DNA from: Patiria pectinifera
Lineage: Eukaryota > Echinodermata > Asteroidea > Valvatida > Asterinidae
DNA: 64,000 bases
Assembly (NCBI GenBank): GCA_029964075.1
Contig: CM057149.1
Location: 34,182,900 to 34,246,899, forward strand
Reading direction: 5' to 3'
Under the pieces are notes generated by a model, which was not told where the DNA came from, searched no databases, and was given only the letters and a program-made list of their open reading frames with translations. Each line of letters opens with the position of its first letter. Positions within the stretch are counted from its first letter, which is position 1. A program made the translations under genes and the position numbers. This document shows positions 1 to 64,000 of the stretch, in pieces.

Positions 1-15
1 CTCAGGGATTAAATC

Positions 16-233
16 GAATTCTGCACGCCAATTCTCATGAGTAAATCTTTGAGAGGCTTGGGAAAAAAATCCCGGCGTTGGTTGAAATTGTCACCGATCG
101 TGTTTTCTAGCAAAACAAGGAAGAGATTTCTGGCCGAATTACTGGGCACCGGCTGGCGCATGAATATGCAACCCACACTCGGATCATACAGTTTGGAGTC
201 TCTATACTCGCTAGTCTGTCGCGAAAGCTAAAC
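16..233 (-). CDS. Possible minus-strand terminal exon, unrecognised
   Basis: Read on the minus strand, an acceptor-like CGTTTAG is followed by about 71 open codons ending in a stop near 16-18. The translation contains SVGCIFMRQPVPSNSARNLF and RRDFFPKPLKDLLMRIGVQN, more protein-like than the opposite plus-strand frame. I do not recognise a family. It could be the last exon of a gene running leftward, or chance. Confidence 0.25.
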
Positions 234-960
234 GCGAGTGTGATTGATTTCCAAAGCGTGTAATTGGATTTCGATTTAAAAGGCTAAGTTGCTTGCCGGG
301 AATAGCAAACTGTAGTCTTTGTCTGGGATTAACCGCCACAGATAATCAGTGACAGATGAAAGTTTTCATTAAAGTAGTGCCTTAAAGAAACTTTCGCCTT
401 TGAAATTGGTACAGCCTGAGAGTAATTAGTGATTTCGAGTCATTCATAGTAAAACAAATGACTTTTGATTAACATGCATACCATTCCTCCCAAGAACGTA
501 TCCACTGTGCCCGCAATTTTTCTGTAATATAGAATAGTCGTTTACCATCTATAACTCGATTGTGGTTTTCGGACTTTTATTGATTCAAACATACAATTTT
601 TCACGTTCAATAAACAGTCATATAACGCTGTGCCATAAATTCAAAACCTTATGAAAATATGGATCGCACCAAAGGCGCTGTTAGTTTGTGATCCAACTGT
701 GTAAAACGATATGTTTAGGTAGTCCTACGTAGATTAAAGTCAGTTTAGACAATTTAAAAACGTTTAAATCATTCCCACGCAAATATGGACGATGTGCCCT
801 GTGACGTCATACGAACGGGCCACAGACGTGCAAGTAGGAGCAACCCTAAATTTAAGCATCTTTTGCATTTTATTTATAAACAATTTATGACACCACTTTT
901 ACACCAATCACATTCCAAGAGATACATATGCGCAGTGCACAGGAGAACAGTTTGCTGAGT
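233..960. other. No supported feature
   Basis: AT-rich sequence without a convincing ORF, repeat or splice-bounded exon. It contains scattered TATA-like words only. The stretches 2477-3528, 3936-4333 and 1446-1960 are likewise without features I can support. Confidence 0.5.
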
Positions 961-967
961 TGGCACC

Positions 968-1274
968 ATAAGCCTTATTCATGAGTTGGCCATTTTGTCG
1001 AGTTCCCTGAATGTATTTCATTCATTGTTAACTGTTGCATGGGATGGCGCCAGACCATGCAAGCACAATGCAGCCTTATTTTACTGTCATTTTTTTCCCT
1101 TTAAATATGGCTTTAAACATTAGGGAATGTTTAATTACAAATTTTAAATTATTCATTGAAGCAGACTGGAATTTATTATACATAAACTTGCTTTCATTTC
1201 TCTTCACAAGTTCTGAAATTTAAGAGTTTACCTAACTTTCAATTCAATATGGCCGACTCGTGAATAAGGCCCAT
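968..1274. repeat. Inverted-repeat element, TIR near ATAAGCCTTATTCATGAGT
   Basis: ATAAGCCTTATTCATGAG and GGCCAT at 968-993 recur in reverse complement with few mismatches at 1249-1274. The 307-bp unit with short terminal inverted repeats looks like a MITE. No target duplication was identified. Confidence 0.5.
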
Positions 1275-1275
1275 G

Positions 1276-1445
1276 CGCGTGACCACAACATCCTCTTTGA
1301 AAACAACATTGTCTTCAGGATACTCGGCAACATTTTCCGACCCGCGAATATTTGTCCCGTCCTTTAAGTCATTTTTATGGTCGTTAATAATTATGGTTTC
1401 TATAGAAAGGTCAAACATGTCCGCGGCTCCCTTTAAGGGGAACAT
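1276..1445 (-). CDS. Possible minus-strand coding exon, unrecognised
   Basis: A minus-strand frame starting at an ATG at 1445 reads MFPLKGAADMFDLSIETIII then a polar, acidic stretch (DHKNDLKDGTNIRG, EYPEDNVVFKEDVVVTRM). Composition resembles coding sequence, but no domain is recognised and no convincing donor follows. Beyond 1275 the frame runs into a palindromic repeat arm. It may pair with the candidate at 16-233 as part of a leftward gene. Confidence 0.2.
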
Positions 1446-1960
1446 TTATAAGATATACGAAGAACTATCGAGTAAAACCACGCACCGATGTAGCGAATCA
1501 GTAATAGCACTGCCATGTGGTTGTGTATTAAGTTTCCAAATAAAAACAGACTGCAAAAAAAACCCCAAACAAACAGCGGTGATAATTATACACAGCAAGT
1601 TTGTACATTCTATCACTTGATGAGTGCACCGTTTTGCAACGCCACGCGCAAACGATTTGTTTTAGTCAAATTTTGAAACATGTGAAACATTTATTTGCCT
1701 TTATGGTGATAATGAATGATAAATAAAAGAACATGTATGACGAATGGTAAGACACAAAAGCCTGCAGGAGCAAAATGTATATCTAATGAGTTCTGAGAAG
1801 TTAATAGTTAATGCAATGCTATTAAACGAGACCAATGTTATTTCCATGCTGTCAAATTTGGGACAAAGCGAATAATTTATATGTTTAATATAAATATACA
1901 AAGAGAAAAAGTTCTGAGAGACGATTATTACGAATGTGGCTTATACGGGAATTTTCAACA

Positions 1961-2476
1961 TACAGGGTGAGTAAAAAAACAAACGAAACCCAAATGTCGG
2001 GACTATTGTTTTAGTGAAGTTCTGCATGTAACACTTTCCAAATCTAGGATATGAAAGCCCAATTCATAAGCTTTCGTTTAGTACAAGAATAATTCAAATC
2101 ACTCACGTACTTTTCAAGTTACGGAATTTAAACACAACCACCGTTTTAAAGTTCTGTCCACGAATCACAAAAAAAAACAGGCGTGCGTTCTTTCAGCAAA
2201 ACGACAACAATTCACACACATCCCTATGTGATTTGTTTTGGTTTTGCTGAAAGAACACTTCCCTTTTTGTGATCCGTGGACAGAACTTTAAAACGATGGT
2301 TGCGTTTAAAATTCCATGACTTGAAAAGTACATGAGTGATTCGAGTGATTCTTGTACTGAAAGAAAGCTTTTGAATTGGGCTTTCATATCTGAGATTTTA
2401 AAAGTGCTACATGCACAACTTCATTAAAAAAAAATGGGCCCGACATTTGGCATTCATGTTTTTGACTCACCCTGTA
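1961..2476. mobile_element. TACAGGGTG foldback element, family A copy 1
   Basis: Starts TACAGGGTGAGT and ends ACTCACCCTGTA; the two halves are near reverse complements over most of their length (including AAAGCCCAATTCA and GTTTTAAAGTTCTGTCCACG). Flanking TA at both ends fits a TA target site. 516 bp, non-coding. Confidence 0.85.
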
Positions 2477-3528
2477 CAACGTTCGGTAGGCCAATAGAAA
2501 AGTAAATGTAAGTGAAAACGGCGACATAAAGGTTAATTTTGAATATCTCGTTATGTTCAACGCAATAAATCCTTACAAAGTTGCTCTAAAGAATTCCACA
2601 GCTCGTCGTCAGCTAGAATTGGCCTTAAATTAACCGACTTCTAGATTATAAGACTTGCACATTAAGTGATTATTTTGTTGTTATACCTCATGATATTTCC
2701 TAAAGAATTAATGTACCGTTTTTCTGTCTTAACATAGGCCTACTGTTTTAACTTTTTTTGTCGACACAAAACCTACATGCATCTCACAGAGCTAGAATAT
2801 AATTGACCAATTTTAATTGACTTATTTTGTAGCTTAAAAGATATTTGTTGTAATACCTCAAAATATTTACTAAAGAATTAATGTACTGCTTTTCTGTCTT
2901 GATATAGGCCTACTGTTTTAATTTTAATATAGAAAGTGATTTTCCGGGAATCCATTATTCTCGACAGCGTGAATGTCTTTTTTTCAGGCCGTTAATGTTG
3001 TCTTGATGGATCATGCTCTTAATCCACCCTGACATAGCTGTAGTAGACTCTCCTCGAACTCTCCATCACGAACCTCGTCCATCTTCTCATCTGTCTTCTT
3101 TTTAAAATGGATTCATTTAGATGAGGCAAGACAATCTGAGCTTGGCGGCTACATGGCTCCCAGACATAGGTCTACATGACTTGTATACATTAAAGCTGAC
3201 ATTTGGAATATGATACGTTTATGCAAGAATTGGTTTGTCTGTGTTCAGCTAAAATCCACTCGATTGATTATACAAACGACTTACGGGGAAAAAAACCCAA
3301 AAATTTGTCGTCCACCAAAAAATATTTGTCGTCCACATATAACTATTCTAAATGCTTTGCTGTATACGTGCTAAAATTAATATATCAGTACCGTTAGAAT
3401 TCGGACTGCAACATCACTGCCGAAATGCAAGGTGGTGTTTGTGCACTAAAAATGTTTTCATGTAGATTCAAGAATCACAGGCTGAGTTGTCGCTTTTCGA
3501 GAATTTGTGGCTGGATGTTATTTCATTA

Positions 3529-3935
3529 TACAGGGTGACTAAAAACAAACGAAACCCAAATGTCAGGACCATTGTTTTAGTGAAGGTCTGGATGTAGCAC
3601 TTTCAAAATCTCGGATATGAAAGCCCAATTCATAAGCTTTCTTTTAGTACAAGAATCATTCAAATCACTTATGTACTTTTCAAGTTACGGAATTTTAAAC
3701 ACAACCACCGTTTTAAAGTTCTGTCCACGGATCACAAAAAGGTAAGTGTTCTTTCAGCAAAACGAAAACAAATCACATAGGGAATTGTTTTCGTTTGCTG
3801 AAAGAACGCACACGAACGTACTCGAAAAGTACATGAGTGATTTCAATGATTCTTGTACTAAAAGTGCTACATGCAGAACACCACTAAAACAAAAGTCACG
3901 ACATTTGGGTTTCTTTTTTTTTTACTCACCCTGTA
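3529..3935. mobile_element. TACAGGGTG foldback element, family A copy 2
   Basis: Same termini and left arm as the copy at 1961-2476 (CAAACGAAACCCAAATGTC, AAAGCCCAATTCATAAGC), but the right arm is internally deleted. 407 bp, bounded by TA. Confidence 0.85.
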
Positions 3936-4333
3936 TTTTTATTATTTCATGCAACAAGCTGAATATAATAGTGCATGTGTACACAAAATGTGAACCATGC
4001 AAGATGTTATATAATAAAAAGTGCTAAATAACAGTGTGGTCAATGCATTCGAAACAAAAAAATCTTAACACTACAAACCCTGTTTCAGTCCTCGAAATTC
4101 TTCTCGTAATCTTTCTTATTGATATTTTTCTGTATTTTGGTCATTCTTATGGTTTTTGTCATGAACTTGAGTGTAAATAATTAGCGTTTAAATGTTAACC
4201 AACTTTCTCCACATGCTGTTCTCAGGAAACAATCGATAAACTATAACTTATGGTCTTTCAATAAATCCATTTGAATCCTGTTAAATATTCTCACATATTA
4301 CTGTTTTTAATTCAACAAGTGCTAGGGAACTGA

Positions 4334-5602
4334 TACAGTGTGAGCCCAAAAAAGCGGAACCCAAACCCCAACTATCATATTTCATATTTTATAAAATATG
4401 TAGCACCAAACATAATAATGACTGAAAAGCCAATTTCATAAGCTACTTTTATATGAAAAATATACTGAAATTGCTCAATCCGTTCAAAGAATATCACCAT
4501 TTAAACGCAACGGCCCTAAAACCTGTTTCGTCCAAAAAAGTAAGTTATTTTGACTGTTTAGAACAACAAAGAAAATGACACAGAGTACTTGTTCCAACAA
4601 CTGTAGTGCACAATACATTTATTAACAACCCTGGTCGGGCAAACAAAATGATTTATAAAATCCCTTTTTTTAAGACGGGCCTTCAAAAGGACTTTGTTGA
4701 ATATTTTTAACATTTAATCTGAGGTTTTATCGCTGGTGATCATGGGCGTCGCCAGGATTTTTTCTAGAGGGTGGCAAAGCACGTTTTCCCCCGAAATCCC
4801 TGTATTTTTCTAGCATATTCTCATATTCTCAATTTTCATTTTTTCGAGGGGGGCAGGGACATTTTGTCCCCCCCCCCCAACCCATTAAGTTTACAGTAAT
4901 ATGACTTCGCGCCTCTTTTTCTTTCTTTTTCCCCCTTTTTTTCTCCTTTTTTTATTTTTTATTTTTTGGGGGGGGCGGCCAAGTTCCCTCTTGCCACCCC
5001 CCCCCTTGCGACGCCCATGCTGGTGATGTTTGAAGGCAATTGTGACGAAGATTCGTGAAATGCCATTTTTGGAAGAAAGCGGTCTTAGGGTCATTAGGCC
5101 AAAACAAAAAAGTCTCCGGTTTCTGGTATGGAGCTTGCCCAAAAAGTGGTGCGGCGACGCGGCTTTTTTTTTTTTACCTGATTTTTTGCTTCAAATGTCG
5201 GCTGATGACGGCAAATGGTGCCCGACTAAACTCAGTGCAAATATATGGGAGTCCAGAGAGGCCACATAAAGCTAAGTTCTCGACCATAACCCAATCTAAA
5301 AACACGTTAAAATTGCGCAGCAGCAGGATTCCAGTCAAACCAGTGAGTTTGGCGGTTTTGAGACATCATCTTTCATTGAAAAAAAATCATTTTGCAGACG
5401 TGCATGGCACCCGGAGACTTTTTTTTTGGCCTTATGTTTAAATGGTGATATTCTTTGAACAGATTGAGCAATTTTAGTTATACTTTCATCTAAAATCAGT
5501 ATTTGAAATTGGCTTTCCAGTCATTATTACGTTTGGTGCTGCATATTTTTTTTAAAATATGAAATGTAATTTTCGGTTCCGCTTTTTTTGAATCACCCTG
5601 TA
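4334..5602. mobile_element. Foldback element, family B (TACAG/CCTGTA ends)
   Basis: Left arm TACAGTGTGAGCCCAAAAA and right end GAATCACCCTGTA belong to arms of about 190 bp that are mutual reverse complements (GTTTAAATGGTGATATTCTTT on the right answers the left arm at 4490-4505). It ends only about 40 bp before exon 1 and hosts a nested MITE at 4741-5019. Confidence 0.8.
4741..5019. mobile_element. hAT-like MITE nested in the family B element
   Basis: Ends CATGGGCGTCGCCAGG and CCTTGCGACGCCCATG form a 16-bp TIR with one mismatch. CTGGTGAT is duplicated exactly at 4733-4740 and 5020-5027. An 8-bp duplication is typical of hAT and some other superfamilies. The interior is homopolymeric G/C and A/T-rich and non-coding. 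Confidence 0.85.
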
Positions 5603-5644
5603 TCTCGATGTATTCATTTCGTTGTTTTTTGTTTGGTGTTACAG

Positions 5645-5803
5645 CTCAGTGGGACTGTGCTAACGTCTTCACGCGTGAGTACAATGGGACGGCCTCGCAG
5701 GCCTGCCCCAAGAACTCCTTCGGGGAGGCCAGTTGTTTCGACTGCATACCCTGGGCCAACATGACGGGCTGGAAGTACGGACCCAAGAACGGATCCGACA
5801 CAG
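5645..5803 (+). CDS. Exon 1 (as modelled): kringle-1, N-terminal half
   Basis: Follows a T-rich tract ending in ACAG and ends at CAG|GTCGGT; 159 nt, phase 1 at both ends. It reads AQWDC, then a YNGTAS segment and CIPW, matching the first half of a kringle (first Cys, the Y-x-G-T-x-S core, the Cys-x-x-W region). Two extra cysteines (in QACPK and ASCFDC) are not part of the usual six-Cys kringle. An in-frame ATG lies at 5608, upstream of the acceptor, but it falls in the polypyrimidine tract and would give only a 13-residue leader, so I treat it as intronic. An upstream signal-peptide exon is expected but not seen. Confidence 0.75.
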
Positions 5804-6335
5804 GTCGGTGGTTGGGAAATCAAATTGAAATGTCAACAAAAACTCTTAACACATCGTGTTCTGTAATTAGAAGTTCATATTACAGATAACTTACTGGCAG
5901 GCACGTTTTGAGGACGTATTATGTATATGCTCAATAGTAATAGTTTTGGTCCAAAAAAAAACAATAGGGAATAAATTTACATGAGAGAGATGCTATAGTA
6001 TGCGTCATTGTCTGAACATTATCAGAGAATTGTTCTAACAGGTTTAATCAAACATTATGTGAAGTTGTTTAATGTGGAGCCGTTTTAAAGAAACCCATGA
6101 ATAGCATTTAAATCCATTCACTTTTTAAGATTCAATTATTGAAAATAGTACATCAAGATAGATTAATATAATGCCCAAACTAAGATATTGAATTTATTCA
6201 AATCGGATTTGATGTTTCAATTCGCAACATATCTCTCAAACGTCTCGGTAGTGTGTTTTCATTGATACAAGTGAAAAGAACATTTCGATGGATGGTAAAC
6301 GATTGACGTATTTTTTTAAAATGATTATTTGACAG

Positions 6336-6449
6336 ATTTAATTGAGAACTATTGCCGCTTCGTGGGTGATAAGGTAGGACCGATGTGCTACATCCAGACG
6401 CCGGATGGAAGCACTGGTATAGAATTCTGTCAAACTCCTCCGTGTCATG
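6336..6449 (+). CDS. Exon 2: kringle-1, C-terminal half
   Basis: Acceptor TTTGACAG, donor CATG|GTAAGC; 114 nt, phase 1-1. It encodes IENYCRFVGDKVGPMCYIQ then FCQTPPCH, the conserved [15 protein letters not shown] second half of a kringle, here with GPMCY instead of GPWCY. An intron in the middle of the domain is the usual gene structure of kringle modules. The intron between the halves (5804-6335) is short and shows no repeat I recognise. Confidence 0.85.
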
Positions 6450-6564
6450 GTAAGCTAGCCAAAATAAGCTATCCTAATTTAAAAATGACATCACTTTTGA
6501 GACATAGTGACATCACACTTTCTTTACATAAAGGCTTGGGGCACTTTAATAAATAGCCTCATAT

Positions 6565-8545
6565 TCTGGAGGGGCGCCCAATTGGGTTTTAACTCCCCCT
6601 TGTGCCCCTCCCCAAACACCTGAGGAGGGAGGGGCACAGTGGGGGCAGACCTCGATCGGGGCGTTCCCCTTCCCCTAGCCCCCTCCTTAATGAAGTCACT
6701 GTAATAAAATGCTTGTAAAACACCAATGAGATAAATTTAATTTGAAAGTAATCCAAATAAAATCCAGGTGTAAATAAATTTAAAAAAAAAAAAGGTTTGA
6801 AAAGAAATCCCAACATTTTGACTCAGCGGTGAACAAAACAAATGTTTTTGATCCATCAAGGACAAAATGTATTAGAGCGCCTCATTTATTTCCCGTTTGT
6901 TCTAGATTATTTTTGATTAGTTAATTAATTAGAAACTCAAACACCTGGTGAGCAGCGTAATGAGATACAACTGGAACATTCATCTCCGAAATGAGGTCGT
7001 GAAAACCATACTGGTAAGTATCAACAGTCTAGGGTATCAAGTTACTGACCTGAGGCCTACAGGGTAGATCAGAATGATGGACCCAAATTAAAGAAAATAT
7101 TAAAAACATGTTGTAATTGCTGATGTGGCTGCATTTCAAAAAATGCAGCCACATCAGTACGCGATTTCAATAAATTTGTTGAGCCATGGAACCGAGGTCA
7201 GAGTGTTTTAGCGTGTGTTCTTTGCCAGCACTTTTCTTCAAAATGGTACAGTGGATAAACATATCGTTCACCAATGTCCAAAATACCAGCCTTTATTATA
7301 ATTCATTTGCATTTGTTTTGATAAATGCTGCATATTCTTAAATGTTCTCTAAGTTGGGTCCTGATCATTCTGACTCACCCTGTACACGGAAAGTTGGCAC
7401 CGATACCGACCATTATTTCGGTCAAGCATAACGGGTGGTGCACTTTATGTGTCAATCTCAGATATAAAGGCAAAACTGCGGCTGAATTGGGACATAGAGC
7501 CTATGTCATTATTGGTATCATGGTAAGTACTGGTAGACACCCACGCACTAGGGCTTAAATCGTTTCAATAGTTTATTTTTTACTAATTAAATACACTTTC
7601 CTTATTTTCCTATGGAAGCCTGGTAGCTTTCGTCTCCACCTTAAACAAAGCGTGACGTCATCACGTTTCAGGCCTAGCCTATTACTGTTGTGCCGCAAAG
7701 TAATGTCTTTTTTAACTAAACGTTGTCGATGTTGTTGTTTCGTTCGATGTCCCATTTAAAAGTGATTAACTTTTATAGTGCTATAAAAATAGCAATTAAA
7801 AAAACAAATCTATTTTTTTTTACGAGCTGAGACTCGAACATATAAGTTGCTGTATTTCATTAGTAAATAAAGTACGTTATCATACCAGTAATATCATTTA
7901 TGTCCCAATTTAGCCGCCATTCCATTTAAACATTCGCTCTCCATATCTGCCATTGGCTTATGTATCTGACATTGATACAACACAGAAGTACACCACCCAT
8001 TATGGTTGACCGAGATGATATAGTTTCGGTACGTCGAGGCTTAAACTGTCTGTGCATACCTCAGGCCATTAAAATGGAAACCCTAGACTGTTGTATTACA
8101 TACCAGTATTGTTTTACACGGCCTCATTTCGGAGATGATGAATGATCTCGTTGTTTTTAATTAGTCTGCTCATCGTGCGTTTCAGTTTCCAGAATCTAGA
8201 ATAAACGGAAAATGAAATAAGACGCTCTAGTGCACTTCGTCCTCGATGGATCAAAACACTGAATTGTTTTTGTTCACCAACTGAGTCAAACAAAAGTTCT
8301 TTTCAACAATTTTGTTCATTTAGGGCCTACACCTGGATTTTATTTTTGATTACTTTCAAATTATATTTATCTTCTTTGCGTTTACAAACATTATATTCCA
8401 GTAACGTCGTTAAGGAGGGAGCATGAGGAACGCCCCCGCTCGAGGACTGCCCCCCAATCCCTTGTGCCCCTCCTTCTCAGAAGGAGGGGCACAAGGGATT
8501 GGGAAGGCAAAAACGAGCTCTTGATCGGCAAACTCCCATGACATG
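6565..8545. mobile_element. About 2-kb foldback repeat in the kringle-1/kringle-2 intron
   Basis: The left arm (for example TTTGAAAGTAATCCAAATAA and AAATCCAGGTGTA near 6745-6775) recurs inverted on the right (TACACCTGGATTTTATTTTT near 8328). TACCCTTATGG-like central stretches around 7400-7540 and 7880-8030 also mirror each other. Both outer ends carry a GC-rich GGAGGGGCAC motif. A family C element interrupts the left arm. No open frame of note. Confidence 0.6.
7058..7384. mobile_element. TACAGGGT foldback element, family C
   Basis: TACAGGGTAGATCAGAATGA at the left mirrors GATCATTCTGACTCACCCTGTA at the right. A near-perfect central hairpin lies at 7121-7155 (stem TGATGTGGCTGCATTT). 327 bp, nested in the larger foldback repeat. 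Confidence 0.8.
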
Positions 8546-8561
8546 CAGTAGACTATTTATA

Positions 8562-8832
8562 TAGAACGCCATGGTCCAGTGGTTAAGGTGTTTGACTCAA
8601 TGTACCAAGGTGCTTGGGTTCGAACCGTAGACACTTCACTACAATTGCCTCTCTCCACCCAAGAGTATAAATGGGTACCTGTGAGGGTCGAACACCGATT
8701 GAGCGCTGATATCGGTGCCGCGTGGTCCCATGGCCTGATGAACAGGGTAATAATTATTGTAAAGCGCTTTGAGATCGTTGGTGCGATGGAAAGCGCTATA
8801 TAAGCACAATTATTTTTATTAATTATTGTTAT
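8562..8832 (+). mobile_element. tRNA-derived SINE
   Basis: The 5' part resembles a tRNA promoter (GTCCAGTGGTTAAGGTGTTT as A box, GGGTTCGAACC as B box). The 3' part carries AAGCGCTTTGAGATC and CTATATAAGCAC, ending in an ATT-rich tail. The same unit is found inverted at 41884-42189. Confidence 0.8.
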
Positions 8833-9252
8833 TTGAGGTCAGACACAATATGAGCGCTGATTGATTTGGGTAAACTCTTTTGTTTTTACCCAAACCAAAC
8901 TGCGCCCTCCTAGGTGCCCCTCCCTTACCAAGTGAGGCTATTAATTAAAGTGCCCCCCCCCCATCACGCACCATTTGAACCTTCAGATCTGCCAAACCCA
9001 AGTTGTGTAATCGTTCATCTGCAAAAATACAGGTTACAGTGCGTTGGTGTTTTTTTCCCCAATAGAGGCAGAAAAGGGAGCAAAAACAACCACAGGGTGG
9101 GGTTCCATCTGATGAATGGTGCGATGTCACTGACGGATAAAACTGCCAGATAAAACTGCCCTCATATTTGGGATTTGGTTTCGTGTGTCCCGTGCACAAT
9201 TCCTTAAACCATTGTCTTAATACTAAACTCCATTTATTCACCTCGCTCCCAG

Positions 9253-9387
9253 CGCACTCTGGATGCATGACGGGTAACGGGACTGACTATCGTGATCAGG
9301 CTATGTTCACGGAGAGTGGCTACAGCTGCCTATATTGGGATCAGGTACAAGACCAAGACGTGAACTCAACCTCGTACCCAGATGCAG
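9253..9387 (+). CDS. Exon 3: kringle-2, N-terminal half
   Basis: Acceptor CTCCCAG, donor GCAG|GTATAT; 135 nt, phase 1-1. Translation starts AHSGCMTGNGTDYRDQAMFT and continues with GYSCLYWD, matching the start of a kringle (C-x-x-GNG-x-x-Y then S-x-x-C-x-x-W). Unlike kringle-1 it has the standard cysteine count. The preceding 2.8-kb intron (6450-9252) is filled by a large foldback repeat and a tRNA-derived SINE. Confidence 0.85.
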
Positions 9388-9889
9388 GTATATCACAAAA
9401 GTGTAATTTTCCTATATTGAAAGCGACTGCTAAAAGGGAAACGCCTTAAGGTTTCTACTGAAGCAAAAACCACATCAAAGACTAGATAACGCTGGAATAA
9501 AAAGGTCCATGATGAATCTTCGTTGTTCTTCGTTGAAGTAAAATTCTTAACGAAGTGCCAGCATTGAACTGCACTGAAAACAAAGGTTCTTCAGTTCGTT
9601 GTCATCATTAAAAACAGAAAACATCGTTGATTTGGCCCTGGCAATATCTATGTTCAGAAGTAATTACTCTATAAATAATGTCTTATGTGGAATGTAGAAT
9701 ATTCAATTCTCTTTATATTTTTGATTTGAGAGTGATAATGTTACATGTCGAAATCAACCAGCCCGTTGCGTGAAGGCAAACCGGCAGTATTATCTCGCAT
9801 AATTATCAAAACATCAAGTCATTCCAATCATGGTTTTCACAATTTTTTCGTGCATTTTAAAGGTAGTATTGGTGGTATACACACCTATG

Positions 9890-9974
9890 TTCCGACACAT
9901 CTATGTTCCGACACACCTATGTTCCGACACACCTATTTTCCGACACACCTATGTTCGACACCCCTATGTTCCGC
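9890..9974. repeat. Tandem repeat, unit CACCTATGTTCCGACA
   Basis: About five imperfect copies of a 16-17-bp unit. A partial inverted copy (GGTGTCGGAAC) follows at about 9999. The open frames across it are by-products of the repeat. Confidence 0.8.
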
Positions 9975-10838
9975 CTAACGGGTTGTCGGGAAATAGGGGT
10001 GTCGGAACTTAGCAGTTACCATATAGAGCAATCCGGACACGCTGTCAATTCTATCACGAAGACCCTCTTCAACTGTTCTAGCTGTTGTTCAGAAAATCCG
10101 TTACGGAGCAGTTGCTTTGTATCGGTGCCTTTGTCATCCTCTCCAGACTTTGCCTTTTCACATCAGATGTTTTGTGATTTTCGCGCCAACGGATGAGTCA
10201 GTGGCCATTGTGTGACATAATAATGCATTTTGCCTTTGAAATGGTCAACGAAATAGAATGAAAAGACATGAAATATACCGCTAATTGAGACCCATAATAT
10301 ACAAACAGATGGGGCATTGATTCCAAGCTGGCGATCCTGCCTTCATGTTCGCAACTGTACCAGTAAATTGGTTGTTTCTGCATTACAATGTCATCGTACT
10401 TTGTAAAATAAAGCCTTAGGGTATATGGCTCGCTCAGCTATTCGGATAAGGTCATGGTCGAACATAAATAACAAACAGGGTGCCATGCCTGCAAAAATTT
10501 GTGTAACAAAGATGCATCTATCCCCTCCCGTTTTGTTTCTCACTCATCAATATCGTATGCTGGACGCATGTAGTTACCAATAAGTTATAAAACAACATCC
10601 GTAACACTTAATATCCGTAACAGTTGTTATTCAAACAGCTAAAGAATAAAACATGTCTCATTTTGGTTACAAATAAAATGCCATGGATATTATGATCGAT
10701 CCATTAATCCCAATGAGCTGAATAAAGGGCCTACAATGATTGAAAGTATGACTGACAAAGCGTGTAGAATTATGAACAAATAATGCATAAATAACACTAA
10801 CAAACCGATATTTACACTGCATGACATTCTACTACACG

Positions 10839-11843
10839 TATAGGTTTTCCCGACTATTTCAAAACATAGTCTAGCATTCAATTTCGTCCGAGACAAATTT
10901 CACATGCTTTTAACAAAACCAATTTATTCATTTACCATTCAATTTCAACGTTTGGTCACCCTCTTTAGTCACCCGGTTGAGAATATTCGTCATTACAGAT
11001 CAAATTCGTCTAAGCTGTTGCCGAATGGCAGCATTCAGAGATCGAATTCGTCTTATATAAATCATGTAGAAGAATTTAATTTCTGAATAACAAGGTTTGA
11101 CGTACACGAGACGAAATCGAATACTCCGGGACGAAAACGTGTGCTTATTCTTTGAATTTGCTTGAACTGAATTTGAACTTGTCTGGCAAAAGACGAAACT
11201 AAACATTGGAAGGGCATATAGATCGATGTTGATTCACGAATTTGAATATTAGAAACGGTGAATTCGAATGATAAACGTTTTAAAATAGCCGGCAAACCTA
11301 CAGTAGAAACAGATCAATTGTGTTTAATTGTAAATTAAAGATAATATAGGTTTCCCGGCTAATTTTAAACATTTTTCGTTCGAATTCACCGATTCGTATA
11401 TTCAAATTCGTCCAGCAACATCGATTTAGTGCACTTCTAATGTTTAATTTCGTCTTTTGTCAGACAATTTCAAATTCGGTTCAAGCAAATTCAAACAATG
11501 AGCACACGTTTTCGACCCGGAGTATTCGATTTCGTCTCGTCTACGCCGAATCGTGTTCAGAAATCAAATTCGTCTAATTGATTTATATATGACGAATATT
11601 ATACCTAAATGCTGCCATTTGGCAGCAGCTTAGACCTGTTTGATCTGTAATGACAAATTTGATCTGTAATGACGCACATTCTCGACCCGGTGACTAAATA
11701 GGGTGATCAAACTTTATAATTGAATGGTAAATGACTAAATTGGTTTTGTTAAAAGCCTGTGCAATTTTTCGTGGACGAAATTAAATGATATAGTTGGTGA
11801 ATTTGAGTGAAAAATCTTATAAAATAGCTGGGAAAACCTATAC
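10839..11843. mobile_element. Double AGGTTTTCCCGGC element forming a 1-kb palindrome
   Basis: Two ~460-500-bp units, 10840-11301 and 11345-11843, are near reverse complements of each other. Each is bounded by TAGGTTTTCCCG-type ends (TAGGTTTTCCCGACT, CCGGCAAACCTA, ATAGGTTTCCCGGC, GGGAAAACCTAT). Interiors repeat GAATTCGTC/GACGAAT-like words. Non-coding. Confidence 0.75.
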
Positions 11844-12081
11844 ATCGATCAACACAATGCACTTTTCCCGTCTTCCCCCCCTTAATTGAATGTAGGCGTA
11901 GGCCTACTGTTTTAGGTTTTTTAGTTGTTCAATTTGTTTGGATAGCGGCCACGTCATGGAGCAGCTTTTGGCCGCGTGATGGCGACTGTCATTGGGGGGA
12001 AAAAAATTTCTTTTAGAAAAAAAATGGGTATGCCCTATATAGGTAAATCCTTTCTTTTCGCTAATCAATTTTTTTCAACAG

Positions 12082-12189
12082 GTTTAGATGAGAACTACTG
12101 TCGCAACCCCGACAATAGCACTGGGCCATGGTGCTACTATCGAGACCAAGATATGCAAATTAGGAGAAATTTCTGCCCAATAGAAACAT
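12082..12189 (+). CDS. Exon 4: kringle-2, C-terminal half
   Basis: Acceptor TTTTTCAACAG, donor ACAT|GTGAGT; 108 nt, phase 1-1. It encodes [20 protein letters not shown] then FCPIET, a near-canonical kringle second half with the NYCRNPD and GPWCY motifs intact. The final kringle cysteine is split across the splice site: T here plus GC from the next exon makes TGC. This supports the join to the PAN exon. Confidence 0.9.
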
Positions 12190-14094
12190 GTGAGTATACA
12201 CTTTATGGCATCAGCCTGCTTTTAATATTGGTGGTAGACATGATAAAACCAACAAAATTAGCCATGCAGGCATAGTTCTTGTCTTTGCATGTGAAAAAAA
12301 GAAGCAGAATTTTTACGTGACAATTATTGAGGGATGCGATTCAGTGCCACTGAGGATGACGTCATCGGTCCCTTACCGCCCACTTGTGGATCGAGTGGTG
12401 AGGTAAACCACAAAAGACATTGACAAAAGAAATTAATGTTCCCTGCAAATGACGGGCCTTTACACTGACAATCCATTAATATCAATTCATCCTTCGCCAT
12501 CTGGCTCAGTCCTTGGCGTCCTGTTTTATTATTAATATTTTGCCTGAACTTACGCGTACGACAGTGCGGGGATTCGGGAAAAAAAGATGAGAACGGTGTA
12601 TGTATGGCCGATACCATTATATTTTACGTTACTTTTTTAGTATTAGTTTAAGGATGAGAAATATTCCCATTTACACGTGTATTACCTTGCTTTATTATGT
12701 TTCGCGTGACAAACAGTTAGGTTTTCCCGGCCAATTTCCTAAAATGTACATTAAGTTCTGAAAATCGGTCATTCATTTTCGTCTGAATTTGAGAATCGCT
12801 CTGTACACGCGTTTCATTTTCGCTACCAGAGCATTCGATTCCATTTCAGTTCAATCAATTAAGTGATTGAGCAGCACCTTTCGTTTATGCCCATTCTGAT
12901 TCGTTTTATACAAGTCTTCTTTTTTGCTTTTAGAGGGCAAATTCAAACATTCACCATTCTATTTCACTTTTAGTTTAATGCCATCGGCACCAGATACAAT
13001 TAGTGGTTTCTTTTTTTCATTAACCGTCATTCAAATTGGTTATACCTGAAATCAATTTAGAAAAGGTGTGCTTGCGTAAATGAATGCACAGGTAACGTAT
13101 AAATTATTGGCCGTCTGTTTCTCAAAGGTGAATGCACGGACAATGAAAACGATTGAACTTTCGTTGAATTGAAATGCCGTGGATTCAAGACGTGCATTCA
13201 ACTTCACACGAAAGCGGATGACCAATGTTCAGAAGTCAATGAACATTTTGACGAACTTTGGCCGGGAAAACCTATATTTTACCTAATAAAACATTCAGTG
13301 TAGGATCAGTTCACACGAATAAGCGACTGCAGTGCAGTTGCTGACATTAATAGCGGAAGGTTTCTGCAATGGGGGGGGGGGGCACTTTGGCTTTGGTTGG
13401 CATTTTGGCCAAACAAGGGTTAGTAAATTCTGATTAAAGTATGAATGTCAGCGTTGCAAGAATATTTAGTAATGTTTCAAAACGTACTCCACCAAGACTT
13501 AATACAAATGCCTTTTTCTTACATGACGAGGGTGTTAATATGGAGTTAGACAATTCTCTTGTCAAAACGGCTTAGATTTTTTAAGTGTATGCCCGGCGCA
13601 ACCAGGACTTGGTTGGGGGAGGGGGGCGGTTTGGTTTTTTTTTTTTTTGGGGGGGGGACTATTTTGATGTTGGTGGCGCCACTTACACCCCAATTAAGAT
13701 ATTAAACTTCTCGAAAATAGGCCACATACATATCATCAAGGTCAGTTCGTGGGACCAAAAAAATTTGACCCCCCCCCCAAAAAAAATAATTAAAAATTGA
13801 CAACATCTTGGGGGGGGGGCGCCACTGTGCCCTTTTGGCGTACAAAGTGGCGCTCGATGTTTACAAACAAAAGCAAGGTCTGTGTTTCTGCATCGGGGAT
13901 CCGAAATCTATGGCTCGTGAAAAAAAAAAACAGTGCGGCGGCTTGACGCCCCCCCCCCACTCCCACCTCCTGTGGCTTCATAATTATGACAAAAAATATG
14001 ACAACATGAACATTAAAGTTCCACAAGTTAAATTGGTATCAAATTTAAAACTCGAAGCTATCATCAATGAAATAAAATAAACTGTAATCGCCAG
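12190..14094. other. Intron, kringle-2 to PAN
   Basis: Contains the third AGGTTTTCCCGGC element and, at 13370-13980, several poly-G/poly-C and poly-A runs that generate meaningless open frames. No exon is seen. Confidence 0.6.
12717..13275. mobile_element. AGGTTTTCCCGGC element, third copy
   Basis: TTAGGTTTTCCCGGCCAA at the left and TTGGCCGGGAAAACCTAT at the right; the interior differs from the 10839-11843 units. 559 bp. Confidence 0.7.
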
Positions 14095-14379
14095 GCGAAT
14101 CCGACGCCCTGTCGCAGTTCCAGCGCCACTACAAAATCTACATCCCGGCCAACAACAACAGATACCACCGGGGCTGGTGGTGGGACATGACGGCGGAGGA
14201 CTGCGCCCGTTTCTGCCTGGAGGAGCGGACTTTCGTCTGCCGGTCCTTCGAGTATCGCGAGGAGTATTACTTCGACGATCGGAGGTGTATTTTGACGGAT
14301 CAGAGCCTACACACGCTGGATATCTATCGGACCACCTCGAGCGGGATTTCCATAGATCTCTTCACTCGGATCAATAAAA
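14095..14379 (+). CDS. Exon 5: PAN/apple domain
   Basis: Acceptor ATCGCCAG, donor AAAA|GTAAGT; 285 nt, phase 1-1, the whole domain in one exon. The pattern DMTAEDCARFCLEE, VCRSFEYRE and RRCILTDQS is the PAN/apple signature (Cys-x3-Cys, Cys-x-SF-x-Y, Cys-x-L). PAN domains mediate protein or carbohydrate contacts in plasminogen and HGF, where they also sit beside kringles. The exon is clearly more GC-rich than the flanking intron. An overlapping +1 reading frame is open but has no domain and is a shadow. Confidence 0.88.
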
Positions 14380-15139
14380 GTAAGTATAATTTGCATAATG
14401 CTGTTTTGAGAGATGATTTTTGAGCGCAAAAAAATGGGCGGAAAAACAGTTTTCGTCTTGTGCAACTGTGAACTGAATTGGGTTTTTTCTTCAACATCTC
14501 CAACATTTTATAGTTTCTGGGGAAAAAAACATCTCCCTGGTAACGTTTTGATGACCGGAAAATAGCTATGAATCTTTTTATTTGCCCTTTTTCCGGAATT
14601 GGGCCTTAAATTTAAAAACTAAAAAAAACTTCCAAGAGACATTTTTTTTTTAGTGGCAACATTTTTTATCGGTTCATTTTTCTCAACTTATTACCTTACT
14701 TTAGACCAATGAGAGGACGGAATCATAACCACGCCTACTTTTGGGTATTGTTTGGCTACGGCTTTGGATTTTACTACTGTGGGCTATTGTGAATAGTCGT
14801 AGCCGTAATGTTAAGGCTTTTCAGAAATTAGAAGTATGGTACCTTGACGTGCTGATATGACCGGACAACAAAGGATGCGCAACAGTAGCCTGGCTAATTT
14901 AAACTTGTATACAATTCACACGTGCACGCTATATGACATGCATCGACGTTCTTGACATCGACAGCAGACCTGCCGGTGGGAATTTTTGACTGTGAGTTTT
15001 CCAGTTGCTAATTACTTGGAAAAAAACATGGATTGGATGGGCCTATATTAAGCCTAATTGGTTTCTAACATGATGTGAGGTTAATCTCCTGTCATTTGGA
15101 GGTAGAATCGCTTCAGTGGCAGTGCTATACTAGTACTAG

Positions 15140-15755
15140 TGTCACGCCCCAACTATCGCATCGGTCCCAACTATAGTTGGGCCTGTCCCAACTATAGTTG
15201 GGCCTGTACCTTGTATAGTGTACATTGTTGTACGATTATAAAACATTCCCTACAACTCTAATACACATCTGACTTTACTGGGGACCAATGAAATGATCTA
15301 TGGGTGGGGACCATCTGTAGTTGGGCCACCGCAATATTTTTATTTGGCAGTCCCAACTATAGTTTACATTGATGTACGACTATAAAACATTCTCTACAGC
15401 TCTGCTTACATGTCCGACTTGGGACCTTTGACATTAGCTATGGGTGGGGCCCATCTATAGTTGGCCGGCCATGGCAATCTTTGAATTTTGCAAAATGTTG
15501 CTGGATAATAAAACCCAGCAGCTGGACAACTCATCCAACTAGGCAGTACACGTGACCGGCCAGCCTTGCGGCATGCATGCACGACGAATGACACGGTGCC
15601 AGCGCCGCGGAACATTTAATCCAACAAGATCTATCAAGCATGAAGCATCCGGCGCAACTCCAGTCCTAACTATAGTTGGGCCGACCCAACTGTCGCACTA
15701 TAGTTGGGACAGTCCCAACTATAGTTGGGACCGATGCGATAGTTGGGGCGTGACA
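15140..15755. mobile_element. TGTCACGCCCCAAC element with repeated CCCAACTATAGTTGGG
   Basis: TIRs begin TGTCACGCCCCAACTATCGC and extend at least 42 bp. The self-complementary 16-mer CCCAACTATAGTTGGG occurs several times in both arms. CTAGTACTAG flanks both sides (15130-15139, 15756-15765), possibly a 10-bp target duplication or palindromic TIR extension. 616 bp. Confidence 0.8.
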
Positions 15756-15902
15756 CTAGTACTAGTGCTGACAATGGCTGAGCAGCAGCTGAGTAGATGA
15801 GGGTATGTTGGTGCTACTTATAGCCCCTAGCCCAGGTTGGACGAAGTCTTCATTGCAATACGACTAACGTAGGGAGGAAAGGGAGTCCACCTGGGCTATT
15901 AT

Positions 15903-16367
15903 AGCCCCATAAATGTGGCCTATTTACTGGACTGCCTCCGTAAACGTAGGCCACACATCCACATGTACAAAAACGTGTCGCACTTTGCCAAATTTTGATT
16001 TTCACATTTAGGCTTAGTTTGTAGGATTTTTTTGCTTTAGAAGCATACTCACCCTCTGTAGAGGCTAATCAGAAAGTGCTGCCTTTTTCAGATGTCAAAT
16101 TTTTGTGAAATTTCATGTTGAAATTTTGATACGCAAACATGTAAAAATGAATCTGGAAATTTCACGGAAAATATACATCTGAAAAAGGCAGCACTTTCTG
16201 ATTAGCCTATAAAGAGGGTGAGTATGTTTCTAAAGCAAAAAACCCCTACAAACTAAGCCTAAATGTGAAAATCAAAATTTGGCAAAGTGCGGCACGTTTT
16301 TGTACATGTGGATGTGTGGCCTATGTTTACGGAGGCAGTCCAGTAAATAGGCCACATTTATGGGGCT
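15903..16367. mobile_element. AGCCCCATAAATGTGGCC foldback element
   Basis: The arms mirror each other for over 200 bp (AGCCCCATAAATGTGGCC, AAAGGCAGCACTTTCTGATT, AAGTGCGGCACGTTTTTGTA). 465 bp. Confidence 0.85.
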
Positions 16368-16445
16368 AACTTACTTAGTACTAGCATGACTATAGCAACA
16401 TACACTCATCTACATGTACATATGTACTAGTCCTATTGCTAGCCC

Positions 16446-16757
16446 GATTTACTGAGTGGACTGAAGTAATACCTCCGTATAAAGGCCACACTTGGAACAT
16501 GTAAGCCTTCCTGAATATGTGTCAAGTTTTTATTTTCACATTGTAGTTTATTTATTTTACACGAAATGTAGAGGGTTGAAAGGGGGGAATAATTTTCCAT
16601 CGCTTTAAAGAGGGTGAGTGTGCTTCTAAAGCATTAATAAACCCCAAACAAAGTCTAAGTGTAAAAATGAAAACTTGAAAAAGTTCTACATATTTAGGTA
16701 CATGTTCCAAGTGTGGCCTTTATTTACAGAGGTAGTCCAGTAAATTGGCCGCATTTA
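16446..16757. mobile_element. Diverged relative of the preceding foldback element
   Basis: GTAAAAGGCCACACTT-like and CAAGTGTGGCCTTTATT arms share words with 15903-16367 (AAAGAGGGTGAGT, TCTAAAGCA). Ends are worn. Confidence 0.6.
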
Positions 16758-16979
16758 TAGTGGATATTCGTCTTGGACTTGTCTGCATACAATACTGTGT
16801 ACAATGCAATCACGTGAGAAGTGTTTTGTTAGGGAACTTAGGCCTAATTAGTGAATCTCAGAATCTCAGAAAGTTAACTGTATATCGCCACTAGGTATCA
16901 TCATCCAGTTTGCCTTCACGCAAGAAATTAAGGTTGTGATGCAAGATGTTTTCCTAGGGCTGTCTTAAATTGGTATGAT

Positions 16980-17633
16980 GTAGCTCTACTGAGTGGAGCG
17001 TTGAACTACGGTACCCTCCGTGCAAACGCTCCACCGATTTGGCATACTTTGTTGACAGCTACACGGTCGTCATGACGATGCATAATTCATCACGCGTGTG
17101 TGTGACGTCACTATTGAAGAAAAACAAGTCGCGCTTAATCAATGACTGTTTCATGTACTGATATGTGTCCTGCGCCAAAAACCCACACTGTCAGACGGCG
17201 CGGGGCACATATGACTACATGAAACAGTCGTTGAGTAAACGCAACTTGTTTTTCTTCAATAGTGACGTCACACACGCGCGTGATGAATTATGCATCAGTC
17301 ATGTCAGTGAAATGGACTGTACAACTCCGCAGACACATTTAATTGTGAGCGGCAAGTTCAGACTATTTTGTTCTTTTTTCAAAATTACCGGTTGTCTGGA
17401 ACAATTTAAGGGGCCTTATGGAATGTCATGAATGTGTGGATCTATCCAGGGTTACTGTCTTTCTCATTTGTATTCTCTTTATCAGTTTTTTGGGGGCCTT
17501 TTGTCCTCGCGAGGGCATGCACAAAATGCATACCGTCATGACGACCGTGTACCTGTCACCAAAGTATGCCAAATCGGTGGAGCGTTTGTACGGAGGGTAC
17601 CGTAGTTCAACGCTCCACTCAGTAGAGCTACAT
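16980..17633. mobile_element. TGTAGCTCTACTGAGTGGAG foldback element
   Basis: A long TIR (TGTAGCTCTACTGAGTGGAG continuing to about 80 bp) mirrors 17555-17633. A second inverted block (ATTCATCACGCG, TAGTGACGTCACACAC, AAACAGTC) lies nearer the centre. 654 bp, no support for coding. Confidence 0.82.
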
Positions 17634-18113
17634 GTAGGTATGATGTTGTTTGATGGATAGGCCTACATGTACATGTAAGTTCATAAATACTAATGGAAAT
17701 CTAGGCAGGTGCACTTGTGATAAATGAGATAAACATGCCAGTGAGTGATCGATCGAATGGGATATGTTTCCATATATAATTCAATAACAAAACCAGTCAT
17801 TCCAGTTCAACTTCAGTATTCTAAATATACGCTTGCGCATTTCAACATTTCAAGTTCAACTTTTAAGATTGGAGGTCCTGCATAGAATCCACAGCTTGAA
17901 TCCTGTTGTAATTTCTACATGTACTACAAACAAGACTATAGTCCATTCAAACTGACCCTAGGTACTTAATATTGCTTTTTTTTATTTTGACATGATTTTG
18001 CGATTAGTAGGCCAGACGGTCCCCCCAAAAAGGCGCCACCATAAGTAGGGTTACTCTGATATGTACATGTATAGCTCTAAAGTCCGCCACGTACATGATA
18101 ATAAGGGAATAAA

Positions 18114-18222
18114 TGTGTGCTTGGCCGGTTTTAAACAAGTCCATTTAAGACTGGCAGGGGAAATGGACGTTGACATTATTGACAACCAGTCCCCATAATA
18201 CTGGCCAAGCACACTTCCCCTT
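18114..18222. repeat. Imperfect hairpin GTGTGCTTGGCCGGT
   Basis: GTGTGCTTGGCCGGT near 18115 pairs with ACTGGCCAAGCACAC near 18200, with further interrupted pairing inside. About 109 bp. Confidence 0.5.
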
Positions 18223-19346
18223 CATAAGTACATGTACCTTTATGGTAAACATGGTGAAAGGGGCAAAACAAGTCAAAAAATTATTTCCAACAATTTTACT
18301 TCATGTTTTTTTTAAACACCCCTCTAACTGTGTATAGTATATGTGCCTCTCGGGAGAAGTCGTAAACAAAACATATGGAGATTGGCGCATACTGCTCATG
18401 TAGGGCGTACTGCGCGATGTGGCGCATGTTTTATAAACCGTTTAAAACCACTCACATGATGGGCTCTATGAATAGCAGGTAACAACGAACTTGAAGTTGA
18501 TGGATGGTTTTCCGGCTTTAAACAGGAAAGTGTGCAGATGGAAGTTGTTATCTTTTTACAGGAAGGAAAAATTGGGGAATTCAGATTCATTTGTGTTTAT
18601 GCAGAAGTAGAAATTGCTTTATCTCGGTGTGCATATGCGCGCAGTTGGAATACCAGACTTGCCTTTTGCTACAAATGTAGCACCTTAAATGTGTCTCAAA
18701 TACTGGACTTCCTCCATATTTTGAAGCCTGAATAACTTGGACCCTACTTATCGCTGATAGTATCGCCAGACCATATCCAAATGTTAGTAGGGTTACTCAA
18801 AAACATGTATGTCATGTGTAGCCAATATACGATCTTTCTACCCCAAGAATTTGAGTAACACACTGCTGTACCGTAGTTGCATTAAGGACGTTGTTTGAGA
18901 CAAAAATGTGCACTTGTTTCAGAGCTTCAATATTTGAAGTTGAACAGAGTGCATGCCCGTTCGTGATTCAGTCGTGTGACAACTGATACCATGAACATGA
19001 CACGTGTGAAGTGCTCAACACATAGATGTCATATGGCAAAAATCCCTGCCACTTATGTGTACGTGACGTGAAGGGGCAACAAAGTAATGTACAATCTTCC
19101 TGTGCGGCCTGAGGAATGAATTTCAAAATGTGTCAAGACCTTTAGGCCTACTCATGGCACACTGTCATTGCAATAAGAGCAAAAGTGCACTCACTTATAC
19201 TTGCCCCATTGCACAGGACGCGTGCGGGACTCGTAATGCTTACACTTGACAAGACGGAGACACAACTTGAGTATTATGGATCTGTTGCCCCCTTGAAATA
19301 TTTGTGCGTCTTCAGTTGGAAAGTACTCGCAAGAGTTGGTGAAGAT

Positions 19347-19410
19347 TGGGAAGTGACAATTGGAACGTGACAATTGGAGCGTGACAATTGGAACCTGACA
19401 ATTCGACACA
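19347..19410. repeat. Short tandem repeat, unit GTGACAATTGGAAC
   Basis: Four copies of an approximately 15-bp unit (GTGACAATTGGAACG, with substitutions). Confidence 0.75.
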
Positions 19411-21176
19411 CTGAGGCAGTTACTGCTGGAAAGGTGACAGGTAGACAAATTAATGGGCTATATGCACGTACAGAAGATGAAATTAAGGTCAGATACATGT
19501 CCGACTTTCATGGACAAATCTCATCTTTGTTCACACAACGTTTGTACTGTAAATGCATCTGACTGCATGAGACAGCTCAAAATTGATTGTGCAGAGTCAC
19601 TTAGTCTGAGCAAGTTTGTGTGAATCACCGCCTTAACGTGAACTATAATGTACTAGTCTCAAACGTTTGACTTAGTTTGATCATGGTTTGATGTATTGTC
19701 TAAGGCTAATGATTGCTGCTTTATTGTATACGAAGCCCACCAGCCTACGTACATGTAGCCTTCAAACCCAAAACCCTAGCCAAAGTTTGTAAACGTAGCT
19801 CAATGGCACATGTGTACGTTGCTTCTATCATTCCATGAAGGGATATCTTGGAACCGGTCTTGAATTGGATCTGCATGCAGGGTTGCAGTAGTCTAGTCAG
19901 TGGGGAAAATTATCTGAGCGTCAACCCAGATTGTCAAATTTGATTACTGCCCGTGTTACCTTCAAAGGCAAGGGACCGTAAGTGTAATGCCTACACTGCA
20001 AAGTCTAAGAACTACAAGTATGCACTTTTATAATAATATTGTTGTAATATTGAGTCAGTCACATCACCTAAAGGCAGTCACTCAAAATCATGCAGTCTAG
20101 AGTCACTGAAATTGATTGTGACAAAGACTTTCACTTTGTCAGTGGTCTTTTCCTATTACTTGTGGCCTGGCTTGTCATTGGACTTGTTATTTACTTGTAA
20201 TCCATTGCAGCACTGACTCTCCTCAGTCCTTAGCGCTGGCCGTCTTAATTTGCCATGGGCCGTTGATTTGCCATGGGCCGTATCTCTCAAACCAGGCTTC
20301 TATGCTCAAAACATTAGCTCTATGTTGAGCCTTATTAGCGCCAATCTTGTTTGTGGAATTGTGCTTTAAGGACGTACCGCAGGAAGCATCAATGAGTAGT
20401 CTGCAGCCAAAGTCTATAGAATTTTGAAAAAATGAGACGTCGGATTTGTTAATAATGCCTAAATTAGCTTAAATACAATCCATCTCTGTCAGACATTTAA
20501 TAATGTGTTCATGCAGTATTGCCGTTTATACGTGCTCTATAAACCATCCATGTTCAAACAGCACTGCAATTTTAATATGTCACAGTATGACTCAGGCTAA
20601 TCACCATGTCAATATAGTCTCCTTACACTTGACAGTTCAAAAGCATAATGAACTTCATCACTGAAACGTATTACATACATGCATAGTGCCTTGATTACCC
20701 CTTGAAATGATCATCTATCAAACATGGCACTGACTGAATTGACTTGAACATGAGGCTTATGACTTTAAATAATGTGGTTGGCTCCAAATGTAATGGATTC
20801 TCTGTAAGAGTTCTCCAAGCAACAAGTGCGTGCTGTCTATTAATTTATGTTGTACTTTTTGGTCTCCAACTGATGTGACACCACATCATTGGAAATGTAT
20901 GTAAACTGCTTGAATTCTTCATCATTATCGATTTCAAATGCCAACATATAACCATGATACCAAATACTTCAACTGAAAGAAAATCAATTATTTCCAGATG
21001 TTTTGGAATACTGTCATTTGTAACATTCTATAGAGTTTGAACTGGATGTTTCAATCGTGGTTGTGCCCTGGGTTTTTCTGAAAAAAATACTGGGACTGAG
21101 TTCAAAGAAAATATACTTTTATACAGACTGACAAATTTCTATTTTTTCCCATTTTCCTTGACTTTTTCACCCATAG

Positions 21177-21209
21177 TTTGCGATGCCTACCAAGCTAATG
21201 CCATTCCAG
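21177..21209 (+). CDS. Exon 6: 33-nt micro-exon between PAN and discoidin-1
   Basis: CACCCATAG acceptor and CCAG|GTGAGT donor enclose 33 nt that stay in phase 1-1. Joined to its neighbours it reads ICDAYQANAIPDECPL, a smooth lead into the first discoidin domain, whose opening cysteine follows. Its isolation in a 9.6-kb interval and its short length lower certainty, but phase and both splice sites fit. Skipping it would also keep frame, so it could be alternatively spliced. Confidence 0.55.
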
Positions 21210-22694
21210 GTGAGTAGATCTCGACATATAATTTATTTAGAACTGTTGCGTACACTCCAATCCAAAAGTCATTTTTGATGTAGGGCTTTGAAAAAAGCAG
21301 AACATTTCAAGTTATATTACACATTGCCTAACAGTTACACAGATCATATTTGTTGCCAGCAAACTGGCCGTCATATGAATTCCCTGGGGGAACTTAACAA
21401 CTGCGCGCCCACACACACAGTACGTGAGTGCGAAGCGACAAGGAAATGTTAGAAATAGGCCTTTTTTTAAAAGACGATCGTGACAGATCAATCACTTATG
21501 CTAAATATTTTTGTTCGTTCTCCCTCAGACAGTTTGATTTGTACATTATTTTATCATATAAATTTGATGTTTTTTAAATTAAATTTGTCCCCGGCATTTA
21601 GTGAAAATTTAAAAGAAAAGCGTTTTCCCTGTATGTACTCCCGCGTACTACGCATAGAATGTGCCTGGAAATATCTTGCAATCATACTGCGTATTCTCTC
21701 CTAACTCGGCAGCCGCTGTGTCAAAACATTCCGTTCGCGCGGTGATACACATTACCAATTCTTGCCTATCACTGTTCCAAAATACATTGCGATTGGTCAA
21801 TGTTAACCACTGGCATTTGGACAATAACTATTTCTTGTCTAATCAAAACTTCTCTTTAAAACGTACAACTGCCTATATTGATCACACATGTTTGTGGCCG
21901 TGTGTGGAGGGCGCCCGCGCCCTGTGAGCATGCATTGGAAAGTACTTAAAGTTTCTGTGTGCATGTTTTTTATATGGGAAATTTAGTCATACAATTTTGT
22001 GCAGGTTAAATTCAGATGGATGGGGTACTTGTGCCTGAAGCCCATATCATTACGTTTATGAAAACCTCTGTTCTATCCATTTCACTGAAATATGTTGTAA
22101 CACAAAGCACCCAACGACTTCATGCTAATTTTGATGCATTGGGCCGCAGGCATGCTCACATTTGCGTTTTCTGAGGTCACATTTTGATACTGTTACTCGC
22201 AAGTAATTAAAAGTCAACTCTCGTGTCCACAGGCATTGATTATGCTTTCAACAGGAGTTGTCCAGGTGGCATTTGTTTCCCCAAGCAGCCAATTTTTGGT
22301 TGTCACTGTGCTGTTGATATTCTCTTGAGTCTGTCATTCACTGGGGAATAGTTAAAACACTGTCAGGGGCCACAGGCTTTTTTTTAATTAAAATTTTCCC
22401 TATCTCTGCTAAAAAGCAACACCTCTACTAGCCTTATGTGTTGGGTTCTGAGAGATACTGGGTAGTTGGTTTTTAGCCAGAGTTGTTGCCATTAGGTCGG
22501 CCATTTTTAGAGGGTATTAATCTTTTCCCAGGCTTGGGAATTAGCAAAATTAGGACTTGGGATGAGTGAGTTGGCCCACAGATGTTCTCCCAACTGTATT
22601 CATCGATTGCCTGGAGATCATTTCTTTCTGTAGTTTCTACTGTTCTATACTGCGTCCATGGGAGTTTAAACTGTCCGGAAAGCCCTAGAAAATA

Positions 22695-23068
22695 TACAGG
22701 GCGAGTCAAAAAAAGCAAAACCCAAATGTCAGGACCATTGTTTTAGTGAAGTTCTGCATGTAGCCCTTCAAAATCTAGGATACGAAAGCCCAATAAATAG
22801 GCTTTCGCTCAGTACATGTTTGTGAATTTTTTCGTTTTGCTGAAAGAACGCACACCTTTTTTGTGATCTGTGGACAGAACTTTAAAACGGTGGTTGTGTT
22901 TAGAATTCCGTAACTTGAAAAGTACATGAGTGATTTGAATGATTCTTGTACTAAAAGAAAGCTTATGAATTGGGCTTTCAAATCCTTGATTTTCAAAGTG
23001 CTACATGCAGAACTTTACTAAAACAATAGTCCCAACATTTGGGTTTCGTTTTTTTTACTTACCCTGTA
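22695..23068. mobile_element. TACAGGGTG foldback element, family A copy 3
   Basis: Begins TACAGGGCGAGTCAAAA and ends with ACTTACCCTGTA; arms share the family A core (AACCCAAATGTCAGGACC, GGCTTTC). A CAGGCATGCAACT MITE sits three bases beyond its right end. 374 bp. Confidence 0.85.
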
Positions 23069-23070
23069 CA

Positions 23071-23206
23071 CAGGCATGCAACTTTTCCTCGGATCAGCTG
23101 ATTTTTTTTTACTTCCCTTGTGTGCCATTAAAAAAAGAAAAACACTGTAAAAAGTCTTGGAAAGATAAGAATTTCCTCTTTTTTTGCCTTCCCAGTTGCA
23201 TGTCTG
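23071..23206. mobile_element. CAGGCATGCAACT MITE, copy 1
   Basis: CAGGCATGCAACT at the left and AGTTGCATGTCTG at the right; the interior shares AAAACACTGTAAAAAGTCTTGG with the copies at 60406 and 63203. 136 bp; no clear target duplication, as it almost abuts a family A element. Confidence 0.85.
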
Positions 23207-23961
23207 AATGCATTACTTTTTTTTTTACTTTAAAGCAAAAACACATGATTTTAATATCTAAAGAACAAAGATTGGAAAGCTGTGATTTGTTTTGGACTTT
23301 TTGTATTTTGGGTTGGAAAAAAATTATTGGACCAGGGCTTGCTATTTTATCAGGAAATTGTAATGTGATAAGGCAAAAAGAAAATAGTTTTGCTTCCGTT
23401 TCCCTACCTACCCTATTCTGACAGCCCGTACCCTATTTTTTTTATGGGCAAAATGAGGGGAAAAAACGAAAACCATTAATTCCTACCTTTTACCCTTGAC
23501 AACACGCAGACACCTCCATATGATCGTGCACAAAAAAATTTGGCCAAAAAAAAAAATTCCCTACCTACCTACCTACCCTATTTTCAAATGCCATGTTATC
23601 GGAAGAGGAACCTTTTTTTGTGGCCAAACTATAGATGTTGTTCTTCTTGTAGTTATTCTTGTTTATAATCATTCTTGATTTGGGGCTTTCAGATAAGATT
23701 TGCGTCCAGATATGTGCAGTATGAATATTATGATCCAATGTCTTTCCCAATTTAGGATTTGCGAAATTTGACACGAAATTTTTGAATGTATTCTGGCTTA
23801 AAAACCTGGGCAAAAAAATGGTTAAATTCTTAGTCCCAGAGGCCTACTTGTACTACTTTCAGCTTGGGCAATAAAACTTAACCAACAAAATCCAAGTGTC
23901 ATTATTGATAGTGACTTAGTTGTAGTTATTTGCTGTTATCCCTCTACTGTATGTGTTCTAG

Positions 23962-24299
23962 ACGAGTGTCCTCTTCAACTGGGGATGGAGGATGGCACCA
24001 TACCTGACGCTAACATCACAGCCTCCAGCTCTGCGGGTCCAGACCACGGGCCGGAGCACGCTCGCCTCGGGGGTCCGTCCTACTGGAAGCCGGACCCGAA
24101 CGCTACCACTGACAGCGGCCACTGGTTACAGGTGTGCTTCCCGTCGCGCATGCTGGTGTCCGGGGTCCTGATGCAGGGAGGCGGGACTGGGGAGGAGGCG
24201 GGTTGGGTGGAGGACTTTGAGCTGGAGTACAACCAGGAGGGCCGCAACTGGTGGAAGTACAGGGACTTCAGGGAATTTGAGCGCGAACCGGACATCATG
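23962..24299 (+). CDS. Exon 7: F5/8 type C (discoidin) domain 1, first part
   Basis: Acceptor TGTTCTAG, donor ATCATG|GTGGGT; 338 nt, entry phase 1, exit phase 0. It begins DECPLQLGMEDGTIPDANIT, the classic discoidin start (C-x-x-x-LGMEDG-x-I-x-D-x-I-x-A-S). GHWLQVCFPSRMLVSGVLMQ (the W-LQ-DL-x-VTG-x-x-TQG region) and GWVEDFELEYNQEG (W-V-x-SY-x-x-x-YS) follow. Discoidin domains bind phospholipid, collagen or carbohydrate on cell surfaces. The exon is markedly GC-rich relative to its introns. Confidence 0.93.
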
Positions 24300-24643
24300 G
24301 TGGGTTCTATTTTCTTATGATTGCCCAAAAGCCCTCGCGGTACTGCACCCTCAATTACACTGCACTATTGTCTCAAGAGAAATCTCCATGATTATTGCAC
24401 ACAGTAGTAATAAGCCAGTTCCGTATCTCGATGAAGTAGTCCAGGTCATTCGGGATCAAATAGAAACGTCTTGTAACCGCGATGTGAATACCCATTCTGA
24501 TTGTACTTAATGCACGAGTTCATGCGCCTTCAATGAGTGTTCCATTATCCCGAATGACTTGTGTCTCATATCATTGCTTGAATGCGCAGTTGAAATACTG
24601 AACTGGCTTAACTCTAACTCCCTAAGGGGTATGCAAAATCGTA

Positions 24644-25183
24644 TTAAAGGGAATGTACATCATTGGCTTTTGCTTTAATTATCAGAAATGAACTATTTGA
24701 GGGGTTAGTACAATAGATCAAATTATTGTTGCACTGACATGTTTGAAGTTTTGTGTTCGGAAATGCTGGAAAAACCAAAAAAAACAAAAATGTTCAAGTA
24801 GTCTGGTTCCCTGACTCCACTGAAAATTAAATGGATCAATTTATAGATGCCGGAAAATTGTACGATAAGGGAACCAGTCCAGCTGGCCTGCCCCCATTCA
24901 TGAACATGCAACCAATAGGAAACAAAATATGGACTGAAGAAAAAATGGTAAATTTGAAGCAGCAGTTGAAAAATAGTTAGGTTTTTCCAACGGTGGTCAG
25001 CCGACCACCGTTGGAAATGTATACAAAAATACCATTTACATGTACTTGAAAATGACTTCACACCAGGTGCCATAATTTTACAGGATGCTTTAGTCTGTCA
25101 TTTACCAACATCCTGTAAGGTATTTCGTAAAAACTTGGTAGTTTTATTTTTCGATGCTTGCAAATGTTGTAATTTCCCTTTAA
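24644..25183. mobile_element. TTAA-flanked repeat, copy 1
   Basis: Ends TTAAAGGGAA and TTCCCTTTAA; the interior has a strong hairpin CCAACGGTGGTCAGCCGACC with its complement at about 24990-25015. 540 bp in the discoidin-1 intron. TTAA at both ends is the usual footprint of piggyBac/Kolobok-type insertion. Confidence 0.7.
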
Positions 25184-25694
25184 AATTGGAGGATTCAGGA
25201 CTGTTAGGGCTATTGCTCTGATTTAGTAAATGAGAATGGGCCAATGCACTCCATGTGGAGGGTATTGGCAGATCGAGTCGACAAATGAATACAACCCAAG
25301 CATGTTGTCATTTTCAAGTTTTTCTCGGTCTCACAGTTTTTAAAGAAACAGTGGACAGGTGTGGATTCATGGAAGGATGGGTTGCAAGAGCATTTTGTTT
25401 GGTTTTTCAAAATCAATGTGTGTACCCCTTTAAGAAAACCACAGAAAGTTTGAAGTGTCAAAACAAAAAGTGGGAGACCCTCCTTCAATTTTCAAAAATG
25501 TGACTTTTCATAGAAGCGCGGACGAAGAGTAGTTCTCGTATTAACAATAGATCTAGAACCAAATACATCAAATTAAACCATCCATTTTTAGGGCATAACC
25601 TTACACATGTATTAGGGCTTCCTTTGTTTAACATTTTGTTCCATTGTTGCAACGTGCAATTTATTTGCCTCAGTGAATTAATTAATTACCTCAG

Positions 25695-25839
25695 GTGTTC
25701 CGAGCCAATGGAGAAGCCACCTGTCGCCGGCCTGTCATCCTTCCTACCCCCATCAGGGCCACCTGCATCAGAATTATCCCCACCCTCTGGAACCACGCCC
25801 TTCACCTGCGCATGGATCTGATTGGCTGTCTAGACAATG
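25695..25839 (+). CDS. Exon 8: F5/8 type C domain 1, last part
   Basis: Acceptor TACCTCAG, donor AATG|GTTAGT; 145 nt, phase 0 in, phase 1 out. It reads VFRANGEATCRRPVILPTPI then RIIPTLWNHALHLRMDLIGC, the F-x-GN ... P-I-x-A-RYIRI-P-x-W ... LR-x-EL-x-GC end of a discoidin domain. The phase-0 internal intron at this point recurs in all three discoidin domains of this gene, so the three share gene structure as well as sequence. Confidence 0.92.
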
Positions 25840-26064
25840 GTTAGTTGGTAAACTCTATTCTCTGTCTTGATTGGTTGAAATTGGAAATTCTTCGATGGTA
25901 TTACTGTTTTATCGGACAATGTTTTACACTCAACTATAAAAACCAAGTTCTGAAAAAACGAGCTTTCCTCCATAACAGTGTAATTGTACACTGTTACATT
26001 CCACTTTTTTAATTTTAAAATGATTAAAACAGTTACATTTAAAAAAAAAATTCAAATAAATTTT

Positions 26065-26448
26065 TTAAAGGTATTCCTTTTTGGGGTATTTATTTGTGTA
26101 TCAATTGTCCGAACTGTGGTTTGGACAATCCCAACTATATAAGTCTAGCAGGCTTGTACCAAGTTGTGTAATCAATTTTATCAGTTTCAAAGAAAATGCT
26201 GAATAACTTAATATAAAAAAATTACGAGCAGTCTTTGAAAAAAAGTCAGTTTTCTCCAACAACGGTCAGCCGACCAGTGTTGGAAATTGATACACAAATA
26301 CCACTTTACTTTAAAAATGTCAGCACACAAGGAGCCATGCTTTTATGGGATCCTTTACACAGTCATTCCCTACCAATCCAGCAAAGTATTTCGTGATAAT
26401 TTGATCACTTTTTTTTTTTATGTTCGCAAATGGTGTATCTTCCCTTTA
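26065..26448. mobile_element. TTAA-flanked repeat, copy 2
   Basis: Starts TTAAAGGTATTC, ends ATCTTCCCTTTAA; shares GGTCAGCCGACCAGTGTTGG and AAAGTATTTCGTGATAATTT with copies 1 and 3. It ends 35 bp before discoidin-2. Confidence 0.7.
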
Positions 26449-26483
26449 ACCATCCAACATCTGTGATATTGTGCACACAACAG

Positions 26484-26818
26484 ATTGTGACACGGTGCTG
26501 GGACTGTCAGACGGTCGCATCTTAGACTCACAGATCACATCCTCCAGCAGCAGCAACGAGACCAACTCAGCCAAGACGGCACGCCTCAACCCACTGGACC
26601 AGCAACCGAGCACCGGCTGGGTGCCGGCTACCAGTGATCCCCAGCAGTGGCTGTTGGTGGACCTGAGGCACAGCCATGACGTCCACGCCCTGCTGACGCA
26701 AGGGTGCGGCAACAGGGAATTGTGGGTAACCTCGTTCAGGATGTACTACTCGGTGCCTGTAGATGATGATTCCAATGTTAGGTTTCAGCCATTCGTGGAC
26801 CAGGATGGTGTAACAAAG
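26484..26818 (+). CDS. Exon 9: F5/8 type C domain 2, first part
   Basis: Acceptor CACAACAG, donor CAAAG|GTGATT; 335 nt, phase 1 in, phase 0 out. It encodes CDTVLGLSDGRILDSQITSS, then STGWVPATSDPQQWLLVDLR and VHALLTQGCGNRELWVTSFR. These match the discoidin core (LG-x-x-DG-x-I, GW-P, QWL-x-VDL, V-x-A-x-x-TQG, WVTSF-x-x-x-YS). The intron that follows holds the Penelope-like element pair. Confidence 0.92.
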
Positions 26819-27176
26819 GTGATTATATAAACTCAAATTGTTCAATGCATTGAAAGCTTTTGTTTGTTGAATAAAAAAAAAAATTTGACTTTATTTCTAA
26901 AAATGTTAGACTTTATTTCTAAAAAAACTAAATAACCAAATGAGTAAATTAGAAAAAATTTGTTGATATACTTGTATGAATATATGCATGTTTTAAAGTA
27001 CTTGGGTTCATAGATATGAGCCGGAAAGAATCCTGTCTAGAAAATTTGAATTTTTTGGGGGGAGGTGGGGGTGGCAAACTAAACACCATGTGATACTAGA
27101 TGGTGTTATTCACAGTAAAAAAAAAACATGTAAACACATATGTCAATATTAACAAGTAACAAACTTTAAATAAACA

Positions 27177-29379
27177 AATGACAGAGGTACAAACATTAAC
27201 ATGGGGGTGCACACAAACATGCAGGGCTGAAAGAAGAAACACAAAAGGAGGATTAGGTGGGAAAGGTGTGGAAAGATGCAGGGGCGGGTGGATGAGAGAA
27301 CAAAGGAACAAAGGGAGATGGCAAACCACCAGGGGTCTAGTGAAAACAGGGGAGGGATCAGAAAGGGGAAGGATCAAAGGTCACAGGGAGTGGGAACTGA
27401 CAAAAGAGTGTGAGAGTGATGATGATGGGGGGGGGGGAACAGTATGGGGGTGGAAAGGGATGAAAGATGGGGGAAGATGGGTAAACACAAACAAGGAAGA
27501 CCAGGTGGATTATCTGTAACAGAAGACAATGGAGGAAGAAAAGGATTAATCATTCCCTAGTTGGATGTTGAGACCATGTGGTTGAATAGTTCGAAGACGA
27601 TTCATCCACACTTTCTCTCTGCTGAGGCGAACTGAGTCCTTGCGATGGCCAAGAGATTCAATGCCCTGCAAAATCATATCAGAAATGGAGTGGTTAGGCA
27701 GGTTGAAGTGATGACCAACAGGGGTGTCTAGTTTCTTGGTGTTGACCGTTGACCGGTGGGCATAGAAACGCTTCTTGAGCGTATTCTTAGTCTCACCTAC
27801 ATACTGCACTCCACAGACCCTGCAAGAAATGAGATATATGACATTAGAGGTGTTACAAGTGATGTTACCAATGGTTCTGTGGGTAGTGACAGAAGAGTGG
27901 CCAGAAAAGGAGTCAGACTCCTGGATATGAATCTGGCAGACAACACATCTGGAACTGCACTTGAAAGTACCATGCTGGGTGGGAGGGGATGCATCCAAGG
28001 ATGGGACTTCAGCTCGAACAATCAGGTCCCGTAGATTTCGAGGACGCCTGTAAGCCAATGTGGGGCCGTTGGGGATGGCGCGGGCAAGGCGATCTGAAGT
28101 ATGGAGGATGTGATGATTGTCATTTGTGATTTTGCGAAGGGGAGGGAGATTGGGGTGAAACGTGGTAACCAAGGGAATCATGGGTTTGGCCATGGCATCA
28201 GGGGCCTTTCCCGTGAGGGCTAGATTTCTGGGGATAGCTTTAGCTCTGGCAATGGCACGATGAACTTGGCGAGAGCTGTGACCCCTGGCCACCAAGTTGT
28301 TCCTCAGTATCTGTGTATGGCGGGAGAAATCGGAATCATTAGAACAAATTCTTCTGAGTCTGAGTGCCTGGCTGAACGCTATGCCAGTTTTGCAGTGCCT
28401 GGGGTGACAGCTGGAGGAGTGGAGGTACTGGTGGGTGTCTGTGGGTTTGGAATACAGGTCAGTGGTTAGTGAGTTGCCTTGCTTGCGGACGGTGACATCC
28501 AGAAAGTGGGTTTGGTGAGCCGAGAACTCCGACGTGAATTTGATGGTTCTGTGGAAGGAATTGATGTGGTTAGTGAAGGTCAAGAGACTGTCCTCATCAC
28601 TGGTCCAGATGGAAAAAACATCATCAATATATCTCCACCAGATCCATGGGCGACATGGGGCCGAGGCAAGCATGCGTTCTTCGAGGTCACCCATGAAGAG
28701 ACAAGCCATGGAAGGGGCCATGCGAGTGCCCATTGCGGTGCCGTGTACCTGTAGATAGTGTTCACCAAGGAAGGAAAAATTGTTCTTCGTTAGTATAAGT
28801 CTCATGAGGGTGCCAACATCACTGATGGGAGGAGTAGTGTGTCCTGCCTTGGCCAGAGCCAAGGAGCAAGCACGAACACCCTCCTCATGTGGGATGTTGG
28901 TGTACAGAGATGAGACGTCGAAAGTCCCAATGATGGCTGTGCTGGGAATCTGGTCCTTGATTCCTTCAAGCTTGCGTAGGAAGTCTGGGGTGTCGTGAAT
29001 GTATGACGAAATCTGTGGGACAAGGGGTTTGAGAAAACTGTCAATGAACAGGGAGATGCGTTCCGTGGGTGAGCCATTACCGGAGATGATGGGTCTACCG
29101 GGGTTGCCAGCCTTGTGAATCTTGGGTAGAAGGTAAAATCTGGCAGTCCTACAATCACAGGGAGAAAGGAATTTGTGAGCTTTCTTGGACAACTGGTCAC
29201 GTGATCGCATATCGTCAAGTACCTGTTGTATATCTCGACAGAAAGTGCCTGTGGGGTCAGAGTCAAGGTGGGTATAGTTAGTGCGATTATCCAACTGGCG
29301 GTGGGCCTCATCAATGTACTGCTGACGATCCATGATGACCACAGCTGAACCTTTATCTGCTGGCTTGATGATGATGTAT
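27177..29379 (-). mobile_element. Penelope-like retroelement, copy 1 (minus strand)
   Basis: A 5'-truncated Penelope-like element lies in the discoidin-2 intron with its 3' end at the left. The 3' region past the ORF is identical to copy 2 until about 27177, where the two diverge, so this copy lacks the terminal tail present in copy 2. It joins copy 2 head-to-head at about 29377, sharing only a few bases at the junction. Confidence 0.85.
27546..29378 (-). CDS. Penelope-like RT with GIY-YIG endonuclease, 5'-truncated
   Basis: About 610 uninterrupted codons from YIIIKPADKG to the stop at 27546-27548. Reverse transcriptase motifs in order: DVSSLYTNIPH, HGTAMGTRMAPSMACLFMG, WWRYIDDVFSIW (catalytic YIDD), HFLDVTV and LYSKPTDTHQYLH. 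A Cys-rich knuckle (CSSRCVVC) follows, then a GIY-YIG endonuclease (VIYLISCRVCGVQYVGETKN, with R and H downstream). This RT plus C-terminal GIY-YIG order defines canonical Penelope-like elements. The frame extends a further 74 codons upstream, but those are antisense to copy 2 and not native. The start codon is missing, so it is unlikely to be a complete protein. Confidence 0.93.
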   Translation of the reverse strand, partial: YIIIKPADKGSAVVIMDRQQYIDEAHRQLDNRTNYTHLDSDPTGTFCRDIQQVLDDMRSRDQLSKKAHKFLSPCDCRTARFYLLPKIHKAGNPGRPIISGNGSPTERISLFIDSFLKPLVPQISSYIHDTPDFLRKLEGIKDQIPSTAIIGTFDVSSLYTNIPHEEGVRACSLALAKAGHTTPPISDVGTLMRLILTKNNFSFLGEHYLQVHGTAMGTRMAPSMACLFMGDLEERMLASAPCRPWIWWRYIDDVFSIWTSDEDSLLTFTNHINSFHRTIKFTSEFSAHQTHFLDVTVRKQGNSLTTDLYSKPTDTHQYLHSSSCHPRHCKTGIAFSQALRLRRICSNDSDFSRHTQILRNNLVARGHSSRQVHRAIARAKAIPRNLALTGKAPDAMAKPMIPLVTTFHPNLPPLRKITNDNHHILHTSDRLARAIPNGPTLAYRRPRNLRDLIVRAEVPSLDASPPTQHGTFKCSSRCVVCQIHIQESDSFSGHSSVTTHRTIGNITCNTSNVIYLISCRVCGVQYVGETKNTLKKRFYAHRSTVNTKKLDTPVGHHFNLPNHSISDMILQGIESLGHRKDSVRLSREKVWMNRLRTIQPHGLNIQLGND

Positions 29380-30585
29380 CTACAGGTACACGGCACCGCA
29401 ATGGGCACTCGCATGGCCCCTTCCATGGCTTGTCTCTTCATGGGTGACCTCGAAGAACGCATGCTTGCCTCGGCCCCATGTCGCCCATGGATCTGGTGGA
29501 GATATATTGATGATGTTTTTTCCATCTGGACCAGTGATGAGGACAGTCTCTTGACCTTCACTAACCACATCAATTCCTTCCACAGAACCATCAAATTCAC
29601 GTCGGAGTTCTCGGCTCACCAAACCCACTTTCTGGATGTCACCGTCCGCAAGCAAGGCAACTCACTAACCACTGACCTGTATTCCAAACCCACAGACACC
29701 CACCAGTACCTCCACTCCTCCAGCTGTCACCCCAGGCACTGCAAAACTGGCATAGCGTTCAGCCAGGCACTCAGACTCAGAAGAATTTGTTCTAATGATT
29801 CCGATTTCTCCCGCCATACACAGATACTGAGGAACAACTTGGTGGCCAGGGGTCACAGCTCTCGCCAAGTTCATCGTGCCATTGCCAGAGCTAAAGCTAT
29901 CCCCAGAAATCTAGCCCTCACGGGAAAGGCCCCTGATGCCATGGCCAAACCCATGATTCCCTTGGTTACCACGTTTCACCCCAATCTCCCTCCCCTTCGC
30001 AAAATCACAAATGACAATCATCACATCCTCCATACTTCAGATCGCCTTGCCCGCGCCATCCCCAACGGCCCCACATTGGCTTACATGCGTCCTCGAAATC
30101 TACGGGACCTGATTGTTCGAGCTGAAGTCCCATCCTTGGATGCATCCTCCCACCCAGCATGGTACTTTCAAGTGCAGTTCCAGATGTGTTGTCTGCCAGA
30201 TTCATATCCAGGAGTCTGACTCTTTTCTGGCCACTCTTCTGTCACTACCCACAGAACCATTGGTAACATCACTTGTAACACCTCTAATGTCATATATCTC
30301 ATTTCTTGCAGGGTCTGTGGAGTGCAGTATGTAGGTGAGACTAAGAATACGCTCAAGAAGCGTTTCTATGCCCACCGGTCAACGGTCAACACCAAGAAAC
30401 TAGACACCCCTGTTGGTCATCACTTCAACCTGCCTAACCACTCCATTTCTGATATGATTTTGCAGGGCATTGAATCTCTTGGCCATCGCAAGGACTCAGT
30501 TCGCCTCAGCAGAGAGAAAGTGTGGATGAATCGTCTTCGAACTATTCAACCACATGGTCTCAACATCCAACTAGGGAATGATTAA
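29377..30585 (+). pseudogene. Penelope-like RT/GIY-YIG, frameshifted partial copy
   Basis: Encodes the YIDD and LYSKPTDTHQYLH motifs in frame, then loses two bases relative to copy 1 near 30149 and hits a stop at 30217-30219. A further one-base loss near 30223 returns to the original frame, and GIY-YIG (VQYVGETKNTLKKRFYAHRS) continues to the stop at 30583-30585. Non-functional. Confidence 0.88.
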
Positions 30586-30964
30586 TCCTTTTCTTCCTCC
30601 ATTGTCTTCTGTTACAGATAATCCACCTGGTCTTCCTTGTTTGTGTTTACCCATCTTCCCCCATCTTTCATCCCTTTCCACCCCCATACTGTTCCCCCCC
30701 CCCCATCATCATCACTCTCACACTCTTTTGTCAGTTCCCACTCCCTGTGACCTTTGATCCTTCCCCTTTCTGATCCCTCCCCTGTTTTCACTAGACCCCT
30801 GGTGGTTTGCCATCTCCCTTTGTTCCTTTGTTCTCTCATCCACCCGCCCCTGCATCTTTCCACACCTTTCCCACCTAATCCTCCTTTTGTGTTTCTTCTT
30901 TCAGCCCTGCATGTTTGTGTGCACCCCCATGTTAATGTTTGTACCTCTGTCATTTCTGTTTTAG

Positions 30965-31000
30965 CCTCTGAAGAAGAACTTGCTAAGTTCGCAACGTCAG
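30965..31000 (+). ncRNA. Hammerhead-ribozyme-like motif (relic) at Penelope 3' end
   Basis: The string contains CTGAAGA (fits the CUGANGA core box), a short GAAC/GTTC stem with a seven-base loop, then GCAAC where GAAA is expected, followed by GTCAGG. Penelope-like elements are known to carry minimal hammerheads in their terminal repeats. The one-base deviation in the second core box suggests it may be inactive. Copy 1 lacks this part. Confidence 0.4.
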
Positions 31001-31316
31001 GCCACATTAATTTTTAGATTTATACATTTCAGGTCCATCCAGTCAGTAAGCAGTTTGCAGCAGTCTTACTTTTTTTCATGTTTAAATAAACAAATTAAAA
31101 AATGGGCTTTGGTTTTTCCTTTTTTTCCCCCACCCCTTTTTTTTGGGTGGGGGGGGGGGGAGAGGGGTGGATTGTATTCATTCCCTCCCATCAGTTGTGG
31201 TAAAAGGAAAATAGGGAACCTAACTAGTAGAAACAAATTAAGTACTGTATAAGTTCAAGTGATGTTATCAGCTCTTGGTTCTGATATTTTGCTTCAAACA
31301 TCGTCATGGTTTACAG

Positions 31317-31464
31317 GATTTTCTGGCTAACTCTGATCAGCACACCATCGTGCGGAACAAACTTCTACCAGAGATCACCACGCGCTACGTCCGAATCGAC
31401 CCGATGATGTGGCATCCCACTGGCATCGGGCTGCGACTTGAACTCGTTGGGTGTGTGCACCGTG
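31317..31464 (+). CDS. Exon 10: F5/8 type C domain 2, last part
   Basis: Acceptor GGTTTACAG, donor CGTG|GTAAGT; 148 nt, phase 0 in, phase 1 out. It reads DFLANSDQHTIVRNKLLPEI then RYVRIDPMMWHPTGIGLRLE and LVGC, the canonical end of a discoidin domain (F-x-x-N-x-D, P-x-I-x-x-RYVRI-P-x-W, LR-x-EL-x-GC). Domain 2 totals about 160 residues. Confidence 0.92.
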
Positions 31465-32849
31465 GTAAGTCAGTTCAGAGTTGCAGTGGTTCAAGGGACA
31501 GAAGTGACCTCTTGTGCCAGGAGCAGCCATTGCTGAGGGCCAGCATTTGAAGAGTTTAGTTCCAAAACGCTATAAACGCCATTTTGTTGCCTTTTAGAAT
31601 TTCACCTTCCCCTGGCTGCCCAAAGTTAGTTTCGACAGGTTTCATGTATTTTATCACAACCTAACCCTCCTTAACTTGTAACTATCACAAACTATCAAAT
31701 AAACCTGACCCCCACCTCTCTCGGTAGCTTTTGTTCAGGCTGGTCACCAACTACCACAAATCCCGCAGGATTACACCGCATAACTGCCAAAGCCCGTTTA
31801 AGTAGTTGGATTGGTTGACCATTAATACTGGTACGGCTTGTTGGAGCAGCCATTTTAACCTGTCGATTGTACAAATATCATGCCAGGTATACAGTCCTGT
31901 ACAAAATTGTACCCTGATAGATTTTGATCCAAACGACAGTTAATAAATTACTAAAGCAAAAAGTGAAGTTTAGAAACAGCTGTTGTACTGTTTTTTTTAT
32001 TCTTAGTTTCACAATTGTGGAAAAGTTTCCCTTTTTTCACATGCATTTGTTGCGTTTTTGAATTAAACTCTTAATTTTTAAACATCTGTTCTCGGCAACA
32101 TTATGAAAAGTTGAAGTTTATTGAAATTCAAAATACAGTGTGGATACAGAACTTTAAAAACAGTACCACTGTATGAAGGTGTTGTGTGTTTTGTATGAAA
32201 TTTGGATATTTGACAGGTATTTTGGAAATTGGTTTTTGGTTTGATTCCTTGCCTCTTGCTAATTCGACTTTCCAAGCCAATATGGCACATATCTGAAGAG
32301 CCATAAATATACCTAATGAATTGAAAAATAATTTAAAAAGAAATTGCATTTGCCTTTCACCAAAGTAATAATTATAAGCACTTTTTATTTAGCGCTGTCT
32401 GAAAGCTTTTGAGTACTGAAATTAAAAAAATCGCTCAAGTGGGGCACAAACCCAAAACCTTCTAATTATAAGTGCAGATGTATTTCCACACAGCTATAAT
32501 CCCGGGCAAATCTTCCTGGGGCCACCCTCCCCCGGCCCCCTCAGCCAATGTTGTCTCTCATTGCGAGGTCTGTGGTCCAGGCTGGAGATAACAACATTGA
32601 CCAGGGGAGAGGGGGAGTGGTGGACTGGGGTAGGGTATGGTGGTTGTCACGTGTCCCAACCATTTTGGCCGGGATTGTAGCTATGGTTGCTGGCTGGTTC
32701 GAGTGCCACCCAAGTTGTTAAGTTGCTAAACTGTCAGACAAGTAGTGAAGTAGCTCAAACAACACTGAGCCATATCGTGTCTGACCTAGTGTATAATAAA
32801 TTGGCTCCAGATGACAGTTCACATAGTATTGGATTTGTTCAATCGGCAG

Positions 32850-33196
32850 CTTGTGGCCAACGTCTTGGCATGGAGTCTGGCGCCATCACAAGGAGTCAGC
32901 TCTCGACCTCCTCAAACTTCTACTATAGGCCAGCCCGCTACGGACGCCTGCACTACGAGATTGTCGTCCCACCCTATGCAGGCCGATACTGTTGCTGGGG
33001 GCCCCGCCACGAGCTAGGCCTGGCGGAATGGTTACAGGCGGACCTGGGAACCCTCCATACCATCACCGGTGTCATCACGCAGGGCGCCGGTAACCCCTGG
33101 CGTTACTACTGGGTGGAGGAGTACAAGATACAGTGGCTGAGTCCCCATGAGGAGGGAGCGTTCCGCACCTACAGGGACTTACAAGGAGATGATATG
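32850..33196 (+). CDS. Exon 11: F5/8 type C domain 3, first part
   Basis: Acceptor ATCGGCAG, donor GATATG|GTAAGT; 347 nt, phase 1 in, phase 0 out. It begins ACGQRLGMESGAITRSQLST and includes GLAEWLQADLGTLHTITGVI plus TQGAGN and YYWVEEYKIQWL, all discoidin landmarks. It carries an adjacent CC pair (RYCCWG) absent from the other two domains. The frame stays open upstream to 32687 but that part is intronic and has no homology. Confidence 0.92.
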
Positions 33197-34759
33197 GTAA
33201 GTGATAAATTTCTTTGGCTATTGAATATTTTTGCAGGAATTTGGACGCTGTGCAGTACCCTCAATGGTAAAAATTAGGAGTATGCTTTTTGGTGGTTATT
33301 TTTGGAACTGGGGACCCGTTGCACTAATGGTCAGGTAGCCGCGGGGCCGTACTTACTAAGAAAAACATAAACGCAATTGTTAGGCGTTTGCTGTTGCACG
33401 CGACCCAAAATGTCGTGCAAAACTGCCTCTTTAAATTGGCCAAATTGAAACATAAATTTTCACACTAGCTCTCTGTCGAAACAGGACTAGAAAGAATTCC
33501 TTGGATGCAAAAACATTGGCAACTGATCGATAACAAAGTTGTGTTACTCTTTAAGAAGAGTTGTGTGAACAATTGTAGGGAAAAAGCAGCTGTTTTGGTT
33601 GCTTGTAAGATTTTTAATTCCCTTTCGTCTTTTCGTTTCCTGGTTTTTCTTGACTTCCCCTTTGTCATTTTGCCTTTTAAAAAGATTCCGCTAGGATCGA
33701 CACCTAAGGCCCTCGCATTTACAGTTCTATAAAAAGTTAACACAGCTCTCTTTATGCAGGAGGATAAAGATATTACTTAAAGTAGAGGAAATCGTGCGCA
33801 TGCAACAAGACTTCAAATATTCCCCCTCACCTTGTCCAAGTATTTGGTCAGGCACATGAATCATAGTGCGCCTGGGGCATCTTTTCCCCTAAATCCAGTA
33901 GGCGCCACTGTTCCTAATTCATTTGTATAATCTCTACATTTGTTCTGCCAGTTTGGAAGTAATTGCCCTAAATTCCATTGAGTGCTCCCAATATCCCCGA
34001 TCAAAAATCCTTGATCCTTTTTCTTTGCCGTCCAAGTTATGCCTTGAGGGTATCGATACCGCTTAAACTCTCCTAAAACCCTCTCCCCCAAATTTTAGTG
34101 TTTTTCATTTTGCCAGCAACAGTAAGTGCTTCTTTGCATAAATTTTTACAATGCAAAAAAAAACAGTGCCATATCCCAGCTTTCGTAAGTCTGTGGGGCT
34201 GAATTTCAATCAGTGCTTAATCTTACTGATGGTACCGTCTGCTAGTTGTAAATATGCACCAGAAAAGATGGAATAAATATAGGATGACAAATTTCACAGT
34301 CATAAGGGTTGTGATAATATACATAGTCAGCAATTCGGACACATTTCAGATTTCAACAATAAATGTATCAATAAATAAAAACCTGTCTTGCTTTGCAATT
34401 TACAATTGCTAGGCCACTCTAGTGCACGCTTTGTATGTGGTCCCTGCTTGTGGCTAGCTTGTGATTATTGCCAATCCATTCGGAGTCAATGTAACATTTT
34501 ACTGAATATTTTATTGAAGAGGAAATTAAAAATACCAGAGCTGGTAACTGTTTGAATGTAAATAAACAAAGAAATCCTTTTCCACCTTAATCAGTTCCAG
34601 TTTGCACGTCCGACCATATGCTGTGTTTTTGTCATCTGCCACACTACAGAAATTAGGTCAAAATTAAACTCCGTTCTGTGGGCTTTTTCATTGATCAAAA
34701 ACCTGTCATTTTTGTATTGGTACTTCTAGCAGAGTTCAGTCATGTGAATCGCAATTCAC

Positions 34760-35225
34760 ATCACAAGTCAAGTCACAAGTCCAATTATAAGTCAGTCACA
34801 AGTCAATTCACAAGTCACTCTCAGGTCAAACCACAAGCCAGTAACAAGTCAAATCACAAGTCAGTAACAAGTCAAATTACAAGCCAGTAACAAGTCAAAT
34901 CACAAGCCAGTAACAAGTCAAATCACAAGCCAGTAACAAGTCAAATTACAAGCCAGTAATAAGTCAAATGACAAGTCAGTAACAAGTCAAATCACAAGCC
35001 AGTAACAAGTCAAATCACAAGCCAGTAACAAGTCAAATCACAAGTCAAATCACAAGCCAGTAACAAGTCAAATCACAAGCCAGTAACAAGTCAAATTACA
35101 AGCCAGTAACAAGTCAAGTTACAAGTCAGTAACAAGTCAAATCACAAGTCAGTTACAAGTCAAATCACAAGCCAGTAACAAATCAAATCACAAGTCAGTA
35201 ACAAGTCAAATCACAAGTCACAAGT
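34760..35225. repeat. Minisatellite, unit about 22 bp (ACAAGTC/ACAAGCCAGTA)
   Basis: About 20 imperfect copies of CAAATCACAAGCCAGTAA plus CAAGT, all containing ACAAG. It lies in the discoidin-3 intron. Related short stretches occur at 42395-42460, 50815-50855, 53640-53690 and 55690-55715. Confidence 0.9.
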
Positions 35226-35407
35226 AATAGGGTATGATCTGTGACAATGGAATAGTTGTCAACTGACTTAGGACTGGATGACTTCTTGAGGCACAAACCT
35301 TTGAGGTCCTGACTGCATCTCTGTCTATTACTGTACAATTCTTACTTAAATAACTGCTTATATACTTACTTACTAATTACTTAATCCTATATTAAAAGAT
35401 CCTACGC

Positions 35408-35480
35408 TGTCTGATGTCTATCTGTCTGTCTGATGTCTTTCTGTCTGATGTCTGTCTGTCGGTCTGATGTCTGTGTGTCA
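35408..35480. repeat. Microsatellite-like (GTCT)n / CTGATGT
   Basis: Repeated GTCTGATGTCT and CTGTCTGTC units, about 70 bp, soon after the minisatellite. Confidence 0.8.
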
Positions 35481-35914
35481 CGTTTTTTGCAAAAGGCCTA
35501 AAAACTCTGATTCTGCGGTCATTTAGTATATGGAGGTCCTTAACTGGCATAAATATGCACCAATTGTACTGTCCTCTGAAGTCACGGTTGGCATCGCAAA
35601 CAATGATATAGGCTATTTGTTTTGTTTTGCTTTTTTGGCAAATTTGTTTTCTTTGAGACTTTAAATAGTTCAGTATAACAACATTATCTTGATGAAAACA
35701 CTCCAAAACGTATGCATTTCAAAACCTGACTGTATAATGAACCCCTTCTCTAAAATACGTCAATTGAGGGCGCACTGACCAGCTAGTGGGTACCGTGCGA
35801 AGAGCAGCATCCTGCTAGTATTTTTTAATAATTTCCTTATGTGCTAATAGACTGGACGGAAAGACTCAAAGAGTTCAGAGATCTCCTACTATATAGAGTG
35901 ACCAGATGTATATA

Positions 35915-36418
35915 TACAGGGTGGATAAAAAAAAAAAAACGAGATATTATTGCCAATTGGAACAGAAGTAGGGCACATGTGAATCAAAGGGAGATATCCT
36001 CTGTTAGGGTTGATTCTCCTCTTTAAAATGACACCCTGATCATGTCTTTACATTCACGGTTGACTGAGCAGTGACCAATTTTATGAAAAGGTCTATTTAG
36101 AGAATTGCGCCACTTTTCATGGTGAAATCTCTTTTTTTCCCCACCTGCCTTGACTGGCAACAATAGCCTTTCACTCTGTGACAAGTGACAGCCCCAAAAA
36201 AAAGCACAATTGAAAAGTGGCGCAATTCTCTAAATAGACGCTCTCATAAAATTGGTCACTGCTCAGTCAACCGTGAATGTAAGGACATGATCAGGGTGTC
36301 ATTTTAAAGAGGAGATTCAACCCTAACAGAGGATATCTCCCTTTGATTCACATGTGCCCTACTTCTGTTCCAATTAGCAATAATATCTCGGTTTTGTGGT
36401 TTTTTTATCCACCCTGTA
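35915..36418. mobile_element. TACAGGGTGG foldback element, family D
   Basis: TACAGGGTGGATAAAAAAA to TTTTTATCCACCCTGTA with arms of about 220 bp nearly identical as reverse complements (AGGGCACATGTGAATCAAAG; AATTGCGCCACTTTTCA). 504 bp, TA on both sides. The highly similar arms suggest it is fairly young. Confidence 0.88.
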
Positions 36419-36783
36419 TATATCAATCATAAAAGTAAGGGCCTTAGGTGTTGACCCTTGCTGAATCTTTCTCAGAGGTTGAGAAAAATTCTACAAAGGA
36501 TCAAAAGTTAGGTCCTTAGAGCTTTTGCTTGAGATGTTGGTCAGTTGTAATTCTGATAATGGGGGACCAGGTCATATGTTCTTGAAAACAAAAGGCATTG
36601 TCACATTGGATCTGACACAGAAAAGTTAAATTTTCCCCAATTTTAGGAAGCAATGAGGGAGGATTAAAATGCCAAGATACTCATTTTTTTTTTTTTGGAA
36701 GGGGGGGCAAGGGATTGAGGGTGAAAGAAGATTTGATGCTACCGGTAACAACTTTCTAAAAAAAAAATCCTTTTTTTCCTCAG

Positions 36784-36931
36784 ATTTTTCAAGGAAACAG
36801 TGATCAGAACTCAGAAAAGCGCAACGACCTGGATCGACCTTTCATTACCAGTCAAGTGCGCATAGTGCCCTATGCTTGGCATAACATCACAGCCTGTATG
36901 CGGGTTGAGTTCACTGGATGTCCCTTGGAAG
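36784..36931 (+). CDS. Exon 12: F5/8 type C domain 3, last part
   Basis: Acceptor TTCCTCAG, donor GGAAG|GTAATA; 148 nt, phase 0 in, phase 1 out. It encodes IFQGNSDQNSEKRNDLDRPF then VRIVPYAWHNITACMRVEFT and GC, closing the third discoidin domain. The intron before it (33197-36783) contains an ACAAGTC minisatellite and a TACAGGGTG foldback element. Confidence 0.92.
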
Positions 36932-38107
36932 GTAATATATGCTTTTTTTCCATTTACGATCTTTGTTCTTGTTGTTAATTGTACTTTTTTTACTTAAGGT
37001 TGATGAGGTGGAACATTACATGTATCTACATGTATTTTAATTTTCTGCTTGGCGAGAGAACCAGTGTAATCTACAGTACTTCCAGTCACTGACAAAACTA
37101 ATGATTTTTTAACCAAATGTCTCCAGATGTCAAGCAGAATTTTCTTAGCATTCTGAGCATATCCATACATACCTTCACACAAAAAAGTGCTTTTTTATGG
37201 GCTGTGGGAAATATTTTTCAATACTAAGGCAGAAGTACCGGTACACTCATGGGAATTCTGGAACATTTTCTACCATTTACAGGAGAGATCAAAAAGAAAG
37301 TGACTTGGATTAATGATTTTTTTCCCCCCTTAAAAAGCAATTAAAGTTGACACACCAACGAAGCATATATTAAACGAGCATGTTCTTCAACTCATTTGGC
37401 AAAAGGAATTACTGAAATTGATCCATGCTATGAAAAGTTATGTATATTTTACTAAAGGAATCCACTTTCCAGCCGCCCATGGAATGCACAGCTACTGGGC
37501 TGAGTGAGAACCAGATATTGCACACAGGCATTCGAATACAAAGATGATATTTTAAATTTTTTGTCACGACTGAAACAATTTTTGTCTGTTTTTCCTGTGC
37601 AAATTTTTGTTCATTCATGAAGGCAGTAAAAACGCCCTTGTTTTATTTTATTTGAACGGTAAATGATCATCGAACAGCTGAATGTTGTCATGTTTGTATT
37701 AAAATAGACATAACCTGCAAACATTGTACGCACATTACATGAAATTTTCCGTTACTAGTAAATAATATGTACTTTATCTCTATGTTATTTGTATTAAATG
37801 GTGCAAACCACATCCCCCCCATTATGTCTCTTTCTTTTTGACACACCCTTTACTTGCTCCTTGGCCCAGTTTCATATCTTTTCACCAATAACTTAAACCT
37901 TAAAGCAAACAATTCTGTGATCTACTTTGCATATTTCACGGGCAAGCAGAGAATTTTGGCTTGTGTACAGTTGTACATCCCTAGGAATTTCACATTCCAC
38001 ACTTACAAAAATGTCTCTAATGGTCATAATTTCTGTGCTGCATGTACATATTGCTGAACGTATCATCCACCATTGTTCTCTTTATTGATCCAACTTCTCC
38101 TGAACAG

Positions 38108-38300
38108 GTAAAGGTCGGATATGCACCGTCGCCAACCTCTTGCTGGACGGCTACTGCGTGGGCTCCATCAACAGCCAGAGCCCCGATGCTTGCCAGGAGA
38201 TCTTCAGTGAGGCCAGTCAGTCGCTGATCATCAACTCGGACCAGCTGCAGAGTAGACTATGGGAGAAACGCAACAACCTTCTGATTGAAAACCAACACAG
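38108..38300 (+). CDS. Exon 13: C-type lectin-like domain 1, first part
   Basis: Acceptor CTGAACAG, donor CACAG|GTAGGT; 193 nt, phase 1 in, phase 2 out. It encodes ICTVANLLLDGYCVGSINSQ, then DACQEIFSEASQSLIINSDQ and QSRLWEKRNNLL. This fits the first half of a CTLD (Cys-x-Val start, AxxxCxxxxxxLxxInsxxEq pattern). The codons for this exon are GC-rich against an AT-rich intron. Confidence 0.85.
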
Positions 38301-38599
38301 GTAGGTTTGTTGCACATGGCATCATTGTGCACTGTTTTATGAGCTGTGTATGAACTTAAATGAGCCATTTGACAGACCCTTTGCATTGTAGCCATCCCTA
38401 AGGTGTATATAAATTCCTGAGTATCAAGAGTATGGAGAATAAGCATTTGTAGATCCCTTTTGCATTCATTGTTACTGAATTATAAAATGATCTGTAGACG
38501 CAAACTGTTTTATTATTTGTCATCATTTCAGAATTAGTTGGGCTGATTCTGAAATCGGTCAGACAGAGGCAGTCAGGTGATTGGTACTTGGTTCTTGGT

Positions 38600-38883
38600 T
38601 GGTTCTTCTCCTAAATACTCCGCAGTGGAGTTTTAACAGGAGGCCAGAAACACCGGGGCAAACCCCTTCTCGTAGCGATAAGTGTTATTGGATTCTTTTA
38701 CATGCATTGCATTACACAACACACAGGACCTACGGCTTTACATCCCACCCGAAGGACGAAGCAAAAATGGTTAAGTGCCTTGCTTAAGGGCACAAGTGTC
38801 CAGACCAAAGCTGGAACCCACATTCTGCTGCCTCTGAAACACCAGAGCATGGGTCTGGTGTTCTGAACTGCTAGACCATGACT
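38600..38883 (-). mobile_element. tRNA-derived SINE, second type (reverse orientation)
   Basis: Contains TTAAGTGCCTTGCTTAAGGG and, near the right end, ACTGCTAGACCATGAC, reading on the minus strand as a tRNA-like head. The B-box region is degraded. Located in the CTLD-1 intron. Confidence 0.55.
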
Positions 38884-39476
38884 AAACATGTATAACCTCT
38901 CTTGCAAGTATCAAGTTGGTGCCACAGCCAGGGGTTGCTGTACGGCACTGAGATGTCACCATCACTGTCTATTCTCTGACGCCGGCTGTGACTGTCATTT
39001 GCCCAGTTCAATGCTTAATATTGTCGATCCAGTGCACAGGATGGTGTGCCTCAAGATCACGGTTCATTCCTTTTTCTATCAACGCTGCAGTGTAATGCAT
39101 ACATACATATATTCGTTTCAATCAGTTTTATTAAAAACAATTTCATTTGACTGACAAGGGACTTGAACCCTGCCCCTCTTGACTAATGCTCCAGTGCACC
39201 GACCACCAATTCATCATTCTGTCAGTTAGGCAGGTGTTTTACCAACTGATTTTCTTCCAGGGCAGATGTTTTGTGATTGTTTACCATGGAAAGCGTAAAC
39301 GTGATGTGAGTGTATTTGATGGGAGCACCTGGTTTGTGTTTAGTGCTCAGTCCATTTTGTCAAGTGCCCTCAAGTACCCTTCACAATAGCTGCTCAATGT
39401 CAGTGCACTGTGGGAACTTCAAAAGGTCCTGATCAAAGGTCATCTAAACTTCCCGTTCATCTCATTTTAATTGCAG

Positions 39477-40109
39477 TACTGGGTGAGCAAAACAAAAGCC
39501 TAATGGCGCCCCAATTGTGTACAGAAGATCTGCATGTAGCACTTTCCAGATCTAGGATGTGAAAGCCCAATTAATTAGCTTTCTTTTAGTTACAAGAATC
39601 ATTCAAGTACTCATGTACTTTTCAAGTTTGGAACACAAACACAGTTTTAAAATTTAATTTAATGTACATGGTATTTTAGTAAAAATGAAACCATATGTTG
39701 TAATGGAAATGATATCAGAATAATCCCATACGTCTCTGGGTTGCCAAGTAGAAGGCAGGGCAAGACTAAAAACTTGTGACATAATAAAGCATTGTTGTTT
39801 TAACATTAGAAGCAGAAGGTGTTTAAATAAAGGTTATGATAAGTGCCAACTAGTGTTCTGATATGTGAATTGTTTTTGTTTGCTGAAATATCACTACCTC
39901 TATTGTGATCCGTGGACAAAATGATAAAACTGTGTTTGTGTTTAAAAGTCCATAACTTCAAAAGTACATGAGCGATATGAATGATTCATTTACTAAAATA
40001 AGCTTAATTGGGCTTTTACATCTACATCTTGAACAGGCTACGTGCAGAACTTCTCTAAAAAATAGGGGGCGCCATTTGGGTTTCCTTTTTCTTTTGACTC
40101 ACCCGTGTA
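39477..40109. mobile_element. Degraded family A foldback element, copy 4
   Basis: TACTGGGTGAGCAAAAC at the left and TTGACTCACCCGTGTA at the right, with recognisable but mutated family A arms (GTGAAAGCCCAATTAAT, CATAACTTCAAAAGTACATG). 633 bp. The most diverged family A copy here. Confidence 0.7.
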
Positions 40110-40575
40110 TATTGCACTGCCAGTTACATTCCTCAGTTTGGCAAATGTTCCCATCAGTTGTTGTTTCGTTAATTAATTTATTACATTGTTTACCTTCAAT
40201 ATGTGCCTAAGAAAATCGACGAACTCGGTCAGAAGTTGTTTGTCTGTTGTACTTCATGTGAGCACAGATGCAATGCGTCAGAAACTTTTGCAGCAACATT
40301 GGTCTTAGTTGGCATGTTTCCAACTCGAAAAAGGACTCCTGTTTGCGCTGAGAATGACACTTCAAATCCCTGCACAACTCTGTTGTGTGGTTAAGCTCAA
40401 GCAGGCTCTCCACAGTGCTGTTTTTGTGTGCTGTGACTCTCTGTGTGACACACTTACTTTAACACTTCATATCCCTTCACCAGAAACTGACCTGCAGGAT
40501 TTAAAGGGTTTTACATATTGCTCTGAACATTGACTTCCCACTGGGAGGGTTAACCATCTCTTTTGTTTTCTTCAG

Positions 40576-40787
40576 GTATTTGATTGGGCTGACTTGGCCC
40601 CAGGGTGAGGATTCCTACCGATGGGTGGACGGCACGCCCCTGACGTACAATAACATCCGATGGCCGTTGGATAGCCACAACCAGTCTGTTGACTACTGCG
40701 TGTCCATGGATTCTGAGGACCTGTTCAACTGGAGGGAAGATGAGTGTGTGGATGATCATGTCAGAAAGGCCCAAATGTGTCAAGTTG
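40576..40787 (+). CDS. Exon 14: C-type lectin-like domain 1, second part
   Basis: Acceptor TTTCTTCAG, donor GTTG|GTGAGA; 212 nt, phase 2 in, phase 1 out. Read on from exon 13 it gives RYLIGLTWPQGEDSYRWVDG, then DYCVSMDSEDLFNWREDECV and a final Cys. This is the CTLD core (WIGL-x-W, W-x-DG-x-P, DC-x-x-M, W-x-x-x-x-C). No EPN or QPD sugar-binding tripeptide is visible and WND is replaced by WRED, so calcium-dependent sugar binding is doubtful. Confidence 0.9.
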
Positions 40788-41730
40788 GTGAGAAAGTTTG
40801 TTGATATATAAAGAATATCAAAATAAAAAAAAAAGAATATTTCCGTAACTAGTAGATCTTTTGCAGGTGCTGCCAGAAACATAATTCATTAGTAATGAAA
40901 TGCATTTCTAACTTCAACATTGCGCACACTGTAATGTGGAAGAGTATCTCTCACGTGTGAAGATAAGCGCCATCTAACATGGAGTCTTAAAGCACTGTAT
41001 ACAGCCCGTGCACAAACAGCAGATTGGGCTTTTTGATCACCTTCGAGAGCTCAGTGAACAGGACACACCACGTGCTCATACTTGTTAGTGCTTGTGTAGT
41101 GCAAAGTAGGCACAACTTCTCTTTTTTGAATGTTCATAATCCAAAGCATCTTCGCGTGAGCATCAGGCATCATCGGCAATGCATTGCAATGTCTCCCCCA
41201 GTGGTCTCCCCCAATTCCCCGGGCTTTCTTACATTAAGAGGTAGAGGTCTCTCTCAAAGACGACCATCTCTGTAGAAGAACTGCAACTGCGTATTTTACA
41301 CAATCAAGCACGCATTGCGCAGTGTTGAAAATTATCCAAACAAGCGCTTGTTGCTCGAAATGTGTTCGAAATACGACGCAGCCGATGCGCGTTATGCAAG
41401 TTGAAGCTCAAAATGCCGATGCACGCGGCTGTCTATGGGAAATGACGTCATTTGAGAGAGACCTATTTGTACACGCAGCCTGTACAACATTGGCTGGATG
41501 GATGCCTATCAGTTCAGTTCACAACCAAGCAATCGCACATACACAGGTTTAGTTACCCATATTGGGAGCAAGTCTTTGAAATATACATCTTTAATGAAGC
41601 CTTCATTGTAGAGAAGTCATTGCAGTAAAGTGCTTGCTTGGGGACACAAAATCAACTACACTTTTCTTTTCATCAGTTTCCACAAGGGAGTATTTTTGAT
41701 ATAACCAAATACTTCGATCCCGTTGCACAG

Positions 41731-41856
41731 ATATGGATGAGTGTATGTCAGTGGATCACGGCTGCTCCCATGAGTGTGTCAATGTGCCCGGCTCTTACTA
41801 CTGCATATGTCCACAAGGCTTTCGTCTCAACGAAACAGACCTGAAAACATGCTCAG
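41731..41856 (+). CDS. Exon 15: calcium-binding EGF-like domain
   Basis: Acceptor GTTGCACAG, donor CTCAG|GTAGGT; 126 nt (42 codons), phase 1-1, a single symmetric exon. It starts DMDEC, then CSHECVNVPGSYYCICPQGF, with six cysteines in EGF spacing, the D-x-D-E-C calcium-ligand start and the C-x-N-x-P-G-S-Y-x-C core. It is probably a rigid calcium-dependent spacer between CTLD-1 and CTLD-2. Confidence 0.95.
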
Positions 41857-41883
41857 GTAGGTTTTTTGTCATCCAAATCAGAC

Positions 41884-42189
41884 TAATAATAATAATAATA
41901 ATAATAATTGTGCTTACATAGCGCTTTCCATCGTATCAACAATCTCAAAGCACTTTACAATTATTACCCCGTTCATCAGGCCACGAGACCTCACGGCAGC
42001 CGATATCAGCGCTCAATCGGTCCTCAACCCTCACAGGTACCCATTTATACTCCTGGGTGGAGAGAGGCAATTGTAGTGAAGTGTCTTACCCAAGGGCACA
42101 AACACCATGTTCCTGGCAGGTTTCGAACCCAAGCACCTTCGTACATGAGTCAAACACTGTACCCACTGGACCATGGCGTTCTACTAATA
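41884..42189 (-). mobile_element. tRNA-derived SINE (reverse orientation)
   Basis: (AAT)n tail at the left, then AGCGCTTTCCATCG and CAAAGCACTTTACAAT, ending with GGTTTCGAACCCAAGC and CCACTGGACCATGGCG, the inverted B and A boxes. It starts 27 bp downstream of the EGF exon. Confidence 0.8.
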
Positions 42190-43018
42190 ATCTTTGAATT
42201 ATAAAAGTTTTCTAAAGAGGAAGAATGCAAAATTAAACAAGCGGTAAACCAAGGTTACGCCCCATAAAACCCTGTCAAACCTTGGAAAGCCTTGAGATAA
42301 ACCTCAAGTTACTGCCTTCTCCCCTAATGTTTCACTTACATTATCGCTCACGGGTGTGCTATGATTTGCCAGAATTGTAGTCAGGTTCCTCACAAGTCAC
42401 TGAGATCAATCACAAATCAGTCAAATTATAAATCAAACGTCAAATCACAAGTCAATCATAAAAAAATTTGCTTGAGTTTGGACAGATGAATTGTAAATGA
42501 CTTTATGAGGACTAGACTTAGTCCAGGTTCGATTCCAGTCCTGTGGATAGGGTTTTCAGTCCCTACCTGATTCTGAGAATTTCTGTCTGGGGTTTTCCTC
42601 CCACCTCTAAAACTTTAATTTCTTCATATACTGGTAATAGCGTCCGCCTGTGTGCAACATTATTAGGCTGCCTTTGTCCCAATGCCTAAAATTGAAAACT
42701 TGGTCCCATGGTCAATGTGACCTCTCTTGGAAAATTACTCAAGTCTGTCAAAAAATCATCAGATTTGGATGATTGATGTCTCATTTTAAAGTGGAAAGGC
42801 GTATCTTTCAAACCATACCTATTTCATCTATTTTGGTTACACATTCCATGTCTGGCATTGCATTATATTTTGTTAGCATTTTTTTTTGATACACACTGTG
42901 GAAGTTTAGGCTTGAGAGCTACAATGGCATGGGCATTTTTTTGTTATCCTTTAATTTCATTTACAGAAAGCAAATAATAAGTCTTCCAAACTTTAAAATG
43001 CACACTTTTTTCCATTAG

Positions 43019-43185
43019 ATATTTGTGAATCGCTAGTCCACGATCTATTCCCGATTCATTTTGAGGGAGAGGGCAGCAGTTGCTACAGCACGGTTTCCCT
43101 GGATGCTAACTGGACGGAGGCAGCTGCAACATGCAATGAAGCCAACAGCCATCTCCCACATGTTGAAGACGGCGTCTTCCTTTGG
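43019..43185 (+). CDS. Exon 16: C-type lectin-like domain 2, first part
   Basis: Acceptor TCCATTAG, donor TTTGG|GTGAGG; 167 nt, phase 1 in, phase 0 out. It encodes ICESLVHDLFPIHFEGEGSS then CYSTVSLDANWTEAAATCNE and ANSHLPHVED. This is a CTLD first half (SCY, W-x-x-A-x-x-x-C-x-x-x-x-x-x-L). One base of ambiguity exists at the donor; this choice keeps frame with exon 17. Confidence 0.8.
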
Positions 43186-43652
43186 GTGAGGGAATGGAGA
43201 CTCCAGGGGGCCTTCTATTCTCTTTTTAGGGGGAGGGGGAGGGAACATTGAGTTGGACATTTGAGGGGGGAAACTCTTTATAAATGTATTTGGCATTATG
43301 ATGTGTGACTATTGAGTCATGTAACCATACCCCGGCCTGTAGAGTTCATAGATTTATCAATGAGCACTGTAATTATTATAATTGGTTTATTTCATAAAAA
43401 TCATATTGCAGCAAAATGCTGAATTACATGACATTTACAGTGTTCAATAAAAAAGACAGCTAACACAAAAGATTATTTTAAAAAAACCCAAAACAGGATA
43501 TTACATTTACATTGGATAATAAGAGTTTTTAAATCGAAGATAAAACATTTAGTTATTTAAAAAATACAGTGAACAGACAAATTGATATATTAGTATATAT
43601 AAAATGGAAGGAGGATAGTATATAAAAAAAATATATACTAAATGTCACTAGT

Positions 43653-44064
43653 AAGGCCCATCTCAATAGCACTCCGCACTAATGACGTCAATTTTGCTCC
43701 GCGCCGCACGCGCGCATACCCCTGATGTCAGACAACTTTCAAACAATCATGCGCGCACATGCATGCACATTTGGCCGCATATATTCGCATAGAAACGGTG
43801 TTGCAAGTGTGCGCGTTTTCTTCACACATATCCGGGATGACTTCAGGACAAGTTGCGGGTACAATCGTTCACTTTTTCTAGAGGAAGCTCTGCATTTGTC
43901 CCGGACATGTTCCGGGAAAATTTTCATCAGCAACTGCTTGACTCACTGATAACTTCATTGCGGGAAGATTGCGGGGAAGTTGTTCAGAATCCTGTAACAT
44001 ATACCTGATACCGTGTCCGGAACCTGTCCGGAACTGGCCAAATATGAATTGAGATGGGCCCTAA
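43653..44064. mobile_element. GGCCCATCTCAAT element
   Basis: AAGGCCCATCTCAAT at the left and ATTGAGATGGGCCCTAA at the right; interior GC-rich with CpG-rich words (GCGCGCAC, CCGGAAC). 412 bp, in the CTLD-2 intron. Confidence 0.75.
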
Positions 44065-44175
44065 AGGACCCAAAATATGAAACAAAAACGAAAAGAAAAA
44101 CAAGCACTTTTCTTCTTGCTGAGAGGAATTAGTGCAACGATTATCTGATTATTCAATTTATCACTCGATAAGTTG

Positions 44176-44623
44176 GTCATTCGGTTAGGTCTTTTGGATC
44201 AAGTAACCCCAAAACACTGTGTGAAAATAATGGCCTCTCTTTTAAAGACACAAGAGCACAAGCTGTTAGTACTCTTAAGCCAGCTATCGAATACTCAATG
44301 GAATAAAATCCTTTAAAAGGTCTTGGTCATTGGTTAGATTTTTCGGACCAAGTAACCCCAAAAACACTGCGTGAAAAATAATGGCCTCCTTTTAAAGACA
44401 CAAGAGCACAAGCTGTTAGTACTCTTAAGCCAGCTATCGAATACTTAATGGAATAAAATCCTTTAAAAGGTCAGATCATTGGTTAGATTTTTCGGGTCAA
44501 GTAAACCCAAAACACTCTGTGAAAAATAATGGCCTCCCTTTTAAAGACACAAGAGCTCAAGCTGTTAGTACTCTTAAGCCAGCTATCGAATACTCAATCG
44601 AATAAAATCTTTTAAAAGGAAGT
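44176..44623. repeat. Tandem repeat, unit about 150 bp, three copies
   Basis: Starts at 44177, 44328 and 44477 with CATT(C/G)GGTTAG-like words; each carries AGACACAAGAGC(A/T)CAAGC and GCCAGCTATCGAATAC. Copies differ at a few positions only. Confidence 0.9.
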
Positions 44624-44784
44624 GGGATGACAATGGCAGACACAATTGGTGAAAATAATATCAAGACTTATGCTGAAAAAAGGAGGTGAATACTCGGTTT
44701 TCAAAATTTGTGCTGTCGACATCATTTGTTTTGAGCAATTGACCGGGTGGCTGACAAGAACTATCAAAGGTTGTGTAAAACTTT

Positions 44785-45195
44785 ATGTCAAAAGAATAAT
44801 AATAATGCATTCTTATATAGCGCATTACATCAAAAGAAAAATCTCAATGCGCTTTAAAAAAATTAATCCCATAAAAAAGTCATAATAGTAAAAATTAAAA
44901 GCTAATTAAAAATTTACGGTGGATCAGAAACATTGATTAAAACACACAGTAAGACTCATTAGAAATACATTTAAATCACAATCACTGGAATATTACTTAA
45001 AAACCTGACGGAAATAATATCTGTTTAAAATAGAAGGTGCATTTCGAATTAAATAAGGAAGTCTATTCCATACACTGGGTGCCGATACTGAGAAGGCACG
45101 CCTGCCATAATGATCTTGATTAAAACGGGGCTGAACTAAGCATGTTTCAGTGGAGGAGCGAGTGGCTATCGAACTTTCTCGAAAAGAAGGTTTTT
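44785..45195. repeat. SINE-like or non-autonomous dispersed repeat
   Basis: AATAATAATGCATTCTTATA then TAGCGCATTACATC and CAATGCGCTTTAAAAA resemble SINE tails. The remainder (TATTCCATACACTGGGTGCC, GAGAAGGCACGCCTGCC) reads like a common deuterostome interspersed repeat from memory. Boundaries are approximate. Confidence 0.45.
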
Positions 45196-45267
45196 TGGGG
45201 TTAGTTTTGTTGAACTATCTTGGGAGTGACAGGATTTTTAAAGCAATTTGCTCTTCCATTTTCTCAG

Positions 45268-45424
45268 TTAGATGCAGCACTGAACGAGTCTCTGTCGTGG
45301 GCGCTAGCTGAGGTGAATGGGTCTGTCATGGACAGCCAATGCTTGGCTGTACGTACTGATAACGATAGTACCGCGGTTGAAGACATCCCATGCTCAGATG
45401 AACTACCCTTCATCTGTCAAAGAG
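45268..45424 (+). CDS. Exon 17: C-type lectin-like domain 2, second part
   Basis: Acceptor TTCTCAG, donor AGAG|GTATGC; 157 nt, phase 0 in, phase 1 out. It reads LSWALAEVNGSVMDSQCLAV then EDIPCSDELPFICQR, the CTLD end (C-x-x-x, D-x-x-C, PFIC). The joined domain is only about 108 residues and lacks the WIGL and W-x-DG-x-P loop, so it is a short or degenerate CTLD, or a small exon in the 43186-45267 intron was missed. Confidence 0.78.
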
Positions 45425-46716
45425 GTATGCATCAGAAATTGATGAAATGATGGACATAAGTACACTCTCAGTCTTAAAAAAGCTAGGCAAATATTGTAAC
45501 TCAAATAGAAGAACAAGAAGTCGGTTAAGTCCTGTACGGTCCCAAACTGCCCTACCTGCTACTCTCAAATTGCTCCAGCACTTTTTGGTTTAATAAATTT
45601 ATCAGTGAATGAATACATTGTAATACAATGTAATTATACAAGGTTTACAAGCACCATTACCATTGTGTTCCCACATGTGTTCCCCTCAAATTGAAATGTT
45701 ACCGGATTGTCAAGCAAGCTTCATACCATTTATATACACCACCAAGTGAACGTATGTGGTGTGTCTTTCCATTTGACTCTCATGACTAGATGGTCTCGTA
45801 AGAAAAGAAGAAATAATTCACAATCCTTTTTTAAAACATGCTTAAAGTTTCCAAAAACAAAACAGTATAGTTTCCAGTGCCTCAAGAGTGTTTTAAAGTT
45901 TTTTTTAATCCTTCCCACAAAAAACCCAAACCTTTGCAAATATGCTTTGTGTCATGCTATGTTAGAAGTTGGCTGTCTTAGAAAAAAACCTTGTAGACTG
46001 GGTTCTTTGTTTCAAACCTTGTTGGATTTTGAAGCCTACAAATAACAGTATCCTTTAAAAAAAAAACACACCATTTTTTATTGTGTGCTTCCAGTTTGCA
46101 ATAACTCATGTATCAGGTCCTATTTACAAAGGCAGATTTAGCGATTTTGGGTGGCTAACAGCGGCATAGCCAACATACCATTGGGGGGAGCTGTTGGCTC
46201 GATGTTACAGTGGGAGGGGGGAGGGGTGCCAATTATCTTTCTATAGCGGGCACTATCAGACAATAGGTGGCACTCTTCTTGGCGGCACAATTAAAGATAT
46301 TCGCCCGGCATTAAAAAGAGGCACTAGTGAAAAAAAGGCCGCTCATCAAAGTGGAGTAGCAAATTTACAGGGGAGTGGGCGAATGAAGGGGGGGGGGGGA
46401 ATTGTTTTATGGGGAGCGTGTGCCCCCCCCCCCCATGTCTCCCTTGGATATGCCGCAGGTGGGTAACTACCTTCTAATCAATGTTATTATTTACATATTT
46501 CCAGGATGAAAAATCAAAAACAAATTCCCTGAAATATCGTTTACAAAATGTTTGAAATTTCCGTTTTTTGTCTTTGGTGTCAGTGTAAGTAGTGACTGCA
46601 ACATCTCAACCACCCTTTAGCATAAAAAAATCCTGGACTTCACTACCTCAACTTTGGAAAAATTCTGGACCCGCCACCAATAAAACCTCGATTCTGTAAT
46701 CCTATCCACCTTACAG

Positions 46717-46879
46717 AGTATGAGGATGTGAAATGCAACGCACTCTGGGCATCTGACACCAGCGTAGTAAAGACCACACAACCAGAGGGCTACATTCAGT
46801 CCCTCAGCTACGCCCCTTGGTATGATGCTGGCTCAACGTGTACGATAGACATCAATGGACCAGAGGTTTACAGAGTCAG
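46717..46879 (+). CDS. Exon 18: CUB domain 1, first part
   Basis: Acceptor CACCTTACAG, donor GTCAG|GTATAG; 163 nt, phase 1 in, phase 2 out. It encodes VKCNALWASDTSVVKTTQPE then GYIQSLSYAPWYDAGSTCTI and DINGPEVY, the CUB opening (G-x-I-x-S-P-x-Y-P-x-Y-x-x-x-x-x-C-x-W-x-I). The frame stays open beyond the donor, but that stretch is intronic. Confidence 0.85.
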
Positions 46880-46916
46880 GTATAGTGCAGCAGCCGATTT
46901 CAGGAAACAGTGCATA

Positions 46917-47220
46917 AGGCCAAGTAAAACACAAACAAGTTTCTTCTCCTGACTTTTTGCAAAAAAAGGAGGTGGCCCTCTTTTTTTTCTCAAGATGGTA
47001 GATTTTTCAAGGACGGATGTATTGTTCTATTTTCTCGACTCAGTCGCTGATACTTTTATGTCTTGAGGAGCTGTCACCTTTTCGACCAGATTTTGGAGTT
47101 GCCTACATAGCAACAGTTTTGCTGGAAGCAAAAAGTGTATATAGCAATGTATGATTCTAAAAAAAAAAGAGGGAAGGGGTGTTGGGCGGGGACAAGAAAC
47201 TTTTTTTTTTTACTTGGCCT
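46917..47220. mobile_element. AGGCCAAGTAAAA element
   Basis: AGGCCAAGTAAAACAC at the left and TTTTTACTTGGCCT at the right, with partial mirror of AAGTTTCTT beyond. 304 bp, starts 37 bp after the CUB-1 donor. Confidence 0.7.
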
Positions 47221-47756
47221 GATTTACAACAAAGACTTATGCAACAAAGTTGTGGCACGGTTTTACAATAAACTTGCGATCCATTTTACAAAACTTGACG
47301 CAGTATAATCACAGCTTTTACAAACCCTGTTTGTATGATTTCATATCGATCACATAGAGGTTGTCGAATTACCTCCACCTGCCACTTGGAAAACAGTTTT
47401 GGCAGACTTTCTTTGGGGTTGGGCGGCAACTCTAAAAATTCTGCACGGATAAATAACACTTTAGTTACCTCAAAAACAAAGGTGTGATTTTTTTTATCAT
47501 TCCTGATAAGTCTGATAAGTTGAGCAATGACAGGCTCTAAGACAAACACAATAAGAAATTGAAATGGTACATTTTCAGTTACTATGCCATCATTTATGTC
47601 ACCACAAATTACAAAAATGTAAGTTATGCCATAATATGTTGTGTAAATCGCGGAGTTACTCATTATGAAACTTTCATGAATGTGTCATAAACTGACATGT
47701 TACGCAACGTGAACATTTGCCCAATAAAGTATGCTGTGAGTGGAGTTCCCCACTGT

Positions 47757-48026
47757 GTCAATTTCACGGCGCTGCTTAACAGTTAGCAGAAAAGGTTGTG
47801 TTTAGCATAGCAGAAAAATTTGCTAACCCTTAGCACTATTTCATGGTGTGAATTTGCTAACGGTCACGCGCATGGAGATTTCTGTTGTTACGTCACTAAG
47901 TTAAGCAATTTTTTCACTGAGGTTAGCGTGCCTTTTGCTGTGCTTATGTTTACGGTCTCCATGAAATGGACAGAGGCTCTGTTAGCAGAAAATCGTGTGC
48001 TTAGCAGCGCCGTGAAATTGGGCCCT
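47757..48026. mobile_element. CAATTTCACGGCGCTG element, copy 1
   Basis: CAATTTCACGGCGCTGCTTA at the left, AGCAGCGCCGTGAAATTGGG at the right; the interior has inverted TTAGCAGAAAA and GGAGA words. About 270 bp. Confidence 0.8.
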
Positions 48027-48084
48027 GATAATTTTGTTTGTTGTGAGACCATAAGCAGAGCATACCGAAGGTTCTTTCCAGAAC

Positions 48085-49374
48085 TACAGGGTGTATCAAA
48101 AAAAAGTATACACTTAGAGAAATGTATCAAAAAAGGATGTTTTATAATTTTTCAAAAATCTGTCACTAAATATTGATGGACCAAGGTCTCACGCTTTAAT
48201 TGCCACCATGTCAATCTTCAGCTGTTCCGCATGAGTGAACACTAGCTATTTACTTTCACCAGATTTGAATTGGCTTGCGCACAAAAGTGAAATGGTTAAA
48301 ACATAATCAAACACCGTGGTAGGGAGCATGTGCTTTGTTGCTCACAAATTTTCAAGAAAATTGGATTAACCCTTAGTCCTCCACAGGCCCACCTAGTTTG
48401 GACTCAAGTTGCGCCTTCCTCAAAACATTAACAACAGCATGACCTTACAAGTCAATGATTAGGCCTAATGGTAATCGTCATGAGGGAATGCAACGTTTGC
48501 ACTTCATGCATGCACGATTCAGTCTTCGACGTGGCCACCATTTCTTTGCACACAGACTTCTGCCCTCCCCTCATGTCAATGATTTTCGTCATTATCGTCC
48601 TGGCAGAAGAAATGGACAATTTAGGCGTGCCTGGTGGGAGCAAGATGGGGACACACCACACAAGAGGAGGATCGTGCATGAACCTATCACTGAATTGTTG
48701 TTGGCGGCTTCTTCGCATTAAACCGGCCCGTCCCCCAAGATGGCCCCCGGCGATCTTACCCCATACTGGACTGTTTCTTGTGAGGCCATGTTAAGTCTAA
48801 AGTGTAGCCCACTCCACCAAGAGACCTGGATGACCTGCAAGAACGTGTTACTGCGGTTGCTGTTGTAAGGCAGGATGATTATGCACAGTTTATGACATGC
48901 TGCGGAGGGCAGAAGTCTGTGTGCAAAGAAATGGTTGCCACGTCGAATGAATCGTGCATGCATGAAGTGCAAACGTTGCATTCCCTCATGACATTAGGCC
49001 TAATCATTGACTTGTAAGGTCATGCTGTTGTTAATGTTTGAGGAAGGCGCAACTTGAGTCCAAACTTGGTGGGCCTGTGGAGGACTAAGGGTTAATCCAA
49101 TTTTCTTGAAAATTTGGCAGCACATGCCTAAACTTCCCTACCACGGTGTTTGATTATGTTTTAACCATTTCACTTTTGTGCGCAAGCCAATTCAAATCTG
49201 GTGAAAGTAAATAGCTAGTGTTCACTCATGCGGAACAGCTGAAGATTGACACGGTGGCAATTGAGGCGTAAGACCTTGGTCCATCAATATTTAGTGACAG
49301 ATTTTTGAAAAATTATAAAACATCTTTTTTTGATACATTTCTCTAAGTGTATACTTTTTTTGATACACCCTGTA
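48085..49374. mobile_element. Long-TIR element with decayed IS630/mariner-like transposase
   Basis: TACAGGGTGTATCAAAAAAA and its complement bound a 1,290-bp unit. Arms of about 430 bp match closely (AAATGTATCAAAAAAGGATG; TTGGATTAACCCTTAGTCC; CATGAGGGAATGCAACGTTT). The unique centre holds transposase remains (see the pseudogene entry). It interrupts the intron inside CUB-1. TA flanks and the TIR type agree with Tc1/mariner-IS630 relatives. Confidence 0.88.
48590..48885 (+). pseudogene. Transposase fragment, DDE superfamily (IS630/mariner-like)
   Basis: Across frames on the plus strand one reads AWWEQDGDTPHKRRIVH, RWPP, DLTP, LDCFL-stop-GHVKSKV-stop and PTPPRDLDDLQERVTAV. These match in order the catalytic QDGAPPH region, the PRSPDLTPLDFFLWG block and the K-V-Y...L-L-x-R-I tail of mariner-type transposases. 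A frameshift and in-frame stops show it is dead. Assignment is from motif memory, not alignment. Confidence 0.75.
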
Positions 49375-49509
49375 TACAAGCTCAGCAGAAAAAAAATATC
49401 CTGTCTCATAGTGCAGTCTCAAACTTTCACCATCCGAACCTTCAAATCTTATCTGCATGATGCCCCAATTATTTTTTCATTCGTCAACCCTCCATTTATT
49501 TTTTTTCAG

Positions 49510-49763
49510 GTTTATCATTTCCAGGATGAGCCTCAGAAAAGTGACGCCGGCCAACAGTCAGATCTCTCGATGCGTTGACTCCCTGGAGATCACTGATGAC
49601 ATCCCCGGCTATGGTCTCTTCACTAGAGGGCGGTATTGTGGCAGTCTTAGGGACGTGGAGGTCGTGACGCGGTCCAGCGACGTCCGTGTGGTGTTCACCA
49701 TCGGCCCGCTCAGCGCCAACATGCCTCGGGAGCTGGGCTTTGTCGCCAGCTATAAACTCATCA
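49510..49763 (+). CDS. Exon 19: CUB domain 1, second part
   Basis: Acceptor TTTTTTCAG, donor ATCA|GTAGGT; 254 nt, phase 2 in, phase 1 out. It encodes FIISRMSLRKVTPANSQISR, then CVDSLEITDD, YCGSLRDVEVVTRSSDVRVV and GFVASYKL. This is the CUB second half (C-x-D-x-L-x-I, Y-C-G, V-x-S-x-S-x-x-x-V-x-F, GF-x-A-x-Y). It is the only one of the three CUBs with an internal intron, and that intron carries a 1.29-kb long-TIR element. Confidence 0.9.
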
Positions 49764-50225
49764 GTAGGTCCTTCAGTTTCATGTTTAAAAAAGTCACACC
49801 CTTTATTCATTGTGAACGAGAAGTGATGAAAGAATTAGGTTATACTCTTTAAAGGTTGAGTTTATCATTTGCAACTATCCAAAAAGTAATGGACAAAATT
49901 ATTGTTGACAAGCTTACTGGATATAACAATAGTAATGGCACTTAACTCCCTATGAAATTATTCTTTCTGGCATGTCGTCATTTAGATGAAAACAATAAGA
50001 GAAGCCATTTCCAAAGATGCATAGATGCATTTTTGTAAATTTCCGTTAGTAGTTGTTTCTAACTCAGCGAAGCCGTCAAAGGGTGCACGCAAGCGTTGAC
50101 ACAACGCACACACACACGCTATTATTTGTCGGTTCAGTGCGTGACATCGCGTAGCTGCAATCGGCTGAATGAGAACATGTCCTGGACACTGATTTCGGGC
50201 GCAATTCAAAACATGACATTGCAAC

Positions 50226-50400
50226 TTTTGAATTGAAACCGAGATCTAAGAATATTGTTTTTTCGGAATATACAGCATTCACTGAGCTAAAACTTGATCA
50301 CGTTAGTTGTAATAAGCATGAGCACCCTTCTATAGACTTTGAGCACTTTTGTGGCTTCAAACGAAAAAAAATGCACGAATGACAAATGATATACTCTACC
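50226..50400. repeat. Dispersed repeat, copy 1 (GCATTCACTGAGCT)
   Basis: CAGCATTCACTGAGCTAAAA, GTTAGTTGTAATAAGC and AAACGAAAAAAAATGCAC recur at 52855-53000 in the same order and orientation. Confidence 0.6.
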
Positions 50401-50495
50401 CTTAACATTTAATTCCAACACCAAACTTTCAAAATACAGCACAAAGGGAAACTGACTAGTCAATAGTACAGGCAAGCAGTGTGCCCCTCTTACTG

Positions 50496-50723
50496 CAGGG
50501 CCAATTTCACGGCACTGTTAAGCACAAAAATTTGCTTAGCACAAAAAAGTCAGGCTTATAAAAGCAGTTTACCGGCCAAAACTCCACATGATGTATATTG
50601 CTCGTGATTAGTATTCAGCTGAAAATTACAAGAAGTTTTGGCCGGTAACCTGCTTTTATAAACCAGACTTTTTTTGTGCTAAGCAAATATTTGTGCTTAG
50701 CAGCGCCGTGAAATTGGGCCCTG
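50496..50723. mobile_element. CAATTTCACGGCGCTG element, copy 2
   Basis: CAGGGCCAATTTCACGGC to CCGTGAAATTGGGCCCTG with long mirrored arms (TTTGCTTAGCACAAAAAAG; TTTACCGGCCAAAACT). 228 bp. The CAGGG start resembles hAT-type ends, but no target duplication is clear. Confidence 0.85.
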
Positions 50724-50907
50724 GTGCTCTCAAAAGTGGCCACAAAGCATTCCATCTACCGTTCATGCACGGAGTCTATAGGGGATGAGCATTAACAACA
50801 GATTGTCTTTGTTTGTACTGGATGACTTGTGATTGACTTGTGATTGTCTTGTGATGGCCTCGACTACACCACTGGCTCATCATTTCTTTTCTGTCGCCGA
50901 TTCTCAG

Positions 50908-51315
50908 ATTGCAGTGAGGAGGACTGCACCACAGACTGCGGCACCAACGCCACGCTCCTGACAAAGCCCAGCGGTATCCTGGCCACCAAGGGCTTCCCGG
51001 CCCGCCTCCCACCCTTCAGTACCTGCATCTGGCACATCAAGCTACCCAAAGAACACTACATTCGCTTGCAGTTTCCTGACTTCCGCGTGGTGCGGGACTC
51101 GGGGACCGGCGACTGCGTGGATGCGGTGATCGTGACGGGAGCAGATGGGATCAGCCAAAGCAGGATCAAGCGTGCCGGCAGGGACATGCTGACGGGGAGG
51201 CTGTGTGGCACTCCCCCGCCGCAGATAATCTCTGAGTCGGAGGAGCTGTATATCTTCTACCTGACCGGACTGGATGTTCTCTCGGAAGGATTCAGGGCCA
51301 CGTACACGTCTACTG
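50908..51315 (+). CDS. Exon 20: CUB domain 2
   Basis: Acceptor GATTCTCAG, donor TACTG|GTGAGC; 408 nt, phase 1-1, one whole domain. Landmarks are CTTDCGTNATLLTKPSGILA, STCIWHIKLPKEHYIRLQFP, DCVDAVIVTGAD, RLCGTPPP and GFRATYTS. A longer than usual linker of cysteines (CSEEDCTTDC) precedes the domain. CUBs mediate calcium-dependent protein contacts in complement, developmental proteases and receptors. Confidence 0.92.
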
Positions 51316-51834
51316 GTGAGCTTGAGTCAGGGTCCAGACTTGTTCAAACTAGGTTCATACTAGCTGCAAACGAGAAGGCAGATTTCTCAATTATGTTGCA
51401 CAGAATTCACAAAGTGGGATACATTGCAAGTACTTTTAATTTTGCTCCGAATGCTTTATGACATCACTTTCAGTCGCGTTCATCTGAAGTATGAAGAGGA
51501 CTTTAGGCCTTGACCAACTTGACTATTTCTTTCTGTCCATGGTTTTGTTTCTCGCAATCAGCATGGGTAATAAACTGTGCGACACGTCCCCTGCTTGTCA
51601 ATTTGCTTTTGAGAAAGGTCCTGCCAGAATCAAGATGTCAGACCCTTGTACCTTCTGCTGAGACACTGGCCTTCTGAATACAACTGAAATAGGAAGAGTG
51701 ATGCTAGAGAGAGTAGTGGATACAGCTACATGTCCAACAGAGCTTGTGGAGTCACCTCCTTGTCCCAACTACCTAACTAATCAGTGGGTAAGCAGTGATA
51801 GCAGCTTTGTATTTCTCGTTTTTTTTCTCTTCAG

Positions 51835-52257
51835 CTTTACCAGGGTGTGGCGTGGGGCTCCACTCAGCCTCCAGTCACCTGGAGTGCCAGGCTCCCGAGG
51901 CTGTCCTGACGTCCCTCTACCATCCACTGCCCTACCCGGCCCACTCCTACTTCAGCTGGCGTATCACTACACCCACGGCCACCTACATCCAGCTGACGTT
52001 CAGCGCGTTCGACGTCCCTTCCGAAACCCCCTGCGACGGGGATCTTGTGATCATCTTTGACGGGGATGAAGAATTGGATGAGCCATTGGGGGAGTTCTGC
52101 AACTCCAGGCGGCCTCCAGGCGAGGTTCTGTCCAGCATGAACCAGATGATTATTGAGTTTGAGACGCAAGAAGAGAGCGGGGGGACAGGGTTCAGTGCTG
52201 TCTACCGTGCCCTTCGCTTCCAGCCAAAGGTGTCTTTAAAAAGTCCTTACGATGAAG
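51835..52257 (+). CDS. Exon 21: CUB domain 3
   Basis: Acceptor TCTCTTCAG, donor GAAG|GTAAGT; 423 nt, phase 1-1. It encodes LPGCGVGLHSASSHLECQAP, YFSWRITTPTATYIQLTFSA, CDGDLVIIFDGDEELDEPLG, EFCNSRRPPG and FSAVYRAL, a complete CUB plus a basic tail (about 14 residues) leading to CTLD-3. The cytosine-rich overlapping frames are shadows. Confidence 0.92.
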
Positions 52258-52854
52258 GTAAGTTTTTATTCCTCTCGTTATCTTTTTTGAGTTTGTGTGG
52301 TCCTGAATAGAATCTGTTAACTTGACAGTTTGAAACGGTACACTCTGTCTCCCGTAACGGTGTCTTTCGAACAATGCATAGTCATCACAGATATAGATGG
52401 AGCAAACTCAGCTCCTTATGTTGATGTATCACTCAATTTGAACATCCTGATGGGTCATTATATGGCTGATTTCCATTTTGCAAAATTTTGTAGAGATTGT
52501 TACAAATTTTGATAGTGCGTTTTGCCCTGCACTGATGTTATTTTTATTAGAACTTTACACTCAGAGCTGTCCAAGTGCTTTGGAGAAAAAAAAATCACAA
52601 GCTTTATTAATGGCACGTAGGAGCATTTGCAATTTCTCTGAAACGTATCTACCGATTTAACAAAAAATATCCTTGGTCAGTGTAAAGGCAGGACTGGTAC
52701 CAAATACCCTGAGAAATTACTCCGCCTGAAATGGAATCCTTCAAGGAAAACAATCATTGAGGGTGGTTTAAGAAAATGTTTCCCGCAGGCACAGATTTGT
52801 ACGTGCGTTAGCAAGAGAATGTAGTTATGACACCCCAAAAATTGTACATGTGAT

Positions 52855-53000
52855 TTCTCTATTTTCTCAGAATGTGCAGTATTCACTGAGCTGAAAGTTC
52901 AACAAGTTAGTTGTTATGAGCCCTTCTTATGATTTTGAGATATTTTTTGTTGTTCAAATGAAAAAAAAATGCACAAAAAGGAAATATCCCAAATATACCT
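52855..53000. repeat. Dispersed repeat, copy 2 (GTATTCACTGAGCT)
   Basis: Matches 50226-50400 with about one substitution in five to seven bases. Both lie in introns flanking CUB domains; it is followed by a tRNA-like SINE head. Confidence 0.6.
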
Positions 53001-53004
53001 TTTA

Positions 53005-53115
53005 ATTGAGTGGAACTTGATCCCATGACCTGCTTACTTGTGCTGACGTCTTAGCCACTCGTCAACGAGCTTGCTGGTGTCAGCCGGCTGGTTTGAAATT
53101 AGCAGCAAGCGCAGC
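53005..53115 (-). repeat. tRNA-like SINE head, diverged
   Basis: GAACTTGATCCCATGACCTG, GACGTCTTAGCCACTCG and GAGCTTGCTGGTGTCA match the units at 57918-58020 in the same orientation with substitutions. Confidence 0.55.
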
Positions 53116-53218
53116 TCGAATTCTGTGTCGGAGAGAAATAAATTTTAATATTAGGTTGTGCCCTACCACCAACCTTTGATTTTTCAATAGTAACTGACTC
53201 TGTTGCTCTTGGTATCAG

Positions 53219-53428
53219 ATTACAGCTGTGAGAGTGGCTGGGTTGAATACTACGGCAACTGCTACCACTTCCATCAGGAGAATGCCACGCTGAAATGGAA
53301 AGATGCTGAGAGGCAGTGTGCCATAGAGGGCGCCCTACTGACCAGCATCAGGGACTACGGCGAGATGAACTTCCTACATCTCATGCTGACGTCGGATTGG
53401 TTCACCGAGGAGACAACAACTTATATAG
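53219..53428 (+). CDS. Exon 22: C-type lectin domain 3, first part
   Basis: Acceptor GGTATCAG, donor TATAG|GTGAGG; 210 nt, phase 1-1. It reads CESGWVEYYGNCYHFHQENA then LKWKDAERQCAIEGALLTSI and RDYGEMNFL, a textbook long-form CTLD start (C-x-x-GW-x-x-x-x-x-x-CY-x-F, W-x-x-A-x-x-x-C-x-x-x-x-A-x-L-x-S-I). The extra N-terminal disulphide makes it a long-form CTLD. Confidence 0.95.
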
Positions 53429-54092
53429 GTGAGGAAGATCTAGTATTTTATTCTTGGAAGTTTAAAAGGAACCATTATATTAACTTTACACCACAACAAA
53501 TTTTTGTGCAAATTTCCACTCCTCGGAAATGTATGAAAACTATGAGGCACCCCAATTTGGTTAAAATATTTGTACAAGTACACTTTTTTTTCAAACATTT
53601 AGAATGTTCCAGGTTTTTTCCTGACAACTGAGGACACTGTTTGTGACTTGAAATACGACTTGATGACTTGTAATATGACTTGTGAGGTCTAATTATTTAC
53701 TTTATTTACCTTTCTTTAATAATTGACATAATTTCCAGTGCCTTGAGTACCTAATTGTTGGTAGATACGTGTGCTATATAAGACTCCGTTATTATTATTA
53801 TTATTATTATTAATTATAGACCCGACCACAGCAAAAGAAAAATCATCAGATAGTGAAACCCAACGTCCATCAAAAGTCGTGAACAATCTCAGATGTCACT
53901 TATGTGGTCCTTTTCTTTCCCTGATATCATGCACTTCTTTAAAAAAGTTTGAATTCAGGAGGGAGCCAAAATTACGAAAACTTTATTTCTCGATTATCCT
54001 CTATATTTTTGGGTGTTTCTCTTGACTTGCTCACTGTTTGTGATGACAAAAAAACAAATCTGTTTCATTCTTTCTCACTCTTTCTCTCACAG

Positions 54093-54174
54093 GTTTAACT
54101 GATATTCAAGAGGAGGGGCATTTCCGATGGCTCGATGGGCGGCCTCTCAGTTACTCCGACTGGATGGTTAACAG
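54093..54174 (+). CDS. Exon 23: C-type lectin domain 3, middle part
   Basis: Acceptor TCTCTCACAG, donor AACAG|GTGGGT; 82 nt, phase 1 in, phase 2 out. It encodes GLTDIQEEGHFRWLDGRPLS then YSDWMVN, i.e. IGL-x-D ... G-x-x-RW-x-DG-x-P-x-x-Y-x-x-W of the CTLD. The exon is small, but its splice sites and phases fit both neighbours exactly. Confidence 0.92.
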
Positions 54175-54464
54175 GTGGGTAAAAAGCTTGAACATTTCTC
54201 CTCAGGCATTACGAGCTTGCATTTCTGTAAACCAGTGAGGAATTGCCAACTCTGTGATTGATGGGCCAATATGTGGATTAGGTTTTCAGTCCCTACCTGA
54301 TTCCGTGGGTTTTCCTCAGAATATTCCTCTGGGCTTTTCCTCCCACCTCTAAAACTGTAACTTCTTCGCATTGTCTTCTCTCTACAGGTTTCTTCAGGCT
54401 TTCTGGCTACAGTGCCTAGGGCACTTTTGAGGGATCCTTGGTTTCATTACCAGAAAGAAATAAA

Positions 54465-54690
54465 ATAAATAATACCTCGATTTATTCTTTGTAGTGCTTT
54501 TAACTAAGATCAAAGCACTTTACATTATTATTACTCCTGATCATTGGGCCAATAAAACATTCCAAATACCATCTCAGCTCCCTGGGGAGTATACAGCTCG
54601 ATGCTGCCATTTCGGCGCAAAACAGCTAAAATCAATCACAATAACCCTCACAGGTAACCATTCACTCCTGGGTGGGGAGACGCAATGAAT
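54465..54690 (-). repeat. Partial SINE-like repeat
   Basis: Shares the CAAAGCACTTTACA tail segment, the CCCTCACAGGTAACCATTCA block and the CTCCTGGGTGGGGAGA block with the SINE at 41884-42189, but lacks the tRNA-like head. Confidence 0.6.
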
Positions 54691-55088
54691 TGATTTGAAT
54701 TGTCTTGATTTGAAGCTAAGAAATTGCATACAGCCATGAAAATAAGCAGATGTAATCGATGTAGCACTAACTACAGGCACAAACTGAAAAACAGTGCACA
54801 AACTTTTGATCACGAAACGTGATTTCCAGCTATAGTACTCTTTATTACCAAACATCAGTCAATGGACTGATCATTGAAAATCACCTACATTTCTTGATTT
54901 CTTTTACATAACAGCAAGCCAGACAGAATAATTTCACGGGGTATTTAGTACCAGTACAATCTTTAATCCAAGTACGCTTTTTGATAATAATTCAGTAGGT
55001 TTCCTTTAGGATAAATGCAAATGATCCTATATGCCTTTCAATTCACAAAGACACAGTGTAATTGCCTTGTTTTTCATATTGACCACAG

Positions 55089-55240
55089 CGATGGTTACAC
55101 CCAGCCAGATGGGGATGTTCTTGAAGACTGCTCCATGATCATGATGCACAGCCTTCACTCCACACAGAACTGGGAGGACATCCCTTGCTCCTTGAGAGCA
55201 GCTAGGCAGTTCATCTGCAAGAAACCGGCCCGCAAACCAG
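55089..55240 (+). CDS. Exon 24: C-type lectin domain 3, last part
   Basis: Acceptor GACCACAG, donor CCAG|GTCAGC; 152 nt, phase 2 in, phase 1 out. It reads SDGYTQPDGDVLEDCSMIMM, then TQNWEDIPCSLRAARQFICK. The QPD tripeptide sits where EPN/QPD determines sugar class, and WED stands for WND. By family knowledge QPD favours galactose-type ligands. Of the four lectin-like domains only this one has such a site. Confidence 0.92.
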
Positions 55241-55520
55241 GTCAGCAAACACTCACGGAAGGCCTTTCAAGTAGTTCACCATAATCAAACTTTAAGGGGA
55301 GCCACCTTAAAGCAATTCTTCTGGGATTTTCCAGAAATAACAAAAATCAAGGTACTCAAACCAGAATTACACCGGTTTATTTTGAAACTGGTCCAGTGTT
55401 TTATGAAACTTGTTGAAGCAACCCAGGAACTTGCAACATGTTAGCAGCCAAATTATGTATTTTTTTATTTATTGTGATACAGACTCTCTAAAAGAATGAT
55501 ACCACTTTTTTCACATACAG

Positions 55521-55571
55521 ATGGAACAGAGCATAACACATCAGAAACTCTTGGAGAACTACACACAAAAG
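55521..55571 (+). CDS. Exon 25: 17-codon linker exon
   Basis: Acceptor CACATACAG, donor AAAAG|GTATGG; 51 nt, phase 1-1. It encodes DGTEHNTSETLGELHTK, a polar stretch with one N-x-S/T glycosylation sequon (NTS) and no cysteine, suitable as a linker between CTLD-3 and the next domain. It is supported only by splice sites and phase, and may be optional. Confidence 0.5.
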
Positions 55572-56092
55572 GTATGGTTAAGAATCAAAGTACTTTAATA
55601 ATCAAGAATGCAAGATAAAAATGCCCCCCCCCCAATTTTTTTTTTTTACAAATCTCAACAAATCCCAAGATTAAATGTCCCAGCAGAGTTTCAGGTGAGT
55701 CAGTTACAAGTCGCGTCACAGTAAGCTTTTGATCTCTGGCTGAGCTCCGTGGTCAGACATGGGTCGTACGGCGGCTGCCTGAGGTGCCTTTACATGCCTT
55801 TACATGCCTTTACATGCCTATGGCTCGACCACATTGTAGCCAAGTCCTTCGCAATTCAGCTTCTCAGCTGCGAGTAAGGATGTTTAGCCCCCCAAATTGT
55901 AATTATTATTATTGTTATTATAAATAGACAGTGACAAAGGCTTGCTTTTGTCAGACAGTTCATACAAATACTAAACATTTAACTAACTTGTGATTGGCAT
56001 GATGACAACTGAAATTCTTTTAAAATCAAAGCCTTTAGACAATTCATCAGCAACAGACTGATTCCTGATATGAGTTTTTCTGATACTTGCAG

Positions 56093-56464
56093 AATGTGAT
56101 AGTGGTTGGTCGCTCGCCGGCGCCCTGTGCGCCCGCCTCCTCTTGGCAACAGACGCCCTCCCCGTTTCCCCTGACGACTCCGGCGAATGCCTCACTGACG
56201 TCCGAGTCACACCTGATCTCCTGGTCTCCATCCTGTACCTGGTCAGGCACGTCTGGACCAACTCCTCGCTGCAGCAGGAGGGGTTCCGCATCGGCGTGGG
56301 GCGGACGGATGCGACGGGACAGATGTGGGACAGTAGGGGTGATCCTGAGATGGAGTACGGGGGATGCACGAGGGTCAGTTACTCTGATGGCCGGTGGCAG
56401 CAGGAGCAGCACGTGCCCTGTGATAGTCCGGTGTCTGCCGTGGTGTGTTACCAGCAGACTAGAG
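56093..56464 (+). CDS. Exon 26: divergent CTLD-like domain
   Basis: Acceptor ATACTTGCAG, donor AGAG|GTAATG; 372 nt (124 codons), phase 1-1, very GC-rich. It reads ECDSGWSLAGALCARLLLAT, then GFRIGVGRTDATGQMWDSRG and CTRVSYSDGRWQQEQHVPCD, ending SAVVCYQQ. The F-x-IGV ... G-x-x-W ... C ... W-x-x-x-x-C ... VVCY succession resembles a CTLD, but the first half has drifted and no sugar-binding tripeptide is seen. An unrelated small disulphide domain cannot be excluded. Long open frames on the other strand here are GC-rich shadows. Confidence 0.75.
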
Positions 56465-56882
56465 GTAATGTCATTTTATATTTACTTTGTGATAAAATAC
56501 CCCCTCAATTGTAAAGAGAGAGAGCTAAACAAAGTCAAACTTTTATACTTGTGGCAGCTAACTCACACTTAAGTTTACTAGCGTATCCAGAACCAAAGTT
56601 TCTTTTGGTTCGGGGGTGGGGGGGGGGACAGCACAAAGAACACAATAGCATACTGGCTGGTCAGATATTTGGAGCACACCTCCTTTGACTCAAGGGAGCT
56701 TGTCTTCCTGGTGTTTTCTTTTCTTTCTTTTAATTATTTCGGAGTTAAACATATTTAATAATATTTAAAATATCAATCGAGGAAAAGGGGATGGCTAGAC
56801 TACAGCATCCTTTTAAGAACAGTTGTCTTACTCTCCTGATTCATTAAAAACAAATTGACAAAATGAGGAACCGCCAACAAAG

Positions 56883-56952
56883 GACTGGATAGCTCAGTTG
56901 GTAGAGCACTGGAACGGCAATCCGGAGATTGCAGGTTCAAGCCCTGTTCTTT
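56883..56952 (+). repeat. tRNA-like SINE head
   Basis: Reads GGATAGCTCAGTTGGTAGAG, then a five-pair anticodon-like arm and GCAGGTTCAAGCCCTGT as a T arm. The two acceptor strands do not pair and no CCA-proximal stem forms, so it is a tRNA-derived repeat, not a gene. Confidence 0.65.
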
Positions 56953-57273
56953 TATTGTTCAACTTTAAAAAGACAAAAAAGTGAATTGACTGGTGTTTAA
57001 TTTGTGAAGTATGCTAATATCGAAGTGCGAACAACTACTTCTTCTGGTTCCTGGCTCCCTGCCATGCATTATGATGGCCTTGGCTACCGGTAACCAGTGA
57101 TGCGACCCACCCTGGAAGGTTGGTCCCAAGCCTAGTCCAGCTATAGTTCATTAGTGTAGCGTCGGGTAAAGTTTGTCAAACTAAACCATGGTTGGTGCTC
57201 AAACTCGCTCAAGAATTCAAGGGATTTGTACAATTTTGACTTTTTTTCCTGTGTATGTGATGAACACCCACAG

Positions 57274-57399
57274 ATGTGACTCAGCAGTGCGGCGACTCAA
57301 TGTTCTACTGCGATACCGGGGAGTGCATACAGCAAGTATACGTGTGTGATGGCGTGGTGGACTGCGCTGACACGAGTGACGAGGCAATCTGCGTACAAG
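57274..57399 (+). CDS. Exon 27: LDL-receptor class A domain
   Basis: Acceptor CACCCACAG, donor ACAAG|GTATGA; 126 nt, phase 1-1. It encodes QQCGDSMFYCDTGECIQQVY then VCDGVVDCADTSDEAIC: six cysteines and the D-C-x-D-x-S-D-E calcium cage of LDLa modules. This is the last exon I can assign with confidence. Confidence 0.95.
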
Positions 57400-57519
57400 G
57401 TATGACATGTCAAGTAAAAAAAGTAAAGTCTGTCCCGAGCCAATGTGGCTCATCAGGCCGGCGTTTATCTCCGGTTTCAGTAGCATGAAACGACTGAGAA
57501 TATTTCTACTACTCCCCCT

Positions 57520-57712
57520 GGATGGGATGCTAGTCCATCGCAGGTTACTCCCCAGCTAATGCCGGTACCCATTTGTACTCCTGGGTGGAGAGGGGCAAGT
57601 GGGGGGAAGTGCCTTGCCCAAGGACACAATATATGACCAGCGGCTGGATTCGAACCCCGGACCCTCTGATCATGAGTCACGAACCCTAACCACTAGGCCA
57701 CACACTTCCATG
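57520..57712 (-). mobile_element. tRNA-derived SINE fragment (reverse orientation)
   Basis: TACCCATTTGTACTCCTGGG, GTGCCTTGCCCAAGGACAC, then GATTCGAACCCCGGACCC and ACCACTAGGCCACAC, an inverted B and A box. It follows exon 27 by about 120 bp. Confidence 0.7.
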
Positions 57713-57784
57713 ACATGTCAAGTATTCAACATCAAAATTGCAATTTTTAAAATTGGGTTCCCCCGCTTCATTGATGCTGATTTA

Positions 57785-58258
57785 ATATTCATAAGATGTA
57801 ATTTACGTCGGGTGATATAAATTCAACATTGGGTTTTGCCCTTCACCTACGTATTATATAAACACTGTATGCTCAGTGTTGTCCCCAGTGATTGTGAGAA
57901 AAAAATTTGCAAACTACTTGGGTGGGACTCGAACCCACGACCTCCTGCTTAGTAGTGCAGACGTCTTACCACTGGACCATCGAGCTTGCTGGGGTCAACT
58001 GGCGTCAACTGGCTGGTTGGAATCTGATCCACCAGCGGGTACCGCAACCAAACTATTCATAAGATGGAATTTGAGTCGGGGTGATGTATCAATTCATGAT
58101 TGGGTTTTGCCCTTCACCAAGGTATTTTATAAACACTGTATATTCAGTGTTGTCCTGAGAGATTGTGAGGAAAACTTCACAAACTGCGTACTCGGGTGAG
58201 ACTCGAACCCATGACCTCCTACTTACTAGTGTAGACGTCTTAACCACTCACCCAGTGA
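57785..58258 (-). mobile_element. Tandem pair of tRNA-derived repeat units
   Basis: Two adjacent units share GGGTTTTGCCCTTCACC, AAACACTGTAT, CAGTGTTGTCC and an inverted tRNA-like head (GACTCGAACCCACGACCTCC at 57928; GACTCGAACCCATGACCTCC at 58200). A third head-like copy lies at 53010-53070 with GATCCCATGACCTGC. They are likely SINE copies rather than functional tRNA genes. Confidence 0.65.
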
Positions 58259-58881
58259 TATAGCAGTAGGTATCGCAATGAATTCCATCTGATGTTTCAT
58301 TTTGTCCAAACAGTCATTGAGCAAGCTGATGATTTTTTCTGGCAAGGTCTTGATTAGTACTGAGATAAAATGGTAAACCCAACGTTAAAACAGCATGTTC
58401 TGGACGCAATAATTCTATAAAATATTCCCTAGAATTTCAGTTGTCGCGTTCAGAACTCTCCAACTTTTAATTCTAGGAAACAATTTTTGAATATATATTT
58501 TATCAAAATTTGAGTGAATTTACCCGGAATCCCCCACTGTACCTAAATTTGAAGTATTTTGATCCATTGAGGACTGCAAGAAAGCCACTCATATTATGAT
58601 TGGGGTTGTTGACGTCTCTATTCTATATTATTGCAAGAAACATTTGGATTACTTGCAATGTTGGATTCAGGTAGTTCAGTCGGTTCTCTTGTACAGATAC
58701 TTGGGGAGTTAGTATTAAAAACATCTTTTCTTTTATAGATATAGTCATGGTTTGTAACATTGAAATATTACCCCCCAGAATATATTCCTAATTAACTTCC
58801 ATGTTTTTCTGTGCTACATTTGTAGATTTCAGTAACCCTTGAAAATAAGAGACTAATCTGAATTTAAATTTCTTCATACAG

Positions 58882-58899
58882 CAAGAACTCTTGGACCGA
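58882..58899 (+). CDS. Exon 28 (candidate): 18-nt micro-exon
   Basis: TTCATACAG precedes and GTGAGT follows an 18-nt stretch that would continue phase 1-1 and add ARTLGP after the LDLa domain. It fits by phase and splice consensus only; chance matches of this size are common, so it is a weak candidate. No further exon is seen before the end of the window. Confidence 0.3.
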
Positions 58900-59014
58900 G
58901 TGAGTGCTTTTCTTTACGCTTGGCTGCACTTAGTGACAGGATTCTCACTTCCCAAAAAGTGCCAATTCAAAATCAAATAATCTGAAACTATTTCAGTTTT
59001 GAATTTAAACAAAC

Positions 59015-60191
59015 ACCGTGTTCCCACTTGAATTGGAAAAAGGTGGATCAAGATCCGGCATTTTGGTGTGATCGTTATCTTACCGCAACGAAACCGCAAG
59101 TCGCGTTCCCACTTATGCTTGATCCACCTTTTCGTACGGAAATGTTGGGTCCGAAAGGTCACTGAGTTCGGAATTACGCGCGCTCTGTGGGAGTGCCATT
59201 GTTGCATGGTTGCATGTTAGGCCAGGATGGGTCAGTTTTCAAACAGCACTATCAGAATTCACAGACAAAAAATTACGTGAATTCACCAACATAAATCACG
59301 GATCCGTAGAGGATCCGTGCGTGCATAAATTAACAGGTGAAATCCAACAGAGCCGCTCATTGTGTGACATCACGGCAGAAACCAATGCATCGATAAGGGA
59401 TTCCCTGGTTCTGAAGCTTGTCATTGGTTAGAAACGGTCACATGATGTACTACGACATCATTTTCCAATTTTCTATAATCAATACTTCAGATTTGTCACC
59501 TCCGTGAGTACCGCGTTATCGGCACTATTCTCATCGCATACTCGTAAGCTTTTCCATGATTCTGTGCCAAAGTGAAGTCTTTTGGTGAGTGCGGACTCAG
59601 AGTCATTTATGGATGGAAAAATAAGTAAAATTTCAGGAATGAAAAAGGTTTAGTGTCCTAAAACTGCACTATAGGCCTTTTTTGTTTGCGTGTTCGTCCA
59701 TTAAATGGACGAACACGCAACAAAAATAAGGCCTATAGTGTAGTTTTAGGATACCACGTGCGCTTTTGCATGCGCGGTGCTAGCCCGTAGTTCAGCGGTT
59801 GTTTATTGTGCATGTTGTATGCGTTGGAAATATTCACATGAGCTACACGCCTGAAAACGTGTTTCTTCGTTCATGAGACCGCAACATTTTCGCGCCACTC
59901 ATGCACCGGGCGGATGTTAACAGGTCAAATTGCCGGATCAGATCCACCTTTTGCGTTCCCATCTGATCGTGGTCCGGCAATTGCCGGATCTGATCCACCA
60001 ATTGGGGGATCTGTATCCTGGTCCAGAGGTGGATCAAGAAAGGTGGATCTGATCCTGATCCACCTTATAACGGTTAGCGTTCCCACTACACACAATTGCC
60101 GGATCTGATCCACCAATCGGGGGATCTGATCCGGCAATTTGGCAAAAGGTGGATCAGATCCCCCAATTGGTGGATCAAGTGGGAACGGGGT
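59015..60191. mobile_element. Element with GTTCCCACTTG TIRs and GGTGGATCAGATCC repeats
   Basis: ACCGTGTTCCCACTTG at the left mirrors CAAGTGGGAACGGGGT at the right. The right third is a dense set of GCCGGATCTGATCCACC and CCAATTGG words in both orientations, able to form several hairpins. A separate 105-bp palindrome sits at 59653-59757. 1,177 bp, no supported ORF. Confidence 0.7.
59653..59757. repeat. Palindrome nested in the preceding element
   Basis: GTGTCCTAAAACTGCACTAT mirrors ATAGTGTAGTTTTAGGATAC; the centre TGGACGAACACGCA and its complement leave almost no loop. It may be a separate small MITE. Confidence 0.75.
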
Positions 60192-60405
60192 CAAAGAGTA
60201 ACGCTAGACTAAATTCACACCTCGCTTGTGCTTTCCTTTATTCCTTTGTTTTCTTTTCAAGGTCCATGCTTTAGGCCAACTAATAGATTCCTTTGGGTTC
60301 CTAGCATTTTATTCACCCGAGGGAAGCGTGACCTTTTTTTTTTTTTGCATGAAAATTATCGCACCACCATGTTGTAGCAGTACCAAAGAAAATAGTTGTA
60401 GTTAG

Positions 60406-60549
60406 CAGGCATGCAACTTTTCCTCAGATTAGCTGATTTCCTCTTTTTTTACTTCCCATGTGGGCCATTAAAAATGGAAAAACACTGTACAAAGTCTTGG
60501 AAAGATTTGATTTTCCTCTTTTTTGTGTGATTTCCTAGTTGCATGCCTG
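60406..60549. mobile_element. CAGGCATGCAACT MITE, copy 2
   Basis: 13-bp perfect TIR (CAGGCATGCAACT/AGTTGCATGCCTG), 144 bp, flanked by a direct AGTTAG at 60400-60405 and 60550-60555, a 6-bp target duplication. Confidence 0.9.
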
Positions 60550-61069
60550 AGTTAGGACTTTTACAATTTCTGTTAGATTTTAGATTATTAACACATGAAT
60601 GGCTTTAACAAACTGCTTATTACCAGAGTTGCAATGACTCGAGTCAGTGAATCGACTCTAGTCTGACTCGAGTTACACTTTTTGGTGACTCAACTCAACT
60701 CGAGTCCCTAAGTGTAAATGACTCGACTCGACTCAAGGCATTCATCGGAAGACTCGACTCGACTTGAGCGAAGGCTAATAAGACTTGAGTCCCAAAAATA
60801 AAAGCAAAACTTGTCGAAAAATTTTCGGTGCAAAATTTACGTTCATGTCACTGTACGAATACAGTACAGTGGCCGCTTGTCATGTACAAACAAACAACGT
60901 GTCACAGACTCCCACTTTGTGGTTCTGGAACGCACAAAATACTATCATGGAACAAGACTTCAAACACATTTTTCAATTCGTGGTTTCATCATTGGCTTTG
61001 GACGATTTCTTATTAAGCTCCTGGATTTGAACACAGGCTAAATGTATGCCTTCCTTTAAAAAATTAATA

Positions 61070-63081
61070 GGGCAATTCCACTCCAAAGTGGACATGACAC
61101 CAAAAAATTCAAATGCATGTGACTTAAACAAGTTTGGCGTCAAATGAAAGCTAAAAGTCTATATTTTTAATATTTGAAGTCGGAATTTTATTTTTGATAC
61201 ATTTCGGTACCAAAAAATAGGATTACGTAATAATCCTGTTTTAATCCTAAAAATGTGATTAATAGTGATATGAAAGTATTCTACCAATACACACACAAAA
61301 ATATGTACTAATGCCATCAGTTTCTGTCATGAGAAAGAATAGGTCATGAAAAATTGACTGAAACTTTTTTTTACGTTTTGCGTAATTTGTTTCGCTTCAG
61401 TGACTTCTAATATTTCAGCCTTCGAAAATGTCCTTCCGTTACCGAAAAAATACATATTTTTAATTTATTTTTAAAACTTGCAGTATGAATGCAATGAAAG
61501 TTATTGTGCAAAGCAAGTTTAGGTAGGCCTTCAATATGACATTATAACTGACACTTCTGTACTTCTCGTTTTTTAATTACAATTAATTAAATCACGTCCT
61601 TCCGTTACCAAATTGGTAACGGAAGGACGGTAACGGAGGGAAAATGTTATTTTTATCAAATGTTACGACATTTGTGCTCATGTTTGAAAAATGAAAATTA
61701 CTGCAACTACATGCATGTACATGTATAATGAGCATTGAAAGGACATTTATGTGACCCACCTTCACAAAGGTGGTATAAGCAGGGCAAGGTGTTCATTACA
61801 AAGGAAGGCACAGGCATCTATGTACATAATGTACATGTACAATGTACATGTACATGTATGTCAATGTACCAGTACTCGTACATGTATGAAGTTGTTGCAG
61901 AAAATCAAATCGTAAAGTTGCTGCCATCACTATTAATGGACAATAGAGAAAGATACAATTTCTGTGAAGCCATTCCAGAAGCAAATTAAGTCAAAAATGA
62001 GATGGCAGAAAGTAGGCCTACCGGTACTATTGGGCACTTTCATACAATTTACACGTGTAAGACATGTGAGGTACAATTTTTGACAAATTAAGTTAACAAC
62101 TTCAGTTTGGATGTTTATTAGTTAATTATTAACAACACTCTAAATAATTATAATTTGATTTCAAACATTGAATTTAGAGTTCAATTAAAAGCAACACCTA
62201 AAACATTTTTTAAAGCATAACGATTCTGAAGCCATCAGTTCTACCGGTACATGTATTTAACTTAAATGTACATGTAGGCTGGTTGCGCCCCCCCCCCCCA
62301 ACTCTTTAGGTAAACCACTGAACTTACTGGTATTATTATTAAAAGTTGTTGGTGAACATGTAACCAATATACTCAAGTGTTCAAATACTGTGTATTTAAA
62401 CTTTTAAGGATTGAGGTGATGGGTTTGAAGTCTATTTCTGTAGTAGTCGTGTGTTCGTGAATTATGTTTTTTGGGTTGTTTTCGTTTTTCATTTATTATC
62501 ATTCATTAGCAGGCACCTATCTTTATCTCAATAGTTTCTTGGGTATAATTATTTATGCCAGGTCTGCATATTGTTGATTTCACATTCAGTTACACATTTC
62601 AGCAATTTGTTTCACTTGTATTAATTAGTGTGAATTAGCATTTTGTTCATGCTATAATTGAGTAAACCTTTTGTCCTTCCATTACCGTCCTTCCGTTACC
62701 AAATTGTAATCCACTGAAGACGTTGTAATTACATTACCGAAACACTTAAATTCAAATGAAAGGCGGTATAGTATAGATAAAGCTTCAGGGATTCCATTTT
62801 CTACCTTTAAAATAAAATTGCCCCATAAAATTCACCGTTACGCAAAACACGTGTAAGTTGGAAACCCTTGTCCGTTTTACCGTCCTTCCGTTACCGACCT
62901 CATTAATATTCATAATTCATGAACGAGAGGTATTCAAAAGTGTGGAAATTGAAGGCAGCATTACAGCAATACAATTGTGACATTTGTTTGCTGTAACTAA
63001 TAACAGTGTCTGTGATACACACATTTGAAATTTTGTTTAATGAGTGAAAACGTCCTTAATTCCGTTACCGTGGAATTGCCC
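61070..63081. mobile_element. 2-kb element, GGGCAATTCCAC TIRs, GTCCTTCCGTTACC motifs
   Basis: GGGCAATTCCAC at 61070-61081 and its exact complement at 63070-63081. The interior carries about six GTCCTTCCGTTACC-like motifs, including a 33-nt hairpin at 61596-61628 (16-bp arms, single A loop). No ORF above background. Non-autonomous. Confidence 0.75.
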
Positions 63082-63202
63082 AATAGATTCATGCCCACTT
63101 TTATATATTCAGAAACACTTTTGTGTAATGCAATTTTGTTTTGATGTTGTCTACGATCAGCAAAAAAATTCTAGACTTGAAACCAAGCCAGATAGCCTAT
63201 AA

Positions 63203-63345
63203 CAGGCATGCAACTTTTCCTCGGATCCGCTGATTTCCTCGTTCTTTACTTCTCATGAATGCCATTACAAATTGAAAAATACTGTACAAAATCTTGTGTG
63301 GTTTGGAATTTCCTCTTTTTTTAGAAATTCTCAGTTGCATGCCTG
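63203..63345. mobile_element. CAGGCATGCAACT MITE, copy 3
   Basis: Same 13-bp TIR, 143 bp, with CTATAA at 63197-63202 and 63346-63351. This is a second independent 6-bp target duplication. Located inside the 60618-63627 composite. Confidence 0.9.
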
Positions 63346-63647
63346 CTATAAGACCGAGGTTTCCCTTCTTGTTAACTGTTAGTGATGCAAATGACTTTCT
63401 TTCTGGTATTTATTTGTTATATAGTGTTCAAAAATTTGTGACTCCAATTGACTCGAGCTAAATATTTGACTCAACGCAACTAGACTCGACTACACACTGT
63501 GACTCGACTCGACTCGACCTTCTTTACCTAATGAATTGACTCGACTCGACTCGAATCACTTCTTTAAAATGACTTGACGCGACTCGAGTCACAAAAATCA
63601 GTGACTTGTTACAACTCTGCTCATTACTAGCTTGAGCAATCTGAAGT

Positions 63648-64000
63648 TTAAAGGGAAGATACAACATTTGCAAACATCACAAAACGAAATGATCAAATTA
63701 TCACTAAATACCTTTACTAGATTGTTAGGGAATGACATTCTAAAGCATCCTGTAAAATCATGGCTCCTGGTTTGCAGATATTTTCAAGAGAAACGATATT
63801 TTCCCAACGCTGGTCGGCCTACCAGCGATGGAGAAAACTGGCTTTATTCAAAAACTGCTCCTAATTTTTCATAATTAGTCATTCCGTGTTTTCTTTGCAA
63901 TTGATTACACACCTGTGAAGACTACAAGCCTGCTAGATTGATTCTCTAACCTTACAATTCCCCAAGGTCTATAAATTCTCTGTTTCATCTTAAGTGGGGT
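63648..64000. mobile_element. TTAA-flanked repeat, copy 3 (inverted, runs to window edge)
   Basis: TTAAAGGGAAGATACAAC at the left, then inverted copy-2 words (AATTATCACTAAATACC; GCTGGTCGGCCTACCAGC; TAATTGATTACACACC-like tail). The far end was not found and may lie outside the window. Confidence 0.65.

Follow-up and report, generated by a model that had tools for sequence, protein, structure and literature searches.

A kringle-PAN-discoidin-lectin-CUB mosaic in the sea star Patiria pectinifera as the probable extended ectodomain of a type C LGR

Type C LGRs are defined by LDLa module(s) placed ahead of the leucine-rich repeats (LRRs); the type C1 receptors RXFP1 and RXFP2 are described with one LDLa and 10 LRRs, and the LDLa module is required for RXFP1 signalling (PMC4561518). 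The GRL101-type (C2) LGRs, e.g. Lymnaea GRL101, comprise multiple LDLa modules, LRRs and a rhodopsin-type seven-transmembrane (7TM) bundle, in this order, and their ambulacrarian orthologues are drawn with LDLa and LRR (PMC8286064, PMC11863921); GRL101 is also treated in PMC4079206, PMC6267866, PMC11521371 and PMC7217437. The SudRes2 GRL101-like receptors of Biomphalaria are described with an N-terminal CTL domain followed by LDL, LRR and 7TM. Their genes are clustered in a region linked to schistosome resistance, for which the validated and top variants are reported in a neighbouring Zn-RING-IAP gene and not in a GRL101 gene (PMC12297450). In another receptor family, the Adhesion GPCRs, the N-termini of the amphioxus members are reported to have taken up kringle, CUB, LDLa, lectin and discoidin modules (PMC2246102).

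The window analyzed here, i.e. the whole stretch of 64,000 nucleotides, contains 25 coding exons on the + strand which encode ~1,768 residues comprising two kringles, a PAN domain, three discoidin (F5/8C) domains, three supported C-type lectin domains (CTLDs), an EGF domain, three CUBs and one LDLa (Table 1). The gene is truncated by the window edge, and the window most likely holds the N-terminal two thirds of a type C LGR gene. A sequence-only reading of the same DNA had recognized this mosaic, and Pfam confirms all the classes it named, on the + strand and in the order it gave. Its extent of 5645-58899 has to be revised since the last coding exon found within the window ends earlier, at 57399, and the model continues beyond the window as far as 77861 on the extended scale, where its 7TM exon closes with a stop codon. 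Together with a candidate signal-peptide exon the full model has 39 exons, encodes 2,565 amino acids and spans ~82 kb. A fixed window can make a receptor look like an adhesion protein.

Table 1 Features of the gene model on window coordinates; positions below 1 or above 64000 lie outside the window and are given on the same scale extended
Feature	Position	Strand	Support or remark
Signal-peptide exon (candidate)	-4451..-4376	+	Outside window, ~10 kb upstream; joins as ...AIVGEA/QWDC, cleavage point a guess
Kringle 1	5645-5803, 6336-6449	+	Pfam, spliced model
Kringle 2	9253-9387, 12082-12189	+	Pfam Kringle, above cut-off
PAN	14095-14379 (start 14095 or 14118)	+	PAN_1; one exon
Discoidin 1	23962-24299 (start possibly 23863), 25695-25839	+	F5_F8_type_C
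Discoidin 2	26484-26818, 31317-31464	+	F5_F8_type_C
Discoidin 3	32850-33196, 36784-36931	+	F5_F8_type_C
CTLD1	38108-38300, 40576-40787	+	Lectin_C 3.1e-5, above cut-off
Calcium-binding EGF	41731-41856	+	EGF_CA 5.7e-9; one exon
CTLD2	43019-43185, 45268-45424	+	Lectin_C 1.5e-6, above cut-off; short or degenerate
CUB 1	46717-46879, 49510-49763	+	CUB 4.4e-6
CUB 2	50908-51315	+	CUB 5e-14; one exon
CUB 3	51835-52257	+	CUB 4.6e-18; one exon
CTLD3	53219-53428, 54093-54174, 55089-55240	+	Lectin_C 6.9e-15
CTLD-like segment 4	56093-56464	+	By eye only; one exon
LDLa repeat 1	57274-57399	+	Ldl_recept_a 2.6e-11; last in-window coding exon found
Intron leaving window	57400-64000	+	7.1 kb to next LDLa exon
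LDLa-type exons	64490-64627, 65446-65562, 66012-66125, 66440-66592 (degenerate), 68030-68146, 69040-69159	+	Outside window
LRR N-cap	69365-69473	+	Outside window
LRR exons (five)	71564-71635, 72945-73016, 74100-74171, 75179-75250, 75852-75923	+	72 bp each
Rhodopsin-type 7TM exon with stop	76775-77861	+	Complete

Without the signal-peptide candidate the model is a phase-consistent chain of 38 exons terminated by a stop codon, in which all 21 module-boundary introns are phase 1 and the six LRR introns phase 2. When splice sites were chosen freely around the exon cores, 75 of 75 splice boundaries matched the chain (76 of 76 including the terminal stop) and 37 of 37 junctions were phase-compatible; as cores and frames had been taken from the chain, these figures concern the boundaries only. 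Three exon starts are uncertain: unconstrained scans favoured 14118 over the chain's 14095 (PAN), 23863 over 23962 (discoidin 1) and 26534 over 26484 (discoidin 2), with the frame unchanged in each case. The introns of the gene carry Penelope-like and tRNA-like repeats.

Pfam was run on the spliced model split into two pieces and recognized F5_F8_type_C (3.3e-58, three stretches), Kringle (2.4e-24, two stretches), EGF_CA (5.7e-9), Lectin_C (2.1e-7 and 6.9e-15), CUB (4.4e-6 in the first piece, one stretch; 9.7e-32 in the second, two stretches), Ldl_recept_a (5.3e-45, six stretches), LRR_8 (3.1e-27) and 7tm_1 (8.5e-32). Kringle 1 searched alone reached 31.4 bits, under the Pfam curated threshold of 34.3. 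PAN_1 was obtained with the exon frame (6.2e-8) and with the single domain (4.3e-8) and was missing from the long-protein scan, perhaps owing to the HMMER filters on a long protein. Of four CTLD-like segments, CTLD1, CTLD2 and CTLD3 pass Lectin_C and the fourth is discernible by eye only. A search for a missing middle exon of CTLD2 gave no candidate. CTLD3 aligns to DC-SIGN, mincle and LY75 chains across nearly its full length and carries QPD...EDC...WED, QPD with WED being a predicted galactose-type motif. Segment 4 was rejected as a proven lectin domain: it is without Pfam, PDB-sequence or hhalign support, and its predicted fold has a mean pLDDT of 43.4.

The class of the receptor is indicated by the membrane-proximal part, in which the LRR ectodomain immediately precedes a rhodopsin-type 7TM bundle, with 7tm_1 covered in full (positions 1-260 of 260) and an adjacent LRR_8 match. 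N-terminal to the LRRs there are seven LDLa-type exons, corresponding to six Pfam stretches and the degenerate exon 66440-66592, which has no Pfam match. Among solved structures in PDB the LRR-7TM part is nearest to RXFP1 (7tmw, 3e-83) and further from the type A/B LGRs (LGR4, 9.6e-50; LHCGR, 2.9e-47). The product is probably encoded by a single gene and belongs to the type C LGRs with multiple LDLa modules (C2/GRL101-like), its recognition ectodomain being enormously lengthened; the C2 placement, made by LDLa count and not by a tree, is the most likely one. An Adhesion GPCR was also considered and rejected, GAIN/GPS and 7tm_2 being unlisted by Pfam for the spliced model and 7tm_1 found instead.

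The locus shares with RXFP1/RXFP2 the LRR-7TM homology and the LDLa module, but differs in having seven LDLa-type exons and only five for LRRs, and in the giant size of its distal ectodomain. If there is one transcript, its ectodomain goes beyond the LDLa and LRR of the ambulacrarian GRL101 orthologues as drawn, with kringle, PAN, discoidin, CTLD, EGF and CUB added N-terminally. The Biomphalaria receptors resemble it in their lectin-LDL-LRR-7TM plan, although the account of them names CTL, LDL and LRR only. Uptake of the same module classes is common to the amphioxus receptors, but those belong to the Adhesion family, whereas here 7tm_1 is combined with LRR and GPS is absent from the Pfam matches. 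The architecture had been thought unknown in any named protein, and the papers searched, a set exclusive of subscription journals and protein databases, gave no match. Likewise, in the papers searched, neither a GRL101 receptor with kringle, PAN, discoidin and CUB nor the combination of kringle, CUB, leucine-rich repeat, LDLa, rhodopsin and C-type lectin was found.

The kinships suggested earlier from parts of the mosaic do not hold. HGF/plasminogen combines PAN-kringle with a trypsin-like domain; it is rejected on the order, here kringle then PAN, and on the absence of a trypsin domain from the Pfam matches of the spliced model. Neuropilins have the order CUB-CUB-F5/8-F5/8-MAM and one TM; at this locus the order differs, no MAM is listed by Pfam and a 7TM is present. 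As for a polycystin or scavenger ectodomain, REJ, PLAT, GPS and the polycystin TM region are unlisted by Pfam for the spliced model, which ends LDLa-LRR-7TM.

From the N-terminus the product would read signal peptide (candidate) - kringle x2 - PAN - F5/8C x3 - CTLD - EGF - CTLD - CUB x3 - CTLD - CTLD-like - LDLa x7 (one degenerate) - LRR - 7TM. The distal modules would probably bind a cue of protein, glycan or membrane nature, and the membrane-proximal LDLa-LRR part would turn this binding into 7TM activation, in line with the need for LDLa in RXFP1 signalling. With its signalling half apparently just beyond the window edge, the product looks like a receptor that signals and not simply like an adhesion protein. 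Of the earlier suggestion of a recognition or adhesion receptor, the first half survives in spirit. We infer its surface orientation, ligand type, G-protein signalling and function. A tentative and rather speculative extension is a pattern-recognition GPCR, in which a relaxin-receptor-type transducer with a capture arm of clotting/complement-type modules would couple the binding of microbial or self surfaces to G-protein signalling. If true, it would, together with the Biomphalaria cluster, make the type C2 LGRs an invertebrate innate-recognition platform and not hormone receptors only. A single gene would in any case mean an unusually elaborate GPCR ectodomain on a member of the relaxin-receptor family, and would raise the question whether multi-LDLa LGRs are hormone receptors, as in the IGF proposal of PMC8286064, or surface/microbe receptors, as suggested by PMC12297450.

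Odd domain architectures are reported to be frequently gene-prediction errors (PMC3927609). We infer from strand, order and splice phase that the kringle/PAN/discoidin part and the 7TM part share one transcript. Since modules flanked by phase-1 introns would also fit together between genes, phase equally accommodates two adjacent genes, a secreted kringle-kringle-PAN protein (perhaps with discoidin) followed by a type C LGR starting at discoidin, CTLD or CUB. We regard this arrangement as unlikely. The 9.6-kb gap between PAN and discoidin 1 (14380-23961) could hide a gene boundary, and the PAN exon, whose frame reaches a stop 41 bases beyond the donor, could be terminal; yet that donor is GTAAGT, of the four first exons in the 224-kb region that resemble signal peptides and have a phase-1 donor none falls in the gap, and among the top five exon candidates listed there those other than discoidin 1 score at most 4.0. 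Kringle is also combined with PAN at C8 and with discoidin at C13 (L004, L001), which shows that other genes carry such modules too, and a weak signal-peptide-like ATG exon in the CUB 1 intron (48573-48633, donor 3.1) might conceivably be the first exon of a shorter product that continues with CUB 2. Against this, strand and phase 1 are unchanged throughout.

It is very improbable that the mosaic is simply an adhesion, scavenger or matrix protein ending near 58899, with a separate LDLa-LRR-7TM receptor gene downstream. Every domain within the window is an adhesion or recognition module and a 7.1-kb intron follows LDLa 1, but this LDLa exon heads a same-phase series leading into LRR-7TM, the known type C order, and no obvious terminal exon was seen in frames read by eye over 57400-64000. 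An assembly artefact joining exons of separate loci, for which the intronic repeats could be cited, is hardly credible given a single 40-Mb contig with no N in the window and phase and order continuous across 38 exons.

In favour of the single-gene model, a candidate signal-peptide exon with a phase-1 donor occurs once in 35.6 kb upstream and not at all in a 35.6-kb control, and joining it to the chain gives a single open frame. The + strand exon scan over 60 kb upstream returned only three other candidates scoring >11; none is recognizable by eye as a module, and one includes the signal exon. Penelope-like copies lie in the intron of discoidin 2. An exon pair related to that of kringle 2, with the identical split and 57% and 46% identity, is present at L008.

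Exon-like frames were read on the plus strand and splice sites were scored using codon preferences learned from exons already recognised, which placed modules from 5645 to 57399 of the window. The best phase-consistent chain contains 25 in-window exons and about 1,768 residues (summed exon lengths), in the order two kringles, PAN, three F5/8C (discoidin) domains, CTLD, EGF, a short CTLD, three CUBs, CTLD, a CTLD-like segment and one LDLa. The sequence-only reading had taken this mosaic for one gene at 5645..58899; all the domain classes that it listed have Pfam support, but exons of the same strand and phase continue past the window to a 7TM stop codon. Kringle 1 by itself scores 31.4 bits, below the curated Pfam cut-off of 34.3 bits, PAN is clear in Pfam on its exon and as a single domain and absent from the matches listed for the long-protein scan, and the putative fourth CTLD is assigned by its cysteine pattern only. 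Each of the three F5/8C domains is split by a phase-0 intron at a near-identical place.

DNA on either side of the window (C21:34182900-34246899 of the 613.5-Mb genome) was examined as well, 60 kb on the upstream side and 100 kb on the downstream side. Directly downstream lie six further LDLa-type exons in the strand and phase of the chain, one of them degenerate and without a Pfam match. After these come an LRR N-cap, a run of five LRR exons, every one exactly 72 bp long, and a complete 7TM domain in a single exon. On the plus strand of the whole 224-kb region there are four signal-peptide-like exons with a phase-1 donor, two far upstream, one in the CUB1 intron and one that is the only such exon in the 35.6 kb upstream (none in an equal-length control). 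The last is a candidate signal-peptide exon of the chain; joined to kringle 1 it reads ...LLSLAIVGEAQWDC and gives a single open frame of 2,565 residues.

Against solved structures the LRR-7TM part matched RXFP1 (7tmw, 3e-83), LGR4 (9.6e-50), LHCGR (2.9e-47) and TSHR (1.4e-45). Type C LGRs have the order LDLa, LRR, 7tm_1, and whether one is classed as C1 or C2 depends on how many LDLa modules it has (PMC4561518); since the model has several, it would by that count belong to C2, the GRL101 kind.

With acceptor and donor free around each exon core, 76/76 boundaries were those of the chain (75 splice boundaries, the terminal stop being counted as agreeing) and all 37 junctions were phase-compatible; the cores and frames came from the chain, so the boundaries alone were under test. 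Unconstrained whole-frame scans favour other starts for PAN (14118), discoidin 1 (23863) and discoidin 2 (26534), with the frame unchanged. LRR introns are all in phase 2 (6/6) and inter-module introns in phase 1 (21/21), which is uninformative on one gene versus two because phase-1 modules fit anywhere. The CTLD-CUB-LDLa-LRR-7TM half is better held together than the rest, and the single-gene model is weakest at the 9.6-kb gap (14380-23961) that separates PAN from discoidin 1. The PAN frame reaches a stop 41 bases beyond the donor, so this exon may yet be the terminal one of a separate gene; on the other side, its donor is GTAAGT, the best exon candidates in the gap (top five listed, discoidin 1 itself aside) score at most 4.0, and none of the four signal-peptide-like exons falls there. 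Unusual domain architectures are often erroneous predictions (PMC3927609), a warning that applies to the single-gene model too.

The genome search listed 16 kringle matches, 14 above the cut-off; eight were reported as loci, including this gene, and the tblastn comparison covered these eight. L008 (C20, ~9740577-9741619, minus strand), a possible paralogous receptor, has a kringle exon pair split as in kringle 2 (57% and 46% identity). PAN (34%) lies 3' of the kringles at L004 and a discoidin end (29%) 5' of the kringle (45%) at L001, so kringle, PAN and discoidin modules are re-used at other loci. At L003 (C12:10590378-10590620 +/- 1.5 kb) an astacin-like zinc protease motif, HEIGHAVGFWHEQ, stands 5' of a kringle exon. 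The kringle exon at L005 (C15:11233384-11233617 +/- 1.5 kb) is immediately preceded by one that is C-type-lectin-like and has an EPN motif (by eye).

The ambulacrarian GRL101 receptors described so far are depicted as LDLa plus LRR (PMC8286064). An LGR with a lectin is already known from Biomphalaria, whose GRL101-like receptors also have a C-type lectin domain and map to a region linked by association to schistosome resistance. The top variants of that region, and the validated ones, fall in a neighbouring Zn-RING-IAP gene, however, which weakens an immune reading (PMC12297450). A GPCR with kringles is likewise known, amphioxus Adhesion GPCRs having acquired kringle, CUB, lectin, LDLa and discoidin domains (PMC2246102). 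Each recipe is thus published; none uniting both in one receptor was met in the literature searched.

CTLD3 aligns to DC-SIGN, mincle and LY75 chains across almost its entire length and carries QPD...EDC...WED, which resembles the galactose-type calcium/sugar motif, and the EGF domain matches the calcium-binding model EGF_CA. Membranes or glycans are frequent ligands of discoidin domains, and proteins of CUBs. The preferred reading of these features is that the distal arm would capture a cue that is multivalent or borne on a surface, to be relayed via the LDLa-LRR unit to the 7TM bundle. In RXFP1/2 the LRRs bind the ligand and LDLa, required for signalling, may be a tethered activator (PMC4561518); here a long arm for capture would have been added to such a unit, itself kept close to the membrane. 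The receptor could instead serve chemoreception, the sensory tentacles of crown-of-thorns starfish showing enrichment of a GRL101-like transcript that encodes six LDLa (PMC6267866), or hormone reception, IGF having been proposed as GRL101 ligand (PMC8286064).

Both Penelope-like elements, in opposite orientation, sit in the discoidin-2 intron. The intronic tRNA-like matches, not called by ARAGORN, are probably tRNA-derived SINEs. The two CSDTPMFRHTYVPT-type repeats are alike and perhaps interspersed and satellite-like.

Features of the region (negative positions lie upstream of the window, those above 64000 downstream)
Feature	Position	Strand	Remark
Signal-peptide-like exon, candidate of chain	-4451..-4376	+	
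Signal-peptide-like exon, CUB1 intron	48573-48633	+	
Degenerate LDLa-type exon	66440-66592	+	
7TM stop codon	77859-77861	+	
Penelope-like element	27549-29615	-	689-aa open frame with RVT_1 and GIY-YIG
Penelope-like element, second copy	29326-30582	+	two frames; RVT_1 0.0052 (below cut-off), GIY-YIG 2.7e-6
tRNA-like match	56888-56949	+	Rfam 42.8 bits
tRNA-like match	57914-57986	-	Rfam 32.5 bits
Minisatellite-like tract	34657-35224		translations iterate SNHKSVTSQITSQ-like unit
Repeat	9867-10009		translates to CSDTPMFRHTYVPT-like units
Repeat	~124005-124576		translates to CSDTPMFRHTYVPT-like units
Cysteine-rich exon (L017:472-682)	144472-144682		WAP domain 2.1e-4; ~67 kb 3' of 7TM exon
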